Shown here one piece after another: positions 1 to 64,000 of a stretch of DNA of 64,000 bases. Below the pieces are notes generated by a model. It did no database searches and was not told the DNA's origin. It was given only the letters and a program-made list of their open reading frames with translations. Positions within the stretch are counted from its first letter, which is position 1. Each line of letters begins with the position of its first letter. A program made the translations under genes and the position numbers. The DNA is from Lacticaseibacillus mingshuiensis (GTDB lineage Bacteria; Bacillota; Bacilli; Lactobacillales; Lactobacillaceae): NCBI RefSeq assembly GCF_016861785.1, contig NZ_BOLS01000003.1, positions 123,593-187,592 on the forward strand. Direction: 5' to 3'.

Positions 1-133
1 TTCTGATTTTTCCCAAGTCTTTTTGCTTTCCAAACCCTCTTCTTTCCAGCTATACTGGCGCCAGAGGTAGCTTTCGGCACTGATACACGTCGCCGCCAAG
101 TCTCACGTCTTAAATAGAAGGAGGCATCATTGC

Positions 134-1975
134 ATGCAGATCGCATTGATTGGCGCTGGTCCCCGGGGCCTGCTCGTACTTGAGCGGCTGGTCGCTCTGC
201 AGCGCGTCGCACCCCAGCCGACGCTGAGCATCACCCTGTTTGATCCATATGGCATCGGTGGGCGCGTCTGGCAAAGTGACCAGCCCCATGAGCTGATCAT
301 GAACACCGCCGCCCAACAGATCACCCTATTTTACGACCAGACCGTCGCCCATCCTGCGCCGTTCACCCCGGGCCCCAGTCTATATGAATGGGCGCGCGAT
401 GAGGCAGGTGCTTATCTCGCCGGGCGCACTGACCTCGGGCAAGCCAACACACTGGCAGCCGAGGCGGTAACGCTTGGGCCAAATGGGTATGCCAGTCGTG
501 CGCTGTATGGCGCCTATCAGCAGTGGTTTTTCGCCAAGCTGACCGCCGACTTACCCAAGCAGTCCTATGTCGACCTCCAGAAAGAGACCGTGATAGCCGT
601 TCGCAAAAATGGTCAGCGGTTCACAGTGGCGGCGCATCATGGCGGCGACTTTGATGCGGTCGTCATGGCGCTGGGCAATAGTGCGAATACGCTGACCCGG
701 GAGCAAGAGACCCTGGCCCAATTTTCAACCGCCAACAACCTCCAATATTGGCCGCCGAACTGGCCGAGCGAACCCGATCTGTCCGCCATCACCACTGAGG
801 ACACCGTCATTTTGCGCGGGCTGGGCCTGAGTTTCTTTGACTTCACCGCGCGGCTGACGGAGGGGCGCGGCGGCCGCTTTGTTGAAAAAGACGGTCAGCT
901 CGCCTACCTGCCCAGCGGCAACGAACCGCATCTGTTGGCGGGATCGCGGCGCGGCCTCCCATATCACGCGAAGGCGCGGAATGAAAAAGGCCCGAGCGAA
1001 CTGGTGCCTGCGCATTTCTTGACCCCTGCCTATCTGGCCAAAATGCGTGCGCAAAAGCCCGCCAGTAGCAGCTGGTTTTGGGAAGGCCTGCAGCACGAAG
1101 CCGAGTTCATTTATTATTCGCTTCTATTAAAGGCAGACTATCCCGACCAGTCCGTCATCGATTTTCAGCTGCGCATGCTGGCGGACCCCGAGAAGACCGT
1201 GGCCGCGCTGGCTATCAAGGAAGCAGACCGTCTGGACTGGGCAACGCTGATGACACCACCTAAGCCAGCCGACAATGCGGCGTTTCAGCGTTTGCTGGAT
1301 GCCCAGCTGCCTGCGGACATTGAAGCGGCCAAGGCAGGAAGCAAGCATGGCCCGTTAACGGCTGCGCTGGAAGTCTGGCGGGATCTGCGGGATGTGGTGC
1401 GGACCGTCGCAAGTGGCGGGATGCTGACGGATGACCAGTACCTGGATCAATTTTTGCGCTGGTTCAACGGACTCAACGATTTTCTGACCATCGGCCCGCC
1501 AGTGGTGCGCATCGCGGAACTCAAGGCCCTGCGCGATGCCGGCATTGTCACCTTACTGCCGCCACAGATGCAGGTCGCCGGAAAAAAAGGCCGGTTTGAA
1601 GTCACATCCGGGCTCTTCCCGGACTTTCGCGCGCGTGGCACCGTCCTGATCGAGGCCCGCGTGCCCGCCGCCAATGCGCCGACTGCCCAAAACCCGCTGA
1701 TGCAGCAATTACTGCACGATGACATGGCAACGCTTTATGAACTCCAGCTTGCAGGTGATAGACGTTTCCAATCTGGGGCGGTCGTCAACGATCGCCGCAC
1801 ACTGCAACTCCTCAACAGCGCTCGAGACACCCAGGGGCTGCTCTTTTTCTGGGGCGTGCCGACCGAGGGGTATCATTGGTTGACCACGGCAAGCCCAAGA
1901 CCGTATGTCAATGACGTCGCGCTGCGAGAAGCCGCCAGCATCGCCTCGGTGATCTGGGGGCAAGATCCCGCATAA
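134..1975 (+). CDS. FAD/NAD(P)-binding protein (NAD_binding_9-type)
   Basis: A 613-residue protein that opens with a Rossmann motif (IALIGAGPRG, residues 3-12). A second glycine-rich stretch (ILRGLGLSFFD, near residue 225) fits the two-dinucleotide fold of the large FAD/NAD(P)-binding proteins common in lactobacilli. These are presumed cytoplasmic flavin oxidoreductases of unknown substrate. The start is set by AAGGAGG at 118-124, nine bases upstream. A -10-like TATACT lies at 51-56, with no convincing -35. The gene stands alone and is followed by a hairpin terminator. Family assignment is good; substrate and reaction are unknown. Confidence 0.85.
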   Translation: MQIALIGAGPRGLLVLERLVALQRVAPQPTLSITLFDPYGIGGRVWQSDQPHELIMNTAAQQITLFYDQTVAHPAPFTPGPSLYEWARDEAGAYLAGRTDLGQANTLAAEAVTLGPNGYASRALYGAYQQWFFAKLTADLPKQSYVDLQKETVIAVRKNGQRFTVAAHHGGDFDAVVMALGNSANTLTREQETLAQFSTANNLQYWPPNWPSEPDLSAITTEDTVILRGLGLSFFDFTARLTEGRGGRFVEKDGQLAYLPSGNEPHLLAGSRRGLPYHAKARNEKGPSELVPAHFLTPAYLAKMRAQKPASSSWFWEGLQHEAEFIYYSLLLKADYPDQSVIDFQLRMLADPEKTVAALAIKEADRLDWATLMTPPKPADNAAFQRLLDAQLPADIEAAKAGSKHGPLTAALEVWRDLRDVVRTVASGGMLTDDQYLDQFLRWFNGLNDFLTIGPPVVRIAELKALRDAGIVTLLPPQMQVAGKKGRFEVTSGLFPDFRARGTVLIEARVPAANAPTAQNPLMQQLLHDDMATLYELQLAGDRRFQSGAVVNDRRTLQLLNSARDTQGLLFFWGVPTEGYHWLTTASPRPYVNDVALREAASIASVIWGQDPA

Positions 1976-2082
1976 GGTGTCGGCACAAGGTGGACCAGTC
2001 GGCCGTTCCCAGAACCGGTCCATGCCGTTTAAACCGCGACCCCATCGCGTTTCTCTCAACCAACAAGAATCCCGGTCTATCA

Positions 2083-2108
2083 ACATCGGTCCCCGGACCG
2101 GTGTTTTT
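2083..2108 (+). terminator. Rho-independent terminator
   Basis: A ten-pair arm with one U-G wobble (ACAUCGGUCC against GGACCGGUGU) is followed by TTTTTG. It lies 108 bp after the flavoprotein gene. Confidence 0.7.
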
Positions 2109-2428
2109 GTATACACTAATTTTCGTCCATTGGAAGCGGCTCCGCGCCGATTCTTTTTTGCGGAAAGTGACTGGTATCGCTGTTTTATAATCCCGCCCGG
2201 CGCCGTGGTTTCCACCAAACGCGTGTTACGTTTGACAAACGGCCGGTCAATGGTATACCGGGAAAATGCGTCAAACACGGGCACTCAAAGGAAGATGTTC
2301 ACACGTTTCAAAAGATAAACGCTACACTTTTCTTGTTTCTTTTTGCGTATGATTTTCATGAATGGTCAATTATAGCAAAGCGTGTTAATCGGAACCGTGA
2401 ATCTATTTTCGTTATATTTCAAAACTAA
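2109..2428. other. Gene-poor intergenic stretch with promoter-like boxes
   Basis: No convincing coding region. A perfect TATAAT is at 2186-2191. A TTGACA box (2231-2236) is followed after 16 bases by TATACC (2253-2258), and the -35 hexamer is part of an inverted repeat, TTGAC / GTCAA. The only reading frames behind it are very short and lack a good ribosome binding site. Confidence 0.4.
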
Positions 2429-2459
2429 TTGCCCTACCGTTATCTAAATATGCTACACT
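2429..2459 (+). promoter_or_regulatory. Probable promoter of the PTS EIIC gene
   Basis: A TTGCCC box (2429-2434) and an extended -10, TG-C-TACACT (2451-2459), precede the cre-like box and the PTS gene. The same TGCTACACT string precedes several other genes here. The 19-base spacing to the -35 is long, so the extended -10 probably carries most of the activity. Confidence 0.45.
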
Positions 2460-2468
2460 GTTCAAGTA

Positions 2469-2484
2469 ATGAAAGCCGTTTCAT
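2469..2484 (+). promoter_or_regulatory. cre-like CcpA box upstream of PTS EIIC
   Basis: ATGAAAGCCGTTTCAT matches the cre consensus WTGNAARCGNWWWCAW at all but one position (C for G in the core). It lies inside a longer inverted repeat, TAATGAAA / TTTCATTA (2467-2486), just downstream of the probable promoter. That placement suits CcpA repression of the transporter by roadblock or promoter occlusion. Confidence 0.6.
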
Positions 2485-2626
2485 TACGCCGCATCTCCGA
2501 GGCGGTCATTCATTTCGGAGGAAACACGCCGCAACTGCCACTGCGACGGGCTTCCGACAGCCATGATCACATATTCGCCGACTCGGAAAAGCGGAAGTTT
2601 GCATATAACTTAGGGGAGGTAAGTAC

Positions 2627-4003
2627 ATGCAAGTCATTATGAACTGGCTCGAGAAGTATGTCGTGCCAGTGGCTGCCAAGATCGGTTCGATCCCTTGGCT
2701 GGTCGCGCTGCGTGATTCATTCATCGCAACATTGCCGATCACCATGGCCGGATCTCTTGCAACGCTGCTGAACGCGCTGCTTTCGACATATCCAGCACAA
2801 TGGGGCTGGACGGGCTTTGTCAATGCAATGGCACCAGTCATTGCCATCGACGGCATCGTCGGCACCGGATCTTTGTCTATCTTTGCGGTATTCTTTGCCG
2901 CTATGTGGGGTTACCATCTGTCTAACGCTTATGACGTTGACGGTGTCGCAGGGGCTTTGGTTTCTCTGTCCGCCTTCTTCATGGGTATCAACAGCAACGC
3001 AACCGTCACAGTTGCAAAGAACCTGTCCAAGAGCGTTTCCAAGCTCTTCACCGATGCTGGTGCAACCGTAACTGGCGGCACTGTCACCGTACCAAGCGCA
3101 TTTGCGATTGGTAACATGGGTTCCGCATCTCTATTTACTGCCATGATCTTCGGCGCAATTGCGCTGGTCGTTTATATCTTCTTGATGAAGAAGGATATCT
3201 CCATCAAGATGCCAGATACGGTTCCGCCTGCAGTTTCCAAGGCATTCGTTTCCCTGATTCCTGGGATCGCTGCCTTGTACGCAGTTGCGATCATCGGTTA
3301 CCTGTTCTCGCACTTCACTGGCAAGAACTTCGGCGACTGGCTGAGCGCAACCATCCAGGCACCACTGCTGCACGCCGGCCAAGGCGCAGGCATGGTTATC
3401 CTGGTTGCCCTGCTCGTTCAGATCTTCTGGTTCTTCGGTATTCATGGTCCTAACGTTTTGGCACCTATCCTCGAATCCATCTGGGGCACTTCCCAGATCG
3501 CGAACGTTCAGGCTTTCCAAAACGGCGATCCGCTTCCATTCAAGTGGGTTCGTGGTTCCTTCGATGCCTACGTATGGTTCGGCGGTTCAGGTGGTACGAT
3601 CGTTCTGTTGATCGCCATCCTGCTGTTCTCCAAGCGTGCTGATGAAAAGACAGTCGCAAAACTTGCTTTTGCCCCAGGTCTCTTCAACATCAACGAGCCA
3701 GTTATGTTCGGTCTGCCAATCGTTTTGAACGCGATCTACTTCATCCCGTTCATCGTAGCGCCAGTTCTGAACACCGCTATCGCTTACTTTGTAACGATGG
3801 CTGGCTGGGTCGGCCCTGTTAAGATCGCTGTTCCTTGGATCACCCCGCCAGTTCTCAATGCCTTGATGGCTACTGGGTTTGACTGGCGTGCTGCGGTTCT
3901 TGCGATCGTCAACATGGTCATCGCGTTCTTTATCTGGGTACCGTTTGTCATGGCTTCTAGCCGTGTTCAACAGGACACAGTTGATGAATCCGCGAATGCT
4001 TGA
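2627..4003 (+). CDS. PTS sugar transporter subunit IIC, cellobiose/lactose type
   Basis: A 458-residue integral membrane protein of the EIIC Lac/Cel family. It has many hydrophobic segments and the family hallmarks IHGPNVLAP and NINEPVMFGLP, which line the sugar site. It would move a beta-glucoside or lactose-type sugar across the membrane with phosphorylation by a partner EIIB. No EIIA, EIIB or phospho-glycosidase is adjacent, so the partners must be encoded elsewhere. The start follows AGGGGAGGT with a six-base gap. A cre-like box upstream predicts glucose repression. The exact sugar cannot be read from sequence. Confidence 0.9.
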   Translation: MQVIMNWLEKYVVPVAAKIGSIPWLVALRDSFIATLPITMAGSLATLLNALLSTYPAQWGWTGFVNAMAPVIAIDGIVGTGSLSIFAVFFAAMWGYHLSNAYDVDGVAGALVSLSAFFMGINSNATVTVAKNLSKSVSKLFTDAGATVTGGTVTVPSAFAIGNMGSASLFTAMIFGAIALVVYIFLMKKDISIKMPDTVPPAVSKAFVSLIPGIAALYAVAIIGYLFSHFTGKNFGDWLSATIQAPLLHAGQGAGMVILVALLVQIFWFFGIHGPNVLAPILESIWGTSQIANVQAFQNGDPLPFKWVRGSFDAYVWFGGSGGTIVLLIAILLFSKRADEKTVAKLAFAPGLFNINEPVMFGLPIVLNAIYFIPFIVAPVLNTAIAYFVTMAGWVGPVKIAVPWITPPVLNALMATGFDWRAAVLAIVNMVIAFFIWVPFVMASSRVQQDTVDESANA

Positions 4004-4026
4004 TCGCATCGCCTAGGCGTCAATAA

Positions 4027-4070
4027 AGTAAGCCACCGGTTGCCTCGTCGCAGCGGGTGGCTTATTATTA
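4027..4070 (+). terminator. Terminator after PTS EIIC
   Basis: Stem AAGCCACC / GGGTGGCTT followed by an AT-rich tail (ATTATTA), about 25 bp after the stop codon. Confidence 0.65.
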
Positions 4071-4139
4071 CGGCGAGGGCTTTTGCCCATTGCAAAAAAA
4101 TTCGCCGACTTGCTCGGCATCGATAAAGGAGTGACAACG

Positions 4140-4364
4140 ATGATCTTCATCAATGCACCACTAGAACAAGACAAGATGATCGAAACACTTGAAAGCTACA
4201 ACGAAAACGGTGTGACCTTCAAGCTCGAAAAAAAGGCAGGTATGAAGCTCACCTTCTCCACGAACATGGAAGACCTCGACGCAGCGGCCAAACTCGCTAA
4301 GTCGACGATCAAGGCGCAGCGCTGGGCGTCTGTGCTCTACTTCCAAGTCGGCGTCGAAAAGTGA
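4140..4364 (+). CDS. Small conserved-looking protein of unknown function
   Basis: A 74-residue soluble protein (begins MIFINAPLEQDK) with no family I can name. I chose the ATG at 4140 because AAAGGAGTGA ends five bases upstream; an in-frame TTG at 4083 has no ribosome binding site. The next gene starts inside its stop region (GTGA overlap), so the two are translationally coupled. Composition is mixed alpha/beta with lysine-rich patches. Function unknown. Confidence 0.65.
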   Translation: MIFINAPLEQDKMIETLESYNENGVTFKLEKKAGMKLTFSTNMEDLDAAAKLAKSTIKAQRWASVLYFQVGVEK

Positions 4365-4612
4365 CCAAAAAAGCTGACGCGCCAACGCCTGAGTCCAAGC
4401 CGAAAAAGGACTACACGCCAGGGTTGCTGCCACTTGCCATCGGGTTTTTCATCATTATGATCAGCCCGACTGTGCCTGGTGCGACCCGTGCGGATCCCGG
4501 CCTTGTGACCTTGGGCATCGCGTTTGTGCTCGTCGGGTTCTACATGATGACCCGCAAGCACACGAAAAAAAAGCCGACTGACGCCAGCGCGCAGTCGAAC
4601 AATAAGAAGTAA
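4361..4612 (+). CDS. Small membrane protein, two transmembrane segments
   Basis: An 83-residue protein starting at a GTG that overlaps the preceding stop codon. It has a charged, lysine-rich N-terminus, two hydrophobic segments (about residues 25-42 and 48-63) and a very basic tail (RKHTKKK, then SNNKK), consistent with a small inner-membrane protein with both ends in the cytoplasm. It forms a two-gene operon with the small protein before it and is followed by a terminator. I recognise no family. Confidence 0.65.
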   Translation: MTKKADAPTPESKPKKDYTPGLLPLAIGFFIIMISPTVPGATRADPGLVTLGIAFVLVGFYMMTRKHTKKKPTDASAQSNNKK

Positions 4613-4615
4613 ACG

Positions 4616-4649
4616 AAACGGCGACCTCTTCTGGGGCCGCCGTTTTTTT
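4616..4649 (+). terminator. Terminator of the small-protein operon
   Basis: Stem ACGGCG / CGCCGT with seven T residues, directly after the stop codon at 4612. Confidence 0.85.
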
Positions 4650-4827
4650 GTGTCTGGTGATCAGCCCTGCGATCGTCTGTGAGCCAGCCCCGCGATCGTC
4701 GCCTTTGGAATGGCAAAGCCGAGCGCGCCACCACCTATTTTCCGTTTCGCAAAAGGCCTTCGAATTGCGCCGATCGGCCTCAGCCTCGTATGATTAAAGT
4801 AAAGCCAGTTCACTAGGAGGGCTACCT

Positions 4828-5574
4828 ATGCACCCAGTCATCGCGATTCCTGCCGATAGCCTCACCACGCCCAGCGCCGCCATTAATCTCAATCAGGCGG
4901 ATTACTCACCGCACATGATCAAAAACGCGCTGATCGCTTGCAAAGCGGTCCCGATCGTCCTGCCATTTCCAGAAGTCGATGATGCCGTGACGCCGCTTGT
5001 CGATCATTACATCGGCCTGTTCGATGGGCTCCTGCTGCCAGGCGGCCCAGATATCGATCCGACCCTGTACGGCGAGAAGCCCATCCCAGAATTAGGCGCA
5101 GTCATTTATCCAGAGGATCGCTTTGAAGTCGCCCTCGTGCGCAAGGCGATCGCAGCCGGCAAGCCGCTTTTTGCCATCTGTCGTGGGATGCAAGTGTTGA
5201 ATGTGGCGCTGGGCGGCGACTTATATCAGGATCTGGTCACAGAAGATCCGGATTCGCGAATCCGCCACGCCCAAGCAGCATCCGGCCAATATCCGACGCA
5301 TCATATCAAAACAATGGCTGATAGCCGGCTGAAAATGTTGCTGGGCGAGCGCGTCTATGTCAATTCGCGCCATCACCAGGCAATCAGGCGTGTGGCCCCG
5401 AGCCTAAAAGTCACCGCCGTTGCCGAAGATGGCGTGGTCGAAGGCGTGGAGAGCCGCGATTCACATCAATTGGTCGGCGTGCAATGGCATCCGGAAAATC
5501 TGTGGGAAACGCAGCCCAGCCAGCTAGATCTATTTGCCGACCTTGTCGCCCGCGCCATCGCGCATGCCCAATAA
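4828..5574 (+). CDS. Gamma-glutamyl-gamma-aminobutyrate hydrolase family peptidase (C26), copy 1
   Basis: A 248-residue class-I glutamine-amidotransferase-like hydrolase, cytoplasmic. The nucleophile elbow FAICRG puts the catalytic cysteine at residue 118. The C-terminal VQWHPE supplies the His and Glu of the triad. The LLPGGPDIDP motif near residue 70 is typical of family C26 (PuuD-like enzymes that cleave gamma-glutamyl amides). Translation starts after AGGAGGGC. A paralogue follows 15 bp after the stop, so the pair is one operon. The natural substrate is uncertain. Confidence 0.88.
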   Translation: MHPVIAIPADSLTTPSAAINLNQADYSPHMIKNALIACKAVPIVLPFPEVDDAVTPLVDHYIGLFDGLLLPGGPDIDPTLYGEKPIPELGAVIYPEDRFEVALVRKAIAAGKPLFAICRGMQVLNVALGGDLYQDLVTEDPDSRIRHAQAASGQYPTHHIKTMADSRLKMLLGERVYVNSRHHQAIRRVAPSLKVTAVAEDGVVEGVESRDSHQLVGVQWHPENLWETQPSQLDLFADLVARAIAHAQ

Positions 5575-5589
5575 AAAAGGAGTGAGCTC

Positions 5590-6348
5590 ATGCGACCGCT
5601 GATCGCCATTGCCGCTGATGTGATCGAAGACACCAGCGTTTTCACCAAGCCCAATACTGTCGACATCGCCCCAACCATGTTCAAAGACACCGTGATCGAA
5701 GCCGGCGGGGTTCCGGTGATCATTCCGTTCCCCTCGCACATGCGCGAGGCTCCGGGGCTGATCGAGCGCTTCGTGAGCCTGTTTGACGGCCTGATCATCC
5801 CCGGCGGCCCAGATGTGGACCCCACGCGCTATGGCGAGCAGCCCGGGCCCTTCATCGGTGCCGCCATGCCGCGCCGCGATGCCTTTGAGCTCGCGCTGAT
5901 CAAGGCGACGCGCGCCGCACGTAAGCCCATGTTTGGCCTTTGCCGAGGCAGCCATATTCTCAACGTCGCATGCGGCGGGAGCTTATATCAGGACCTCGCC
6001 AGCCAAAAACAGGACAGTCTGCGCCATCTGCAGCGCACCTCAGGCGAATACCCAACACACCACGTCACGATCGCACACGACTCGCGACTCTATTCGCTGA
6101 TCGGGGAAAAAGCATACGTCAACTCCCGCCACCATCAGGCCGTCCGCAACCTGGGGCACGGCTTGAAGGCGATTGCCACCGCCCCAGACGGCACCGTCGA
6201 AGGCTTTGAAAGCACAGCCGACGACCTGATCTTCGGCCTGCAATGGCACCCGGAAAATCTTTGGCAAGATGACCCGGCGGAGCTGTCGATCTATCAGGAC
6301 TTCATCGCCCGGGCAGCGGCGCACCATGATGCGGCTGGGGCGCTTTGA
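5590..6348 (+). CDS. Gamma-glutamyl-gamma-aminobutyrate hydrolase family peptidase (C26), copy 2
   Basis: A 252-residue paralogue of the preceding gene with the same layout: PGGPDVDP near residue 71, FGLCRG with the nucleophile Cys118, and LQWHPE at the C-terminus. AAAAGGAG precedes the ATG. The two copies are clearly related but have diverged along their length, so the duplication is old and the substrates may differ. The operon ends at a strong bidirectional terminator. Reaction class is well supported; the physiological substrate is not. Confidence 0.88.
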   Translation: MRPLIAIAADVIEDTSVFTKPNTVDIAPTMFKDTVIEAGGVPVIIPFPSHMREAPGLIERFVSLFDGLIIPGGPDVDPTRYGEQPGPFIGAAMPRRDAFELALIKATRAARKPMFGLCRGSHILNVACGGSLYQDLASQKQDSLRHLQRTSGEYPTHHVTIAHDSRLYSLIGEKAYVNSRHHQAVRNLGHGLKAIATAPDGTVEGFESTADDLIFGLQWHPENLWQDDPAELSIYQDFIARAAAHHDAAGAL

Positions 6349-6415
6349 ACCGGTGATCAACGACTCTTGCGTCCCGTCAATGTGAAGACAAGCATCGATT
6401 TAGATCCGTCGAATC

Positions 6416-6456
6416 AAAAAGGAGCGCCGACGTAACGTCAGACGCTCCTTTTTTTG
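6416..6456. terminator. Bidirectional terminator
   Basis: Stem AGGAGCG / CGCTCCT with A residues on the left and seven T residues on the right. It lies between the convergent C26 operon and the baeRF-type gene. Confidence 0.85.
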
Positions 6457-6467
6457 CCCCCGCGCGC

Positions 6468-7607
6468 TTATTCTTCGCTGTAACGACGAATGGCTGCGGC
6501 TGCCGGTTCCATCAGATCACTTGGCAACACATTCACCGTGCCGCCCTGCGCGATCGTCAGGTCGGCCAGGTCATTGAGTAGATTGTTGTGCTTCGCCATT
6601 TCACTTTCGGTATCGATCTTTTGCCCATGCAGACGCCCATTGATGCGCGCGCCTTGGCGAATCACCAACTGCGCGATTGCCCGATGATGCAACGCATCGA
6701 TAATGCCACCGACATCTTCGAGATAGCGGCCTTTGCTGCGCGCACCATCCAGCTGAGCAGAAATGGCCTCTTGGCGCTGGCGAACGTGTTCGAGCCGCAC
6801 TGGGTCGACCGCTTCGTCCAATTGACTCAGCGTCATGTTAGCCGGGCTTGCTTCCACCTGCATCGACCCGGACAGATGCGTGTTGCGTGATACTTCGCAG
6901 AACATGGCAATATTTTGCGGTAGCCCCATCACGACCAGGCGACGCGCATTGGGCTTGGAAAAATGATCTGCGACATAGCTATCCACCGCCTGATAATAGC
7001 GACGGCGGTCGATCTCGTCTTCTTCGGACTTCGCATTGTGGCCATGATACGTGGCGCCTGGTCCGCCTTGGCGCACCGAATTGAGGGACCCGCCGCGCAG
7101 CTCAGTGCCCAACGTCCCCTTCAGCGTCAATGGGGCATCGGCACCAAGGGCAACCGGCGTCAGAACGTCCCCTGCATTGTGATACAACCCGATCTGATCG
7201 CCTTGCAGCGTCAGCAGGTCAAAATCCAAATGGCGTTGATCATCCAACAATAGTGGCAAGATCTGCGGCATTGCCGTGACCATCGCCATTTCTGAGACCG
7301 GATATTCCAGATCACGGATGTAGATCGCATCGCTGTTCGCAAGGACCCCCATCCCTTGACCGGAGAGACTGGCGATCTGGCTTGGATCGTCGACCAACGG
7401 CTGCAACAAGTCGGCAAACGGCGCCCAATCAACCTCAGGCCAAGCGGAAGCCATCACCTCTTTGGCGTGAGTGAGCAGGTGGCGCATCTTCAGTTTGGAT
7501 TTATCCGCACTTTGATTTGCCTCGAGGGGCATGTAAAGCGAAACGAACGGACCGCTGCTTGCCTCGGTCAATAGATCTTGGAGCGTGGTATAGGTCATCG
7601 TAGCCAT
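6468..7607 (-). CDS. baeRF-type (archaeo-eukaryotic release-factor-like) protein
   Basis: A 379-residue cytoplasmic protein. N-terminal TYTTLQDLLTE and FVSLYMPLE and the overall layout resemble the bacterial eRF1-like (baeRF) proteins, probably the baeRF6/7 group. This family is predicted to act on ribosomes or stalled nascent chains, but its role in lactobacilli is undefined. I placed the start at 7607 because AGGGGA sits nine bases upstream; a longer frame reaching 7655 runs through the ribosome binding site. It is monocistronic. The assignment rests on recalled family resemblance and is moderately sure. Confidence 0.65.
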   Translation of the reverse strand: MATMTYTTLQDLLTEASSGPFVSLYMPLEANQSADKSKLKMRHLLTHAKEVMASAWPEVDWAPFADLLQPLVDDPSQIASLSGQGMGVLANSDAIYIRDLEYPVSEMAMVTAMPQILPLLLDDQRHLDFDLLTLQGDQIGLYHNAGDVLTPVALGADAPLTLKGTLGTELRGGSLNSVRQGGPGATYHGHNAKSEEDEIDRRRYYQAVDSYVADHFSKPNARRLVVMGLPQNIAMFCEVSRNTHLSGSMQVEASPANMTLSQLDEAVDPVRLEHVRQRQEAISAQLDGARSKGRYLEDVGGIIDALHHRAIAQLVIRQGARINGRLHGQKIDTESEMAKHNNLLNDLADLTIAQGGTVNVLPSDLMEPAAAAIRRYSEE

Positions 7608-7709
7608 GAACAATCGTCCCCTTTCTGTAGTGGCACTACTATTTAAGTATAGCAAGAACCCCCGCGTTAAGGCAAAAAAGCGCTTGCACCGTGCCCCATC
7701 TGGTTTCTT

Positions 7710-7890
7710 TTGAAAATCATAACTTTCTGCTCACAAAATCTTCACAGCTGGCCGGTATTCTGATCAACATAGAAGCGAGCCAGTCACTTGTTTCATTACC
7801 CCAAACCCTTTTTCATTCAACACTCCTCCAAAGTGTGGCCGGTACCAGCCGGCATGATCCCGCCTTCCCCCCAAGGACGGGATCTTTTTT
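7710..7890 (+). ncRNA. Possible short transcript ending at a strong terminator
   Basis: A strong terminator (GATCCCG / CGGGATC then TTTTTT, 7856-7890) faces right, but no plus-strand gene precedes it. A possible promoter, TTGAAA (7710-7715) and CAAAAT (7734-7739) with an 18-base spacer, would give a transcript of about 145 nt. No open frame with a ribosome binding site is present. This is inference from signals only. Confidence 0.3.
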
Positions 7891-7893
7891 GTA

Positions 7894-8188
7894 GGGTGCG
7901 GAGCCGAGCGTTTAGGGGTGGGCAGATAGTTCGGCCTGGGCGGTTGATGGCGTTCTTAGCCATCGAACGACTGGGACGACTATCTGTCCCACCCCTGCTC
8001 GGCGAAGCCCAACTGAGGGTGCGGAGGCCCGCGAGATGGTGGGGCAGCTAACTTGGCTTGGATGCTTGAGGCGCTCTTCGCCTCGAGTACACAAGACAGT
8101 TAGATGTCCCCGCCATGCGGGCCGAAGCCCAACTGAGGGGGCAGAGCCGAGCGTTTAGGGGTGGGCAGAGAGTTCGGCCTGGGCAGCA
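7894..8188 (+). repeat. Nested-hairpin intergenic repeat, locus A (two units plus a truncated third)
   Basis: The border GGGTGCGGAG recurs at 7894, 8017 and, as GGGGGCAGAG, at 8137 (periods 123 and 120). Unit 1 folds as GCCGAGC, GGGGTGGG and CAGATAGT against ACTATCTG, CCCACCCC and GCTCGGC, with apical stem GATGGC / GCCATC. Unit 2 folds with different arms: GGCCCGC / GCGGGCC, GGGG / CCCC, and apical GAGGCG / CGCCTC. Unit 3 repeats the left half of unit 1 and breaks off. Nothing here is coding. Confidence 0.85.
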
Positions 8189-8285
8189 CGTTCCCCCGCA
8201 CAATTTCCGCGCGCCAGTTTTCTCAATTCTGACCCCCTACCCCCCCTTTTCTCTGCTAAGCTCAAAGCAGAAAAGAGGAATCCCA

Positions 8286-8906
8286 ATGCCAAGACCCACG
8301 CCTCCACGCAATCACAGCGGCTTGATCACCTTGCTGTGGTGTCTACTGCAAGGAACAAATATTTTTATCGCAGCTATTGCCGCCCAGACCGCCGGAATTA
8401 TGACCACAGAATTCCTGAACCCTGCGATGGTCAGCACCTTTTTGCTGTTTTACCTGACCGGGCGGACACTCAACTATGGCCTCATTCACCTGCTGGGCTA
8501 TCACGCGGCGGCGGCGCTCGACGACATTGGCGGCAGCGCGTCCAGTCGCCCGAGCGTCTCACTACCAGATTTTCAGCGGAGCAGCACCCATTTCAAACAC
8601 ATCTATCATCAGCGGGCAAAAGGGCACCAGCTGCTTTATCAGACTGGCTTCATCCTGATGGAGAGCGGCGTGACCTGGGCCACCACCGCGCTATTCAATC
8701 ATTTTTTCCCCGCCGGCAGCGCCCGGATCTGGGTGTGGCTCGGGTGCTGGCTCATCGTGCTGATCGCCTGGACGATCGGGTATGAGACCTATTTTCCAAA
8801 AGTCTTCCGGCTCAACGTGCTGATGACGGAGCACGGCCAACCGGTCTTCATTCGCCGCGGGGTGCCCCTGCCGCGCATCCCCGACAACATGCGCGCGGAC
8901 GACTGA
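8286..8906 (+). CDS. Putative integral membrane protein, unknown function
   Basis: A 206-residue protein with about four hydrophobic segments (residues 14-36, 45-70, 118-140 and 148-166) and a soluble C-terminal tail. The start at 8286 follows AAAAGAGGAA; the longer open frame upstream runs through the hairpin-repeat array and is not credible as coding. It stands alone between the array and a bidirectional terminator. No family was recognised. Confidence 0.6.
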   Translation: MPRPTPPRNHSGLITLLWCLLQGTNIFIAAIAAQTAGIMTTEFLNPAMVSTFLLFYLTGRTLNYGLIHLLGYHAAAALDDIGGSASSRPSVSLPDFQRSSTHFKHIYHQRAKGHQLLYQTGFILMESGVTWATTALFNHFFPAGSARIWVWLGCWLIVLIAWTIGYETYFPKVFRLNVLMTEHGQPVFIRRGVPLPRIPDNMRADD

Positions 8907-8919
8907 CCTAGCTGAACGC

Positions 8920-8964
8920 AAAAAGGCGCCGCACTCCCTCAATCAAGGGAATGTGGCGCCTTTT
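8920..8964. terminator. Bidirectional terminator
   Basis: Perfect stem AAAAGGCGCC / GGCGCCTTTT between the convergent membrane-protein and phosphoketolase genes. Confidence 0.9.
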
Positions 8965-8973
8965 GCACGCGAG

Positions 8974-11343
8974 TTACTTGATTGGCTTCCAGGTCCAGTT
9001 CAGGACTTCAGGAATATCTTCGCCGGTCTCGCGAATATAATCGTAGTGATATTGAAGCGTGTCATCCATTTTCTGCACAAAGCCCGCGGCCTTCTGCGCG
9101 AAACTTGGGACATGCAAGATAATGTCCTTGGCCAAGTGGAAGCGGTCGAGCTCGTTGAGCACCCGCATGTCAAACGGCGTGGTGATCGCGCCTTCTTCGC
9201 GGAACCCATGGACATAGACGTCGCGGTTGTGGCGGTCAAAGAAGATATCGCGAATCAGGTCCTCGAAGCCATGGAAGGCGAAGAAGACTGGCTTGTCCGC
9301 GGTGAAGTACTGGTCAAAGACCTCATCGCTCAGCCCACGCGGATCACTCTTCTTCAGTTTCAACAGGTCCAAGACGTTGACAAAGCGAATCTTCAGCTCT
9401 GGGAAGTTGTCATGGAGGATGTCGATCGCGGCGAGGCTTTCGAGGTTTGGCTCGGTGCCGGCTGCCGCCAAAACAACGTCTGGTTCAACCCCATCATCCG
9501 TCGATGCCCAGTCGATGCGCTTCAGGCCGTTATTGGCCAGGACCGTCGCCTCTTCGATGGAATAGAACTGCGGCCGCGGTTGCTTTGATGTGATCAGAAG
9601 GTTGATCGTATTTTCACTGGAAAAGACTTTCGGCGAGATCGCCAACAGGGAGTTCGCATCCGCTGGGAGATATTCGCGAATGTATTCGCCCTTCTTTTCC
9701 GCCAAATGGGTGAGGACACCCGGATCCATATGGGTGTAACCATTGTGATCCTGCTGGAAGGAGGTCGACGTCGACACGACGTTCAGCGATGGATACGGCT
9801 TGTGCCACTTCTGCTCATGTGCTTCACGCAGCCACTTGAAATGCTGGGTGAGCATCGAATCGACCACGCGCAGGAAGGCTTCATAGGACGTGAAGACGCC
9901 GTGGCGGCCCGTCAGCGTGTAGCCTTCAAGAAAGCCTTCCGCCTGATGTTCGGACAGCTGCGAGTCGATGATTCGGCCACTTGCCGCCATGTCTTCATCG
10001 GAGCCATTCGTTGAAATGCCTTCTAACCACTGACGGTCAGTGGTCTCGAACAAGCCATACAGGCGGTTGGACATGGTCTCATCCGGCCCGAACACGCGAA
10101 AGTTATGCGCGTTGAGCTTGATCAGGTCACGCAGGTAATCCGACCAAATGATCATATCCTGCTTGACGTTTTTCCCATGCTCCGTGTTGTCCAGCGCGTA
10201 TTGCTTATAGTCCGGCAACACCAGCGGCTTCGCGTTCAAGCCCATGTTGGTGATCGGGTTGGCGGTCATCCGCTTGGCCCCTTTTGGCGTCAACGCCTTC
10301 AGTTCCGGCTTCAGCACACCATTTTCATCAAACAACTCTTCTGGCTTGTAGGACTTGAGCCAAGCGACCAGCTCATCCGCATGGGTCATATCGTCGCGCT
10401 TGACCGGAATTGGCACCTGATGCGCGCGGAACGAACCTTCGATCTTCTCGCCGTTGAATTCCTTCGGGCCCGTCCAGCCCTTAGGTGTGCGCACGATCAA
10501 CACCGGCCAATGCGGCATGGTCGCATCATGTGTCTCGCGGGCATGCTTTTGAATCGACTTGATCTCTTCGATGATCGTATCGAGCGTCTTGGCCATTTCC
10601 GGACTAAGTTTCTCCGGATCGTCGCCTTCGACAAAATACGGATGCCAGCCCATGCCTTCATAATACTTAGTCAGATCCGCATCGGATTTGCGCGACAAGA
10701 TCGTCGGATTTGAGATCTTGAACCCGTTCATGTGCACGATCGGCAACACAGCGCCATCCGTGATGGGATTGATGAACGTGTTGGAGAACCAGCTGGTCGC
10801 CAGCGGCCCCGTTTCACTTTCGCCATCCCCGATCACCGTGGCCGCAATGACCTCAGGGTTGTCCAAGATTGCGCCGGTCGCATGGCTCAGCGCATAACCC
10901 AGCTCGCCGCCTTCATGAATGGAGCCAGGAATCTGCGCATTGGCATGAGACGCCGCACCACCTGGAAAACTGAAGCGCTTGAACAGCAACCTCATACCCG
11001 TCTCGTTTTGCGGCATTTCCGGATAGGCCTCAGAGTACGTGCCATCCAAATAAGCATTGGAGATCATGACCTGACCACCGTGACCCGGGCCTTCAATATA
11101 AAACATATCCAGGTCGTACTTGTTGATCACGCGGTTGAGATGCGCGTAGATGAAGTTTTGGCCGGCAATGGTGCCCCAGTGGCCCAGCGGATTGAATTTC
11201 ACATCGCTTGATTGAAGTGGCCGCTTCAACAGCGGGTTATCACGCAAGTAAAGTTGGCCAACGGAGATATAGTTCGCCGCGCGCCAGTATGCGTTCAGTT
11301 TGGCAAAGTAGGCTGTGGAATCAAAATCTTTGATAGCTGCCAT
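8974..11343 (-). CDS. xfp: Xylulose-5-phosphate/fructose-6-phosphate phosphoketolase
   Basis: A 789-residue thiamine-diphosphate enzyme of full family length. It carries the signature [12 protein letters not shown] and the cofactor motif GDGESETGP. It cleaves xylulose 5-phosphate (and often fructose 6-phosphate) with phosphate to acetyl phosphate plus a triose or tetrose phosphate, the key step of heterolactic pentose metabolism in the cytoplasm. It is monocistronic. The upstream region has an extended -10 (TGCTACACT on the minus strand, 11377-11385) and a TAAGC / GCTTA inverted repeat at 11391-11406. No cre box was seen. Confidence 0.97.
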
Positions 11344-11376
11344 GACGTAATCCCTGCTTTCTTAATTGTTGACTTC

Positions 11377-11406
11377 AGTGTAGCACAAAATAAGCAAGTC
11401 TGCTTA
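11377..11406 (-). promoter_or_regulatory. Probable phosphoketolase promoter with adjacent inverted repeat
   Basis: On the minus strand, TGCTACACT forms an extended -10. The inverted repeat TAAGC-AAGTCT-GCTTA (11391-11406) lies where a -35 would be, so a bound protein there could control the promoter. No regulator can be named. Confidence 0.35.
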
Positions 11407-11587
11407 ACAATACTTACAACAACTTATTGCGATTTGTTGGTCACCCTTAGTCTAGCAACTCGGCCGCGCCGACCCAAACAATGTGTCTCGAGCAATCAGA
11501 TTTTTGTAAAAGTTGACCCGCCGCGCCCCTTCACGGTGTTAAAATAATCACAAGGGGTTCGACCCCGGTTCATAAGGAGGCGGCGAC

Positions 11588-11716
11588 ATGACGAAAAGTC
11601 AACGATTGACAGCACTCGGCGGCATCTTGATCGGGGTGTGCGCCACGCTACTCGTTCAGTCTTGGCTCGACCAAGTCGTGGTGATTCATGACGATCGCCG
11701 ACCGGCCCAGCCATAG
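11588..11716 (+). CDS. Small single-span membrane protein
   Basis: A 42-residue protein starting MTKSQRLTALGG, with one hydrophobic segment (residues 7-26) and a charged C-terminus (HDDRRP). A strong AAGGAGGCGG lies a few bases before the ATG, which is the main evidence that it is translated. The next small gene starts 27 bp after its stop, forming a two-gene unit. Too short for family recognition. Confidence 0.5.
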   Translation: MTKSQRLTALGGILIGVCATLLVQSWLDQVVVIHDDRRPAQP

Positions 11717-11743
11717 TTTCAGTTCGCAAAGGAGTGGAGATCC

Positions 11744-11917
11744 ATGAGACTAACATTTTTCGAATGGTTGATCGCTGCATTTGCACTTATCGCGTTGATC
11801 GCGCTGATCGCGATCGGCGCCTATATTAGCGCCATCGTCGTCGCCCTACTAATGGTGGGCGCGATCTTGATCGACCGTGACCCGCGCAACGATCTTCGCG
11901 GCAAGCATTTGATCTAA
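11744..11917 (+). CDS. Small membrane protein, two transmembrane segments
   Basis: A 57-residue, very hydrophobic protein (MRLTFFEWLIAAF...). A near-continuous apolar stretch at residues 8-43, broken by GAYIS, suggests a hairpin of two membrane spans, with a charged tail (DRDPRNDLRGK) on the cytoplasmic side. AAAGGAGTGG precedes the ATG. It is probably co-transcribed with the 42-residue protein before it and shares a bidirectional terminator with rarA. Function unknown. Confidence 0.55.
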   Translation: MRLTFFEWLIAAFALIALIALIAIGAYISAIVVALLMVGAILIDRDPRNDLRGKHLI

Positions 11918-11983
11918 CTAGACAAAGACGACGCCTTGCTCGGACAACAGACTGAGGTCTTACTCCGACCGCGCGTCCCTATC

Positions 11984-12027
11984 AAAAAAGTCCGCAGTTG
12001 GCCAAAATTGGCTTTCTGCGGACTTTT
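11984..12027. terminator. Bidirectional terminator
   Basis: Stem AAAAGTCCGCAG / CTGCGGACTTTT between the small membrane genes and the convergent rarA. Confidence 0.9.
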
Positions 12028-12046
12028 GTATTGCTTGCTTTGCGGC

Positions 12047-13369
12047 TTACTGGTTGTCATGTTCGGCATGCCAGGCCTTGATCTGGTCCAGCCGGGCCTT
12101 CACGCGTGCCTCACTGCCCTGATCCGTGGGGTGATAATAGGTGCGACCTTGCAAATTGTCCGGCATGGTCTGCATATTAGTCAGCTTATCGGCGCTGTTA
12201 TGTGCATACTGATAATCCTTGCCATAGCCGAGGTCCTTCATCAGCCCCGTCACACCGTTTCTGATCTGCAGGGGCACCGGCTCCGCGAGCGTTTCCGTCG
12301 CATCTTTTTTTGCCGATTCGTAGGCGGTATACAAGGTATTCGATTTCGGCGCCATACTCAAATAGGTCACCGCATGCGTCAGGTGCACACTGCACTCGGG
12401 CATCCCGATGAACTGGCAGGCCTGAAAAACGGCGATCGCGATCTCCAAGGCGCGGCTGTCGGCCATGCCGATGTCTTCCGAGGCAAAACGCACAAGCCGC
12501 CGTGCGATATACAGCGGGTCTTCCCCTGTTTCCAGCATCCGCGCCAGCCAGTATATGGCCGCGTCGACGTCTGAATTGCGCATCGATTTGTGCAACGCAG
12601 AGATCAGATTGTAGTGCTCCTCACCGTTTTTGTCGTACAGCAGCGCCTTTTTCGTGAGCAACTGGCCCACGACCGCAGCCGTTAGCGTGATCGGCTCACC
12701 GTCGCTTTGATCGGCGTTCGTTACCGCCATTTCCAGCGTGTTCAGCGCGATGCGGGCATCCCCGTTGGCAAAATCGGTCATGCGTTCAAGCAGCGCCTCG
12801 CTGACCTGGATCGTTTGCGAGCCATAACCGCGGGGGTCGCTAAGGGTCTGGTGCAACACCCGCACGAGGTCTTGCGTCGTCAGGGGCTGAAGCACGAACA
12901 CCCGCGTCCGCGACAGCAGCGCGGCGTTCACCTCAAATGAAGGATTTTCCGTCGTCGCCCCGATCAAGATGATCGCCCCGCGCTCCACATACGGCAGAAA
13001 GGCATCCTGCTGAGCCTTATTGAAGCGATGAATCTCGTCGACAAAGACGATGGTTTTTTGCCCGAGCTCGCGGTTGGAGGCGGCTTCTTCCATCACCACC
13101 TTGATCTCCTTGATGCCGGCGGTGACCGCCGAAAATGTGACGAATTGCGCCCGGGTGCGGCGCGCGATGATCTGCGCGAGTGTGGTCTTTCCAACACCAG
13201 GCGGCCCCCAAAAGATCATCGAAGGCACCTCGTCATTTTCGATCACGCTGGTCAACACTTTGCCCGGCCCCAGCAAATGACTTTGGCCGACAAATTCTTC
13301 CAACGTTTGTGGCCGCATCCGGTCTGCCAGTGGCTGAAACTGGCCGGGCTGATCAAATAAAGAGGCCAT
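12047..13369 (-). CDS. rarA: Replication-associated recombination protein A (RarA/MgsA ATPase)
   Basis: A 440-residue AAA+ ATPase of the clamp-loader clade, acting at stalled replication forks. Visible motifs are Walker A GPPGVGKT (residues 55-62) and Walker [10 protein letters not shown]. The C-terminal half carries the usual tetramerisation region. I set the start at 13369, behind AAGGAAGTGAG; an open extension to 13444 enters a hairpin-repeat element and is not expected to be translated. The gene is monocistronic, with repeat locus B immediately upstream. Confidence 0.95.
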
Positions 13370-13399
13370 GCCGCTCACTTCCTTTGTTGCGGGCCTGCT

Positions 13400-13546
13400 A
13401 TCCCGCGGGCCTGCGCATCCTTTTAGTTGAGCTCCGGCCCGCATAGTGGGTCCATCTAACTGGCTCTTGCACTCGAGGCCTAGTGCGCCTCAAGCGCAAG
13501 AGCCAAGTTAGCTGACCCACCATCCCGCGGGCCTGCGCATCCTTTT
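13400..13546. repeat. Nested-hairpin intergenic repeat, locus B
   Basis: A single unit flanked by two copies of a 25-bp direct repeat (13400-13424 and 13522-13546; core GGGCCTGCGCATCC), period 122. The arm GTGGGTC pairs with GACCCAC, CATCTAACT roughly with AGTTAGCTG, and apical GGCTCTTGC with GCAAGAGCC. It lies in the divergent gap between rarA and the 108-residue protein gene. Confidence 0.85.
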
Positions 13547-13582
13547 CTTCATAATACCATGACAACTCCTTGTTGGCGGGGG

Positions 13583-13593
13583 TATGCTACACT
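13583..13593 (+). promoter_or_regulatory. Extended -10 promoter of the unknown/GNAT operon
   Basis: TATGCTACACT contains an extended -10 (TG-C-TACACT) 27 bp before the ATG at 13620. The same string recurs before other genes in this window. No clear -35 was seen. Confidence 0.4.
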
Positions 13594-13619
13594 TAAGAAA
13601 AGCGAAATGAGGTGCAAGG

Positions 13620-13946
13620 ATGACTGATACAAAAGTACTGGCAAGTTTTCCAAGCGGCGAGTTCGCGGCGTTTTCCACCGCAAAGATGTCGTATTTTTTG
13701 CCCATGCGTGCGGACATGACCCGCAGTGAGATCGAACAATTCTTCGGCGAGGACGCAAAATTCGTGGCGCTGACTCCGATGCCGACGGTCGAACTCCATT
13801 TGCCCGACACCAAAGTCCAGATCGCACACCCTGGCGACATCATCGCCCATTTTATCAACGGCAAGTATAAAGTGATCTCCGAAGAATACTATAACAAAAA
13901 TTTCAACGCGCCGATCGTCGACAAAGACGACCATGGCATGATCTGA
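13620..13946 (+). CDS. Protein of unknown function, 108 residues
   Basis: A soluble protein (MTDTKVLASFPSGEF...) with mixed alpha/beta character and an acidic C-terminus (VDKDDHGMI). GAGGTG precedes the ATG. It lies eight bases before an acetyltransferase gene and shares its promoter and terminator, so the two probably form an operon. I do not recognise a family, and no catalytic motif is evident. Confidence 0.65.
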   Translation: MTDTKVLASFPSGEFAAFSTAKMSYFLPMRADMTRSEIEQFFGEDAKFVALTPMPTVELHLPDTKVQIAHPGDIIAHFINGKYKVISEEYYNKNFNAPIVDKDDHGMI

Positions 13947-13954
13947 GGCGTCCC

Positions 13955-14527
13955 ATGACTCGTTTTGAAAAATACCACCCGCTTTTATCCGCCCACTACA
14001 CCATGGACTGGCTGACAATGGCCAAGCTCAAGGATGTGTTTGCCCTGCGCAATGATCCGCTGGTCGCCGCCATTTCGGGCCGCGAGCGCGACAGTAGCAT
14101 CGAGGCCACCGCCCATTACGTCAATCAGTCGATGCGGCTCGTCATGGCGGACCGCGCGTTGCTCTATGGCGTGACTGCGCGCGATGACCGCAGTTTCTGC
14201 GGCAGTTTTTGCCTGTGGAATTTCAGCGAAAACAAGACGCAGGCGCAGATTCGCTTCGAGGTCCTCGCCGCCCAAGCGAGTCGCCCTGTGATGGCTGAAG
14301 TGCTGCCGCGGATGCTGGGCTTCGCCTTTTTCGAGCTCGGGGTCACTCAGGTCTATGCCCTGTTGCCGGAAACCGCCACAGCGGATGTGGCCCTGCTGAA
14401 GGCAAACCACTTCACGGCAACCTCGACCGGCCGGACGCGCACAATGCCAGACGGGCAAAGCGTGCCGCTGCTCAAATTGACATTGGCCGCAGATACGGTC
14501 AAAAATGACCCGCGGTATCAATTCTAG
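13955..14527 (+). CDS. GNAT-family N-acetyltransferase (RimJ/RimL-like)
   Basis: A 190-residue protein with the general layout of RimJ/RimL-type acetyltransferases, which transfer acetyl from acetyl-CoA to protein N-termini or small amines. Features are the core FCGSFCLWNF, a strand-helix region around QAQIRFEVLA, and a C-terminal FFELGVTQVYALLPE typical of the fold. The usual R/Q-x-x-G-x-A acetyl-CoA loop is not clean, so substrate and activity are uncertain. It is the second gene of a two-gene operon ending in a strong terminator. Confidence 0.75.
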   Translation: MTRFEKYHPLLSAHYTMDWLTMAKLKDVFALRNDPLVAAISGRERDSSIEATAHYVNQSMRLVMADRALLYGVTARDDRSFCGSFCLWNFSENKTQAQIRFEVLAAQASRPVMAEVLPRMLGFAFFELGVTQVYALLPETATADVALLKANHFTATSTGRTRTMPDGQSVPLLKLTLAADTVKNDPRYQF

Positions 14528-14535
14528 TTCAGCCA

Positions 14536-14577
14536 CAAAAATGGCGCCTCCACCCAGTGAAGACGCCATTTTTTTGT
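14536..14577. terminator. Bidirectional terminator
   Basis: Stem AAATGGCG / CGCCATTT with A- and T-runs on either side, between the convergent GNAT and purine-permease genes. Confidence 0.9.
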
Positions 14578-14586
14578 GCCGATTTT

Positions 14587-16044
14587 TTACAAGACAGCCA
14601 GCACAATGAAGTTCAAGATGAAGCCGATCGTCGCAATGCCTAAGACCGGATGAATGTCGCGAATCTTGCCGGTCAGAATCTTGACCAAGCAGTAGAAGAT
14701 GAACCCGGCGGCGATCCCGTATGAGATGTTGTAGATGAGGCCCATCACAACGGACGCCATGAATGCCGGCAGCGCCTCTTCCATGCTGCTCCAATCGATC
14801 TCCTTGAGACTGGAGACCATCATGACCCCGACGAGAATGAGCGCCGGCGCAACAGCTTGAGTCGGCACGATGCTGATCAGTGGGGCAAAAACGGCTGAGA
14901 GCAGGAAGCAAGCCGCAGTGGTCACGGATGTCAGCCCAGTGCGCCCACCAGCGCCGATCCCAGCGGCACTTTCAACATAAGTCGTCGTGTTGGATGTCCC
15001 GAAGATCGCCCCGATCGACGTGGCGATGGAATCGGCGAACAGCGCCTTATCCATTTTCGAGGAGAAACCGTGGCCGGTCTCCATTGCAATTTCGTCGGCA
15101 TCGGAGAAGATCCCGGTGCGCCGGCCCGTGCCGATGAAGGTGCCCAGCGTGTCAAAGGTATCGGAGAAACTGAAGGCGAAGATCGTCATCAAGCTGATCA
15201 CGATCTTATCCGGCGAGGTGAACAGACTGCCCATCCCCTTGGCGGAAAAGGCTGCGCCAAATGTGGTGCTGAGCTGGCCGATCGCGTGGCCGAGCGAATT
15301 GTTCGCGGAAAAGTCAAGACTGGTGACCCCCATCGGAATCCCGATGATGGTCGTGATGACGATGCCCAGCAGAACCGCGCCTGGCACTTTTTTGATGACC
15401 AGGATCGCCATCACGAACAGGCCGATCAGCGCAAGCAACGCGCCGGACTGCGTGAAGTTGACCAGCGCCGGCACGATGCCGCCGCCTGTGACAACACCAG
15501 TGACGCCATCTTTATAGGAAGTGGTGCCGGCGTTGTAGGCGGCATTGTTGATGCTCAAGATGTTCGAACTATCCGATGTGAATTGCAGGAAGCCGGCATT
15601 TTTCAAGCCGATGTAAGCAACGAAGACGCCGATCCCGCCGCCGATCGCGTGCTGTAAGCTTTCTGGAATGGCGGTGATGATCAGCTTACGCACTTTCGTC
15701 ACGGTGATCAGGATGTTGATAAGCCCGCAGATGAAGACCATCGCAAGGGCCTGTTGCCAAGAATAGCCGAGGGCGAAGACAACGGTGTAGGTGAAAAATG
15801 CGTTCAGGCCCATCCCCGGCGCCAGCGCGTAGGGAACGTTCGCGAACAGCCCCATAAACAGTGTCCCAACTGCACTTGCAATGATCGTTGCGAGGAAAAC
15901 AGCCTGCGATGGCATGCCAGCCAACGACAGGACTTGCGGGTTGACGAATAAAATATAAGACATGGCAAAGAATGTAGTAAGGCCCGCAAGAATTTCACGA
16001 CCGGTCGTTGTACCGTTCGCTTTTAATTGGAAAAAGCGATCCAT
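14587..16044 (-). CDS. NCS2-family purine (hypoxanthine/guanine) permease
   Basis: A 485-residue membrane protein of the AzgA-like branch of NCS2 permeases (PbuG/PbuO relatives). N-terminal REILAGLTTFFAMSYILFVNP and VPYALAPGMGLNAFF are typical, and about 12 hydrophobic segments follow. It would import hypoxanthine, guanine or adenine by proton symport. The start at 16044 follows AGAGGTG; the longer frame adds an unlikely N-terminus. A PurR-box-like palindrome lies about 100 bp upstream. No purine riboswitch core was found there. Confidence 0.92.
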   Translation of the reverse strand: MDRFFQLKANGTTTGREILAGLTTFFAMSYILFVNPQVLSLAGMPSQAVFLATIIASAVGTLFMGLFANVPYALAPGMGLNAFFTYTVVFALGYSWQQALAMVFICGLINILITVTKVRKLIITAIPESLQHAIGGGIGVFVAYIGLKNAGFLQFTSDSSNILSINNAAYNAGTTSYKDGVTGVVTGGGIVPALVNFTQSGALLALIGLFVMAILVIKKVPGAVLLGIVITTIIGIPMGVTSLDFSANNSLGHAIGQLSTTFGAAFSAKGMGSLFTSPDKIVISLMTIFAFSFSDTFDTLGTFIGTGRRTGIFSDADEIAMETGHGFSSKMDKALFADSIATSIGAIFGTSNTTTYVESAAGIGAGGRTGLTSVTTAACFLLSAVFAPLISIVPTQAVAPALILVGVMMVSSLKEIDWSSMEEALPAFMASVVMGLIYNISYGIAAGFIFYCLVKILTGKIRDIHPVLGIATIGFILNFIVLAVL

Positions 16045-16145
16045 GATGCACCTCTTTGTTCGTATTTGATGATAAACCCAATATACCAAAAAATAGGCGA
16101 CAGTCAAGCGGAAACACGTCTTATTTTTAGTTTTTTAGATTTAAC

Positions 16146-16163
16146 GTTCGGTTTATAACGAAC
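16146..16163 (-). promoter_or_regulatory. PurR-box-like palindrome upstream of the purine permease
   Basis: GTTCG and CGAAC flank eight AT-rich bases. Each strand reads as a near-match (11 of 13) to the PurBox AWWWCCGAACWWT of Firmicutes PurR. Its place upstream of a purine permease supports purine-linked control. The inference rests on motif and context only. Confidence 0.45.
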
Positions 16164-16271
16164 AATGTACGTGCTGCGTCGTGAGGCAGCCAACATCATG
16201 CCGATTCTTGCTGATCAACGATAACTAGCCGGCAATCTTTGCTTTTTCCTCGTTCGTGTTTTTGGACAAGC

Positions 16272-16303
16272 AAAAAGGCCCCGCGTTTGTTTACTGCGAG
16301 GCC
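16272..16303 (-). terminator. Terminator of the D-hydroxyacid dehydrogenase gene
   Basis: Minus-strand stem GGCCTCGC / GCGGGGCC with a T-run (complement of AAAAA at 16272). The region between it and the permease start holds only the PurR-like palindrome. Confidence 0.8.
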
Positions 16304-16319
16304 CTCAGTCAGCTGATTC

Positions 16320-17324
16320 TTATTTTGGATGGACGATCGTTTCCGTGGTGCCTGTGGTCAACAACTCTGTCAGGTAAGTCAGCGAGAACGTCACCATGTT
16401 GTGGACCGCCGTCTCGGTGTAATAGGCGACATGCGGTGTTAGAAGCACGTTCGGCATTTTCTGCAGCTGGTCCCATTGCGGATCGGAAAACCGGCCGGTG
16501 TGCGCCATATCCAGCAGCGCCGCCGTTTCATGCTCGTAAGTGTCGATGCCGGCCCCTGCTAAGTGGCCACTTTCCAGCGCCGCGATCATGGCGGCGGTAT
16601 CGACTAAATTGCCACGCGCAGTATTGATCAGCACCGCCCCAGGCTTCATTTGCGCGAGCGCCCGCGCATCGATGATGTGATCATTCGCTGGGACGCCTGG
16701 AATATGCAAGTCGACCACATCGCTGGCCGCCAGCAATTCATCCATATCGGCATAGCGGCAGGCCAGTGTGTCGTCCTTGGAAGGATGCGGATCATACGTG
16801 ATCACCTTGGCGCCAAATCCCGAAAACATCTGGATGGCCGCACGCCCAATGCGCCCCGCGCCGATGATGCCGACCGTCTGGCTGCGTAGCTCGCGGCCGA
16901 TCAATTGCGTCGACCCCGCATAATCGCCATGGCGCAGAGCGTGCTCGACTTCGCCCACCCGTCGCAACAGGTTCAGCGTCATCGTCACCGCAAACTCCGC
17001 GATGGCTTCCGGGGAATACGCCGGCGTGTTGGCCAGCGTCACCCCATTTTTCGCTGCGGCCGCAAAATCGACATTGTCCGTGCCGACGTTGCGCAACGTC
17101 AAATAGTGGATCCCGTAGTCGCCCATTTTATCGAAGACAGCCGCCGAATATGGGGTCGTCTGCAGGCAGTTGATGCCATCGTACCCCTTTGCCCATTCGA
17201 CCGTGTCGGCTTCAAGCAGTTCTTCTTTGATCGTCAGTTCGTTGCCTGTTTCTTGTGCCCATTGCTTCATATATGGAATCTCGTCGACGCGCGCCCCATA
17301 GGCAATGATTTTCAAGTTCGCCAC
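16320..17324 (-). CDS. D-2-hydroxyacid dehydrogenase, D-2-hydroxyisocaproate-dehydrogenase-like
   Basis: A 334-residue NAD-dependent enzyme that closely resembles D-HicDH of Lactobacillus casei (for example IIAYGARVDEI, TLRNVGTDN, PHVAYYTETAVHNMV). NAD-binding GAGRIG is at residues 155-160. Catalytic Arg237 lies in NTARGNL, Glu264 in GIDTYE and His298 in TPHVA. It reduces 2-keto acids such as 2-ketoisocaproate, or pyruvate, to D-2-hydroxy acids in the cytoplasm. It is monocistronic with its own terminator. Preference for branched keto acids over pyruvate is inferred from similarity. Confidence 0.88.
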   Translation of the reverse strand: MANLKIIAYGARVDEIPYMKQWAQETGNELTIKEELLEADTVEWAKGYDGINCLQTTPYSAAVFDKMGDYGIHYLTLRNVGTDNVDFAAAAKNGVTLANTPAYSPEAIAEFAVTMTLNLLRRVGEVEHALRHGDYAGSTQLIGRELRSQTVGIIGAGRIGRAAIQMFSGFGAKVITYDPHPSKDDTLACRYADMDELLAASDVVDLHIPGVPANDHIIDARALAQMKPGAVLINTARGNLVDTAAMIAALESGHLAGAGIDTYEHETAALLDMAHTGRFSDPQWDQLQKMPNVLLTPHVAYYTETAVHNMVTFSLTYLTELLTTGTTETIVHPK

Positions 17325-17465
17325 TCCCTTTTTCAGATATTTTCAGTATACGGGAAGAACGACCCAGTTGGCTAGTCGAACCGCGGGGAAAATAACGAGC
17401 GACATCAGGCAGCCGCGAAGCGTTCAACCAAAAACAACGAAGCCACTCGACTCCTTAATTTTTAG

Positions 17466-17478
17466 TGAAAGCGCTTCA
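17466..17478 (+). promoter_or_regulatory. cre-like box upstream of ddl (one base short)
   Basis: TGAAAGCGCTTCA is the ideal cre palindrome TGAAAGCGCTTTCA minus one T. It lies about 40 bp before a -10-like TATGCT. Whether CcpA binds a 13-bp spacing variant is unclear. Confidence 0.35.
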
Positions 17479-17578
17479 TTCGTTCCATTGACTGGTTCGT
17501 TTGTGCTATGCTTAAGGTTCTAAAACTATCGGCTGCGCGGTTCACGCCGCGCGGGAAAAATCAGGAGGTTCTACCCTT

Positions 17579-18637
17579 ATGAAAATTGCCGTATTAGCCG
17601 GCGGGCGCAGTACCGAGCGCAACGTCTCGTTCTCCAGCGGCTACCGCATCACCAACGCCCTTCGCGAAAAAGGGCACGAAGCGACATTCATCGACCTGTT
17701 TCTCGGCTACGACTTGGCTGGCAAAGCGCCAGTCTCAGCCTTTGATGACGCGAACACGTCCAAAGATCTGAAGATCTCCGATGCGATCTTGACCGACGCC
17801 GACATCAACGCGCTGCGCAGCGACGGCTCAACTGAGCTTTTTGGCCCAAACGTCCTTGCCATTTGCAAAGAAGCCGACATCGTTTTCCTCGCCCTGCACG
17901 GCGGCGACGGCGAAAACGGCAAGGTGCAGGCCGTCCTTGACCTGAACAATATCAAATACACCGGATCCAGCTCGACCGCATCCGGCATCACGATGAACAA
18001 GGTCTACAGCAAAGAGATCATGCTGTATCACGGCATTCAGACCGCAGCCTTCATCGAGTACACCCGCGATCAAGGCGCCACTGGCCACGTCTTGCCATTT
18101 GCCTACCCAGTTGTGGTCAAGCCAACTTCCGGTGGTTCCTCTGTCGGCACCCATATCGTGCACGATGCAGACGAACTGGAAAACAGTTTGAACGATGTCT
18201 TCCGTTTTGACAACTCGGCCATCGTGGAGGAATTCACCCCTGGGCGCGAGTTCTCGCTGGGCGTTGTCAACGGCCACGCTTTTCCAGCGATCGAGATTCA
18301 AGTCCATGATGGCTGGTACGATTTCGAACATAAATTCCAACCGGGTCACACCGACTTCGTGACCCCGCCGCATGACCTTGACGACGACGTTCACCAGGAA
18401 ATGAAAGACGTTGCGGTTCAAACAATGAAGGTCCTCGGCATGCAAAACTACGGCCGTATCGACTTTTTTGCCAACGACGGCGGCGTTTGGGTCATCGAAG
18501 CCAATAACCTGCCAGGCATGACCCCACTCTCCCTTCTGCCACAAGAAGCCGAAGCGGAAGGCGTGGCCTACCCAGACCTCGTCGAAAGCATCGTCGAAGG
18601 CAAACTCGCCCTCTATGAAAGTGGAATGAATAATTAA
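17579..18637 (+). CDS. ddl: D-alanine--D-alanine (probably D-lactate) ligase
   Basis: A 352-residue ATP-grasp ligase of peptidoglycan precursor synthesis, cytoplasmic. Motifs include [31 protein letters not shown] (the ATP-binding loop) and the metal-binding end [23 protein letters not shown]. At the omega-loop position that decides specificity it has K-F (Phe253), where D-Ala-D-Ala ligases have Tyr. This matches vancomycin-resistant lactobacilli, whose precursors end in D-lactate. The N-terminal region is unlike the usual GGxSxEHEVS form. AGGAGG precedes the ATG. It is monocistronic. Confidence 0.87.
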
Positions 18638-18640
18638 GGA

Positions 18641-18671
18641 AGGGTGCGGAGCCCAACTGGAAAAGGGTGCG
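18641..18671. repeat. Solo border of the nested-hairpin repeat, locus G
   Basis: AGGGTGCGGAGCCCAACTG is followed closely by a second AGGGTGCG. These are the two conserved borders of the hairpin elements with the long hairpin missing between them. It begins a few bases after the ddl stop codon and runs into the ddl terminator. Confidence 0.7.
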
Positions 18672-18697
18672 CCGGCTCGCAAGCCGGCGCGCCTTTC
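18669..18697 (+). terminator. ddl terminator
   Basis: Perfect stem GCGCCGGC / GCCGGCGC with a short T-containing tail (GCCTTTCC), 31 bp after the stop codon. Confidence 0.65.
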
Positions 18698-18709
18698 CAT
18701 TTGTCTCAT

Positions 18710-18820
18710 TTGACAACTGCGCCATGACCCGTCATAATACAGGGCATGGTGCCAAACCATACTGTGAGTCAGGACGATCGGCGCGCAAGCGTTCAGAAGG
18801 TCGAAGGGGCTCACTTTTTT
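18710..18820 (+). ncRNA. Candidate small RNA with consensus promoter and terminator
   Basis: TTGACA (18710-18715) and CATAAT (18733-18738) are separated by exactly 17 bases, one of the best promoters in the window. About 65 bases after the likely start, stem GTGAG / CTCAC and a run of seven T residues form a terminator. The predicted transcript of about 75-80 nt has a 5' hairpin, ATGG / CCAT, and no open frame with a ribosome binding site. Confidence 0.55.
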
Positions 18821-18984
18821 TGTACAGATTTTTAGTCGACCACAGCCTCCCGCTTGTGTTGGCACCCGAAGTCACATTGCCGTCTCACCGGCATTTCTCA
18901 TCTATTCGCCATTTATGTAACCGTTTTATTAAAAATGTCAAGGGGCAATCTTACCTTTAATTTGTGTAGACTTTTATTGATTTT

Positions 18985-19122
18985 GGCTATTGAGGCAGAG
19001 GCGCTGCGATGAGATAGTAATCATGTCTTCAAGGGGACCTCCCCATCCGCTTGAAGGCGTAGCATCCTCTAAAGACTTTCTCTAACGCCTAGGCGGCAGT
19101 GCGTTGCACAGCCGCTATTTTT
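18985..19122 (+). ncRNA. Structured attenuator-like RNA without a downstream gene
   Basis: A paired region AGGCG (18999-19003) / CGCCT (19086-19090) encloses the stems GATGA / TCAT and CTTCAAG / CTTGAAG (with inner GGGG / CCCC). An intrinsic terminator GCGGC / GCCGC plus TATTTTT (19093-19122) follows. The 5' string GGCAGAGGCGC and the later AGTAATCA recall the lysine riboswitch, but the rest does not align, so I do not assign a class. No plus-strand gene follows; the next gene is on the other strand. Confidence 0.4.
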
Positions 19123-19126
19123 GTGC

Positions 19127-19177
19127 AAAAAAAGCATCGAGCCGCCCGACACTTTGGCGTCTCGATGCTTCTTTTTT
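19127..19177. terminator. Terminator of the sialidase/GH20 operon
   Basis: Stem AAGCATCGAG / CTCGATGCTT with A-run and T-run, 28 bp beyond the GH20 stop codon and usable from both sides. Confidence 0.88.
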
Positions 19178-19205
19178 GCGACCGGGTCCTCACCGCGACA
19201 CTTGG

Positions 19206-20672
19206 TCAGTCTTGCCCTGCCAGTGGCTTCAATGCCGCCATCAACCGCTGTTGCTCAGTCCACGAACGCGCCTCGTTGATCGCCGGTGTCCATGTTTTTG
19301 CCGCAAACGCCTGAAGCGCCGAGCTGATCTCCCGCCTGATCGTCTTTTCATCCGTCAGATCAGGTTCATCGCACCAGATTGCCATGGCCGCCCCGCAGAT
19401 GCGCGGGTCGTCGTCTGGCAGCTCGGTGCCGGCGAACAGCCCCGGACGCCAATTCTCGTAGATGTTTCGGTCTTGATCTGGGACGTCGAAACTGTGCTGA
19501 GCGCGCCCGTCTTCCGGCATCTCGGTGCGCAGGACATAATAGAAGAACGTCGAATTGACGTTGAATAGCCGGCGCTGGCCACGTGCCAGAAAGACCGGCA
19601 ATTCGGCCACCGCCTTGTTCCAATTCATCGGACACCAGTAGTCGATGCCAAGCGCCGGATCGATCTGGATCCGCTGAGGGGCACCCTGCTCCCCATTTTC
19701 GCTATAATACAGGCCGTCATTCCAGACGCGCGCGTGGAAGCCGTGTTCTTCAGCCAAGTCCGCGAGATCGGCGACATAACCGGCCAGTGCGTCTTTGAAC
19801 GTCGCCTCCTTGCCATACCGGGCCTTGGCATAGGCGTCCAACACCGGCTGGTAAGTGGTCAAAAACGGCTCGCGGTCCAGTTCCATGTATTCATCGCCGC
19901 CAATGTGAAAGTCATGACACCCGGCAAACAGGGTAAAATACTCCTCATACAGGCTGCGGAAGTACGCCTTGGCTGCCGGGTCGGTAATATCCAATCCAGT
20001 CGTCGAACGGGTGCCATCCACCCCGCGCTGGCCAAACTCCGGATGCACCTTCAAAATATGTTCAACGTGCCCTGGCGTATCAAAAGACGGAATCACATCG
20101 ACCTGATACCGCCGCGCCTCGGCCAAGATCTCGCGAACATACGCCTTGCTCAGATGATGCGTCGACACGATCGCCGGGTCCGTATCACAGTCGATCCGAA
20201 ACCCACGATTTTCCGAAAAATGGAACTGCAAGGTATTGATGCGCAGGTATGAGAGCCAGTGAATGAGGTCCATGAACCAAGCCTTGGAAAAATATTTGCG
20301 GCCGGCATCGACAAATAGCCGGCGCTCGCCTAATGCAGGCTGTTCATGCACACTGCCCAGCGGCCAACCGCCGGCCACATGCAGGCGCGCAATCACAGTC
20401 CGCAAGCCGTACAGCAAACCCCGCGTGGTCGCAGCCGAAATGGTCAGGCATGCTTCAGTCGCTTCGATCGCGAATCCATCCCCACTGGCCATGTCGTCAG
20501 CCAGCGCCAGCCGCAAGACCTGCTTGCCTGTCCCGCCCGATGCCGGCAGCGTCAGGCCCCAGCCGCTTGTCGCTAATTCATCGGCAACGATCGCGACCAG
20601 GTCTGCGATCGCCGGTGTCTCCGCCCCGCTCAAGCGCGTTTCTGCATTCAGTTGCCACATTGGCTCAGTCAT
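19206..20672 (-). CDS. GH20 beta-N-acetylhexosaminidase
   Basis: A 488-residue family-20 glycoside hydrolase. An N-terminal GH20b-like domain (about residues 1-110) precedes the catalytic barrel with FVDAGRKYFS, PSFDTPGH and the catalytic pair Asp260-Glu261 in HIGGDEY. It removes terminal beta-linked GlcNAc or GalNAc by substrate-assisted catalysis. No signal peptide or anchor is visible, so it is predicted to act in the cytoplasm. Its start overlaps the sialidase stop by eight bases, so the two are translationally coupled. It could also be a lacto-N-biosidase; sequence alone does not decide. Confidence 0.88.
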   Translation of the reverse strand: MTEPMWQLNAETRLSGAETPAIADLVAIVADELATSGWGLTLPASGGTGKQVLRLALADDMASGDGFAIEATEACLTISAATTRGLLYGLRTVIARLHVAGGWPLGSVHEQPALGERRLFVDAGRKYFSKAWFMDLIHWLSYLRINTLQFHFSENRGFRIDCDTDPAIVSTHHLSKAYVREILAEARRYQVDVIPSFDTPGHVEHILKVHPEFGQRGVDGTRSTTGLDITDPAAKAYFRSLYEEYFTLFAGCHDFHIGGDEYMELDREPFLTTYQPVLDAYAKARYGKEATFKDALAGYVADLADLAEEHGFHARVWNDGLYYSENGEQGAPQRIQIDPALGIDYWCPMNWNKAVAELPVFLARGQRRLFNVNSTFFYYVLRTEMPEDGRAQHSFDVPDQDRNIYENWRPGLFAGTELPDDDPRICGAAMAIWCDEPDLTDEKTIRREISSALQAFAAKTWTPAINEARSWTEQQRLMAALKPLAGQD

Positions 20673-21975
20673 TTGTTTCCTCCATTTGTGAAAAATCCGC
20701 TAACGTAAAAATTTTCAAACATAAGCGCATATGCGCCCAATCAGTTTGATCGGCAATGCGCTCGTACAGCACCGCAAACCGCTGATCATCCAGCTGCGTC
20801 AGGCAAGAATAGCCAAACCCCATCGTGGGCGGTTCGACTTGCAGAACTTGCGACCAGGTCTGGCCGCCGTCGCGGGAGAGGTGAATCTGCCCATTTTGCC
20901 GTGTTTCGGTGGCGCTCTCCGCATGACTCGCCAACAGAACTGTTTTGCCCCGATCATAGAGATAACTCGCCTGATTGATCGGTGTGTGGAACCCGGTGAC
21001 GGGGCGCAGTGCGCCAAAATGAGCCCCGCCATCGCGGCTTGTCGCCACCAGCGCATACGGCGCCGGCAGATGATTGCGCATGAACAGCTGAACGGTCCCA
21101 TCTTGCGCCACGACGGCCTGCGCCTCGGTCAAGTTGGCCGCGCCCACATCACTTGTCGCCGGGTCGATCGCCTGGCCAGCTACCACGCGGCCCGCATTCG
21201 GCGTTTCACCCAGCTGCCAGGTCGCGCCATGGTCATCGCTATAGATCAGCGCCGCCGACATGAAGTGCGCCGCATTGGCAAAATACACCGGAAACAGCAG
21301 GCGACCTTGATGCGCACCGGCCTCGATCACCGTTCCGATGCCTGGCCCCGCCCCGAGAAAAGACATCCAGGGCTGTTTGACCTGCGGATTGAGATCAATG
21401 GGCGCCGACCAAGTCACGCCGTCATCATCACTGAAGACCGTCTGCAAAAACACAGTGGGCTGTTCCATCAAGTCCTGCGCGTTGTCGCGGGCGTGATACC
21501 AGTGATGCCCATCGATCATCGTCCCGTCCGCCTGCTGGCCAGTCGGCGTCCCGGCTGCATCGCGCACGACCCCTGCCCCGTCGACTGAAAACAAGTGGCC
21601 GGCTTCGTCGCTCAGTCGCCGGCCAAACGGGCCAAACCCCGTCCCGACGACGGAATTGAACAGCCCGACACCACTGGGCGAATGGGAAAACAGGACCCAG
21701 ATGCGCCCAGTGGCAGGATCCTGCAGGCTGCTCGAGTCGATCGCCGAGGCGCCATTCAATCCGCGTCCAGGATAGGCGACGACCGTTTGCATCGGGCCAA
21801 ACGTCGCGCCGCCATCCGTGCTACGCCGCAGCACACAATGAATCTCATTGGGACTGTCATTTGAGGACGCCACGCGCCCATCCGCAAACGCCAGCACCGT
21901 GCCGGCCGCCGTGGTCAGCAAATTTGGAATCCGGTAGGTGGCGATGCCATTTGTCTCTGGTTCAAAAAGGGCCAT
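20665..21975 (-). CDS. Exo-alpha-sialidase (GH33-type)
   Basis: A 436-residue sialidase. The YRIP motif, whose Arg contacts the sialic acid carboxylate, is at residues 14-17. At least four bacterial neuraminidase (Asp) boxes are present: STDGGATF near 52, SDDDGVTW, SDDHGATW and SRDGGQTW. It cleaves terminal sialic acid from glycans. The protein starts directly at the fold with no signal peptide, implying intracellular action on imported glycans. I set the start at 21975, behind AAAGGAG. It is the first gene of a two-gene operon with GH20 and is divergent from an SGNH hydrolase gene. Confidence 0.9.
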   Translation of the reverse strand: MALFEPETNGIATYRIPNLLTTAAGTVLAFADGRVASSNDSPNEIHCVLRRSTDGGATFGPMQTVVAYPGRGLNGASAIDSSSLQDPATGRIWVLFSHSPSGVGLFNSVVGTGFGPFGRRLSDEAGHLFSVDGAGVVRDAAGTPTGQQADGTMIDGHHWYHARDNAQDLMEQPTVFLQTVFSDDDGVTWSAPIDLNPQVKQPWMSFLGAGPGIGTVIEAGAHQGRLLFPVYFANAAHFMSAALIYSDDHGATWQLGETPNAGRVVAGQAIDPATSDVGAANLTEAQAVVAQDGTVQLFMRNHLPAPYALVATSRDGGAHFGALRPVTGFHTPINQASYLYDRGKTVLLASHAESATETRQNGQIHLSRDGGQTWSQVLQVEPPTMGFGYSCLTQLDDQRFAVLYERIADQTDWAHMRLCLKIFTLADFSQMEETND

Positions 21976-22080
21976 TTGTTTCTCCTTTACGCATAGTCGC
22001 GTCAAAAGTCCATATTCACGAGCTACGTCGCCATTGTGTTTTCCTTCTGGCCTCGTATCATGGCCACAGGAGGACTTAAA

Positions 22081-22698
22081 ATGAAACGACTGATCACATT
22101 CGGCGATTCGGTGACGTGGTACGATCGCCAGCGCTATTTAGCCACCACGCATACCCCGGGGCAGCACTGTGTCGGCTACCAACAGGTGTTGCGGGCGACA
22201 TTCGGCGTGCCCGTCCGCAATGAAGGTGTCTCCGGCGAAACGCTCCAGCAGATCGTCCAGCGTGTGGCCACTTTTGCCTTTCGCCCTGGGGACGTGCTGG
22301 TGCTGTTCGGCGGCATCAACAACTTCAACAAGGAGGCGCTCAGCCAGATCGGCTCGCCAAGCACGCTGGCGCCCGAGACCTTTACCGGCGCCACCAGACA
22401 CTGCCTCACCCAGCTCGCACAGACGCACCCAAGCATGCCCGTCTTGCTGGTAGCCCCATATCCCGTTTATAAACGGGAAAAAGGTTGGAGCGCCGGCGCC
22501 TATCGTGAGCGAATCCTAGCCCTGGGGCGGGAATTCGACCGGCCGGTGTGTGACTTATGGGCGCTGGACGTCAAGGCGGACGTCACACGATTTTTCGCCG
22601 ATGACGTGGCGCAGACCGGTTTCTTGTTTCACCCGACCGATTGGGGCCATCGCCTGATCGGCCGCCAGCTCGCGGATGCGCTCGCCCAGCTCAATTGA
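22081..22698 (+). CDS. SGNH/GDSL hydrolase, candidate sialate O-acetylesterase
   Basis: A 205-residue SGNH-fold esterase, cytoplasmic (no signal peptide). Block I is FGDSVTW with the nucleophile Ser10. The glycine and asparagine blocks are NEGVSGET and GGINNF, and block V is HPTDWGH with the Asp-x-x-His pair. AGGAGG lies seven bases before the chosen ATG; the longer frame from 22036 runs through the promoter. It is transcribed divergently from sialidase, which suggests that it removes O-acetyl groups from sialic acids or other glycans. That substrate is inference from context. Confidence 0.8.
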   Translation: MKRLITFGDSVTWYDRQRYLATTHTPGQHCVGYQQVLRATFGVPVRNEGVSGETLQQIVQRVATFAFRPGDVLVLFGGINNFNKEALSQIGSPSTLAPETFTGATRHCLTQLAQTHPSMPVLLVAPYPVYKREKGWSAGAYRERILALGREFDRPVCDLWALDVKADVTRFFADDVAQTGFLFHPTDWGHRLIGRQLADALAQLN

Positions 22699-22723
22699 AG
22701 CAGGCAAATGTTAAAGGCCAACG

Positions 22724-22760
22724 AAAAACGGCGACGGTCCATGCGGCCCTCGCCGTTTTT
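22724..22760. terminator. Bidirectional terminator
   Basis: Stem AAAAACGGCGA / TCGCCGTTTTT between the convergent SGNH and GH2 genes. Confidence 0.9.
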
Positions 22761-22803
22761 GTCTATCTCAACGCAATGCCGCCCCGCGCGCCTTGGCCGC
22801 CGA

Positions 22804-25875
<3,072 letters not shown>

Positions 25876-25970
25876 TCAGGCATTATGTTGCCTGCCGGGT
25901 GCGGTCATAAACGGGCGGTCACCTTTTTGCCTAGTTTTCGGCACGACCGAATGAGCTGTCAGCCCTATCC

Positions 25971-26242
25971 GCCCCGCTTTGCACCCTGTTGAGTTGGGCG
26001 CCGCGGGCCAGGTCTGAGACAGATAATCGGCCCAGCCACTCGCTGGCCAAGTGCGCCAGCATGCGTCTAGGCCGAACTATCTGTTCAGACCTAAACGCCC
26101 CGCTTTGCACCCTGTTTAGCTGGGCGCCGCGCGGCAGGCCTGAGACAGATAGTCGGCCCAGCCACTTGCTGGCCAAGTGCGCCAGCATGCGTCTAGGCCG
26201 AACTATCTGTTCAGACCTAAACGCCCCGCTTTGCACCCTGTT
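25971..26242. repeat. Nested-hairpin intergenic repeat, locus C (two tandem units)
   Basis: The border GCCCCGCTTTGCACCCTGTT occurs three times (25971, 26097, 26223) with an exact 126-bp period, enclosing two nearly identical hairpins. Arms: GGTCTGA with TCAGACC, CAGATA with TATCTG, CGGCC with GGCCG, and apical GCTGG with CCAGC. The last border overlaps the final codons and stop of the AraC-type gene (ends at 26217). Apart from this array the gap between the AraC and GH2 genes holds nothing I can identify. Confidence 0.9.
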
Positions 26243-27044
26243 TTCGATAGTCCCGTGGCGCGAGTTGGTAATGGGCCTTGAATTGTTTCGTGAAATGCAG
26301 CGCATCTCGGTACCCCGATCGGCTGGCGACCGTTTCGATCGACAACTGGGTGGTCTCAAGGAGCTGTTGGGCATGCCCGAGGCGCAATCGCTGAAGATAT
26401 TGTTGCGGAGACAAGCGCAGCTCCTTCATGAACAATTTGTAGAGATAACTCCGCGTGATATGGACCTCATCCGCCACATCCTGCACCGTGATCGGTTGCT
26501 CAAACGAGGCATTCAGATAGGTCAACGCCCGCATCACCAGCTGCGGATGCGGCGGCTGTTCAGGCTCCGTCAACCCCTCTGCCTCGCAAAATGCCGAGAA
26601 AAATGCCGTGAGATCCCGCAGCCGCCGCAGACTATCATCTGACTGACCAGCCGCGGGCATCCGCTGTTCATTGAATGCCACCAACAGTTTTCCCGCCGCT
26701 TGGGGCATCTCGCCGAGCCACCACCCCGCCGGTAACACTGAATCCAGGTAGCGCCCCGCCAATTGCCCGCCAAACCCCAGCCAGCAATACTCCCAAGGCT
26801 CATCAAAGGCCGGCCAGTAGCTGACCTCTGTGCCACTTTTTAGCAAAAAACATTGGCCGGCGCGGAGCTCATGTGTCTGCCCCGCCACCTTGAGATAGCC
26901 GCGACCCCGTAACACAAAATGAATGATGTGATCGCACTGAATGCGATACGCATAGCGATCCAGTGGCGTGCACCGCTGCCAGCCGCATTCCTGTGGGGCA
27001 AGATCGAGCTCACGCGCCGGAAACTTTTGCCATAACAGTTGCAT
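26217..27044 (-). CDS. AraC-family transcriptional regulator
   Basis: A 275-residue sugar-responsive regulator. The N-terminal cupin-like effector domain (about 1-140) contains HFVLRGRGYLKVAGQ. The C-terminal double helix-turn-helix includes ITVQDVADEVHITRSYLYKLFMKEL and ends SGYRDALHFTKQFKAHYQLAPRDYRK. It lies upstream of and on the same strand as the GH2 gene, so an activator role for the beta-galactosidase is likely. Its last residues and stop codon lie within the border of repeat locus C, so the repeat probably supplies the present C-terminus (GAKRGV). Effector unknown. Confidence 0.85.
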   Translation of the reverse strand: MQLLWQKFPARELDLAPQECGWQRCTPLDRYAYRIQCDHIIHFVLRGRGYLKVAGQTHELRAGQCFLLKSGTEVSYWPAFDEPWEYCWLGFGGQLAGRYLDSVLPAGWWLGEMPQAAGKLLVAFNEQRMPAAGQSDDSLRRLRDLTAFFSAFCEAEGLTEPEQPPHPQLVMRALTYLNASFEQPITVQDVADEVHITRSYLYKLFMKELRLSPQQYLQRLRLGHAQQLLETTQLSIETVASRSGYRDALHFTKQFKAHYQLAPRDYRKQGAKRGV

Positions 27045-27407
27045 GCTGCCCTCCGATAAGTCGATTTGTTTCCTGTTCGGGCTGACTATAGCACACCCAC
27101 AGCACGCTCGGTGGAAGCGTTGTCTAATTGTGGAAAAAGTGGAGCTAAGTGCCTATAACAAGCGCCCAAGAATAGGTCGCAAGTCATGCCCTATTTTCGA
27201 AGTCCCTGTCATGTCCAGCAATGACACGAAAACGCTGGTGCTGCGAAGCGGTTTGCGCGCCGCATCATTTGAGGTTGCATACTCGCTGTCGGTGGCTATA
27301 ATAAGTGAGTGAACGCTCACCCACGCGGCTTAACCGTCAAATCTGAGCGCATCTTATTATTTTCAACGCGGTGAGCGCCTGCTCGCCGCATGAAGGAGGC
27401 AACGTCC
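27045..27407. other. Intergenic region holding the exporter promoter
   Basis: Apart from the promoter and operator at 27275-27320, I see an imperfect repeat of the operator at about 27370-27388 (GGTGAGCG / TGCTCGCC) and no gene. Confidence 0.4.
27275..27320 (+). promoter_or_regulatory. Promoter and TetR-type operator of the ABC exporter operon
   Basis: TTGCAT (27275-27280) and a perfect TATAAT (27297-27302), spacer 16, are followed at once by GTGAG-TGAACG-CTCAC (27305-27320), a palindrome at the transcription start. The operon encodes its own TetR-family protein, so this is its most likely autoregulatory operator. A related half (GGAGTGAACGCAC) lies just before the tetR-type gene. Confidence 0.65.
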
Positions 27408-28136
27408 ATGGCAACTGTGATCAACGTGTCGCATCTCACGCAAGGCTATGGCAAGACGATCGTACTTCATGACATTTCGCTGCAAGTGGCGCCCGGGCAG
27501 ATTCTCGCCTTGATCGGTCCAAGCGGGGCGGGCAAGACGACCCTGGTCAGCGCGATCATGGGCATGCTGCGGCCAAAATCAGGCACAGTCGAGGTCTTGG
27601 ACACGCCGATGCCCGATCGCGCACTTTTGGCAAAGATCGGGTACATGGCACAGACTGACGCCTTATATGACGAGCTGACTGGCCGCGAGAATCTCGCCTT
27701 TTTCGGCACGATGCAAGGCGTGTTGAAGATCGAATTGAAGCAGCGCATCCCCCGCGCGGCCGCAGTCGTAGATCTTCAAGGTGATCTGGACAAGCCGCTC
27801 AAAGATTATTCAGGCGGAATGCGGCGACGGTTGTCCTTGGCCATCGCGCTGTTGGCTGATCCACCCTTACTGATTCTCGATGAGCCGACTGTTGGCATCG
27901 ACCCGGAGCTTCGCCAACAGATCTGGGCGGAGCTGCACCGCATGGCTAAGCGCGGCATCACGATTTTATTAACAACTCACGTGATGGAAGACGCCGAAGA
28001 AGCTGATCAGGTGATGATGATCCGGCAAGGCGCCGCGATCGCCCAAGGCACGCCGGCCGCTTTGACGGCGCAATACCATGTCGACTCGATCGAACAAGTC
28101 TTTTTGCAGGCAGGGAGGGATCAGGATGCGCGTTAA
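27408..28136 (+). CDS. ABC transporter ATP-binding protein (ABC-2 exporter type)
   Basis: A 242-residue nucleotide-binding subunit. Walker A GPSGAGKTT is at residues 37-45, signature YSGGMRRRLS at 134-143 and Walker B LLILDEP at 154-160. It energises the permease encoded next; the operon layout suggests drug or lipid-like substrate export. The ATG at 27408 follows AAGGAGGC; an earlier in-frame ATG would include the ribosome binding site. The gene overlaps the permease start by 11 bp. Confidence 0.9.
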   Translation: MATVINVSHLTQGYGKTIVLHDISLQVAPGQILALIGPSGAGKTTLVSAIMGMLRPKSGTVEVLDTPMPDRALLAKIGYMAQTDALYDELTGRENLAFFGTMQGVLKIELKQRIPRAAAVVDLQGDLDKPLKDYSGGMRRRLSLAIALLADPPLLILDEPTVGIDPELRQQIWAELHRMAKRGITILLTTHVMEDAEEADQVMMIRQGAAIAQGTPAALTAQYHVDSIEQVFLQAGRDQDAR

Positions 28137-29271
28137 AGGCATGATTCACCGTATTTTCACCGAGATGCTTCGGGACAAACGAACGCTCGCGCTGATGTTC
28201 CTCGGCCCCCTTTTGATCTTGACGCTGGTCTATTTTCTCTTCCAGGGAAACGGCACGCAGACCGCGACCTTGCTGGTGAAAAATGTCGATCAGTCACTGA
28301 TCACGGCGCTGAAAAACGATCACCTCGAGATAAAGGCCACGCGTGCATCAAGTACCGCGAAGACGCAGATTCGTCGACGGGATGCGGCAGGCATGCTGGT
28401 GCAAAATGGCGACAAGCTCACGTTGACCTTGGCCAACAGTGACCAGAGCCAAAGCACCATCATCAAGCAGAGTCTCCAACAGGCGCAGGTCAAGCTGAAA
28501 ATGCAGACAGCGGCCGCGACGATCAAGACCCAGGCAGCTGCCCTCAAGCAACTTCAAATAGCCCTCGCCAAGGCAACGGGCCAGGCTGGTATCAAAGGCG
28601 CCTCGCAACCGGCGACCACCGAAAAGGCTGTCACGATCAAAACGCATTACCTCTATGGCGGCGCAGACGCGACCTATTTTGAAACGCTCCTGCCAATTCT
28701 GCTGGGCTTCATTGTGTTCTTCTTTGTCTTCCTGATCTCCGGCATCGCACTGCTTCGCGAGCGCACGACTGGCACCTTGTATCGCCTGTTGGCAACGCCG
28801 GTGCGACGCGGCGAGATCATCGCCGGATACCTGGCCGGCTATGGCCTATTCGCAGTGGTCCAAACGCTTTTGATCGTGCTGTACACAATTGGGGTGTTCA
28901 AAGTGCAGATCATCGGGAGTCTGTGGCTGGTTCTGCTGATCAATTTGTTAATGGCGGCGGTCGCGCTGACAATGGGGCTCTTCATTTCGACTTTTGCCGA
29001 CTCAGAATTCCAAATGATTCAGTTCATCCCCATCGTTGCCCTGCCGCAGATCTTTTTCTCCGGCATCATCCCCGTCGCCACCATGCCCGGCTGGCTCCAG
29101 GTCGTCGCTCACATTTTTCCGCTGTACTATGGCGCCCAAAGCATGACTGCGGTGATCGAAAAAGGCGCGACCCTGACGACGGTTGGCCCGAGCCTACTGA
29201 TCTTGTTTGGCTTTGCCCTCGTTTTCCTGGTGCTGAACGGCCAAACGATGAAACGTTATCGGCAAGTCTGA
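28126..29271 (+). CDS. ABC-2 type permease
   Basis: A 381-residue membrane subunit. One N-terminal span (about 20-38), a large outside loop (about 40-195) rich in Lys, Gln and Ala, then five C-terminal spans match the YhgE/DrrB/NatB-like ABC-2 exporters. It pairs with the preceding ATPase, to which it is coupled by an 11-bp overlap. GGGAGGG precedes the chosen ATG. The substrate cannot be inferred; co-transcription with a TetR repressor favours an inducible efflux role. Confidence 0.88.
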   Translation: MRVKGMIHRIFTEMLRDKRTLALMFLGPLLILTLVYFLFQGNGTQTATLLVKNVDQSLITALKNDHLEIKATRASSTAKTQIRRRDAAGMLVQNGDKLTLTLANSDQSQSTIIKQSLQQAQVKLKMQTAAATIKTQAAALKQLQIALAKATGQAGIKGASQPATTEKAVTIKTHYLYGGADATYFETLLPILLGFIVFFFVFLISGIALLRERTTGTLYRLLATPVRRGEIIAGYLAGYGLFAVVQTLLIVLYTIGVFKVQIIGSLWLVLLINLLMAAVALTMGLFISTFADSEFQMIQFIPIVALPQIFFSGIIPVATMPGWLQVVAHIFPLYYGAQSMTAVIEKGATLTTVGPSLLILFGFALVFLVLNGQTMKRYRQV

Positions 29272-29289
29272 CAAAGGAGTGAACGCACA

Positions 29290-29931
29290 ATGAGTGAACT
29301 AGCAAAGCTATTTGATGAAACCGTCGCCGCAACTGATCTGTCTGACAAACAAAAAGCGGTCCTGAAGGCAAGCCTGCAATTGTTTGCCGCCAAGGGATTC
29401 GACAATACCTCGACTGCGGACATCGCGGCCGCGGCCCATGTTTCAGAAGGCACCGTCTATAAACACTTCAAGACCAAGGACCAGTTGCTGGCGGCCGTCA
29501 TGCGCCCCTTCGTGCGACAAGTGGTCCCGCGCGTCGCAGGGGACTTCATTGCCCGCATTCAAGGCCAGGCGGCGCCAGACTTTGGGACCTTCTTGCATTA
29601 TGTGATCAAAGACCGTCTGCAATTTGCCCAGGAAAATCGGGCCGAGGCCAAAATTTTTCTCGGTGAGCTGATGCATGACCAGGCCATGCTGGATATGCTT
29701 CTCAAGGACTTCCAACAAGTCGCACAAGGCCCGTTGACCGCGATCTTCCAGCACTATCAGGCGACGGGAGAAGTCGTCGAGTGGCCGGTCAGCGAAGTGT
29801 TTTGGACGTTTCTCGGGGTAATGGCCGGCCATGCGGTGCCGCTGATCTTGATGCCGAGTAATAAGTTTGACCTAGAGCGGGCGGCAGACGAAGCAACCGC
29901 TGTGCTCGTGCAAGGGCTGCGGCCGGCATAA
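29290..29931 (+). CDS. TetR-family transcriptional regulator of the exporter operon
   Basis: A 213-residue repressor. The N-terminal helix-turn-helix (about 20-68) contains FDNTSTADIAAAAHVSEGTVYKHF, and a helical ligand-binding domain follows. AAAGGAG precedes the ATG, 18 bp after the permease stop, so it is the third gene of the operon. It most likely binds the GTGAG / CTCAC palindrome at the operon promoter and is released by the exported compound. Ligand unknown. Confidence 0.9.
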   Translation: MSELAKLFDETVAATDLSDKQKAVLKASLQLFAAKGFDNTSTADIAAAAHVSEGTVYKHFKTKDQLLAAVMRPFVRQVVPRVAGDFIARIQGQAAPDFGTFLHYVIKDRLQFAQENRAEAKIFLGELMHDQAMLDMLLKDFQQVAQGPLTAIFQHYQATGEVVEWPVSEVFWTFLGVMAGHAVPLILMPSNKFDLERAADEATAVLVQGLRPA

Positions 29932-29935
29932 AAAA

Positions 29936-29998
29936 AATAGTCGTCTCTCAGTAGGATCGCAACGCCATGGGCTGCGATCTGTGAGAGACGCCTATTTC
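29936..29998 (+). terminator. Long nested hairpin after the exporter operon
   Basis: AATAG and CGTCTCTCA pair with TGAGAGACG and CTATT, with an inner stem GATCGCA / TGCGATC. The tail is TTTCATTT, a weak T-tract, so it may be an imperfect terminator or an RNA-stabilising hairpin. Confidence 0.5.
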
Positions 29999-30167
29999 AT
30001 TTGGTTCATCCGTGCGCAGCCCCCCAAAAATCAGGGCCGGCCACGACAAAGAGGCCCCGAAAGGCCCCATTTTTAACTTTATTCGATTACGTGACTGCAG
30101 TGCCCTATGTGACCGCCAGCATGCGACCAAACTGGCGGGACCCTTTTCACCTTGGCGGGTAACGGCG

Positions 30168-30239
30168 ATGAAACTGTCGCTACCTCTAGTCACTATAGTA
30201 GTAATGGTGACCGTCGTGGCTTTATACCACTTGAACTAA
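30168..30239 (+). CDS. Possible 23-residue hydrophobic peptide
   Basis: A frame of 23 codons, mostly Leu, Val, Thr and Ile with a single basic residue near the N-terminus and an HLN end, would make a single membrane span. The size and character resemble type I toxin peptides, but the ribosome binding site is poor (GGCGGGT) and no antisense RNA promoter is clear. The frame is open further upstream, so it may be chance. Low confidence. Confidence 0.22.
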   Translation: MKLSLPLVTIVVMVTVVALYHLN

Positions 30240-30565
30240 GTCAGCGGACCTCGCCCAAGTGGCCCCGGGAAAAGCTGATGATGCTCGGAACCCGGCGCAC
30301 CGGGTGGATCTCCGAAAAATTGTACAGGAGAGCAGTAGGTTAGCAAGGCCTACACCTGCAATCGAGAATTCTACTTTATTTTAGATAGTAAGCGGTTTCT
30401 TGTCAACAATCTGAACCGCTTGCCTCAAAATTGCAAGCGCCACAAGAACCGCGCCATAACGCGGTTCCAGGCCGCCTACAGACGGTCACGCGTCCCAGTT
30501 TGGTCAATCGTTCAATTTATTGGCGAATCGCCAGCCCAATTTGGCTTTTGTATGACCAATGTGTC
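30240..30565. other. Intergenic stretch with an inverted repeat, no gene
   Basis: The clearest structure is AAGCGGTT-N16-AACCGCTT (30391-30422), which could be an operator or a hairpin. A small stem CCCGG / CCGGG lies near 30295. No coding region with a ribosome binding site was seen. Confidence 0.4.
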
Positions 30566-30919
30566 TCAGATAGCCCTCCCGGAGCGCGCTAGCCAGCCCT
30601 CAGCCCCGATCAAGCCAGCAACCACGACACAGCATAAAGCAAGTGCAGTGCTCGCCGGCCATACAAGCCAAAGCACCAGCGCCGCGACCAGCACCAGTCT
30701 GGCCATGATGAGTAACGTGTGTCCGTAACGGCCAAACGCGAGCGCGGCGCCCCCAGCGATACTGAGCATCAACAGGACCAACAGCACGATCTCGATCGTC
30801 AGTTTCCCGGTTGCGCCGACATATGAGGCTTCCGTGACAGCAGCCAGCAGGTTGGCCGCGATCAAAAATTCTGCGGCGAGGCCAAAGCCAAATTGCAGGA
30901 AACGCAGCGCTAATTTCAC
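30566..30919 (-). CDS. Small integral membrane protein, four spans
   Basis: A 117-residue very hydrophobic protein with four likely membrane spans (about 5-27, 38-58, 65-86 and 88-107), starting at GTG behind AAAGGAG. Its start is 28 bp after the metallophosphoesterase stop, so the two genes form an operon. No family was recognised; its closeness to a phosphoesterase suggests a shared cell-envelope role, which is inference. Confidence 0.65.
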   Translation of the reverse strand: MKLALRFLQFGFGLAAEFLIAANLLAAVTEASYVGATGKLTIEIVLLVLLMLSIAGGAALAFGRYGHTLLIMARLVLVAALVLWLVWPASTALALCCVVVAGLIGAEGWLARSGRAI

Positions 30920-30947
30920 GTACAGGCTCCTTTCGTATCAAAGCGCA

Positions 30948-32423
30948 TTAGTGCCCCATCGCTGCCAGTAAGTCTTTCAGTACCGTCGCCAATTGCCCCG
31001 GCGTGGTGGTCGCATCCGCAAGAGCCAGGCGGGCCGGCATCAACGCGCGCGTCAGTTGCGGTGTTTGTGTGAGCGTCTGAGCCTGGCTGACGGTCTGCTG
31101 AAGCTGGGGCCGCTGATCGATCGGATAACTGGTCGATAGCACCCACGCCAGCGCGTCCAGAGCCTCCTGGAGCGCCGCATCACTGTACCGCGCAAGTTGG
31201 CCCCGCATCCGCGCGAGTCGGTCGAGCGCCTCAAAACGGGCGGTTTTGGCGGCCGGCGTGTGCGGGGTCAGCGCGGTCACTTTTTTCCCCGCTTCGATCA
31301 GCTGATCGAGATACAAATCGCGTGTCGCAAATACGACCCCATCATGGGCGGCTGACCACGGCGCCGGCGTCTCGCGCTTTCCGCCTGGCGCCGTTTCGAT
31401 CAGTTCGCGCATCGTCGTCTGGGCGGCTGCGCCAAATAGCGGCGCCTCGAGCGCCTCCTCGTCGGCATCCACGTCCTGCGCACTTTGCGAATACGTCGCT
31501 GTCAAAAGCGGCAGTGCGCGGTCGAGCCAGGCGGTATCCGGCATTTTTTGGCTCAGCGCATCGGCCCACACACTGCCCAACGTCCGCGCCGGCAGGGCCA
31601 CATCGAATTCCGGCAGCCGCTGGTCGTTGGCAAGATCCCAGGCGGCAAGCGTCAAGTGCGCGTCATCGAGCGTCACCTCGTAGCCGCACCCCGCGCTGTG
31701 CAGGCCGGCCTTGGCGCGACCGTACGCCGGCGTGTCGATGCACGTCGCATAGGCGCGCGGAATGGCCTCGGCCACGCCAAACGCATTGTGGATGTGCCCG
31801 CTGAGGAAAAACGTGTCCGGGTGCCGCCGCAACACGTCCTTGAGCAGGGCATCCTGCTGGCCCGTCCCACCGTATAGATCCGACAGGCGATGCGTATCAT
31901 TCAGCGGTTCATGCAAAAACACGAGGTGCGGGCCGGCGTCTTCTGTCAGCTGCCGGTCCAGCCAATTGAGAGTGGTCGCGGGCAAGTAAACGGCATCCTT
32001 CAACCCTTTTTCCGTATTCAGGAAGATCAGTCGCGCGGACCCGGCGCGCAGCGTGTATGACAGGCCCTGCCGCTCGCGGATGGGCGCATTCGCCAGAAAC
32101 CGCAGGAAAAATGGGGCCGCTACTTGATGAAAATGCTGCGGATCCTCCTCTTGCATGTTCGTCCACTCGAAATTGCGCGGGCCGCGCACATCATGGTTGC
32201 CCAGGGTCAGCGCGAAATCCAGCCGGTCGGAAAAATCGCCGAGCACCTCCGCAAACGCCTGATACTCCGCTGGGTCCCCGGTGTTCGTCAGATCCCCGTT
32301 GATCACCACCAGCGGCCGGTCCGCTTGCTTGCTGATCGTCTCCAGGCCGCGTCGCAGCGCCGCCTGATTGGCCGGATCCGTTGTCAGATGCGTATCCGCT
32401 AATAGGAAAAAATGTGTCTGCAT
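30948..32423 (-). CDS. Calcineurin-like metallophosphoesterase
   Basis: A 491-residue protein with the dimetal motifs of the family in order: D10-x-H12 in LADTHLT, GDLTNTGD at 43-50, GNHD at 75-78 and the later SGHIHN. A long helical C-terminal region (about 300-491) is extra to the catalytic fold. No signal peptide was seen. The start at 32423 follows AAAGGAAA; the longer frame adds only a few residues through the ribosome binding site. Substrate unknown; candidates are cyclic nucleotides, nucleotide sugars or lipid-linked phosphates. Confidence 0.83.
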   Translation of the reverse strand: MQTHFFLLADTHLTTDPANQAALRRGLETISKQADRPLVVINGDLTNTGDPAEYQAFAEVLGDFSDRLDFALTLGNHDVRGPRNFEWTNMQEEDPQHFHQVAAPFFLRFLANAPIRERQGLSYTLRAGSARLIFLNTEKGLKDAVYLPATTLNWLDRQLTEDAGPHLVFLHEPLNDTHRLSDLYGGTGQQDALLKDVLRRHPDTFFLSGHIHNAFGVAEAIPRAYATCIDTPAYGRAKAGLHSAGCGYEVTLDDAHLTLAAWDLANDQRLPEFDVALPARTLGSVWADALSQKMPDTAWLDRALPLLTATYSQSAQDVDADEEALEAPLFGAAAQTTMRELIETAPGGKRETPAPWSAAHDGVVFATRDLYLDQLIEAGKKVTALTPHTPAAKTARFEALDRLARMRGQLARYSDAALQEALDALAWVLSTSYPIDQRPQLQQTVSQAQTLTQTPQLTRALMPARLALADATTTPGQLATVLKDLLAAMGH

Positions 32424-32580
32424 GAGTCGATTTCCTTTCTTTGCCATCACTGTCTAAGAACGAGTTACGAATCGTCTTGCGCTTCTATTTTGCACGGATC
32501 TGCCGCTCAGTCAAAGTGAAATAGAAAAATTTGGCACAGCTGGCGACGATTTTTGCGGATGTCTCGTCTGTCCAAGCTAC

Positions 32581-32738
32581 CCACTCAGACCTGAACGCCC
32601 CGCTCCGCATCCTGCTTAGTTGAGCTTCGCCGCGCAGGGGTGGAACATCCAACTGTCTCGTGCACTCGAGGCGAAAACCGCCTCAAGCGCCCGAGCCAAG
32701 TTGGCTGCCCACCCCTCCCGCCCCGCTCCGCATCCTGC
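32581..32738. repeat. Nested-hairpin intergenic repeat, locus D
   Basis: The border GCCCCGCTCCGCATCCTGC occurs at 32597 and 32720 (period 123) around one hairpin: AGGGGTGG with CCACCCCT, TCCAACT with AGTTGGC, and apical GAGGCG with CGCCTC. The stretch just to the left (CTCAGACCTGAACG) is the right end of a lost neighbouring unit of the locus C type. It fills the gap between the metallophosphoesterase promoter and the terminator of the substrate-binding protein gene. Confidence 0.85.
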
Positions 32739-32741
32739 AAC

Positions 32742-32784
32742 AAAAAGCACGCCTCTTGGGGGTCCATCCAGAGGCGTGCTCGTT
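32742..32784 (-). terminator. Terminator of the orphan substrate-binding protein gene
   Basis: Stem AGCACGCCTC / GAGGCGTGCT, with a T-run on the minus strand. Confidence 0.88.
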
Positions 32785-32804
32785 TCGCTGTTACCAGTCA
32801 GCGA

Positions 32805-34274
32805 TTATTTGGCTGCGAGGAATTTGTCGTATTGGCTCTGCAATTCCTTGGCAACGGTATCCCAGCCAGCTGTCTTCAGCTCAGCGTTCATCTTGTTGAT
32901 CGTCGGAACAGGATCCGCGGTACCGGTGTTGATGATATCCGAGTACTTGCTCATGACGTTCGCGATGTTGGTCAGTTCCGTCTTGTACTTATCAAGGTTC
33001 GGCATGAAGCCCAAGTCAGCGGCTTCTGAGGTATCCTTGATGCTTTGATCGCGTTCCTCGATCTGCTTGTCAGTGACACTGTCAAGCGTGTAGAGGTTGC
33101 GGTTGTTACCGGTCATCCAAGCGCCGTAGTAGGTGTTTTGCTTGTAGCCAGGCAGGGTCTTGATCTTGCCCTTGGCCTTGTCAGTGAACTCCCACTGCTT
33201 GCCTTCAATGCCCCAGACCATCGTGTTGATGATCTTCTTGTTGGTGTTGATCGCGTTGAGGACCTCGACCGCTTCCTTCTTGTGCTTGGAAGACTTGGAG
33301 ATCACGTACAGCGCCATTTGTGCGTCAGCCGTGCTCTTGTACGGCTGGGAGATCTGCTTGGTGACAACTGGCTTGCCACCGCGGGCGTTCAAGATCGCCG
33401 TATCGCCATAATCGAATGGGCCGGTGGTCTCGATGCGGCCGAACCAGGTGTCGTCAGCCAGCGAGTACTGTGTGGTCGATGTTGCGGCATCCCGTGGGAC
33501 ATAGCCCTTTTGGTACCATTCGTGCAGGGTCGCCAGGTTCTTGCGCATGATATCCAGGTTGTAAGGATTTTGAACCTTGGTGTCCTTGCCGCTTTGGTCA
33601 ACGACGAATGGATAGCCGTTGGAAAGTGGGTAGGACCAGCCTGGTGTCGGTGCGTGGTAGCCCTTCACGATCGCCATCGGGTTGATGCTTGGATCAGCCT
33701 TCTTGAACGCGGCCATTGCGTCGGTCGCGGTCTGCAGCGAGTCAACATTGTCCACGTTGATGTTGTACTTATCCGTGAACGTGCCGTTGAAGACCAACTT
33801 CTCCTGTGAAAAGACGTTGGCGTTGGTCGGGAAACCATAGATCTTGCCGTCCAGGGTCACGCCTTTCCAATACGCCGGGTCGATCTCGTCATATGCCTTG
33901 GACGCATATTTCTTGATCAATTCAGTCATATCGGCAAAGCCGCCTTTTTGCGCATTTGCGGAGTAGCTGTTCGCAAACGCAAGGTCAAAACCATCACCGG
34001 ATGTCAGCATTACTGAGAACTTTTGGCCATAATCCCCCCAAGAGATCGGCTTGATCTGTAATTCGACATTCGGATATTGCTTTTGAATCTCCTTGTTGAC
34101 GATCTTCATCATTTCGGTGGAGTTCGTCAGCGGATCGCCAGGACGATACATCGTGACAACGACCTTCTTGGACGAAGACCCGCTGCCTGAAGAACTGTTG
34201 TTGCCGCATGCTGCCAGTGTGACGGCACAGACAGCCGCCGCACTCAAAGCCAAACCTTTACGCCACATACTCAT
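32805..34274 (-). CDS. Extracellular solute-binding lipoprotein (family 1, LplA-like), orphan copy
   Basis: A 489-residue sugar-binding lipoprotein. The signal peptide ends at the lipobox LAAC (lipid-modified Cys23), followed by a Ser/Gly linker (NNSSSGSGSS) and a large carbohydrate-binding fold. It would capture an oligosaccharide at the cell surface for an ABC importer. No permease genes adjoin it; it is a homologue of the binding protein at 41.3-42.8 kb and could share its permeases or respond to a different glycan. A two-component system gene pair lies directly upstream on the same strand. A cre-like box precedes it. Confidence 0.9.
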   Translation of the reverse strand: MSMWRKGLALSAAAVCAVTLAACGNNSSSGSGSSSKKVVVTMYRPGDPLTNSTEMMKIVNKEIQKQYPNVELQIKPISWGDYGQKFSVMLTSGDGFDLAFANSYSANAQKGGFADMTELIKKYASKAYDEIDPAYWKGVTLDGKIYGFPTNANVFSQEKLVFNGTFTDKYNINVDNVDSLQTATDAMAAFKKADPSINPMAIVKGYHAPTPGWSYPLSNGYPFVVDQSGKDTKVQNPYNLDIMRKNLATLHEWYQKGYVPRDAATSTTQYSLADDTWFGRIETTGPFDYGDTAILNARGGKPVVTKQISQPYKSTADAQMALYVISKSSKHKKEAVEVLNAINTNKKIINTMVWGIEGKQWEFTDKAKGKIKTLPGYKQNTYYGAWMTGNNRNLYTLDSVTDKQIEERDQSIKDTSEAADLGFMPNLDKYKTELTNIANVMSKYSDIINTGTADPVPTINKMNAELKTAGWDTVAKELQSQYDKFLAAK

Positions 34275-34336
34275 AACAATTTCCCCCTAAAAAACAAATT
34301 TGGTGTAGACCCTCCAAACAATTATTAATATGCGCC

Positions 34337-34352
34337 ATGAAAGCGGTTTCGT
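34337..34352 (-). promoter_or_regulatory. cre-like CcpA box upstream of the orphan binding protein
   Basis: ATGAAAGCGGTTTCGT matches WTGNAARCGNWWWCAW at all but one position. It lies 63 bp before the start codon near an AT-rich promoter region, which predicts carbon catabolite repression of glycan uptake. Confidence 0.55.
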
Positions 34353-34459
34353 CAAGTGATTGGACTCGAAACGCCACGAACCGGCCACATTCTTCACCAT
34401 TTTCACATCGTGGCCTAATTTTCATAAGCCCTTAACCATTAACGAATAAATCTGTAATT

Positions 34460-34493
34460 AAAAAACAGCGTATACATTGGTATACACTGCTTT
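34460..34493 (-). terminator. Terminator of the two-component operon
   Basis: Stem CAGTGTATAC / GTATACGCTG with a run of T residues on the minus strand, directly after the response-regulator stop. Confidence 0.7.
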
Positions 34494-34512
34494 GTTTCTC
34501 ATATTCGGGGTG

Positions 34513-35982
34513 TCAGTCGGCTGTGCCGTTGTCTGCGGCCGCCCGATATTCGCGAGGCGACATGCCGGTCTGTTGTTTGAAAAGTTTGTAGAAATAGCTT
34601 GGCGTCTGGTAGCCGACGCGTTCTGCGATCTGATTGACGTCCTCGCCCGAGTTGCGCAATAGGTCGATGGCGATGCTCATCCGCCAGTCATTCAGATACT
34701 GAGAAAAGCTACGGCCGACCTCCTGTTTGAACAATTGGCCTAGGTAAACCGCGTTCAAATGGAGCTCATCCGCGACCTCCGCCAAGGTCAGCGGTTCGCC
34801 GTAGCGTTCCTGGATCAGCCGGCGCATGGCCAGCACATTGCGCGAGTAACGGCGATCGCTTTCCTGAGCGGCGCGCTGGGCGATGTCGGCCAGAATCTCG
34901 GTCAGCTTGGTCACCGTCTGCGCCTGGTTGATGGCGTTGATCGCCGCGGGTTTGCGCTCGCTGGCTGTGCCTTTTTCGCTGATCACCAGCAGGACGATCA
35001 TCGCGAATTGGCGGGTGAAGGCTACGGTGGCGTTGAGTTCCTTGAGTGTTTCGAGCTGCTCAACGAGCCATTTCTTGAAGGCCACCGGATCCAGCGGGCC
35101 AAGCGTTTCGCGCAGCTCGGAAAAACCGGGCAGTGTCGGCATCGTCTCGGTTTCCTCGGGCCTCGGCAGCCGGCGCAGGCCCGCATTGGTCTCGAAGAAA
35201 TACTGCCGGGCGATCTCCCCGCGCATGGTGTGATAGGCCTCGGTCAAGGTGGTCATATTCGACACCGTTGGCCCGATCAATTCCGGCCGGCGCGTCGAGG
35301 AGATCGGCTGCGGCGCTTCATTGATGAAGGCATTGAGCTGATTGTCATCCCCTTGAAACAGGATGATGAAGTCCTGGCCCTCACGGAAAAAGCCAGGGAC
35401 CGCCGCCTGTTCCTGCAAAAAATCTACCAGGTCCGTCGGCGGCAGTGGATTCAGGACCGCGATCAAGCGCACCGGCGCCGCGGGATTGGTGAAGACGATC
35501 TCAAGTCTTTTCAACAGGTCGTGCGCACTGCCGGGGTCGGTGCCGGCCACCAGCGCGCGCATTTCGGCCTGAGCCGCCAGCGTTGCGTTGTGATCGCTGG
35601 CCTGCCGCTCGTCGATGCGCTTGAGTGCCGCCTCGAGCGCCGTCACCAATTCCTCGGTGTCGACGGGCTTGCTGAGGTAATTGACCGCGTGCTGCTGCAG
35701 GCCCGCGCGCACGTAATCAAAGTCGGCGTAACCGGAGATCACGATCAGTTCCATGTCCGGCTGCAATTTTTTTGCCTTGGCCACAAAGGTCGGACCGTCC
35801 AGCTCAGGCATGTTCATGTCTGACAGCAAGATATCCACCGGATTCTCAGCCAACCAGTCGAGCGCCTTGAGCGGATTTTGCTCGGTCTTCACGATGGTCA
35901 GGCCGAGGCGCGCCCAGTCGATCAATTTCGGCAGACCGCGCAATAACATGTATTCGTCATCAACGATCATTACTTTTTTCAT
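34513..35982 (-). CDS. Response regulator, YesN/AraC type
   Basis: A 489-residue regulator. The receiver domain (about 1-120) has phospho-acceptor Asp55 in LLSDMNMPELDG. A long linker follows, and a C-terminal AraC double helix-turn-helix (about 385-485, with LTLAEVADELHLNAVYLGQLF and ending GMSPREYR). It overlaps the kinase gene by 23 bp. In Firmicutes such pairs sense external saccharides and activate neighbouring sugar-ABC and glycosidase genes, which fits the adjacent binding protein and GH38 genes. The target is inferred from position. Confidence 0.92.
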   Translation of the reverse strand: MKKVMIVDDEYMLLRGLPKLIDWARLGLTIVKTEQNPLKALDWLAENPVDILLSDMNMPELDGPTFVAKAKKLQPDMELIVISGYADFDYVRAGLQQHAVNYLSKPVDTEELVTALEAALKRIDERQASDHNATLAAQAEMRALVAGTDPGSAHDLLKRLEIVFTNPAAPVRLIAVLNPLPPTDLVDFLQEQAAVPGFFREGQDFIILFQGDDNQLNAFINEAPQPISSTRRPELIGPTVSNMTTLTEAYHTMRGEIARQYFFETNAGLRRLPRPEETETMPTLPGFSELRETLGPLDPVAFKKWLVEQLETLKELNATVAFTRQFAMIVLLVISEKGTASERKPAAINAINQAQTVTKLTEILADIAQRAAQESDRRYSRNVLAMRRLIQERYGEPLTLAEVADELHLNAVYLGQLFKQEVGRSFSQYLNDWRMSIAIDLLRNSGEDVNQIAERVGYQTPSYFYKLFKQQTGMSPREYRAAADNGTAD

Positions 35983-37687
35983 CGTGGTCTCCTTTGTCGG
36001 CAGCGGGGTCGCGGAATTGAATCGTGGTCTGGACCCCGCTCAACCCGTCGCTGGTCATAAACATATTAAAGCTATCACCGAAATAATCGGCGAGTCGTGA
36101 ATAAACATTTTGAATACCGATCGACGTGCTCTGGTCCCCGGCCAGCGGCTCCTTCATCCGTTTGTTCAGGGTCTGGACCTCATCCAGCGCGAGCGGTTTG
36201 CCGTTATTGGCGATGCTGATGGTGATCAGGTCACCTTCTCGCCAGGACTTGATGCGAATCACGTTGTCGCCGCGCGAGAAGTCGACGCCATGCACGAAGT
36301 AATTTTCAACTAACGGCTGGAAGCTGAACTTCGGGATGCTCAGCGCCGCGATCGTCGGGTCCACCGTGATCTGGTAGGCCAAGCGGTCTGGAAAACGCAC
36401 CTGATACAGGAACACATACTTGTCGATGAAATCCAATTCGTGCTGAATCGTCGTCAGCGGCGAAAAATCGGTGTTGTTCCGCAGCAGGGCGGCAAAATTA
36501 TACACGACATTGGCCAGCTCCGGCTGATCGGCATCCAGCGCGGCCATGCGGATGTATTCCAAGGTGTTGGACATGAAATGCGGATTGATCTGCGCCTGTA
36601 GCGCCTTGATGTTGGCCTCTTGCTGGGCGATGCGCAACTGGTAGATCGTATAAATATATTGATCGATATCGCCGAGCATCCGGTTGATGCCATCCCCGAG
36701 CTCGCTGAGGTCGGATTGATCCACCGTGACCGGCACCCGCGCCTTGAGATCGCCATTGCCCACCGTTTTTACCGTGGCCAAGATCGTGTTGAGCTGGACC
36801 CGATACCGGCCAAACGTGACCCACAACAGCGCACTGAGCAGCGCCAGCACGAACAGCCCGAGCAAAGCGACCGACGCGACCCGCCAGAACATGAGGGCGC
36901 GCATGCCACTGCGGCTGACAACGAAGATCAAGGTAAACTCATTGGGCAGCTCCTTTTTCTCGACGGTGAAGTCGTGGAGCTTGCTGAAGTCGTCAAGTTT
37001 GGCGGCCTTGGTCGCCAGCGCGCGCTCATTTTTGTCCACTGAGCTGTCGCTAAAATGGTTGACCAACACGCCGCTATTATTGAGGACCAGCACCTGCAAA
37101 TGCGCCCGGGCGTCGATCGCGGCGAGCTGCTGATCCAGCGTGCTCCGATCATAATCGATGCCCAGGGTCCCATCGATCGTCGCGTCGGTCGGATTGATCA
37201 GGCTCGTGGAAAAATCGGGACTGATATTCTGGTTCGTGAGCAGCTGGCCCTCTTTTTTCTTCTGGGTGGCCACAAACACCTGACCCGCTTTGGCCTTCGT
37301 CACATTCAGCGTCAGCGTCAGCCGCTTGACCTCGGGATGCTGCATCATGAACGTCGAGGATTCGTTGGACCAATTGTAATACTGGCCCTCGCCTTGACTC
37401 TGGGTGATCGCGTATTGCGCGTAGGCGGCCGGCGAAAGGGCAAAATACTGCGCGATATTCGTCAACCGGCGGCCATCTGAGGTGATATTTGCGGCGTAGT
37501 CATCGGCGATCGTTTGGTAGCGGGTCACCGTTTCGGTCGCGCGCTGGGTCGCCATGTTTTCCGCTTGTTCCAGCGACGATTGGTAGCTGCTGACCGAGCT
37601 GACGATGCCAACGCCGGTGATGCCTAAGCCCAAAACGAGCAGCACCACGGTATAGATCTGCATCAATCGTCGAAAATTGAGTTTCAT
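35960..37687 (-). CDS. Sensor histidine kinase, YesM type
   Basis: A 575-residue membrane kinase. It has an N-terminal span (about 8-30), an extracellular sensor domain (about 33-265), a second span (about 268-292), a HAMP region, then the His_kinase motif INPHFMSNTLEYIR with phospho-His370. The C-terminal ATPase domain has SIANNGKPL and SIGIQNVYSRL. It would phosphorylate the overlapping response regulator. It lies between the orphan binding protein and the GH38 gene, so glycan sensing is likely. AGGAGGCG precedes the ATG. Confidence 0.93.
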   Translation of the reverse strand: MKLNFRRLMQIYTVVLLVLGLGITGVGIVSSVSSYQSSLEQAENMATQRATETVTRYQTIADDYAANITSDGRRLTNIAQYFALSPAAYAQYAITQSQGEGQYYNWSNESSTFMMQHPEVKRLTLTLNVTKAKAGQVFVATQKKKEGQLLTNQNISPDFSTSLINPTDATIDGTLGIDYDRSTLDQQLAAIDARAHLQVLVLNNSGVLVNHFSDSSVDKNERALATKAAKLDDFSKLHDFTVEKKELPNEFTLIFVVSRSGMRALMFWRVASVALLGLFVLALLSALLWVTFGRYRVQLNTILATVKTVGNGDLKARVPVTVDQSDLSELGDGINRMLGDIDQYIYTIYQLRIAQQEANIKALQAQINPHFMSNTLEYIRMAALDADQPELANVVYNFAALLRNNTDFSPLTTIQHELDFIDKYVFLYQVRFPDRLAYQITVDPTIAALSIPKFSFQPLVENYFVHGVDFSRGDNVIRIKSWREGDLITISIANNGKPLALDEVQTLNKRMKEPLAGDQSTSIGIQNVYSRLADYFGDSFNMFMTSDGLSGVQTTIQFRDPAADKGDHDEKSNDR

Positions 37688-37722
37688 CTCGGTCGCCTCC
37701 TGTCCCCTCAGTTTACCACACC

Positions 37723-37768
37723 AAAAGACGAGCCTCGCCGCGAGATTTCGCGGCGGAGCCCGTCTTTT
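37723..37768 (-). terminator. Terminator of GH38 (first copy)
   Basis: Long stem AAAAGACG-a-GCCTCGCCGCG / CGCGGCGGAGC-c-CGTCTTTT. It is separated from the GH38 stop by repeat locus E, so the repeat would be transcribed in the 3' untranslated region. Confidence 0.85.
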
Positions 37769-37802
37769 GAGCGTGCAGTCAAAACGTGTTTCTTCTATTT
37801 AA

Positions 37803-37919
37803 ATTGGGATGCAGCGCAGGGGTGAGGCACCTAGCTGTCTCGTGTGCCAGATGGCTGAGTACGCCATCTGACCCTCGAGCCAAGTTACCCGCCCCACCAT
37901 CCCGCGGGCCTCCGCATCC
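37803..37919. repeat. Nested-hairpin intergenic repeat, locus E
   Basis: A single unit between GGGATGC (left) and CTCCGCATCCT (right, abutting the GH38 stop codon). Outer arm GGGGTGAGG pairs with CCGCCCCACC, and the apical stem CCAGATGGC pairs with GCCATCTG. It lies in the 3' untranslated region of the mannosidase gene, before its terminator. Confidence 0.8.
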
Positions 37920-40900
37920 TTACTTGAAAGTAACTTTGACTGTCTGTATTTCAAATGGCTTAAACGGCACGGTCACCGACCGACCGTCTTCGCTGATGGT
38001 CAGTGGGGTCTGCTCATTTTCCAGCAGGTCGCAGATGGCGGCGCTGGCCAGCGGTTTGGCAAAGGTCCAGGTCGCCTGGCTTGCGGCGTCTGCGAACTCA
38101 TAGCCGCGCAGGATGGTGGCATCGCTGTCCTCGGCGACTTTGATGGTATCGATCAGGACGTCATCCTTGTCGCAGGTGACAAACGGTGCGGTCTCGCTGG
38201 CCGCATAGCCAGGCCAAACGATCGGCTGGTTGTTCAGCGCCAGCGCAGCCTGCATCGTGCCCGCTTGGACCCAGTCGCCGGCATGCGGCATCAAGGTGTA
38301 GGTGAAATGATCCGCGCCTGTGTCGGCTTCCGGATCCGGCATCGTCGGGCAGCGGTGCAGCGACAGGCCGAGATGCTGATAGGCGGCATCATAGCCGTAC
38401 TTCGCGTCGGTCAAAATACTCAGGCCATAGCCGCGATCGGAGAGATCCGCCCACAGCTGGGCCGGTACCTCGAATTTGGCCTGTTCCCAGGATGTATTCT
38501 TGTTGACCGGCCGTTTGAGGGTCCCGAACTGAATGTCATACGTCGCATTGTCGGCGTTCACATCCACCGCATTTTCGCTGCGCAACAGCATGTGGTCGTC
38601 GTGCCAGTCGAGGTCCGTTTCAACCGCAATCTGCGTGGTGCCATGCGTGAAGTGCCAGCGCTGGTCGATCAGCGACTGGCCGAAGCGACGAACGATGTGC
38701 AGGATATCCTCCAGCGGGCCGCGGCTTTCGATCGTTGCGCTGACGACCTCGCTGACCGGCCAGGACTTCGCGTGATACGTGCTGTCGATATTCCAGGCGT
38801 CGTATTCCGTCGGCAGATCCTGGTAGACGACGAGTTCATTGAGCTTGCCGCCCGCCGGCACGACCTCGCGCCCGGCGTGTTTGTCGATCAGGCTGGTGAT
38901 GGCAAAATTCGCATCGAACGTGACCGCTAGATCCGCGGTCTCAAACGACGTCCCAAGAGGCTCTTCTGCTGGCAGGGCCGCGGCCGCTTCAGTGCCAGTC
39001 GTGATCGTCGTCATGGAAAATGGGGCGGCGGCTGGTACCCGCACCAGCGCCCTTGCGTCGGCCAGATGCTGCACCGGCAGCGGCTTGCCCGCCACGCTGG
39101 CCGTTTGCGTCAGGCTCAGCGGTAAGACCACATCCATGTCGCGCGTCTCGCCCAGTGGGTTGTACAGCGTGATGGCATCCGTCTGGGCGGTCAGGTGATC
39201 CGTCGCAACAGCGGCCAGGATCTTGTCCAGCTCAGCAAAGCCCTTGGCGTAATCCTTGTCCGTTTGATCGTAGACTTCTTTGATCGAACTGCCAGGCAAA
39301 ACGTCGTGGAACTGGTTCATCATGGTGCGCTCCCAAATGTCATCGAGCGTTTCGTGATGGGCGGCCGCTCCCGGCACCGTGGCCAACAGCTTCTCGGTGG
39401 CGGACAAAAGCGCCTCAATGGCCCGGTTGTTGTGTTTATTTTTCGCAAGGCTTGTGAAGACGCCGCGGTGGAACTCGAAATACATTTCCCCCATCCAGGT
39501 CGGCACTTCGCCGGGATGTTCGGCGAGCTGCGCGGCCAGGTGGTCAAAGTATTCGGCCGCGCCGGCGTTTTTGATGCGCGGCATGCCGGCAATGCCCTGC
39601 TTGAACCGCTTGAGGTATTCCATCATCTCGGCAGTCGGGCCACCCCCGCCATCGCCCCAGCCGTATGCGACCAAAACGGAGTCGGAGACGTCTTTTTGCC
39701 GGTACTTGTCCCAGGTCTTCTTGAGGACGTTCGGGGTGACGAGGCCGGAATAGGTGGAGTACCACTCGTTGAGGCTCCAGAATTCGGAGATGGTGTTGAT
39801 GATGTGGGCAACGACTTTGGATCCATCGATGCCTTGCCAGTAAAAACTGGTGTCCGGCCAGATATTCGTATCGTTCCAGGCGAGCTTGGTGGTCATGAAA
39901 TAATCCACGCCGGCCTTTTTCATGATCTGCGGCAAGGCGCCGGTATAGCCAAACGCATCCGGCAGCCAGAGCACGCGCGAGTCGAGGTCAAATTCCTTCT
40001 TGAAGAACCGCTTGCCGTACAAGATCTGGCGGACCAGCGACTCCCCGGATGGCAGGTTGGTGTCAGGCTCGACCCACATGGCCCCCTCTGGCTCCCAGCG
40101 GCCGTCCTTGACCGCCTGCTTGATCTGGGCATACTCCTCGGGGTATTTTTCCTTGATCCACTTGTAGAGCTGCGGTGAGCTGTGCATGAACTGAAAATCG
40201 GGATACTGCTTCATCAGATTCAGCACGGTCGCCCAGCTGCGGTTGGCCTTTTCAACGGTCTGGCGAATCGGCCACAGCCACGCCATATCGATATGCGTGT
40301 GCCCGATGGCGTAGATCGTCCCGTTTTTCGCATCCGGCGCCTCGTCGAGTTGGCTGTGCAGGAGGTCAGACGCCTGGCGCAAGCTCTGCTCGTAGTCATC
40401 CGAATACGGCGCGCGCAGGTCGACAAGATTGGCCGCCGCCTCCAGCGCGCGGTGGTAGCGATTGTCCAAATTATCGTCGCTGTCGACATTTTGCCAGCAG
40501 CCCAGATACGTCATGAAGTCAAAATAGGTCGTCCAGCTCTGTTCATCCAGCCAAAACGCCTCGATGTCGACGGGGAACTGCTTGTCGTCGCGCCCAGCAT
40601 AGATCTGCAGGCGCAGGTTGATCTGATCGTTGACCACCCAGCTCGGCTCAACGCGCGTGGTGCGGTGATTGACGTCCAAGCCTTGGACCAACTCATCGCC
40701 GATAAATAATTTCATCTGCGGATTACGACTATTGTCATCGTTGTACCCGCGCGTCGCGATCGACAGCGCATAATGGCGGCTTGCATCGTAATCGGGCAGC
40801 GGCACCGTGGCGGTCATATCGTAATTACCATCGGCCTTGCCAAAATAGTCCCCGGCATGATAGTCGCGGGTGGGCATATCGCCGCCAACCGTTGCCTTGG

Positions 40901-40982
40901 AAAAAGGATAATGTGCGCGCTGAATGTTGTCCTTCAACGCTTCCGCGATGCGGGAGATTCGTTTAAAACTCGCTTCGTTCAT
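37920..40982 (-). CDS. GH38 alpha-mannosidase (first copy)
   Basis: A 1020-residue family-38 enzyme of the long (eukaryotic Man2C1-like) type. An N-terminal beta domain (1-215) precedes the catalytic domain: zinc-site GHTHIDMAW with His228, His230 and Asp232, and nucleophile Asp342 in LPDAFGYTGALPQI. A middle helical bundle and C-terminal beta-sandwiches follow. It removes alpha-mannosyl residues from N-glycan cores or mannans and is a Zn-dependent retaining enzyme. No signal peptide, so cytoplasmic. CTGGAGGC precedes the ATG. It differs strongly from the second GH38 at 48.4 kb. Confidence 0.93.
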   Translation of the reverse strand: MNEASFKRISRIAEALKDNIQRAHYPFSKATVGGDMPTRDYHAGDYFGKADGNYDMTATVPLPDYDASRHYALSIATRGYNDDNSRNPQMKLFIGDELVQGLDVNHRTTRVEPSWVVNDQINLRLQIYAGRDDKQFPVDIEAFWLDEQSWTTYFDFMTYLGCWQNVDSDDNLDNRYHRALEAAANLVDLRAPYSDDYEQSLRQASDLLHSQLDEAPDAKNGTIYAIGHTHIDMAWLWPIRQTVEKANRSWATVLNLMKQYPDFQFMHSSPQLYKWIKEKYPEEYAQIKQAVKDGRWEPEGAMWVEPDTNLPSGESLVRQILYGKRFFKKEFDLDSRVLWLPDAFGYTGALPQIMKKAGVDYFMTTKLAWNDTNIWPDTSFYWQGIDGSKVVAHIINTISEFWSLNEWYSTYSGLVTPNVLKKTWDKYRQKDVSDSVLVAYGWGDGGGGPTAEMMEYLKRFKQGIAGMPRIKNAGAAEYFDHLAAQLAEHPGEVPTWMGEMYFEFHRGVFTSLAKNKHNNRAIEALLSATEKLLATVPGAAAHHETLDDIWERTMMNQFHDVLPGSSIKEVYDQTDKDYAKGFAELDKILAAVATDHLTAQTDAITLYNPLGETRDMDVVLPLSLTQTASVAGKPLPVQHLADARALVRVPAAAPFSMTTITTGTEAAAALPAEEPLGTSFETADLAVTFDANFAITSLIDKHAGREVVPAGGKLNELVVYQDLPTEYDAWNIDSTYHAKSWPVSEVVSATIESRGPLEDILHIVRRFGQSLIDQRWHFTHGTTQIAVETDLDWHDDHMLLRSENAVDVNADNATYDIQFGTLKRPVNKNTSWEQAKFEVPAQLWADLSDRGYGLSILTDAKYGYDAAYQHLGLSLHRCPTMPDPEADTGADHFTYTLMPHAGDWVQAGTMQAALALNNQPIVWPGYAASETAPFVTCDKDDVLIDTIKVAEDSDATILRGYEFADAASQATWTFAKPLASAAICDLLENEQTPLTISEDGRSVTVPFKPFEIQTVKVTFK

Positions 40983-41098
40983 ACATTGCCTCCAGGAATA
41001 TGGAAAATTGAGATGTGTGTGATGTGTGGGTAGTGGTTATAGGTTTGGAAAGTGCGGTATGCGGGACGGTTTCAGGGCCGGATCGTCTAGCCGACCGA

Positions 41099-41249
41099 CC
41101 ATCCCGCGAGCCTCCGCACCCTTTTCTTAGTCGGGCTCCGCCGAGCAGGTCTGAGACGTCTAGCTGGCGTGGGCACTCGAGGCGAAGTGCGCCTCAAGCG
41201 CCCACGCCAGACTAGCCGCTCAGACCTAAGCGCTCGGCTCCGCACCCTC
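41099..41249. repeat. Nested-hairpin intergenic repeat, locus F
   Basis: Borders CCTCCGCACCCTTTT (left) and GGCTCCGCACCCTC (right) enclose one hairpin. GGTCTGAG pairs with CAGACC, GTCTAG with CTAGC, TGGCGTGGGC with GCCCACGCCA, and apical GAGGCG with CGCCTC. It fills the gap between the GH38 promoter and the terminator of the second binding-protein gene. Confidence 0.87.
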
Positions 41250-41285
41250 AAAAAAAGGCACCGATGTCAGCCATCGATACCTTTT
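41250..41285 (-). terminator. Terminator of the glycan importer operon
   Basis: Minus-strand stem GGTATCGATG / CATCGGTGCC (two wobble pairs) with seven T residues. Confidence 0.75.
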
Positions 41286-41303
41286 GATTAGGGAGGCACT
41301 TAG

Positions 41304-42776
41304 TTACTTGCTTGCAAGGAAGGCGTCATACTGCTTTTGCAGGGACTTTTGCACTTTATCCCAGCCGGCAGCCTTGAGTTCCTTGTCCATCTGTTTAACG
41401 GTCGTTGTCGGATCGGCAGTCCCGGTGTTCAGAATGTCAGCGTACTTGCTCATGACGTTCGAAACGTTGGTCAGCTCGGTCTTCACATCATCCGTTGTCG
41501 GGTTGAAGCCCAGCGTTGCGGAGTCCTTGGCAGACTTGATGGAGCTGTCGCGGGTCGCAATATCGTCAGGTGTGATGTTGGACTTGGTGTAAAGCAGACG
41601 GTTGTTACCAGTCAGCCATGCGCCAAGCGCCTTGGTTGCATCGTAGCCTTTAAGCGTTTCGATCTGGCCGTTGTCCTTGTTCGTGAACTTCCACTGCTGG
41701 CCTTCAACACCCCATACCAGGATGTTTTCAAGCTTCTTATCAGTGTTGATCGCGTTCATGACCTGCATGGCTTCCTTCTTGTGGTTGGAAGTCTTGCTCA
41801 TGACATAAACGGCCATCTGTGCATCAGAAGTCTGCTTGTAGGCATCGGTGAACTTGTTGACAATGATGTCCTTGCCATTCGCCGCCGTCTTCAACGCATT
41901 GTTACCATAGTCGAATGGGCCGACCGTCTGGTTCTGAACGAACCAAGTGTCATCCGCCGCATTGTATGTGGTGGATGAGGTCGCGGCATCCTTTGGCAGG
42001 TAGCCGGCTTGGTAATACTTGTGCAGCGTCTTCATGTCGTCCATCATTTCCTTGGTGTCATACTGGTTGACGACCTTGGTGGACTTGCCCGAAGCGTCGA
42101 TCGCAAATGGGAAGTTGTTCCCCAGCGGATAAGACATTGCCTTCAGGGAGATACGTGCACCCTTGACCAGTGGGAAGGCCACGACGTTCGGGTTCTTTTC
42201 GTGGAATTCCTTCAAAACTGGCTCGAGTGACTGATACGAATCAACTTTGGAGACGTCGATGCCGTACTTCTTGGTGAAGGTCGGGTTAAAGACGAAAGCC
42301 TGCTGAGAAAAGACGTTGGCGTTGGTTGGGAAACCATAGATCTTGCCATCGACTTTGACACCTTGCCAGTACGCAGGATCGATCGCGTCATAAGCTTCCT
42401 TGGCGTTGTCCTTGATCAATGAGGTCAAGTCCTGGAAAACACCTTTGGACGCATTGGCTGCGTAGTCCTGAGAAAAGGCCAAGTCATAGGACTCACCAGA
42501 AGTGACCATAACGTTGAACTTCTGGCCATAATCGCCCCAGTCGATCTGCTTGATCTTCAGTTCGATGTTCGGATACTTCTTTTGAAGTTCCTTGTTCGCG
42601 GCGGCCATCAGCTTTGTTTCGTTCTGAATGCCACTGCCTGGTTGGATCATCGTCACAACGGTCTTGCTGCTGCTTCCCCCGTTGCTGCTACTGCTACCGT
42701 TGCTACCGCAAGCTGCCAGCAAAATGGCACTGGCCGAAGCGGCGGCGATCATCAAAACACGCTTAGAATAATGCAT
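41304..42776 (-). CDS. Extracellular solute-binding lipoprotein of the glycan importer (LplA-like)
   Basis: A 490-residue sugar-binding lipoprotein. The signal peptide ends in LAAC (lipidated Cys23), then a Gly/Ser linker, then the family-1 fold (ending VQKSLQKQYDAFLASK). It is the third gene of an operon behind two permeases, the usual order for LplBCA-type importers of large oligosaccharides. It resembles the orphan binding protein at 32.8 kb along its whole length (for example KIYGFPTNANVFSQ in both), so they are paralogues. No ATPase is nearby; a shared MsmK-like ATPase is probable. Confidence 0.92.
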   Translation of the reverse strand: MHYSKRVLMIAAASASAILLAACGSNGSSSSNGGSSSKTVVTMIQPGSGIQNETKLMAAANKELQKKYPNIELKIKQIDWGDYGQKFNVMVTSGESYDLAFSQDYAANASKGVFQDLTSLIKDNAKEAYDAIDPAYWQGVKVDGKIYGFPTNANVFSQQAFVFNPTFTKKYGIDVSKVDSYQSLEPVLKEFHEKNPNVVAFPLVKGARISLKAMSYPLGNNFPFAIDASGKSTKVVNQYDTKEMMDDMKTLHKYYQAGYLPKDAATSSTTYNAADDTWFVQNQTVGPFDYGNNALKTAANGKDIIVNKFTDAYKQTSDAQMAVYVMSKTSNHKKEAMQVMNAINTDKKLENILVWGVEGQQWKFTNKDNGQIETLKGYDATKALGAWLTGNNRLLYTKSNITPDDIATRDSSIKSAKDSATLGFNPTTDDVKTELTNVSNVMSKYADILNTGTADPTTTVKQMDKELKAAGWDKVQKSLQKQYDAFLASK

Positions 42777-42855
42777 GAATGAACCCCTCCGTGGATTTAT
42801 TTAAAACTGGACAAACTTTTCATAACGCCTGGAACACAAGATTAGGTAAAACGGA

Positions 42856-43773
42856 TCAGCCCTTGACCCCGCCAATGGTCATACCCTTGACGAAGTACTT
42901 CTGGAAGAATGGGTAGGTCAATGCAATTGGCAAGGTCGCCACAACTACGACCGCGAACTGCATGGATTCCGTTGGGAGCTGGGATGCGATCTGGGCAGCG
43001 CCGCCCTGAGCGGCTTGCTGCGACAAGATCTGAATGTTGTTTTGAATTTTGACCAGCAAGTACTGCAACGGAATGATGTTGCTGGAACTCGTATACAACA
43101 GGGCGTTGAACCAATCGTTCCAGTAGCTGAGCGTCGTGAACAAGGAAATGGTCGCGATGCCAGGTACCGCAAGCGGCACAACAATGCTGCGGAAGGTGCG
43201 GAACTCGGATGCCCCATCCATCCGGGCACTTTCGATGATCGCCTCAGGAACGCTGGTCTTGAAGAACGTCCGCATGATCAAAACGTTCCAGACTGAGAAG
43301 CTCATCGGCAAGATCAAGGCCCAGATATTATCTGACAGGTTCAACATCTTGGTGACAACCAAGTAAGTCGGCACCATGCCAGGTGTGAACAGCATGGAGA
43401 TCAGGGCAAAAACGGTAAAGAACCGAGCAAAGTGGAAGTTCGGCCGGGAGATCGCATACGCGTAGGTCGAAACGAACGTGGAGTTGATGATGGTCCCGAC
43501 GATGGTGACAAACAAGGTGACACCCAGGGACGTCATGAGCTGACCGCCCATGCTGCCGAGGTATTCATAAGCGCCAAACGACCAGTGTTTTGGCCAGAAT
43601 TGGTAGCCATACAAGGTGATGTCGCTTTCCTTGGTCAGTGACAAAACAACGATGAACAGGAATGGTGCCACACAGCTGATCGCAAAGAGGGCTAAGAAAA
43701 TGTTGAAGAACACGTTGGTTCCGTAGCTAAATTTGCGAATCTCTTCTGAAGTAATGTGCCTTTTTTTCCGCAA
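42856..43773 (-). CDS. Sugar ABC transporter permease (LplC/YtcP type)
   Basis: A 305-residue MalG-like permease with six membrane spans and the EAA loop around EAIIESARMDGASEFRTFRSIVVPLAVPGI, which contacts the ATPase. The start is TTG at 43773, chosen because GGGAGGG lies eight bases upstream. It is the second gene of the importer operon. It pairs with the LplB-type permease to form the channel for the oligosaccharide captured by the adjacent lipoprotein. Confidence 0.93.
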   Translation of the reverse strand: MRKKRHITSEEIRKFSYGTNVFFNIFLALFAISCVAPFLFIVVLSLTKESDITLYGYQFWPKHWSFGAYEYLGSMGGQLMTSLGVTLFVTIVGTIINSTFVSTYAYAISRPNFHFARFFTVFALISMLFTPGMVPTYLVVTKMLNLSDNIWALILPMSFSVWNVLIMRTFFKTSVPEAIIESARMDGASEFRTFRSIVVPLAVPGIATISLFTTLSYWNDWFNALLYTSSSNIIPLQYLLVKIQNNIQILSQQAAQGGAAQIASQLPTESMQFAVVVVATLPIALTYPFFQKYFVKGMTIGGVKG

Positions 43774-43789
43774 AACGTGTCCCTCCCCT

Positions 43790-44770
43790 CTAGAACAATG
43801 CGGCGTCTGGCTGACGCTTGCGAACGATCAAGTTGGTGATGATGATCAGCGCGGCCCCGACAACGGACTGAACCAGCCCTGCGGCGGTCGACATGCCGAT
43901 ATCATTGGTGGTGGTCAACGCACGATAGATGTAAGTATCAAACGTCTGCGTGACGTTGATCAGCGTCCCGGATGTTCGTGGTAGCAAGTAGAACAGCCCG
44001 AAGTCGGAACGGAAGATCCCGCCGATGTTCAAGATCAGCATCAATGTCGCAACTGGCATGATATGTGGCAGTGTGACATTGCGGATCTGTTGCCACTTGT
44101 TGGCACCATCGATCATCGCGGCGTCATAGTATGACGGGTCGATCCCGCTGGCAGTGGCGAAGTAGAGAATACTGTTGTAGCCGATGCCCTTCCAAACACC
44201 CATAAAGATGATAATGAAAGGCCAGAACTGCGGCGCGTTGTAGAAGTCGATCGCGGTCCCACCGCCACCAGTGATCCAGTGGTTGATGATCCCTTTGTCC
44301 GTGCTCAGGAAGGCATAAACGAAGTATGCCAGGATGGCCCAAGACAAGAAGTACGGGAACAGCATCGATGTTTGATAAACGCGCAGCGCCCGGTGGTTAC
44401 GCAACTGACTCATGACGATCCCAAAGAAGATCGCGAAGAAGAAATTTAATAGCAGGAATGTCAGACTGTACCCGACGGTGTTACGCAAGACCAGCATGAA
44501 ATCCGCTGACTTGAAGAAAAATTCAAAGTTCTTGAACCCGACAAACGGACTGGTGAGCAGGCTCCAGAGGAACCCTTTTTCCGAATATTGGAAGTTCTGG
44601 AATGCGACGACGTTGGCAAACACTGGAATGTAGAAAAAGATGATCAGGAACAATGTCCCAGGCAAAACGAACAACAGATAGGTCTTGTTTTCGTTGACCT
44701 TTTGGAAAAAGTTCTTCTTCTTTTTCTTGGTCCGTACCGGTGCTTGTTCAATAGCGGCACTATTTTCCAC
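43790..44770 (-). CDS. Sugar ABC transporter permease (LplB type)
   Basis: A 326-residue MalF-like permease with a basic N-terminus (RTKKKKKNFFQK), six membrane spans and the EAA loop around YYDAAMIDGANKWQQIRNVTLPHI. The start is GTG at 44770 behind GGGGGAGGG. It is the first gene of the importer operon; its promoter carries the operator shared with the GH125/repressor gap. It would form the membrane channel with the next gene. Confidence 0.93.
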   Translation of the reverse strand: MENSAAIEQAPVRTKKKKKNFFQKVNENKTYLLFVLPGTLFLIIFFYIPVFANVVAFQNFQYSEKGFLWSLLTSPFVGFKNFEFFFKSADFMLVLRNTVGYSLTFLLLNFFFAIFFGIVMSQLRNHRALRVYQTSMLFPYFLSWAILAYFVYAFLSTDKGIINHWITGGGGTAIDFYNAPQFWPFIIIFMGVWKGIGYNSILYFATASGIDPSYYDAAMIDGANKWQQIRNVTLPHIMPVATLMLILNIGGIFRSDFGLFYLLPRTSGTLINVTQTFDTYIYRALTTTNDIGMSTAAGLVQSVVGAALIIITNLIVRKRQPDAALF

Positions 44771-44793
44771 GTTGACCCTCCCCCTTACTTAAC

Positions 44794-44835
44794 TGATAAC
44801 GGTTACATTGTAGAAAACGGTTGTTCCGATGCCAA
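44794..44835 (-). promoter_or_regulatory. Importer promoter with paired repressor operators
   Basis: On the minus strand, TTGGCA (complement of 44830-44835) and TACAAT (complement of 44807-44812) are 17 bases apart, a near-ideal promoter. TGATAACGGTTAC (44794-44806) lies directly downstream of the -10, and the related GAAAACGGTTGTT (44813-44825) lies in the spacer. The first is identical to the motif at 52805-52817, so one repressor probably controls both sites. Confidence 0.7.
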
Positions 44836-44935
44836 TATACATATTTAAGAGATTAGTGTCCAAATTAAAGTCTCGGAAGTTTCAAAAGTGTCGCAACCCG
44901 GAAACACAGGGCTTCGGCAGCCGCATTCGGGCAAC

Positions 44936-44960
44936 AAAAAAACGGGCATCGCGGCCCGTT
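44936..44960 (-). terminator. Terminator of the YesL-like gene
   Basis: Minus-strand stem ACGGG / CCCGT followed by seven T residues. Confidence 0.8.
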
Positions 44961-44968
44961 TCGGTGAC

Positions 44969-45574
44969 TTACTTGACTTGTTTATCGACAAACTTGTACC
45001 ACTTGGTCGACATGTACGAGGTCCAGACCAATACGCCTGGCACACTGAGAAACAGAATCAGGCCCGGCCATTTGGCACTGACCACAATGATGATGATCAG
45101 CCCTGCCCAAAACAGCAAGAGCCGCGGGAAACTGGCGAAAAATTGGCCCGCTGCCAGACGCAGCGCCGGTTTAAAGCTTACATCATAATGACTGTGCACC
45201 CCGTTCAGGAACAGCCAGAGACTGGCCACCAGAAGCAGTGCGAAAATGAGAATGAAGGTAATGACCAGCATCCAGATCACTTTAAGTTGCAAGGCGAGAT
45301 AGAGGTTATACCCCAAAATCGCGCTGACCGCCGCAAAACCCCAGAATTCCAAGTTGGCTTGCTTGAACACTTTTTTATAAACGGCCCAGACATCTTTGAA
45401 ATGATATTGCCGGTATTCCCACTGGTTCTGGTCGAACACCTCTGCGATCGTGCGATACGCCGGCCCGATGCCGAGCACGACCACCCCGCACAAGGTGAAG
45501 ACCCAGAAGAAGAAGCTGAGCATCAGCAGGACATAGACTTTAATAAAAATATTTTGTGAGGCCTTCCCGATCAC
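44969..45574 (-). CDS. YesL-like (DUF624) membrane protein
   Basis: A protein of about 201 residues with five or six hydrophobic spans and the pattern of the YesL/DUF624 family. These are usually linked to YesMN two-component systems and oligosaccharide ABC transporters; molecular role unknown. An ATG at 45586 has the AAAGGA box touching it, so I prefer the GTG at 45574, 11 bases downstream of that box. The minus-strand upstream region contains TGTGCTACACT, the extended -10 seen elsewhere. Its place beside the importer supports a glycan-uptake link. Confidence 0.8.
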   Translation of the reverse strand: MIGKASQNIFIKVYVLLMLSFFFWVFTLCGVVVLGIGPAYRTIAEVFDQNQWEYRQYHFKDVWAVYKKVFKQANLEFWGFAAVSAILGYNLYLALQLKVIWMLVITFILIFALLLVASLWLFLNGVHSHYDVSFKPALRLAAGQFFASFPRLLLFWAGLIIIIVVSAKWPGLILFLSVPGVLVWTSYMSTKWYKFVDKQVK

Positions 45575-45586
45575 GAGCGGCACCAT

Positions 45587-45970
45587 CCTTTATTTCGATT
45601 TGCCTTTCCAGTGTAGCACAGCCTTTCAAGTCCCCGAGCGAAAAAAATGCGGCGACCCCGCCAAATCGGTCCAAAGCCTGAGAGACAGATTCCCGCGTTG
45701 CAAGGCGTCACGCGTCGCGCACAAAAATGGCCGGTGCCAATTTCGAGGCAGCGTGCCGCCAACAGCCGCATCCTGTCCCACCATGTATATTTTGTTTTTA
45801 TTTAGCCAAATGCGATGGTGGAAAATTCATTTCACGACGGGTTAATGGTCAAAATCAGGAAAACTGTTCATTATCGCAAAAATACTGAACAAATCATGTA
45901 TAAACGTCAACCGTCGAGATCGGAATTTCAAATAATTCTTACGAATGTTGACAGAAATTCCCTTTAAAAT
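45587..45970. other. Gene-free stretch before the structured RNA
   Basis: It becomes AT-rich towards the right end. No coding region with a ribosome binding site was seen. The only signal is the extended -10 (45610-45620, minus strand) for the YesL-like gene. Confidence 0.4.
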
Positions 45971-45974
45971 CCGA

Positions 45975-46006
45975 TTGACGTATCCGCTTACCGGGGTTAT
46001 TATAAT
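45975..46006 (+). promoter_or_regulatory. Strong promoter of the structured RNA
   Basis: TTGACG (45975-45980) with TATTAT at 17 bases (45998-46003), overlapping a perfect TATAAT (46001-46006). No operator-like repeat was seen, suggesting constitutive expression. Confidence 0.7.
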
Positions 46007-46010
46007 CTCG

Positions 46011-46391
46011 ACACTGAGAGGCGTGGAGGAGCTGGCCACGAGTTCTCTCCCAGCGTCGGTCAGTCCGGCGGGAGACAACCCGCGACCCACCCCGAGCGAC
46101 GCAATGACGGTTACCTGCAGTAAGGGGGTAACCCAAAGGGCTAAACGGACCCAGTGCTGAAAGGCACCGGAAAAATGTACCACCGCATTTCTAACTGAAT
46201 AAGTTCCCTAACACCGACGGGAGGAATCTCGAAAATGAAGAGGGAAAGGGATCCAACCTAAAATTTGGCAGGTCGGAGGAGACTTCGGCCTGTTTGCTGT
46301 GCCCTCGAAACGGTGGCACCTGTGCACAAGCTGTTAAATCATCGAGAACCACCAAAAAGGCCTGGACAAGAATTTTTGTCCAGACCTTTTT
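46011..46391 (+). ncRNA. Structured non-coding RNA, about 380 nt, class not assigned
   Basis: A free-standing transcript with a consensus promoter and a strong terminator (CTGGACA / TTGTCCAG then TTTTT, 46354-46391). Visible stems include GAGAG / CTCTC around CGTGG / CCACG, GCGTCG / CGACGC enclosing GCGGG / CCCGC, GGTTACC / GGTAACC, GTGC / GCAC, AAATG / CATTT, and a CAGG / CCTG stem with GGAGGAGACTTC in its loop. No open frame carries a ribosome binding site. It lacks the conserved cores of RNase P, tmRNA, 6S and SRP RNA that I looked for. A raiA-like or other Firmicutes ornate RNA is possible but unproven. Confidence 0.65.
46354..46391. terminator. Bidirectional terminator between the structured RNA and GH20
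   Basis: Stem AAAAAGG-CTGGACA / TTGTCCAG-CCTTTTT, with A- and T-runs serving both the RNA and the convergent GH20 gene. Confidence 0.85.
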
Positions 46392-46458
46392 GCGTTCAGT
46401 CAGAAACCGATTCGCAGCGCGGCAATTGCACGTCCTCAGGAAACACGGTCACAACAGA

Positions 46459-48315
46459 CTAAAACGAGATCATATCCGCACTGACGATCTGCTTGTACAG
46501 TCCATGTCCGATCGGGCCGCTCGTCCACTTGTCCATCGGCAGTTTTGGCTCGGCGAGCTCCGCCAGGTCATCTTGACCAAGTTCCCACTGCTGCAGGCGC
46601 CAGATGACCGTGTCCGCGCGGGAGGCCTGGCCGCCGAGGCGGATGTCCAGGATCTCGTAGCCTTGGCCGCGGCGCTCATTGTGCCAGACAATGCGGGCGA
46701 GCGGCTGAAGCATGTCCAGCGCCTGCTTGAAGCCGGCGATCGCCGCGATGGCGGGATCCGCGTCACGATTTTCACCTGCAAGATCCAGGCTGGCGACGGC
46801 TTGCAGCGCCCGGGCCTTCGCCGCATCGGCGGTGGCCAAGGCCTTGAAGTAGGCAAAAAGCGGTTGGCTGGCTGGCGACGTTGGCGTGGTGGCCAGCGCC
46901 AGGGCGAGCTTGCTGTAATGGCCCACCAGATCAAACGGCTTGAGGTTCACCTGGTAGCGCTGCAGGAACAAGTCTTCATATAAAACGATCTTGCTTGGGT
47001 TCTCCGCGCTGAGGTTGTCCGGATTGGGCTCGATGTGGTCAAACTCATCCAACAGCATGTAGCTGGCCATGTCCTCGCCTTGCATCAGCTTGAACTGGCG
47101 CGCCAGATCCGCGTCGCTCACCGTTTCGTGATACGCGTATTCGACAAACGTCTGCAGGCCCAGCCACGCGGATTCAAACGGGGTCTCGGCGCCGTCGTCG
47201 AACCACATCGTCGCAACGACTTCCTTGACGCCAGTCTCGCGCGAGCCGGTCATCCCCGCCCGCACGCTTTGCAGCATCTTTTGTTGATGCGGCGCCATGC
47301 CGCCCCAGGTCCACAAGCCGCCCGCATACACCACCGGCTTTTTCAGCTCGAAATGCTGCTTGAGGCGGGTCACATAGGTCTGGACGTCTTCGTGGTAATA
47401 ATCCCAGTACGCCTGGCCGACATCCGGCATCGCATCCGCGAATTCCTTGGAAAAATGGACAGTCTCGTCGTACATTTCGTGCTTCGGACTCGCCGCGGTG
47501 AACCAGAAGTCACTCCACATGTAAGGCCGCAGATGCAGCTCGCGGCACAGGCCATCGACGGTCTTGATGTGCTTGGACAACAGGCTCAGCTGGTCCTCGT
47601 ACCCGACCTTGATCAGCCGGTCCCCGGTGCCCAGCCCATACGCCTCGTCCATCCCAATGTGAATCTTCTTGGTCAAAAATGGGGCGCTGGCCGCCTTCAA
47701 CAGGTGGCGCAAAAATTCGGTCGTTTCCGGCTTTTCCACCCAGAGCACTTCTGGCGTGTCCTTGATGTCCTGAAACGCGGTCCACTTCAACGCGTTTTGC
47801 AAATGGGCCAGGGTCTGAATCGCTGGCACCATCACCAACCCGAACTGATCGGCGTACAGCGCCAATTCATGCAGGTCAGCTTGGCTGTAGCGGCCGCGTT
47901 GCAGGCCAAAATACGGCTCTTCCGGCACTTCAAAACAGTCTTCCAGATACATCCAGGCTTCCGTGTAGCCGAGGCTGGCGAGCTTTTCGATAGTCCGGTG
48001 CCACTCGGGCATGGACAACACGCCATTGCGGGCGAGATCGATCATCGCGCCGACTTCGGTGAAGGCAGATTCTTCGTGCAGGTCAAACGTCGTCTCGGTT
48101 TGCGCATGCCCCAGCCACAAGGTGATCGCGCGCATCAGATCATGCACGGTGCCATACGTGATGTGGCCATATTCGCCATTGCGCGTCAGCGTCAGCCCGG
48201 TTTCGGCTTGCTCGACCGTGACCGTGGCCGCCACCGCGTCTGCGCCATGATGGCCGGCAATGATCAATGCGCCTTGTTCATATTTTGCGGGCAACCCGCG
48301 CCATTCAACACTCAT
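46459..48315 (-). CDS. GH20 beta-N-acetylhexosaminidase, GH20C-like
   Basis: A 618-residue family-20 enzyme of the intracellular type described from pneumococcal GH20C, which removes terminal GlcNAc/GalNAc from N-glycan fragments. An N-terminal domain (about 1-85) precedes the barrel (AMIDLARNGVLSMPEW, YLEDCFEVPEEPYF) and the catalytic Asp223-Glu224 in IHIGMDEAYG. No signal peptide. The start at 48315 follows AAAAGGAG. It lies downstream of GH38 on the same strand behind a terminator, so it may have partly separate transcription. It shares little with the GH20 at 19.2 kb beyond the active site. Confidence 0.88.
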   Translation of the reverse strand: MSVEWRGLPAKYEQGALIIAGHHGADAVAATVTVEQAETGLTLTRNGEYGHITYGTVHDLMRAITLWLGHAQTETTFDLHEESAFTEVGAMIDLARNGVLSMPEWHRTIEKLASLGYTEAWMYLEDCFEVPEEPYFGLQRGRYSQADLHELALYADQFGLVMVPAIQTLAHLQNALKWTAFQDIKDTPEVLWVEKPETTEFLRHLLKAASAPFLTKKIHIGMDEAYGLGTGDRLIKVGYEDQLSLLSKHIKTVDGLCRELHLRPYMWSDFWFTAASPKHEMYDETVHFSKEFADAMPDVGQAYWDYYHEDVQTYVTRLKQHFELKKPVVYAGGLWTWGGMAPHQQKMLQSVRAGMTGSRETGVKEVVATMWFDDGAETPFESAWLGLQTFVEYAYHETVSDADLARQFKLMQGEDMASYMLLDEFDHIEPNPDNLSAENPSKIVLYEDLFLQRYQVNLKPFDLVGHYSKLALALATTPTSPASQPLFAYFKALATADAAKARALQAVASLDLAGENRDADPAIAAIAGFKQALDMLQPLARIVWHNERRGQGYEILDIRLGGQASRADTVIWRLQQWELGQDDLAELAEPKLPMDKWTSGPIGHGLYKQIVSADMISF

Positions 48316-48413
48316 CTTTATCTCCTTTTGGCAGACACCCCGCCTGCCCTGAGTCAATTTCGCAGACGCCCAAGCGCCCGCCGTCTTTTATTTGAAAACA
48401 CCTAGCACAACGA

Positions 48414-48439
48414 CAAACAGCCCCGCATCGCGAGGCTGC
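48414..48439 (-). terminator. Terminator between GH38 (second copy) and GH20C-like gene
   Basis: Minus-strand stem CAGCCTCGC / GCGGGGCTG followed by TTTGT. The short T-tract suggests partial read-through. Confidence 0.65.
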
Positions 48440-48446
48440 GTCCTGT

Positions 48447-51122
48447 TTACTTGAACTGATACGTCCGGATCTCGGCCGGGGCAAGCTCGCTGTTGACGGG
48501 CTTAGCAATCGCATCGCCGTCAAAATCAGCCAGCGTTGCGGCATCCTTGCCAGCGGCCAACACCGTCAGCGGCTGACTTTCGCCGGTCATGTTGTAGCCC
48601 CGCACGATCAATCCGTGGTCCTGGCTCATCTTCGTTGCGGTGACCGCAAACGCATCCCCTTCGATATCCAGATACGTGTTGCTTGGTGCCTTTTCGCCGG
48701 CATGCACGCCGGTCTGGCCAAAGATCACCGGAATCTGAGCCGCCCGGGCTGCCTGGTATGCGGCCAACTGCTCGGCTTCGCTGCCATCGGTGAAGGCCAC
48801 CGACAGATCGGCATGGAAGTCGCCAAGGCACTGCGCTTCAGGCGTCGCGAAGTAGCCCCAGTCGCCCATTTCGCCCACGCAACGCAGGAAGGTGACCGCG
48901 ATCTGACTGCCATCCGGCGTCACTTCGTATTCATTCAGGCCAAAGTTGCCGACGACCACGCCACGCGTGTCGTCATGCACCGTGGAAAAGGCCTGCTGGT
49001 GCTGCGGATTGGTCGGGTTCCGCCAGTTTTTGCCCACCTTGTTTGGCCGGGCCACAACTTCGAAGATCGACTCCGAGTCATTCGTTTCGCTGGTCAGATC
49101 CGTATTGAACAACGCGCGCAGCCGGTGATCCTTGAGCTGGTTATCGCCGGTCACGTGGATGGCGAGCTTGTTGCTATTCTCCGCGAGGGTCAAGGTCACA
49201 TGAAGCGCCAGCGGCTGCAACTCACTGCCGCGCACACTCTTGCGGTTCGTGATGTCGATGACCGCCTCGCGCTCATAATCCAGGCTCGCGGCGGCGCGAC
49301 TCGGCAGCTGGTAGGTCAAGGTGTAGGACAGCTGCGCCCCGGCCGCTGTCTGAACAGCCGCAACATCGGACAACGCCGCATCCTTCGCGGTGAAGGTCAA
49401 CTTGTCGGCGCTTTGGCGGAAAATATATTCGTTCCCCATGTCACCGACGTCCTCAAAATCAACGGCGTCGCGGTATTCATGGCCAGTCGCCTGATCCGTC
49501 ACGGTGACGGTGCCATCCGCCTCAAGCGTGACAGCGAGGCGGGCATTGCGGAGGGTCTGCCCATCGATCGAGACAGCCGCATCCAGGGCAGCTGCGCCTT
49601 CGATCACGGCAAAACTCTGCCAGCCAAATGGCCGCAGCGTGGCCGCCACATCAACATCCACATAAAGCGCCATGTATGGTTCGCGGAAGGTGCGATCCGG
49701 CAGATCATAGTTGAAGCGCGCATGCGGGTTGGTGATCTTTGCGGCGATTTTTTCGCCCACCGCATCGATGACGGTCAGCTCAGGCAGATTTTTGCCCAAT
49801 TCGACCATCTTGTCGTACTGCGCTTGCGGGGCGCCGTCCTTGAAGTAGGCACGGGCGATCTCGACTTCGACCGTGGTGTCCTCATGCTTCTCGGCGCCAC
49901 TCGTGTTGATCAGCACAAACGGATGGCTGTCAGCCGGGAAGTTGTGCGTGTCGAGGCTGTTGGTGAAGCTGGTCAGCGCGTGCTCGGACAGCACCTCGGC
50001 GACTTGTTGGGCGCCATGGAAGCGCGTCATCATCCGCTGGTGGACCGGATCCACGGAGCAACCGCAGATGCTGTCATGTGGATTGTTGCGAAGCTTCATT
50101 TTCCAGGCAAAATCGAGCCGGTCCTGATTTTCCGCCGTCGCTTCGCCGCCCAAATAAAGCAGTGGCTCCACCTGGTTCTCCAGCGTGCGCTCCGTCAGGG
50201 TGTTTTCCTGCTTCAGGTAAACGCGGCTGGACGCCGTATTGGCCAAGGTGTACCAGCCATCGGTCGCCTGAGACGTCAGCTCGCCTTCGATCGTCGAGAG
50301 ATCCTTTGGCAGGTCCGCCTTCAGCGCCTTGATGTAATCCGGCCAGTTGGAGTGGATGAATTCGTAATCCGGGAAGAGTTTGTTGGCGACCTTGATCGCC
50401 TTGGTGACATCCATTTGAACCGGCTGGTGGTCGACGCCGTTCATGAACAACAGATCCGGCGTGGACGCGAATTTCTCGGCATCCGCCAGCTTCTTCGTCC
50501 AATAAACTTTGGCCTCGTCCTCATCCACCGGAATCTCGTTGCCGTTGGAGTACCAGTTGGCAAAAAGAATCCCGAGCACCTTGCTCTTGTCGGGGCCTTC
50601 CCACCACATTTCGGAGAACGTCGAATCGAATTTGCCCTGGCCGACCTGGTTGTTCAGGCCAGTTGGGGTGACGCCGCGGCCAAACGCCACGGTGTCGAGC
50701 TTGGACAGCTGCATCATCTGTGCCGTCTGCCCCATGTTGCCAAACGTATCCGGGAAGTAGCCAAGCGGCACCGGCTGGCTCCATTCGCTGGCCTGCTTTT
50801 TCCCATATTGCGTGTTACGGACGTTGGTCTCAGGCGAGATCAGAAAATCGTCCTGCAAAATATAGAATGGGCCGACCTTGAGTTTGCCTTCGCGGACATA
50901 TTGCTCGAGCTCCTCGCGCTTTTCTGGGCGCACGGCCAAATAGTCATCCAAAATGATGGTCTGGCCATCGAGATGGAACGAGTTAAAATCCGGATCATGC
51001 TTGAACAGGTAAAACAGATCATCCATCAAGCTGATCAGGCGCATGTGGTGCTTTTCAAAGCCCATGTACCACTCACGATCCCAATGTGCATGCGAGACGA
51101 TGAATACTTTCTTCTTTGCCAT
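48447..51122 (-). CDS. GH38 alpha-mannosidase (second copy, short bacterial type)
   Basis: An 891-residue GH38 enzyme of the MngB/pneumococcal type. The zinc motif is at the extreme N-terminus (HAHWDREW: His11, His13, Asp15). The nucleophile Asp125 lies in GYFPDTFGNMGQ, and a middle domain contains NNPHDSICGCSVDP. It acts on alpha-mannosides in the cytoplasm, probably alpha-1,3 branches of N-glycan cores. The start at 51122 follows CAGGAGG; the longer open frame covers a structured GC-rich leader and is unlikely to be translated. GH125, its usual partner, is just upstream. Confidence 0.92.
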   Translation of the reverse strand: MAKKKVFIVSHAHWDREWYMGFEKHHMRLISLMDDLFYLFKHDPDFNSFHLDGQTIILDDYLAVRPEKREELEQYVREGKLKVGPFYILQDDFLISPETNVRNTQYGKKQASEWSQPVPLGYFPDTFGNMGQTAQMMQLSKLDTVAFGRGVTPTGLNNQVGQGKFDSTFSEMWWEGPDKSKVLGILFANWYSNGNEIPVDEDEAKVYWTKKLADAEKFASTPDLLFMNGVDHQPVQMDVTKAIKVANKLFPDYEFIHSNWPDYIKALKADLPKDLSTIEGELTSQATDGWYTLANTASSRVYLKQENTLTERTLENQVEPLLYLGGEATAENQDRLDFAWKMKLRNNPHDSICGCSVDPVHQRMMTRFHGAQQVAEVLSEHALTSFTNSLDTHNFPADSHPFVLINTSGAEKHEDTTVEVEIARAYFKDGAPQAQYDKMVELGKNLPELTVIDAVGEKIAAKITNPHARFNYDLPDRTFREPYMALYVDVDVAATLRPFGWQSFAVIEGAAALDAAVSIDGQTLRNARLAVTLEADGTVTVTDQATGHEYRDAVDFEDVGDMGNEYIFRQSADKLTFTAKDAALSDVAAVQTAAGAQLSYTLTYQLPSRAAASLDYEREAVIDITNRKSVRGSELQPLALHVTLTLAENSNKLAIHVTGDNQLKDHRLRALFNTDLTSETNDSESIFEVVARPNKVGKNWRNPTNPQHQQAFSTVHDDTRGVVVGNFGLNEYEVTPDGSQIAVTFLRCVGEMGDWGYFATPEAQCLGDFHADLSVAFTDGSEAEQLAAYQAARAAQIPVIFGQTGVHAGEKAPSNTYLDIEGDAFAVTATKMSQDHGLIVRGYNMTGESQPLTVLAAGKDAATLADFDGDAIAKPVNSELAPAEIRTYQFK

Positions 51123-51462
51123 GATTGTTCCTCCTGTTAAGTTGGCACTGGGCAAAAGCTGGCTTGTCCCCAGTGCCAGTAATGTGTACGACTGTGACAG
51201 CAGTGTCGTAGGCCAACTGCCCGGGTCCGAGCAGCTAAGGCGCCAATCACCTGGTCCAAAGCCCGGACCTGGCGCTTGGCACACTTACCTGGCGGCCCCA
51301 AGCCCGACAGTTGTCCCGCTTCTATATAAATAACAAGTTGACAGACTCGTTTTGGTGAAAAATGGGTACAGAAACCAAAGCCGCTTTTATTCGCGCGGCT
51401 AAATCAAATGAAACGGGGTTCGAGAGATCAGTCACCTATCGTCATAGATAACAGGTCTCAGG
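51123..51462 (-). promoter_or_regulatory. Long structured leader and promoter region of the second GH38 gene
   Basis: A gene-free gap of 340 bp. On the transcript side it holds several stable stems: GGCACTGGG / CCCAGTGCC (51143-51177), TACGAC / GTCGTA (51187-51210) and GCGCCA-GGTCC / GGACC-TGGCGC (51241-51275). An AT-rich TTATTTATATAG element (minus strand, about 51322-51333) is a likely -10 region. The leader would be roughly 180-200 nt. No known riboswitch core was recognised. Confidence 0.45.
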
Positions 51463-52743
51463 TTACGCCTGCTTCACATGCAGATCGAAGTAGTCCATGA
51501 CCAGCTCGCAGAACATCATGTTGGCCCAGGAGAACCATTCGCGGGAATACTGCGACGGATCTTCGACGTTGTAGCTTTCGTGCATCATCTTGGTGCCGGC
51601 CGTGGTCTGCGTCAGCAGGTCCAAGATCGCCGCCTTGTTTTCCTTGTCCGGATCCGTCAAGCCTTCGATCGCCTTGGCGATAGGCCAGATGTATTCCGGC
51701 AGGGTGTGCGGGGAGCCGAGCCCTGCGCCATATGTGCCGCTGTAGAAGTACGGGTTTTCCTTGCTTAAAATCGTCTTGCGGGTCGCCACATACACGGGAT
51801 CCTCGCGATCGACCGCGCCGAGATACGGCAGCGCCAACAGGTTTGGCACATTGGCGTCATCCATCACGGTGGCGGTGCCGAGCCCATCGACTTCATAGGC
51901 ATAGATCGCTTCGCCGGCCGCATTGGTGGTCTCGCCGTATTTGGCGACGCCGGCATCGATCTTTTGCGCCAGGAACGTGAAGCGCTCGCTTGGCTTGTGC
52001 AGGACATCCTTGTAGATCTCGGCAAGGTCGTTCAGGATCTCAACGGCAAACAGGTTCGCCGGCACCAGGTAGCCATATTCGCACCGGTCATCGCTTGGCC
52101 GGAAGCCGCTCCAGCTCATGCCAGTTTTCGCGACCGGGGTGCCGACGCCATTGGCCAAAATTGAGCCAGGATCCGCATCCGGGCGAACGAAGGAATACGG
52201 GGAATGCGCGTGGTCCTGTTCCGCAGTGATCGTCGTGAGGAGCCGCTCGATCGCCAGTTCAAAGGTCTGATTGAAATGGCTGGTGCGGCCCGTGTTTTTC
52301 CAGAAAAGATAGGCCAACTGGACCGGGTAGCACAGCGAATCCAGTTCGTACTTGCGCTCCCAGATCCACGGCGTCATCTGCGTCTTGTCGGTCTGCGCGC
52401 CGGCGTTGTTCGCCTCTTGGTTGAAGGCGTTGGCGTATGGGTCAAGCGCCATGTTGAAGAACTGGCGGTTGAGCACCTTTTCGATCACATCAGCCAGCTC
52501 CGGATCGTTTTGCGCGGGCACGAGGTACGGCCGCATCTGCGCGGTCGAGTCGCGTTGCCACATCGCCGGAATGTCGCCGGTCAAAACAAAGATGCGCTCG
52601 TCGCCATCTTTGACCAACGCGTGCTTCAAGGTGTCCGCATAAGTCAAGGCGAACGTCTCCGCCCAGGCTTTGTGGTCCTCGCCGCATTTGGCAACAATGT
52701 CGTCGATGAAGGCGCTGGCGCCTTTTGTCAAATAGTCTGTCAT
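51463..52743 (-). CDS. GH125 exo-alpha-1,6-mannosidase
   Basis: A 426-residue family-125 enzyme of the size of the pneumococcal enzyme. Typical stretches are LTGDIPAMWQRDSTAQMRPY near residue 55, WIWERKYELDSLCYP, SGFRPSDDRCEYGYLVPAN and GTYGAGLGSPHT. It removes alpha-1,6-linked mannose by inversion, a step of N-glycan core breakdown. No signal peptide. The start at 52743 follows AAGGAGC; the longer frame extends through the divergent promoter region. It is divergent from the GntR/LacI-type repressor and is followed on the same strand by GH38. Confidence 0.93.
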   Translation of the reverse strand: MTDYLTKGASAFIDDIVAKCGEDHKAWAETFALTYADTLKHALVKDGDERIFVLTGDIPAMWQRDSTAQMRPYLVPAQNDPELADVIEKVLNRQFFNMALDPYANAFNQEANNAGAQTDKTQMTPWIWERKYELDSLCYPVQLAYLFWKNTGRTSHFNQTFELAIERLLTTITAEQDHAHSPYSFVRPDADPGSILANGVGTPVAKTGMSWSGFRPSDDRCEYGYLVPANLFAVEILNDLAEIYKDVLHKPSERFTFLAQKIDAGVAKYGETTNAAGEAIYAYEVDGLGTATVMDDANVPNLLALPYLGAVDREDPVYVATRKTILSKENPYFYSGTYGAGLGSPHTLPEYIWPIAKAIEGLTDPDKENKAAILDLLTQTTAGTKMMHESYNVEDPSQYSREWFSWANMMFCELVMDYFDLHVKQA

Positions 52744-52804
52744 GTTACAGCTCCTTGGTATGTTTTTACCCTTGAAATATATCATGCAATGTGACAATAT
52801 GGGC

Positions 52805-52817
52805 GTAACCGTTATCA
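52805..52817. promoter_or_regulatory. Candidate repressor operator in the GH125/repressor gap
   Basis: GTAACCGTTATCA, the exact reverse complement of the operator on the importer promoter. It lies between the divergent GH125 and repressor genes near the -35 region of the GH125 side, so one bound repressor could control both directions. Confidence 0.65.
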
Positions 52818-52866
52818 TTTTTCCAAAAAGTCGTCTTGTGACCTTATACCAACTGGAGCGATTCAA

Positions 52867-53925
52867 TTGACCAAATACCAGGAACTCTTCGAAAAACTGA
52901 GAAAGGCGATTCTGCGCGGGGAGTATGCGCCAAACGCGCTACTGCCTAGCGAGAACGCGCTGGCGATTCGCTATCAAGTCAGCCGCATCACGACCAAACG
53001 CGCGCTGAATGAACTGGCCAAGGCGGATCTTATTTACCGTGTCCAGGGCAAGGGCAGCTTCGTCAAACCGCACACGACCACTGCGGTGCGCAAGCTCCTG
53101 CTCGTCCTGCCGTTTGCCAATGTCAAAATGGGCGATTACGCAGGCGCGATCTCGCGGGTGCTGCAAGGCACGACTTGGCAGCTTGAGACCATCACCAACC
53201 ACCAGTTTCAGCGCATCGACTTGTACCATTTCAAGCGCGATTATGCCGGCGTCTTCTTTTATCCGCAAAACATGACCGAGGATCTGCCCACGCTGATCAC
53301 CTTTTATCAGCTGCACATCCCCACCGTTGTGCTGGACGACAAACCCGGCGCGCTGGCCCTGCCAAGTGTCTCCTCGGACAATACCGGAGGCGGCGCCATG
53401 GCAGCCGCGCATTTGATGGCGCTGGGTCATCAGCGCATCGCCTTTTTCAGCCGCGTCCCGTTTTGGCGCGACTTTGTGGGCACCGTGCCGGAGCGCTTTT
53501 TCGGCTATCTGAACACGTACCATCCCCACACCCTGTTGCCAACGCAACAATTGTTGTGGTCCAAGGCGCTCGGCACCTTCACCTCGCCCAGCGAGATCGG
53601 CGCGTATCTGCGCCAGGAAAACATCACCGCCGTCATTGTTGGCAATGATGTGGAAGCCGTGAAGCTGTCGGTGGGCCTGACGCGCCAAGGCTGGCACCTG
53701 CCGCAGGAACTTGCGCTGGTGGGCTTTGACAACTTGGAGCTCGCCGCCACCAACGACCCGCCGCTGACCACGTTGACCCAGGATTTTGCCGAGATCGGCC
53801 GCCAAGCCGTGGACCTCATGCTGGCCCAGATCAACAATCCGGAAAAGGCGATCACCAAGCACGTCACTGTGCCGGTGCGCCTAGTCGTGCGGGATTCGAC
53901 GGCCAAGTGCACGCCTGAGCCGTAG
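52867..53925 (+). CDS. GntR-type winged-helix / LacI-type sensor repressor
   Basis: A 352-residue regulator of the AraR-like hybrid class. The N-terminal GntR helix-turn-helix (about 1-70, with LPSENALAIRYQVSRITTKRALNEL) is joined to a LacI/GalR-type sugar-binding domain (DNTGGGAMAAAHLMALGHQRIAFF, LALVGFDNLELA). The start is TTG behind GGAG, seven bases away. It probably binds TGATAACGGTTAC next to its own gene and at the importer promoter, and lets go when a mannose-containing sugar binds. Operator and ligand are inferences. Confidence 0.88.
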   Translation: MTKYQELFEKLRKAILRGEYAPNALLPSENALAIRYQVSRITTKRALNELAKADLIYRVQGKGSFVKPHTTTAVRKLLLVLPFANVKMGDYAGAISRVLQGTTWQLETITNHQFQRIDLYHFKRDYAGVFFYPQNMTEDLPTLITFYQLHIPTVVLDDKPGALALPSVSSDNTGGGAMAAAHLMALGHQRIAFFSRVPFWRDFVGTVPERFFGYLNTYHPHTLLPTQQLLWSKALGTFTSPSEIGAYLRQENITAVIVGNDVEAVKLSVGLTRQGWHLPQELALVGFDNLELAATNDPPLTTLTQDFAEIGRQAVDLMLAQINNPEKAITKHVTVPVRLVVRDSTAKCTPEP

Positions 53926-54431
53926 ACCCGCGGTGCGTCCCTGTTGTGGGGAAACGCATGCCGCTTCCGGTGTGCCTCCGCTGAGCGCCACGTTCTGCTT
54001 CCGGTGCGTCCCTGGAAAATAGGGACCCGTCCTCATGCCATCTGACTGCCCCGATCCTCGCTGGCTTCCCAAACGCCTGAGCGAGCTTGGCCGCACCGGT
54101 GGCATGGTTGACCAAGGACGGTCCGAGCACCGCATTGTTTTGGTAGCGACCCGCCTTTTAAGGCCACTACTTTGACGGCGAGCCGCCTCTTTTGGCGCGC
54201 CACTTGCACCCGGCGAGACTCTCCCAAACGCCTGCGCCTCGTGCTTGTGGACGCGCCAACCGCCGATCGCCGCGCCGTGCCACATGCCGGCACGATCTTG
54301 CTTTGACCTTTTATATAGAAGAAACGCGCGCCCGCCAGCCAGCGGACCGCGCGCAAACGCACCAGCCTGCGTCACGCAATCATTCAAATCTAACTGTTAG
54401 GGCCCATTTATCTGGCCGGAAAGGAATTTCC
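53926..54431. other. GC-rich intergenic leader before GH92
   Basis: About 500 bp with no credible gene. It contains GGTGCGTCCCTG twice (about 53931 and 54000), TCCCAAACGCCTG twice (about 54066 and 54223), a perfect stem CGTGCC / GGCACG near 54273-54293, and then TTTATATAG (about 54310), a likely -10 region that resembles the one before the second GH38. Function unknown. Confidence 0.4.
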
Positions 54432-56516
54432 ATGTTTTCAGTTGATCAGATCGATACACGCACTGGCACAGCCAGTACCTACGAATTTTCCCATGGCAAC
54501 ACGCTGCCATTGACCGGCGTACCGTTTGGGATGAATTACCTCAGCGTGCAGACCACCCAGGCGGATACCCCGTGGTGGTTCGACCCGCACCAGACCGCGT
54601 TTGCCGGCCTGCGCATCACCCATCAGCCAAGCCCGTGGATCGGCGATTACCAGCACGTCCTGTTCACCCCGCTGAGTGGCGACGGCTTTGCCGAGACGCC
54701 GCTTCTGACATATGACCCCAAGGCTGCGACCTTTGCCCCACACCTCCTGCACCTGACCGAGCAGGGCCAACAGATCGCCATGACCGCCACAGCCGGCTTG
54801 ACCGGCGGCGCGATTCGCCTGCATTCGCTGACCGGCACGACCTTGCGCCTGCGCATCACCTCGCCGAAAAGCGCGTACGTGAATACGGAAAATAATGTGA
54901 TCACGCTGACCACCAGCAATTTTTCTGGCAGCGAAGATCCGGATTTCACCATGTGGCTGACGCTGACTGTTCCGGAAGGCCAGCCGCTGCCAACCGTTGA
55001 AGCGGCCGGCACCGACGCGACGGATCTTGTCTTCACCACCGCAACGGCCGAAGTGCGCTTTGCCACCTCGTTCTTGTCCGCGCAACAAGGCAAGTTGAAC
55101 CTGTCGCGCCTGGCACAATTCTCCTTCGATGACCTCGTGGCGGTGCATCGCGAAGCTTGGCAGACCCATTTTGACCAGATCGAAGTCAGCGACCATCACG
55201 CGGACCGCGAAAATCTGTTTTACGCCAACTTCTACCGCGCGCTGCTGTTTCCGATGCGGTTCTACGAAGAAGATGCCAAGGGCGCGCCGCAGCATTACGA
55301 CACCACCTCGAAAACCGTGCGGCCTGGCAAGCTTTTCACCAACATCGGCTTCTGGGATACTTACAAGAGCAGCTTCCCGCTGTACACCTTGCTCATGCCG
55401 GCGCAATACCACGACTTCCTGGAAGGCTGCCTGAACTCGTTCAAAGAGACCGGCTTCTTGCCGCGCTGGCTCAGCCCGGATGAACGCGGGATGATGCCTG
55501 GGACCATGGTCGATGCCGTAATCGCAGACGCCGCCGTTAAGGGCCAGGCCCAAGACCTCATGCCGCAGTTCCTCGAGGCCATGATCCACGGCGCCGAGAC
55601 CATTTCCCACGATCCGAAATACGGACGCGAAGGCCTCGCCGAATACCTCGAGCTCGGGTACGTCCCGGCCGAGATTCACGAAAGCGTCAATAAGACCCTC
55701 GATTACGCCTATTCTGACTGGCTGATCAGCGTCGTCGCCACCAGCCTTGGAAAAACCGAGATCGCCGCGAAATACGCCAAGCGCTCGGAAAACTGGCGCA
55801 ACGTGTTTGACCCAAGCGTTAAGCTCATGCACAGCAAGGACAAGGCCGGCCACTTCACCCCTGGCTTCGACGACCTCGCCTGGGGCAACGGCTTCACAGA
55901 AGGCGGCGCCTGGCAAAGCAGCTTCGCCGTGTACGAAGACCTGCCCGGCTTGATCGAAGCCACCGGCGGCAAGGACGCCTTTGTGGAAAATCTGCACAAA
56001 ATGGTCAACCAGCCGGCAGTCTACCATGTCGGCAGTTATGGTGGCACCATTCACGAAATGCGAGAGCTCGCCGCCCAGCCATTTGGCCAGCTCGCCATTT
56101 CCAACCAGCCAAGTTTCCATCTGCCATATCTCTTCGCCATTGCGAGCGACTCCCACAGCACGGAACTCGTCGTGAAGCAGCTCTTACTGCACGCCTTTTC
56201 CACAGCGCCGGAAGGATATCCAGGCGATGAAGATAACGGCTCGATGGCCAGCTGGGTCCTCTGGTCCGGCCTCGGCTTCTACCCTGTGACGCCGGGCTCC
56301 GGCAAATACGTCCTTGGCGTGCCGTTCTTCGACCATGTCGCCATTCACCTGCCAAATGGCAACACGCTGACCCTGACGACCCCGAACAACCACGACGCAT
56401 TGAACTTCGTGGGCGAACGGACGCTCAACGGCAAGCCGCTCAATGGCCCATTCATCTCCCATGCGGCGCTTGAAGCCGGCGGGGAAATGCGGACGACCTT
56501 GCAGCTGCTGGGTTAA
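54432..56516 (+). CDS. GH92 alpha-mannosidase
   Basis: A 694-residue calcium-dependent family-92 enzyme. An N-terminal beta-sandwich (about 1-225) precedes the helical catalytic domain, with LPRWLSPDERGMMPGTM, DAVIADAAVKG and the family stretch DNGSMASWVLWSGLGFYPVTPGS near the C-terminus. GH92 enzymes remove alpha-1,2 (some alpha-1,3 or -1,4) mannose from high-mannose N-glycans or yeast mannan. Most are secreted; this one has no signal peptide. The start at 54432 follows AAAGGAA; the longer frame upstream reads through the GC-rich leader. Confidence 0.92.
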   Translation: MFSVDQIDTRTGTASTYEFSHGNTLPLTGVPFGMNYLSVQTTQADTPWWFDPHQTAFAGLRITHQPSPWIGDYQHVLFTPLSGDGFAETPLLTYDPKAATFAPHLLHLTEQGQQIAMTATAGLTGGAIRLHSLTGTTLRLRITSPKSAYVNTENNVITLTTSNFSGSEDPDFTMWLTLTVPEGQPLPTVEAAGTDATDLVFTTATAEVRFATSFLSAQQGKLNLSRLAQFSFDDLVAVHREAWQTHFDQIEVSDHHADRENLFYANFYRALLFPMRFYEEDAKGAPQHYDTTSKTVRPGKLFTNIGFWDTYKSSFPLYTLLMPAQYHDFLEGCLNSFKETGFLPRWLSPDERGMMPGTMVDAVIADAAVKGQAQDLMPQFLEAMIHGAETISHDPKYGREGLAEYLELGYVPAEIHESVNKTLDYAYSDWLISVVATSLGKTEIAAKYAKRSENWRNVFDPSVKLMHSKDKAGHFTPGFDDLAWGNGFTEGGAWQSSFAVYEDLPGLIEATGGKDAFVENLHKMVNQPAVYHVGSYGGTIHEMRELAAQPFGQLAISNQPSFHLPYLFAIASDSHSTELVVKQLLLHAFSTAPEGYPGDEDNGSMASWVLWSGLGFYPVTPGSGKYVLGVPFFDHVAIHLPNGNTLTLTTPNNHDALNFVGERTLNGKPLNGPFISHAALEAGGEMRTTLQLLG

Positions 56517-56533
56517 CTTGATTTGAAAATTGG

Positions 56534-56566
56534 AACGTCGCTTGCTGATGCAGGCGGCGTTTTTTT
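56534..56566 (+). terminator. GH92 terminator
   Basis: Stem AACGUCGCUUGC / GCAGGCGGCGUU with wobble pairs, followed by seven T residues. Confidence 0.85.
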
Positions 56567-56621
56567 GATTCTGGAGGGGCAACGCGCCAGGCAGCCCCGT
56601 GTCCATCGGGTCGGACGCAAA

Positions 56622-56657
56622 AAATCGCAGAGGCGTCTAGTGCGCACCTCTGCGATC
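56622..56657 (-). terminator. Terminator of the LPXTG surface protein gene
   Basis: Stem ATCGCAGAGG / CCTCTGCGAT with a T-run on the minus strand. Confidence 0.88.
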
Positions 56658-56705
56658 TTCGGATCATTCTAATTGATGCTCATAGTTGCGGTCAGCCCGC
56701 TGCAA

Positions 56706-59700
56706 TCAGTCTTCCGCGTCGTGTTTGCGCTTGGCGCCAAAGCCAAACAGCAAACCGATCAGTGCCAGCCCACTCAATGCAATGGCTGGGTTCACGGCAT
56801 CGCCAGTCTGTGGCAGGGACGGGTCGTTCTTGGTTGCGGCCTTCTTGCCAGCTTTGTTCGAGCCGGTCGCTTGGTCGCCCGTCGTTGTGCCAGTCCCCTT
56901 ATCGCCAGTCTGATCACCGGTTTGGTCGCCGGTGCCGTTGGTGTTGGTGCCGGTTCCGTTATCGCCGGTATTGCCACCATTGCCGTTATTGCCGTTTCCA
57001 CCATTATCGGTGCCGTCGCCGCCGTGATTGTCGACGATCGGGTTGCCATTGGCATCATAGCCGCTATCCGCCAATTCATCGACGGTTGTAGAGACACTGT
57101 CGCCATTTTCGGTAATGGTCTGACTGCTGGTCCCTTCATCTGGCACTTGTCCTTCTGGGTAGCCATCTGGGCCATAGCCCTGATCATGCAGGTCCGCCGG
57201 CGTCGTGGAGACGCTATCGCCATTTTGCTCGATTGTTTGCGAGCTTGTGCCTTCGTCTGGAACCTGACCTTCTGGATAACCGTCGGGGCCATAGCCTTGG
57301 TCGTGGAGGTCCGCCGGCGTTGTGGAGACGCTGTCGCCATTTTGCTCGATTGTTTGCGAGCTCGTGCCTTCATCTGGAACCTGGCCTTCTGGGTAGCCAT
57401 CCGGGCCGTAGCCTTGGTCGTGGAGGTCCGCTGGCGTCGTGTAGACCCCGTCACCATTTTGCTCGCGGAAGGCAGTGCCCGTGTCCGGCAGCTGAGCCGC
57501 GTAATACGTGATCGTCGTGGTATCGGTCAGCGACTCGATCATCGCGGTTGGGTCCTGATCGAACGTCATCCCGTTCAGCGCGGAAAAATCGTTGGTGATC
57601 GTGCTGCCAAAATCAGGTAGATAGGTCGTGCCATCCCCAACGTTGATGATTGGGAAGGTCATGCCATCCAACACAGTCGGGTCGGTCGTCGAAACCGTAT
57701 ACTTGCCGGTGACGGCATCATAGGTGATCGTCCAGTTGATCGTCTCCGTCGTTGATTGTGGAAGCTTCGAGGCATCCACGTCATCCGTTGCGGCCACCAC
57801 ATCCGTCGTCAGGGTCTGAGTCACCGAGGTAATGGTCTTCTGGTGAACCAGGTGGACGGAGAAGCTCTGATTTGGGTTATACGAGTTATACGGCACACTG
57901 CCAGTATCCGCTTGGTCCGCCGCTAATTCATATCCTTCCGGAACGGTTGCCGTCCATGTTGGCGTATCGAAATAGGATTCGGAGCCAACAATTGTGCCAT
58001 CATTGTCATCATCGACATAATTCAGGGTCGTGATGACGCGCTTCATCCCAAAATCGACTGAGCCATCGCTGTCCGGAATCGTGTATTCAAGCGTATTTCC
58101 ATTGGCATAATAGTACCGATCTCGGGTGCCAGCACCATATGCCCCAAAAACAGCAAGATTCGTGCCCTGCACCGTGTACGTGCCGGTCGAGCCGCGCTTG
58201 CCAGTGATGGAATCCGTGCCGATCACCTTGTTGCCGTCATCCACATCCACATAATTGATCGTGAGCGTGATCAGCGGCAGACCATCGTCGTCATAGCCAC
58301 TCGCATTGAGTTGATCCGTCGTGACCGAGGTCGGTGTTGGATCCACCTGTTCTTTGAACGCGGTGTAGTTGTAAGTGATCGTCTGTTCATTTGGCGCAGC
58401 CGCCAATGCCGCCGTTGGATCTTGGGTGAAGGTCTGCCCTACCTGATCCTCAGAGCTGCGCGTTGGGACCTCCGTTTGATCCGGCACATAGGTCACACCG
58501 TCGCCAACATCGATCGGATCCACTTTGAAGCTGTCGAAAACAGCATCATCACTCGTCAGCGTGTAGATTCCTGTGGCCTCGTCCTTGTCGATGGTCCATT
58601 TGATCGTTTGGACAACTGGGGAAGGAAGCTTGCTGGCGTCCACACCTTCGCCGGCCGCGAACTTAGTCGTAAACGTCTGGTCGTATTGGGTCACCGTGTG
58701 CTTGTGCTTGACGTGAATCGTGATGCCATCCATATCCGGGCTGAAGGTGATCGAGCCAGTGCCAGACTGGCCATCTGCAAGTTCATAGCCAGCTGGCAAG
58801 TTAGCGGTCCAATTGGTGGTTTGATCCGTGTAGCCTGTTAGCAATTGAGAGCCGATGACAGCCCCAGGATAGTCCGTGTTATCGTCATCCGCAAAATACA
58901 GGTATTCGTACTGCGTATCAGGTGTATACGTCACGGTTGTGGAATAATCCGCGGCACCCGGATTCTTTTGAATGTCTGCCGCAATATCTGCCTGGGTCTT
59001 GTCCGCTGTGTAGCCGTATACTTCCGGAATCTTGATCTGACTCGTTGTGTCCGTGTTATAGGTATACGAATGGATATCGCCAGTCGCCCGGCCAACCACC
59101 GTCGGCCAGGTACTCGAGATGTTGAGCGGGGCAATCTGCTTGTCGGCCGGAAGACCTGCGTAGTTCACCGTGATGTTGAGGGGACTGGTGTCGGTTTTAG
59201 TGTTCTCAACAAGAGGGAACGTAGCGGTGTAAGATCCACCAGCTTTGTCAGCTGGTACATTGATCGATATGTCGGGGGACCCGCTTGCATAGCTATATGC
59301 CTCAGGATCAATGGCCTCATTCGTTGAATACCCATACCCGCCAAAAACAACAAGATTGTCGCCCTGGGCCGTATAGCCAGCAGAAGTGCCTGCTTTTACA
59401 TATCCAACAAGGTCATGTTCTACGACCTTATTACCATTCGTTGTATCGACATAGTCCACTGTTAGCTTGACCGCATCTGGATCATCAGCGGTGGTCAGCG
59501 ACCCAGAAAAAGCTGCTGGAACGGTCACGGTTGGCGCATCATCACTCGCCACCTGCGTCTGCCCGTCATCGGCGCGCACGGTCTGCGTGTTGCCCGAGAT
59601 GAACGCCGCGCCCGTCAGCAGGGCCAGCGTTGTCAGACCCGCTGCGACCCACTTGCGGCCGCTCTTATACAATTTAACGCGATAAGTTTTTTCATGATCA

Positions 59701-59711
59701 AGTTTTGTCAT
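56706..59711 (-). CDS. LPXTG-anchored MucBP-like repeat surface protein
   Basis: A 1001-residue cell-wall protein. The N-terminus carries a KxYKxGKxW-type signal peptide (KLYKSGRKWVAAG, about 14-26). The body has Thr/Asp-rich beta repeats of MucBP-like type (for example LTVDYVDTTNGNKVVEHDLVG and LTINYVDVDDGNKVIGTDSITG). Three 39-residue repeats follow, then a Gly/Asn/Thr spacer, and the sortase motif LPQTG with a hydrophobic segment and KRKHDAED tail. Such proteins bind mucus or host glycans. GGGAGGT precedes the ATG. Anchoring by sortase A is expected. Confidence 0.92.
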   Translation of the reverse strand: MTKLDHEKTYRVKLYKSGRKWVAAGLTTLALLTGAAFISGNTQTVRADDGQTQVASDDAPTVTVPAAFSGSLTTADDPDAVKLTVDYVDTTNGNKVVEHDLVGYVKAGTSAGYTAQGDNLVVFGGYGYSTNEAIDPEAYSYASGSPDISINVPADKAGGSYTATFPLVENTKTDTSPLNITVNYAGLPADKQIAPLNISSTWPTVVGRATGDIHSYTYNTDTTSQIKIPEVYGYTADKTQADIAADIQKNPGAADYSTTVTYTPDTQYEYLYFADDDNTDYPGAVIGSQLLTGYTDQTTNWTANLPAGYELADGQSGTGSITFSPDMDGITIHVKHKHTVTQYDQTFTTKFAAGEGVDASKLPSPVVQTIKWTIDKDEATGIYTLTSDDAVFDSFKVDPIDVGDGVTYVPDQTEVPTRSSEDQVGQTFTQDPTAALAAAPNEQTITYNYTAFKEQVDPTPTSVTTDQLNASGYDDDGLPLITLTINYVDVDDGNKVIGTDSITGKRGSTGTYTVQGTNLAVFGAYGAGTRDRYYYANGNTLEYTIPDSDGSVDFGMKRVITTLNYVDDDNDGTIVGSESYFDTPTWTATVPEGYELAADQADTGSVPYNSYNPNQSFSVHLVHQKTITSVTQTLTTDVVAATDDVDASKLPQSTTETINWTITYDAVTGKYTVSTTDPTVLDGMTFPIINVGDGTTYLPDFGSTITNDFSALNGMTFDQDPTAMIESLTDTTTITYYAAQLPDTGTAFREQNGDGVYTTPADLHDQGYGPDGYPEGQVPDEGTSSQTIEQNGDSVSTTPADLHDQGYGPDGYPEGQVPDEGTSSQTIEQNGDSVSTTPADLHDQGYGPDGYPEGQVPDEGTSSQTITENGDSVSTTVDELADSGYDANGNPIVDNHGGDGTDNGGNGNNGNGGNTGDNGTGTNTNGTGDQTGDQTGDKGTGTTTGDQATGSNKAGKKAATKNDPSLPQTGDAVNPAIALSGLALIGLLFGFGAKRKHDAED
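57114..57464 (-). repeat. Tandem 117-bp coding repeat in the LPXTG protein
   Basis: Three nearly identical 39-codon units (EQNGDSVSTTPADLHDQGYG...PDEGTSSQTI) and a degenerate fourth (TENGDSVSTTVDELADSGYD). High DNA identity between units points to recent expansion, so copy number may vary between strains. Confidence 0.9.
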
Positions 59712-60103
59712 TCGATTGACCTCCCAAAAATCATTCCGACGTCAGTTCACAATTGCGTCCGTCTGCGCCTTCGCGACAAGTTCTTAGCCCCAACCACTGC
59801 GGCTCACTTGTTGCGTTGGTGCAGGCAGACATCACACAGGCCGGTGTCCCACGACTGGCCTGTGCGGCGTGCTTGACATTCGCGGGAGACCCACGAATGC
59901 CATACTTATACATGTGGGCTTGGTGCCCAAAGTTGCGTGCGAGAAATAGACCGTCGCATGATCGCGGTTTTCTGAATTCGAAACTCGCAAAAGCGTTTGA
60001 CCGCTTCCACTAATTCAGCTCTCGAACCGTCATGAGAATATTTATTTCTCAACAAATGAAGCTTACCAGCAAAATTAGATTATTTTACTTCAGATATAAA
60101 AAA
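59712..60103. other. Gap between the two surface-protein genes
   Basis: It holds a perfect stem CACAGGCC / GGCCTGTG (59835-59864) without a T-tract, possibly a weak terminator for the lectin gene, and an AT-rich stretch from 60000. Short open frames here (for example 59731-59913, minus) lack a ribosome binding site. Confidence 0.45.
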
Positions 60104-63100
60104 CTACATTTCGAAAAATGAACTCCCTTCCAGTCCCGCGCTGTTGGGATTTGCCAATACGTGATTGAGGTGAATCGTGATGTGATCCGAATCGTCAGCA
60201 GTAATCGTGTAATTGACTGTTGAGCGCTGACCGGCCGCGAGTTTATAACCTGCCGGAAGTTTGGAATCGACGGTATAGGTACCCGTCGAATCGGTCAAGC
60301 CGCTGATAGTCTTGACTACGCCTCCTACCTGCTTCTTGGTTGCGTCGTCGAAATATGTGACCTCAAGACTTTCTTCGACCGGTGTATAGGTCACGGTGAT
60401 TGTTTCATCTTTGAGATCGTCAGAATTTACGGCTTGTGGCTGTTCACTTGCGACTTCCGGTTTATCGACCTGATAGCCATCCAAGGTCGGCGAGATGAGC
60501 TCGTCATACTGGCCCTGAGGCGTCGCAAAAGTTTCACCGGTCACTTCATCGGTGACAGTGTTGTACTTAACTGTTTGCGTAACGCTGTTTGGAGTCTTGC
60601 TCTTGTCGCCGTTCTCGATCACATAATTGATTGTCCGGGTGGTATCAGTAGTCCCTTCCGTCAATACGTGATTGAGGTGAATCGTGATATCGTCCGAGTC
60701 GTCGGCCTCAAACTTGTAATCAACAGTTGATTCTTGCTTCTTCGCAAGCTTATAACCCGTTGGAAGATCAGATTTGACAGGATAGGTATCCGTCGAATCA
60801 GTTGGGCCGCTGAGGGTGGTCCTAAGATCTTTCAATTCTTTGCCCGTTGCATCGTCAATATACGTCACCTTAAGTAGTGACTCGACAGGTGTGTATGTGA
60901 CCGTGACAACCTCATTTGCATTCAGGTCATCAACGGCGCTCGCTTGGGGTTGTTTGCTTGGCACTTCTGCCACATCAGCAGTATAGCCTGCAAGGTCTGG
61001 TGAGGTGACTTTATCGTATTGGCCCTGAGGCGTCGCAAAAGGCTTACCGGTCACTTCATCGGTGACAGTGTTGTAGGTAACTGTTTGCTTAACGCTCTCC
61101 GGGGTTTTGCTCTTGTCGCCGTTCTCGATCACATAGTTGATTGTCCGCGTAGTTGTCGTAGTGCCTTCAGATATCTTATGAGTTAGGTTCACGGTGAAGT
61201 CATCAGAATCATCCGCAGTCAGTACATAGGAAATCAGCTTTGCTTGGCCTTCAGCCAGGACATATCCAGAAGGTAATGTGACGATGTAATCACCCTGCTG
61301 GTCTGTTTTCCCCGAAATCGTCTTCTCCGATAATTGTTGCTGTAATGCGGTGTCAAAATAGGAGACCTTGAGCGCAACATCCTGCGCAGTGTAAGGTACT
61401 TCTACAGTCGTGTTACCTGCAGGAAAATTGGTCGGGACCTTCGAAGTATCGGCGGTATACCCCGGAAACATCGGCACAGTGTAATCACCGACAGGGGCAT
61501 CGGTTGTACCAGTGATCACCTGATCAGCCGGCGTCTTGTCTGCTGGCAAACCTGTGTAGTGAATTGTTAACGTTGCTTGGTCCGCAGTGTAAGTAACAGT
61601 CTTTGTTTGATCAGTAGGCTCAACAGTCGTGGCCGTTGGGTTTTCAAATGAGACAGTCTTCTGGTCAGCGGTATACCCGTCGATCACCGGCGAATCAATC
61701 GAGTCAAGATTGCTGCCAATGGGTGCCCAGGTTTGAATACCAGTCACAAGATCAGTGTCGTGTGTCCACTCAACTGGTGTTGCTACATCTGCTGGCGTCT
61801 TATCTCCCGCGCCGGTATAGGTCACCTTATCAGTTGTCTTGAATGTGTCAGCCGTATGCTTGTGTTTCAGATGAATAGTGACGGGCTCACTGCCTTTATT
61901 GAGTTTCAGTGTCCCTGTTGTCTCTTGCCCATCAGCAAAAACATACTTCTCACTCGGCAGCATCGCGGTCCAATTGACTGTATCGTCCGGATCCCCTTTG
62001 ACCGTCGTAGTGGTATCAACCTGCTTGCCACCTTCATCATCCCAGAAAACAAAATCTTGCGAGACTGCCTTTTGTAGATTGATGGTCACCTTTTGGCCGC
62101 TACCAAACGTGACCTGAGTGCCATCTTCATTGGTGTCGCCATCGCCCTCGACGCTGACCACCTTGTACTCTTTGCCAATGTATTCGTTATAGAGGTCGGC
62201 GTATTCCTTGCTTTCCTCCATCGTCGCGGTTTTCCCAAGCTGGCCAGGCAACTCGAGTGTCTTATCAGCGGTCGAATTATCGACGTCATGGAAAACAACC
62301 TGCGTCACCCCAACAGGCGCGTAGGTGAATCGATCAAGTACAAAGACCTGTTTATCATGCTCCTGCCCGGTCGAACCAGAAATGATAAACGAAACGGGTT
62401 TTGTGGTGCCATCGTCGTTGAAAAAGTCAGCAGGAACTGGCATCTCTTGAGTCCAGGACTGGCCATTAATTTTGTCGGTGACCTCTACAGAAAAGACACC
62501 ACTATTATTGGTGGCATCGTAATGATATGAAGCATCGATGCTCAAATTAAACTTGATGGTGTTTGAAGAATTTCGTGTTGGTTTAGAAATATTGACAGCA
62601 TGCTCACCAACGTTTCGACCGTTATTCTTGCGAGCATCGACAGGGCTTTCAGCTTTTCGATGGGTTGCCACGCCATTGAGTGTCGTGAGGGTGCCGCCGT
62701 TGCTGGAGGTAACAAAAGAGGTTTGCCCCTCTTCGGTGCCATCAAATTTATCCGCCGTATAGTTCGCGACTCCCGAGTGCATATCCTTGACCTTATCTGA
62801 AGAAACTGGCCCATTTGAGAAAGTATCCAGCTTCCACCCAAAGACATCTGGCAAAGACCCATTCGTTTTGTCCGAACTACTTAATCCGAGAGAGCCACCA
62901 TCTGCCCCAACAGCGGTTGAATTGCCCGTATGAAAACCGAAGGCAAGACCATCCGCATCGTTTGCACCGGTGGTATTGGTCACAACAACATGGCCAACAA
63001 GTTCGAAATCATGACTCAGGTCAATTTTGTTTTTAAGAGTGACGTTACCTGACTGATTAGGTGTATCCGGCGTCACAAGAATCTGGGCTGAAGTGGAGTC

Positions 63101-63451
63101 TCCGACTCGGGAAACATCAACCTTGCTATCTGCTGTGTTCGACAGGAAGTTAGCATAAAAATTGTCATAGTTAACGTTGATCGCGGTCCCAGCCTCATCA
63201 ACGAACGACTTCAGATTCTTCTCTGGTTCTCCCGGCATAACCGTATTTGACGTATTTAGATCCGTCGTCAAAGACGTATCCGGCTCACTTACATCCGTTG
63301 CCGCAGCCGCCGCGGTCACCGGTGCCGCACTTTGCGTCCCAACATACACGCCGGCCGTGCCGATGCCAAATAAGGCGATCCCGGCAACAAGCCATTTCCT
63401 GCCAGCTTTGTACATTTTAAAATGGACTTTCCTATCTCCGTTGCTCATCAT
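60104..63451 (-). CDS. L-type lectin / MucBP surface protein without visible LPXTG anchor
   Basis: A 1115-residue secreted protein. The KxYKxGKxW-type signal region is KMYKAGRKWLVAG (about 12-24). An L-type (legume-like) lectin domain at about 70-385 contains DGLAFGFHTGNS and PDVFGWKLDTFSNG. Several MucBP-type repeats follow (TRTINYVIENGDKSKTP appears twice, 510 bp apart; VTYTPVE three times). The protein ends LANPNSAGLEGSSFFEM with no LPXTG motif, hydrophobic segment or basic tail. It may be truncated, or released or held non-covalently. GGGGGA precedes the ATG. Confidence 0.88.
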   Translation of the reverse strand: MMSNGDRKVHFKMYKAGRKWLVAGIALFGIGTAGVYVGTQSAAPVTAAAAATDVSEPDTSLTTDLNTSNTVMPGEPEKNLKSFVDEAGTAINVNYDNFYANFLSNTADSKVDVSRVGDSTSAQILVTPDTPNQSGNVTLKNKIDLSHDFELVGHVVVTNTTGANDADGLAFGFHTGNSTAVGADGGSLGLSSSDKTNGSLPDVFGWKLDTFSNGPVSSDKVKDMHSGVANYTADKFDGTEEGQTSFVTSSNGGTLTTLNGVATHRKAESPVDARKNNGRNVGEHAVNISKPTRNSSNTIKFNLSIDASYHYDATNNSGVFSVEVTDKINGQSWTQEMPVPADFFNDDGTTKPVSFIISGSTGQEHDKQVFVLDRFTYAPVGVTQVVFHDVDNSTADKTLELPGQLGKTATMEESKEYADLYNEYIGKEYKVVSVEGDGDTNEDGTQVTFGSGQKVTINLQKAVSQDFVFWDDEGGKQVDTTTTVKGDPDDTVNWTAMLPSEKYVFADGQETTGTLKLNKGSEPVTIHLKHKHTADTFKTTDKVTYTGAGDKTPADVATPVEWTHDTDLVTGIQTWAPIGSNLDSIDSPVIDGYTADQKTVSFENPTATTVEPTDQTKTVTYTADQATLTIHYTGLPADKTPADQVITGTTDAPVGDYTVPMFPGYTADTSKVPTNFPAGNTTVEVPYTAQDVALKVSYFDTALQQQLSEKTISGKTDQQGDYIVTLPSGYVLAEGQAKLISYVLTADDSDDFTVNLTHKISEGTTTTTRTINYVIENGDKSKTPESVKQTVTYNTVTDEVTGKPFATPQGQYDKVTSPDLAGYTADVAEVPSKQPQASAVDDLNANEVVTVTYTPVESLLKVTYIDDATGKELKDLRTTLSGPTDSTDTYPVKSDLPTGYKLAKKQESTVDYKFEADDSDDITIHLNHVLTEGTTDTTRTINYVIENGDKSKTPNSVTQTVKYNTVTDEVTGETFATPQGQYDELISPTLDGYQVDKPEVASEQPQAVNSDDLKDETITVTYTPVEESLEVTYFDDATKKQVGGVVKTISGLTDSTGTYTVDSKLPAGYKLAAGQRSTVNYTITADDSDHITIHLNHVLANPNSAGLEGSSFFEM
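60510..61150 (-). repeat. Direct repeat of MucBP modules, period 510 bp
   Basis: The strings GGCCCTGAGGCGTCGCAAAA (60511 and 61021) and the surrounding roughly 130 bp are nearly identical. They encode duplicated modules of about 170 residues within the lectin-MucBP protein. Confidence 0.8.
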
Positions 63452-63489
63452 TAGTCCCCCCGACTATGAATTTATTATGAGAGATAAAA

Positions 63490-63522
63490 CAAAAAGCACC
63501 CCCATTTTCAGGGAGTGCTTTG
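63490..63522 (-). terminator. Terminator facing the lectin gene
   Basis: Minus-strand stem AAGCAC-CCC / GGG-GTGCTT with a T-run. It overlaps the stop codon of the small frame at 63508-63690 and ends transcription from upstream of the lectin gene. Confidence 0.7.
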
Positions 63523-63690
63523 AACAAAGCGCGGCAAATAAAGATCGCCGAGCTTATAAGATCGGCCGGTTATGCAGATCATCTCGCACAACTTACTCCG
63601 ACCATCGTCAAAAGTCTTCCCCAAAAGGCTCTCATATTCAGCTAATATATCACCGCCAAATAATGTAGGCAAAATATTGGAAACTTGCAT
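63508..63690 (-). CDS. Small open frame of unknown function, possibly a gene remnant
   Basis: Sixty codons (MQVSNILPTLFGGDILAEYE... ending PRFVQSTP) whose stop lies in a terminator, as expected for a real gene end. No clear ribosome binding site precedes the ATG, and the DNA is more AT-rich than the neighbours. It may be a short gene or the 3' remnant of a decayed one. No family recognised. Confidence 0.3.
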   Translation of the reverse strand: MQVSNILPTLFGGDILAEYESLLGKTFDDGRSKLCEMICITGRSYKLGDLYLPRFVQSTP

Positions 63691-64000
63691 AAATGCAATA
63701 AATCATTTTACTTTTTAGAAAAGTGACGATTATCGGTTTTGCAAAAACGGAAAGCGCAAAATGGAACGCTTAGAAAGTCCTGAATATTCAATATAGTTGG
63801 TTACGAAGATGAATGAATTGAGCACTATGCGTTAGCAAAGAACAAAATAGAATATTTAAATTAACAATTTATTTTTAGATTTTTGTCTGTTAATTCACAG
63901 TCTCAACTTTTAACATAATTTACCCTGGATTATTCACCTCGGTATTTGGGACATGAAATCGCATCTGGCCGGTCTGAAAGCAACGTTTGGAGCGTTGCGA
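63691..64000. other. AT-rich gene-free end of the window
   Basis: Markedly more AT-rich than most of the window, with no open frame of note. I see no feature to name; it may hold the promoter of a gene beyond the window. Confidence 0.4.

Follow-up and report, generated by a model that had tools for sequence, protein, structure and literature searches.

An apparently undescribed family of intergenic hairpin repeats of about 120 bases in lactic acid bacteria

Hairpin arrays in the gene gaps of the window

The window, a stretch of 64,000 nucleotides from Lacticaseibacillus mingshuiensis, holds seven intergenic loci at which the original prediction had seen a common border and, at six of them, long nested hairpins. 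All seven are present in the sequence. Hairpin elements lie at six, including two-unit arrays at 7893-8146 (-) and 25977-26239 (+), and the seventh is a linker and border without a hairpin (Table 1). The family is far more numerous than these loci suggest: the border CTCCGCAYCCT occurs exactly 93 times in the 2.76 Mb genome, against 2 occurrences of a reversed control, and a covariance model with which further copies were sought matched all of the scored candidates, at least 150 in number.

Table 1. Members of the repeat family in the window, with predicted folding energies of the element strand and its complement
Position	Strand	Feature	Element (kcal/mol)	Complement (kcal/mol)	Remarks
7893..8026	-	Full unit (border, linker, hairpin, border), 3' of two-unit array	-65.6	-77.3	
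8016..8146	-	Full unit, 5' of the 8-kb two-unit array	-61.2	-74.1	3' border shared with next unit; hairpin 0.94-0.95 like two sister-array units
8136..8183	-	5'-truncated remnant (3' arm and border) at array 5' end			By eye
13411..13543	+	Full unit			Sister slot: border, spacer and linker unchanged, other hairpin (hairpin identity 0.62; flanks 94.6/97.0%)
18641..18674	-	Hairpin-less scar: border, spacer, linker fused to border			3 nt past ddl stop codon; sister counterpart has two units
25977..26113	+	Full unit of two-unit array	-63.6	-84.0	Locus-specific border CTTTGCACCCT
26103..26239	+	Second unit of the 26-kb array	-64.1	-84.0	Hairpin 95% like first
32570..32613	+	5'-truncated remnant and border, upstream of full unit			By eye; sister slot of the 32.6-kb locus holds only a truncated remnant
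32603..32736	+	Full unit	-57.7	-73.2	
37792..37920	+	Single unit, degenerate 5' border and linker	-49.4	-63.7	R1 62.1 bits; no unit found at sister site
41078..41122	+	5'-truncated remnant and border			By eye
41112..41248	+	Full unit; highest predicted stability in the window		-92.3	

Tandem units follow the order spacer, linker AGTYGGGCTNCG, stem of about 95 nt and border CTCCGCAYCCT, with a period of 120-127 nt and the border common to successive units. The gap between border and linker, predicted to be 2-4 bases, turned out to span 0-7 nt, mostly 5 or 2, in the 175 parsed units, from this genome and its sister, for which a border could be recognised upstream. Position 6 of the linker covaries with position 8 of the border (G-C in 179, A-T in 9, other in 5; n=193), which identifies the border as the 3' strand of the helix that closes its own unit at the base; this helix is short and imperfect. 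In both genomes units run head to tail, with no mixed-strand array among 112. Like orientation is nevertheless not a family rule, as L049, L135, L139 and L140, four loci from genomes other than these two, have opposed neighbours a few nucleotides apart. Upstream of the leading full unit, 62 of 80 arrays carry a border. Far more units are truncated at the 5' side (25) than at the 3' side (4), the 5'-truncated remnants sitting at the 5' ends of arrays, and hairpin-less scars are rare (three exact linker-border fusions and one with a single mismatch). The array at 25977-26239 consists of near-identical tandem neighbours, as does one at L030. No significant gradient of age was seen from one end of the arrays to the other (first 99.2, last 103.1, p 0.11).

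As predicted, the family is dispersed and intergenic: by our own, crude gene caller, none of the 106 arrays of the two genomes extends more than 60 nt into a called gene. Of 395 sampled Lactobacillales genomes, 83 carry related elements, spread over 24 of 80 genera, a patchy presence that requires gain or much loss. Loci were retrieved through the border, which favours 3' ends in the sample. Within one other bacterial family, 1-5 matches were obtained in each of 18 out of 105 genomes. Border types are genome-specific among the relatives compared, three of which (G006, G011, G014) carry at least 32 copies each.

Conservation of the fold and turnover of hairpins

The original prediction had read the compensatory changes between arms as pointing to the folded form, and the alignments bear this out: 92.0% of cells are paired, versus 73.9% after shuffling. 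In the genome studied here, double-changed cells number 625 versus 205 in shuffles, and 31 of 38 pairs contain them. Across species, double compensatory change is found in all 38 modelled pairs (score 0.771 versus 0.182 shuffled); of the five measures of covariation, the one that counts further pair types (116 against 109) was matched by 25 of 500 shuffles. Linkage also tracks the fold. Among 83 units of this genome, paired arms lying 16-99 columns apart are linked at z 16-32, while neighbouring arms reach only z 1.6-10.4.

We carried out the comparison of orthologous gaps that had been proposed, using a sister species that is 90-96% identical. Slots persist and hairpins differ. Unit number differs in 10 of 19 orthologous arrays, and most orthologous hairpins show an identity either of 0.92-1.00 or close to the background of 0.71, with some in between (0.81 at 26 kb). 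Members drawn at random from the two genomes are some 71% identical. Within arrays, 40% of pairs share the spacer exactly versus 1.8% between arrays, and 43% share the linker versus 11%, yet hairpins are no closer within arrays (0.687) than between them (0.708; 99 within-array pairs, hairpins at least 0.85 alike excluded). The spacer exactly matches the 3' flank in 13% of cases, versus 3.5% for other arrays.

The reading we favour, to which we give close to an even chance, is that these are Lactobacillales-wide arrays of intergenic hairpins of about 120 nt that spread and turn over as folded single-stranded DNA, with one preferred strand. The bottom-strand hairpin would be extruded or exposed at replication, and a trans-acting factor would read the hairpin base, formed by the genome-specific linker and border. 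Other hairpins would be copied in at borders already present, and slippage between flanking CTNCG repeats would remove hairpins. Host recombination at short common flanks might suffice in place of a dedicated factor.

Similar turnover could arise without mobility, if old tandem repeats underwent only unequal crossing-over and ectopic gene conversion, with compensation supplied by quasi-palindrome template switching. That hairpins differ while local borders and linkers stay would suit this account, as would the existence of one-arm exchanges and the near-identity of tandem neighbours at 25977-26239 and L030. However, template switching would erase specific mispairs, and these are conserved; the bias toward one strand is kept outside the genus, and the patchy presence among genera calls for gain or much loss. 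We therefore consider an immobile origin very unlikely. Exchange of whole helices was examined in 20 pairs of units from this genome with inner identity of at least 0.95: the outer helix had changed on both arms in 2, on one arm in 3 and on neither in 15. The two pairs with both arms changed have one member in common. A both-arm swap as a single event is unsupported.

Strand preference and the nature of the pairing

Predicted folding is strongly asymmetric. With RNA parameters, all but two of 194 units (192) fold more stably on the complement strand, by a mean of 13 kcal/mol, so the strand on which the elements were originally read is the weaker-folding one; DNA parameters give 193 of 194. Units from other genomes show the same bias in 57 of 59 cases, as do 31 of 35 matches at 20 further loci, 18 of them outside the genus. 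Four mispairs are conserved on the element strand, A·C (190/194), T·C (154/194), C·A (164/192) and A·C (143/192), which on the complement strand become G·T, G·A, T·G and G·T, the pairs through which the predicted bias arises. Array strand agrees with the majority gene strand in 43 cases and opposes it in 34 (p 0.36); for the G-rich strand the counts are 60 and 46 (p 0.21). Neither difference is significant, leaving orientation by replication strand unsupported.

Such a bias could instead mark a structured RNA, transcribed from the complement strand either in 3' untranslated regions or as a free transcript, whose dsRNA-like hairpin would stabilise, process or regulate neighbouring messages. The complement is the strand predicted to be more stable, and the conservation of G·U and G·A pairs on it would fit an RNA too. 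In the cross-species alignment A·C exceeds G·U on the element strand (77 to 27), a wobble excess on the complement that is also seen in the 29 best pairs (38 to 13) and in the first 83 units (A·C 68 versus G·U 39). In the larger set of 194 units no significant excess is left: over 26 pairs, beyond the conserved wobble positions, the counts are 74 for G·T and 96 for A·C (p 0.107), which favours DNA over RNA pairing, and transcription class has no effect on these counts. In a very small control of eight local tRNA genes, by contrast, 56 acceptor pairs include 6 G·U and 0 A·C.

Gene context bears on the same question. Several elements had been placed in 3' untranslated regions, possibly as an RNA module. 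Of the 50 arrays that face a convergent gene, 34 place the border no more than 6 nt from that gene's stop codon, which speaks for the RNA account. RNA function in 3' untranslated regions is not favoured, given the mixed orientation of arrays and genes (36 (+,+), 28 (-,-), 22 (+,-), 20 (-,+)), and divergent gaps hold 20 of the 106 arrays. With our own finder, none of the 34 stop-abutting arrays contained a terminator (a stem followed by a T run), versus 149 of 325 control gene ends, which rules out the arrays as intrinsic terminators and also counts against a structured RNA. On balance we regard the RNA account as unlikely. On the reading we favour, the elements form a new palindromic repeat family, and their recombination substrate is likely the folded single strand.

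If DNA folding is what selection sees, the family would document with unusual clarity how strand-specific secondary structure of DNA acts in natural genomes, with 38 of 38 modelled pairs covarying across species, at least 150 copies in one genome and an order that includes food bacteria. Such elements could wrongly pass for regulatory RNAs.

Candidate helpers and known repeat families

A REP-type Y1 transposase had been suggested as helper. PF01797 is found in 13 of 30 genomes of the genus, this one included, but is absent from the high-copy genomes G006, G011 and G014, and thus a Y1 transposase is not the general helper. An IS200/IS605 derivative fares no better, as G006 and G011 have neither PF01797 nor PF07282, while G000 and G021 have both. 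Reverse transcriptases, whether group II-like or retron, are likewise rejected, PF00078 being present in 11 of 30 genomes and absent from G000, G021, G006 and G011. In G006 and G011, then, all three enzymes (Y1 transposase, reverse transcriptase, TnpB) are missing. The integron integrase model TIGR02249 scored above cut-off in 0 of 30 genomes, all of which gave weaker tyrosine recombinase matches. No helper gene was found among Y1, reverse transcriptase, TnpB and IntI, the classes searched, and so we infer mobility from dispersal and turnover alone. Together, the covariance model, the slots seen as occupied, scarred or replaced between the sister species, and the genomes that carry no known HUH or reverse transcriptase enzyme make the spread of palindromic repeats without RAYT testable.

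A further possibility is that of a classical MITE, in which a resident IS transposase would mobilise a non-autonomous DNA transposon through its ends. The dispersed intergenic copies and genome-specific border types fit this account; 21 of 111 units in this genome have a match of at least 0.95 among the other units sampled, the same array counted, and the sharing of spacers within arrays resembles possible target duplication. Yet the ends are poor inverted repeats, units retain local border and linker variants, random members of the two sister genomes are not the near-identical copies that a burst leaves, and no parent element was seen among the enzyme classes searched. We hold this to be the least probable of the explanations weighed here.

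No Rfam family matched in the window at gathering score. By E-value, nine loci of relatives gave six weak matches, none at cut-off. A weak RefB11 match in L046 lay outside the model's units and below its cut-off. Plasmid or phage carriage is unsupported, blastn with one unit per collection returning no match at E 1e-3. In the literature, where most subscription papers were beyond our reach, we recognised no paper describing this family, which appears to have gone undescribed until now.

Most EFAR (Enterococcus faecalis repeat) elements are about 170 bp long with two independent stem-loops; the family is mosaic, with many sequence types, and stem-loops serve as targets. EFAR, for which PMC3733652 cites De Gregorio 2009 and which it classes with MITEs, is a complex, palindromic, intergenic family in the same order. 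The elements described here differ, by description only, in their one nested, strand-biased stem. Efa-1, also of E. faecalis (163 bp, 65 copies), is likewise an intergenic structured repeat, and by its description in PMC2267715 it is set apart by its adjacent pair of stem-loops. ERIC, bcr1, RUP and BOX are interspersed repeats of similar size, several of them structured; the combination of strand bias, covariation and tandem organisation is not in those of their descriptions that we compared, in parts of PMC3733652, PMC2229807 and PMC2267715. REPs, as PMC3733652 has them, are palindromes of 20-40 bp with a GTAG/CGTC tag; REP/BIME systems with RAYT resemble our family in their many clustered intergenic palindromes and a possible single-stranded route, whereas units here measure about 120 nt and their linker and border consensus holds no such tag. 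Several high-copy genomes also have no Y1 enzyme.

Integron attC sites carry R' and R'' boxes (GTTRRRY and RYYYAAC). They also combine variable sequence with conserved structure, preferential folding of one strand and occurrence in arrays (PMC11641012). By prediction, our elements share the strand-preferential folding and the conservation of structure over sequence. They could belong to a cassette-free integron-like system, in which the strand-specific hairpins themselves would be mobile cassettes, captured serially at conserved intergenic slots by a recombinase reading structure and a genome-specific base, and diversified with pairing kept. We judge this distinctly unlikely. Unlike attC, the family comes with no integron integrase, gene cassettes or conserved R'/R'' boxes, and some genomes have opposed neighbours. 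The linker GTTGGGC of this genome fits GTTRRRY, but the linkers of relatives, read by eye, include GTTGCGC, GTCGAGC and AACGTGC, and the border is without RYYYAAC.

Anatomy and copy number of the hairpin units

All seven intergenic loci named in the original prediction are present in the window. Six of them hold nested hairpins as described, while the seventh lacks one (see table). The exact border occurs 47 + 46 times in the 2.76 Mb L. mingshuiensis genome, compared with 1 + 1 occurrences of a reversed-pattern control. In 43 sequences from this genome (the window and 42 fetched loci), we found 88 border-to-border stretches, two of which run longer and overlap units that are in the count already; in the remaining 86 the borders are spaced 120-127 nt apart. 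A covariance model trained on 83 of these 86 units matched all 150 candidates scored, taken from 1431 first-look candidates, so that the genome holds at least 150 copies.

Each unit runs from a spacer (0-7 nt) through the linker AGTYGGGCTNCG and a stem of ~95 nt to the border CTCCGCAYCCT, and successive units of one array share a border. Arrays comprise 1-5 units in this genome and that of the sister species. Because linker base 6 and border base 8 covary (G-C 179, A-T 9, other 5 among the 193 of 227 units that could be parsed in full), the border is no separate motif; linker and border together form the base of the hairpin. By eye, the two positions are C and G in other genomes (CTCCGCAGCCT with GTTGCGC). 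None of 112 arrays (65 own, 47 sister) mixes strands. At four loci from other genomes, opposite-strand units lie 4-28 nt apart; like orientation within arrays is no rule of the family.

L030 contains three near-identical units in tandem with the border TTCCGCACCCT, a case of recent tandem duplication. L212, from another Lactobacillales family, contains four model matches at 244-245-base spacing (scores 69.5-71.5), reflecting either blocks of two units each or an array in which every other unit went unreported because neighbours overlap.

Coordinates of individual features (L, fetched loci; G000, own genome; G021, sister-species genome; C, contigs)
Feature	Location	Strand	Basis
Hairpin-less site: linker and border only	window 18641-18674	minus	sequence
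Orthologous site with differing hairpin	window 13411-13543		
Opposed units, other genome	L049:1501-1785	both	model matches
Opposed units, other genome	L135:1392-1671	both	model matches
Opposed units, other genome	L139:15339-15636	both	model matches
Opposed units, other genome	L140:17543-17817	both	model matches
Near-identical tandem units	L030:3620-4011		
Four evenly spaced matches	L212:1976-2842		model matches
263-codon ORF	window 8115-8906		
Part of ORF retained by gene caller	window 8400-8906		gene caller
Y1 match close to TnpB match	G000 C2:75192-76716	minus	
Probable repeat of ~500 bases	window 30034-30533		
Match of this repeat, example	G000 C3:109684-110176		
Match of this repeat, example	G021 C23:61050-61549		
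Weak RefB11 match	L046:1260-1376		Rfam

Covariation and predicted folding of the paired arms

The arms had been described as differing between copies while staying paired, and such compensatory change is evident. Within the genome, both sides change in 31 of 38 pairs, paired cells make up 92.0% versus 73.9% in shuffles, and five of five measures lie above all 500 shuffles. Across species, in a set of 71 sequences (67 distinct) whose alignment to the model biases it towards structure, both sides change in 38 of 38 pairs, with 805 double-changed cells versus 221 in shuffles and a covariation score of 0.771 versus 0.182 shuffled; four of five measures exceed all shuffles, and the fifth (further pair types) is equalled or exceeded by 25 of 500. 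Shifting partners by 1-3 columns abolishes the signal in both comparisons, and arms paired across 16-99 columns are far more tightly linked than neighbouring arms of the same strand. Such covariation may arise through selection that maintains pairing or through exchange between folded copies. Among 20 own pairs whose inner parts are nearly identical, the outer helix had changed on both arms in 2, on one arm in 3 and on neither in 15, so that single-step helix exchange is hypothetical.

Predicted folding favours the complement (5'-AGGGTGCGGAG ... CCCAACT) of the strand originally read, which is thus the weaker-folding one, in 192/194 units with RNA parameters (mean 13.3 kcal/mol) and in 193/194 with DNA parameters (9.3 kcal/mol). 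The same bias is predicted for 8/8 units in the window, 57/59 units from other genomes and 31/35 matches of 20 further loci, 18 of them outside the genus. The complement is predicted to fold better because five conserved mispairs of the element strand (A·C in 190/194 distinct units, T·C in 154/194, C·A in 164/192, A·C in 143/192 and T·C in 85/193) are there G·T, G·A, T·G, G·T and G·A, types that a helix tolerates more readily.

The hairpins might instead belong to a structured RNA family. In an RNA-selected stem, the intermediates on the selected strand should be G·U far more often than A·C, and eight local tRNA genes, a very small control with 56 acceptor pairs in all, show G·U in 6 of these pairs and A·C in none. 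Over 26 well-paired positions in 194 units, cells on the element strand are Watson-Crick in 4683 cases, G·T in 74 and A·C in 96 (p 0.107), and no surrounding transcription class significantly affects the G·T to A·C balance in these units. Every orientation relative to genes is also represented: (+,+) 36, (-,-) 28, (+,-) 22 and (-,+) 20 among 106 arrays classified with a crude gene caller in own and sister loci, some orthologous and so non-independent. Since G·T is no commoner than A·C and every orientation occurs, DNA-level folding is more likely than RNA-level folding, though not proven. Speaking against it, wobble pairs are in excess on the complement both in the first 83 units (A·C 68 vs G·U 39 on the element strand) and in the cross-species alignment (77 vs 27). 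On balance, we regard an RNA family as rather improbable.

Array slots and their turnover

Of 50 arrays with a convergent gene on their 3' side, 34 have the border at most 6 nt from that gene's stop codon or overlapping its end; in the 56 arrays followed by a co-directional gene, the border precedes the called start by a median of 75-88 nt. The slot behind ddl can be traced by eye in 24 genomes (the window and 23 named records). By eye, the element begins within 5 nt of the ddl stop in Lacticaseibacillus yichunensis, daqingensis, kribbianus, camelliae, hegangensis, jixianensis and parakribbianus; the window retains a scar, and the other 16 mostly have an ordinary terminator-like hairpin instead. 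Model matches fall at the stop codon itself in three of the seven (daqingensis, kribbianus, hegangensis) and on a neighbouring or further unit in the remaining four. The arrays were rejected as terminators: our own finder placed one inside 0/34 stop-abutting arrays and beyond the array in 14/34, compared with 149/325 control gene ends and 31/53 left co-directional genes. An ORF that, going by its listed start, runs into the 8 kb array has no Pfam match.

The sister genome is 90-96% identical in five long matches to the 23.5-43 kb region of the window. Orthologous gaps, to which the original prediction had pointed, do differ: among the 19 of 65 own arrays with both flanks in fetched sister loci, counted units differ at 10. 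Orthologous hairpins are mostly either 0.92-1.00 identical or near the level of random members (median 0.71), with few intermediates (e.g. 0.81 at 26 kb). At one site the two species share border, spacer and linker and have different hairpins (0.62). After removal of pairs with hairpins at least 0.85 alike, spacers are shared exactly in 40% of pairs within arrays (99 pairs) versus 1.8% between arrays, and linkers in 43% versus 11%; hairpin likeness is 0.687 within and 0.708 between. The spacer equals the exact start of its own array's 3' flank in 13%, versus 3.5% for other arrays. Remnants are cut at the 5' side in 25 cases, each first in its array, and at the 3' side in 4, and in 62 of 80 arrays the first full unit is preceded by a border. 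Hairpin-less linker-border fusions occur at four places (three exact, one with one mismatch); five further two-mismatch matches are at chance level (~4).

Candidate mechanism, distribution and known relatives

We tentatively favour a reading that may well be correct, in which the folded bottom-strand hairpin, exposed while DNA is single-stranded, would be the substrate, a factor recognising the hairpin base would copy or move hairpins into existing border slots, and slippage between the CTNCG repeats at the foot of a hairpin would account for losses. The data establish the covariation, the predicted strand bias, the slots and the sister-species differences; that a factor acts, in which direction events run and that the route is single-stranded are what we infer. 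With opposed neighbours at four other loci, strand bias and array orientation are less closely linked; this slightly lowers our confidence both in this reading and in an integron-like one, and raises, by half as much, that in an RNA family and in a classical MITE. The integron-like reading is unlikely, and a classical MITE more doubtful still. An integron integrase scored over its cut-off in 0/30 genomes. The Y1 transposase suggested as helper is absent from two genomes with at least 32 matches each (G006 and G011), and RVT_1 and TnpB were rejected on their absence from the same two. The L. mingshuiensis genome has Y1 and TnpB, at one place in an IS200/IS605-like arrangement.

The first model matched 33/100 genomes including our own (26/30 of the genus and 7 others), and the cross-species model, scanned with stricter filters, at least 83/395 Lactobacillales genomes from 24/80 genera and seven families. 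One genus of 25 genomes gave 1 match, and another family 18/105 matching genomes with at most 5 matches each. Among ddl-region records, 11/76 named or partly named ones match: Secundilactobacillus silagincola and, in Lacticaseibacillus, the seven species with an element at ddl plus suilingensis, absianus and zhaodongensis. One unit used against each of the plasmid and phage collections found no match.

Interspersed palindromic repeats are a known kind of element. Within that kind the hairpin family appears to be new, and the literature searched held no recognised description of it. The closest named family of this order is probably EFAR, from Enterococci; Efa-1 is described as two adjacent stem-loops (PMC2267715). 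In one fetched locus RefB11 is weakly matched (30.3 bits, cut-off 54), close to an array and outside the model's units. The window also contains a stretch of ~500 bases with 88-96% identity to other places in its own and the sister genome, some over ~370 bases only; this is probably another repeat, unrelated to the hairpins.
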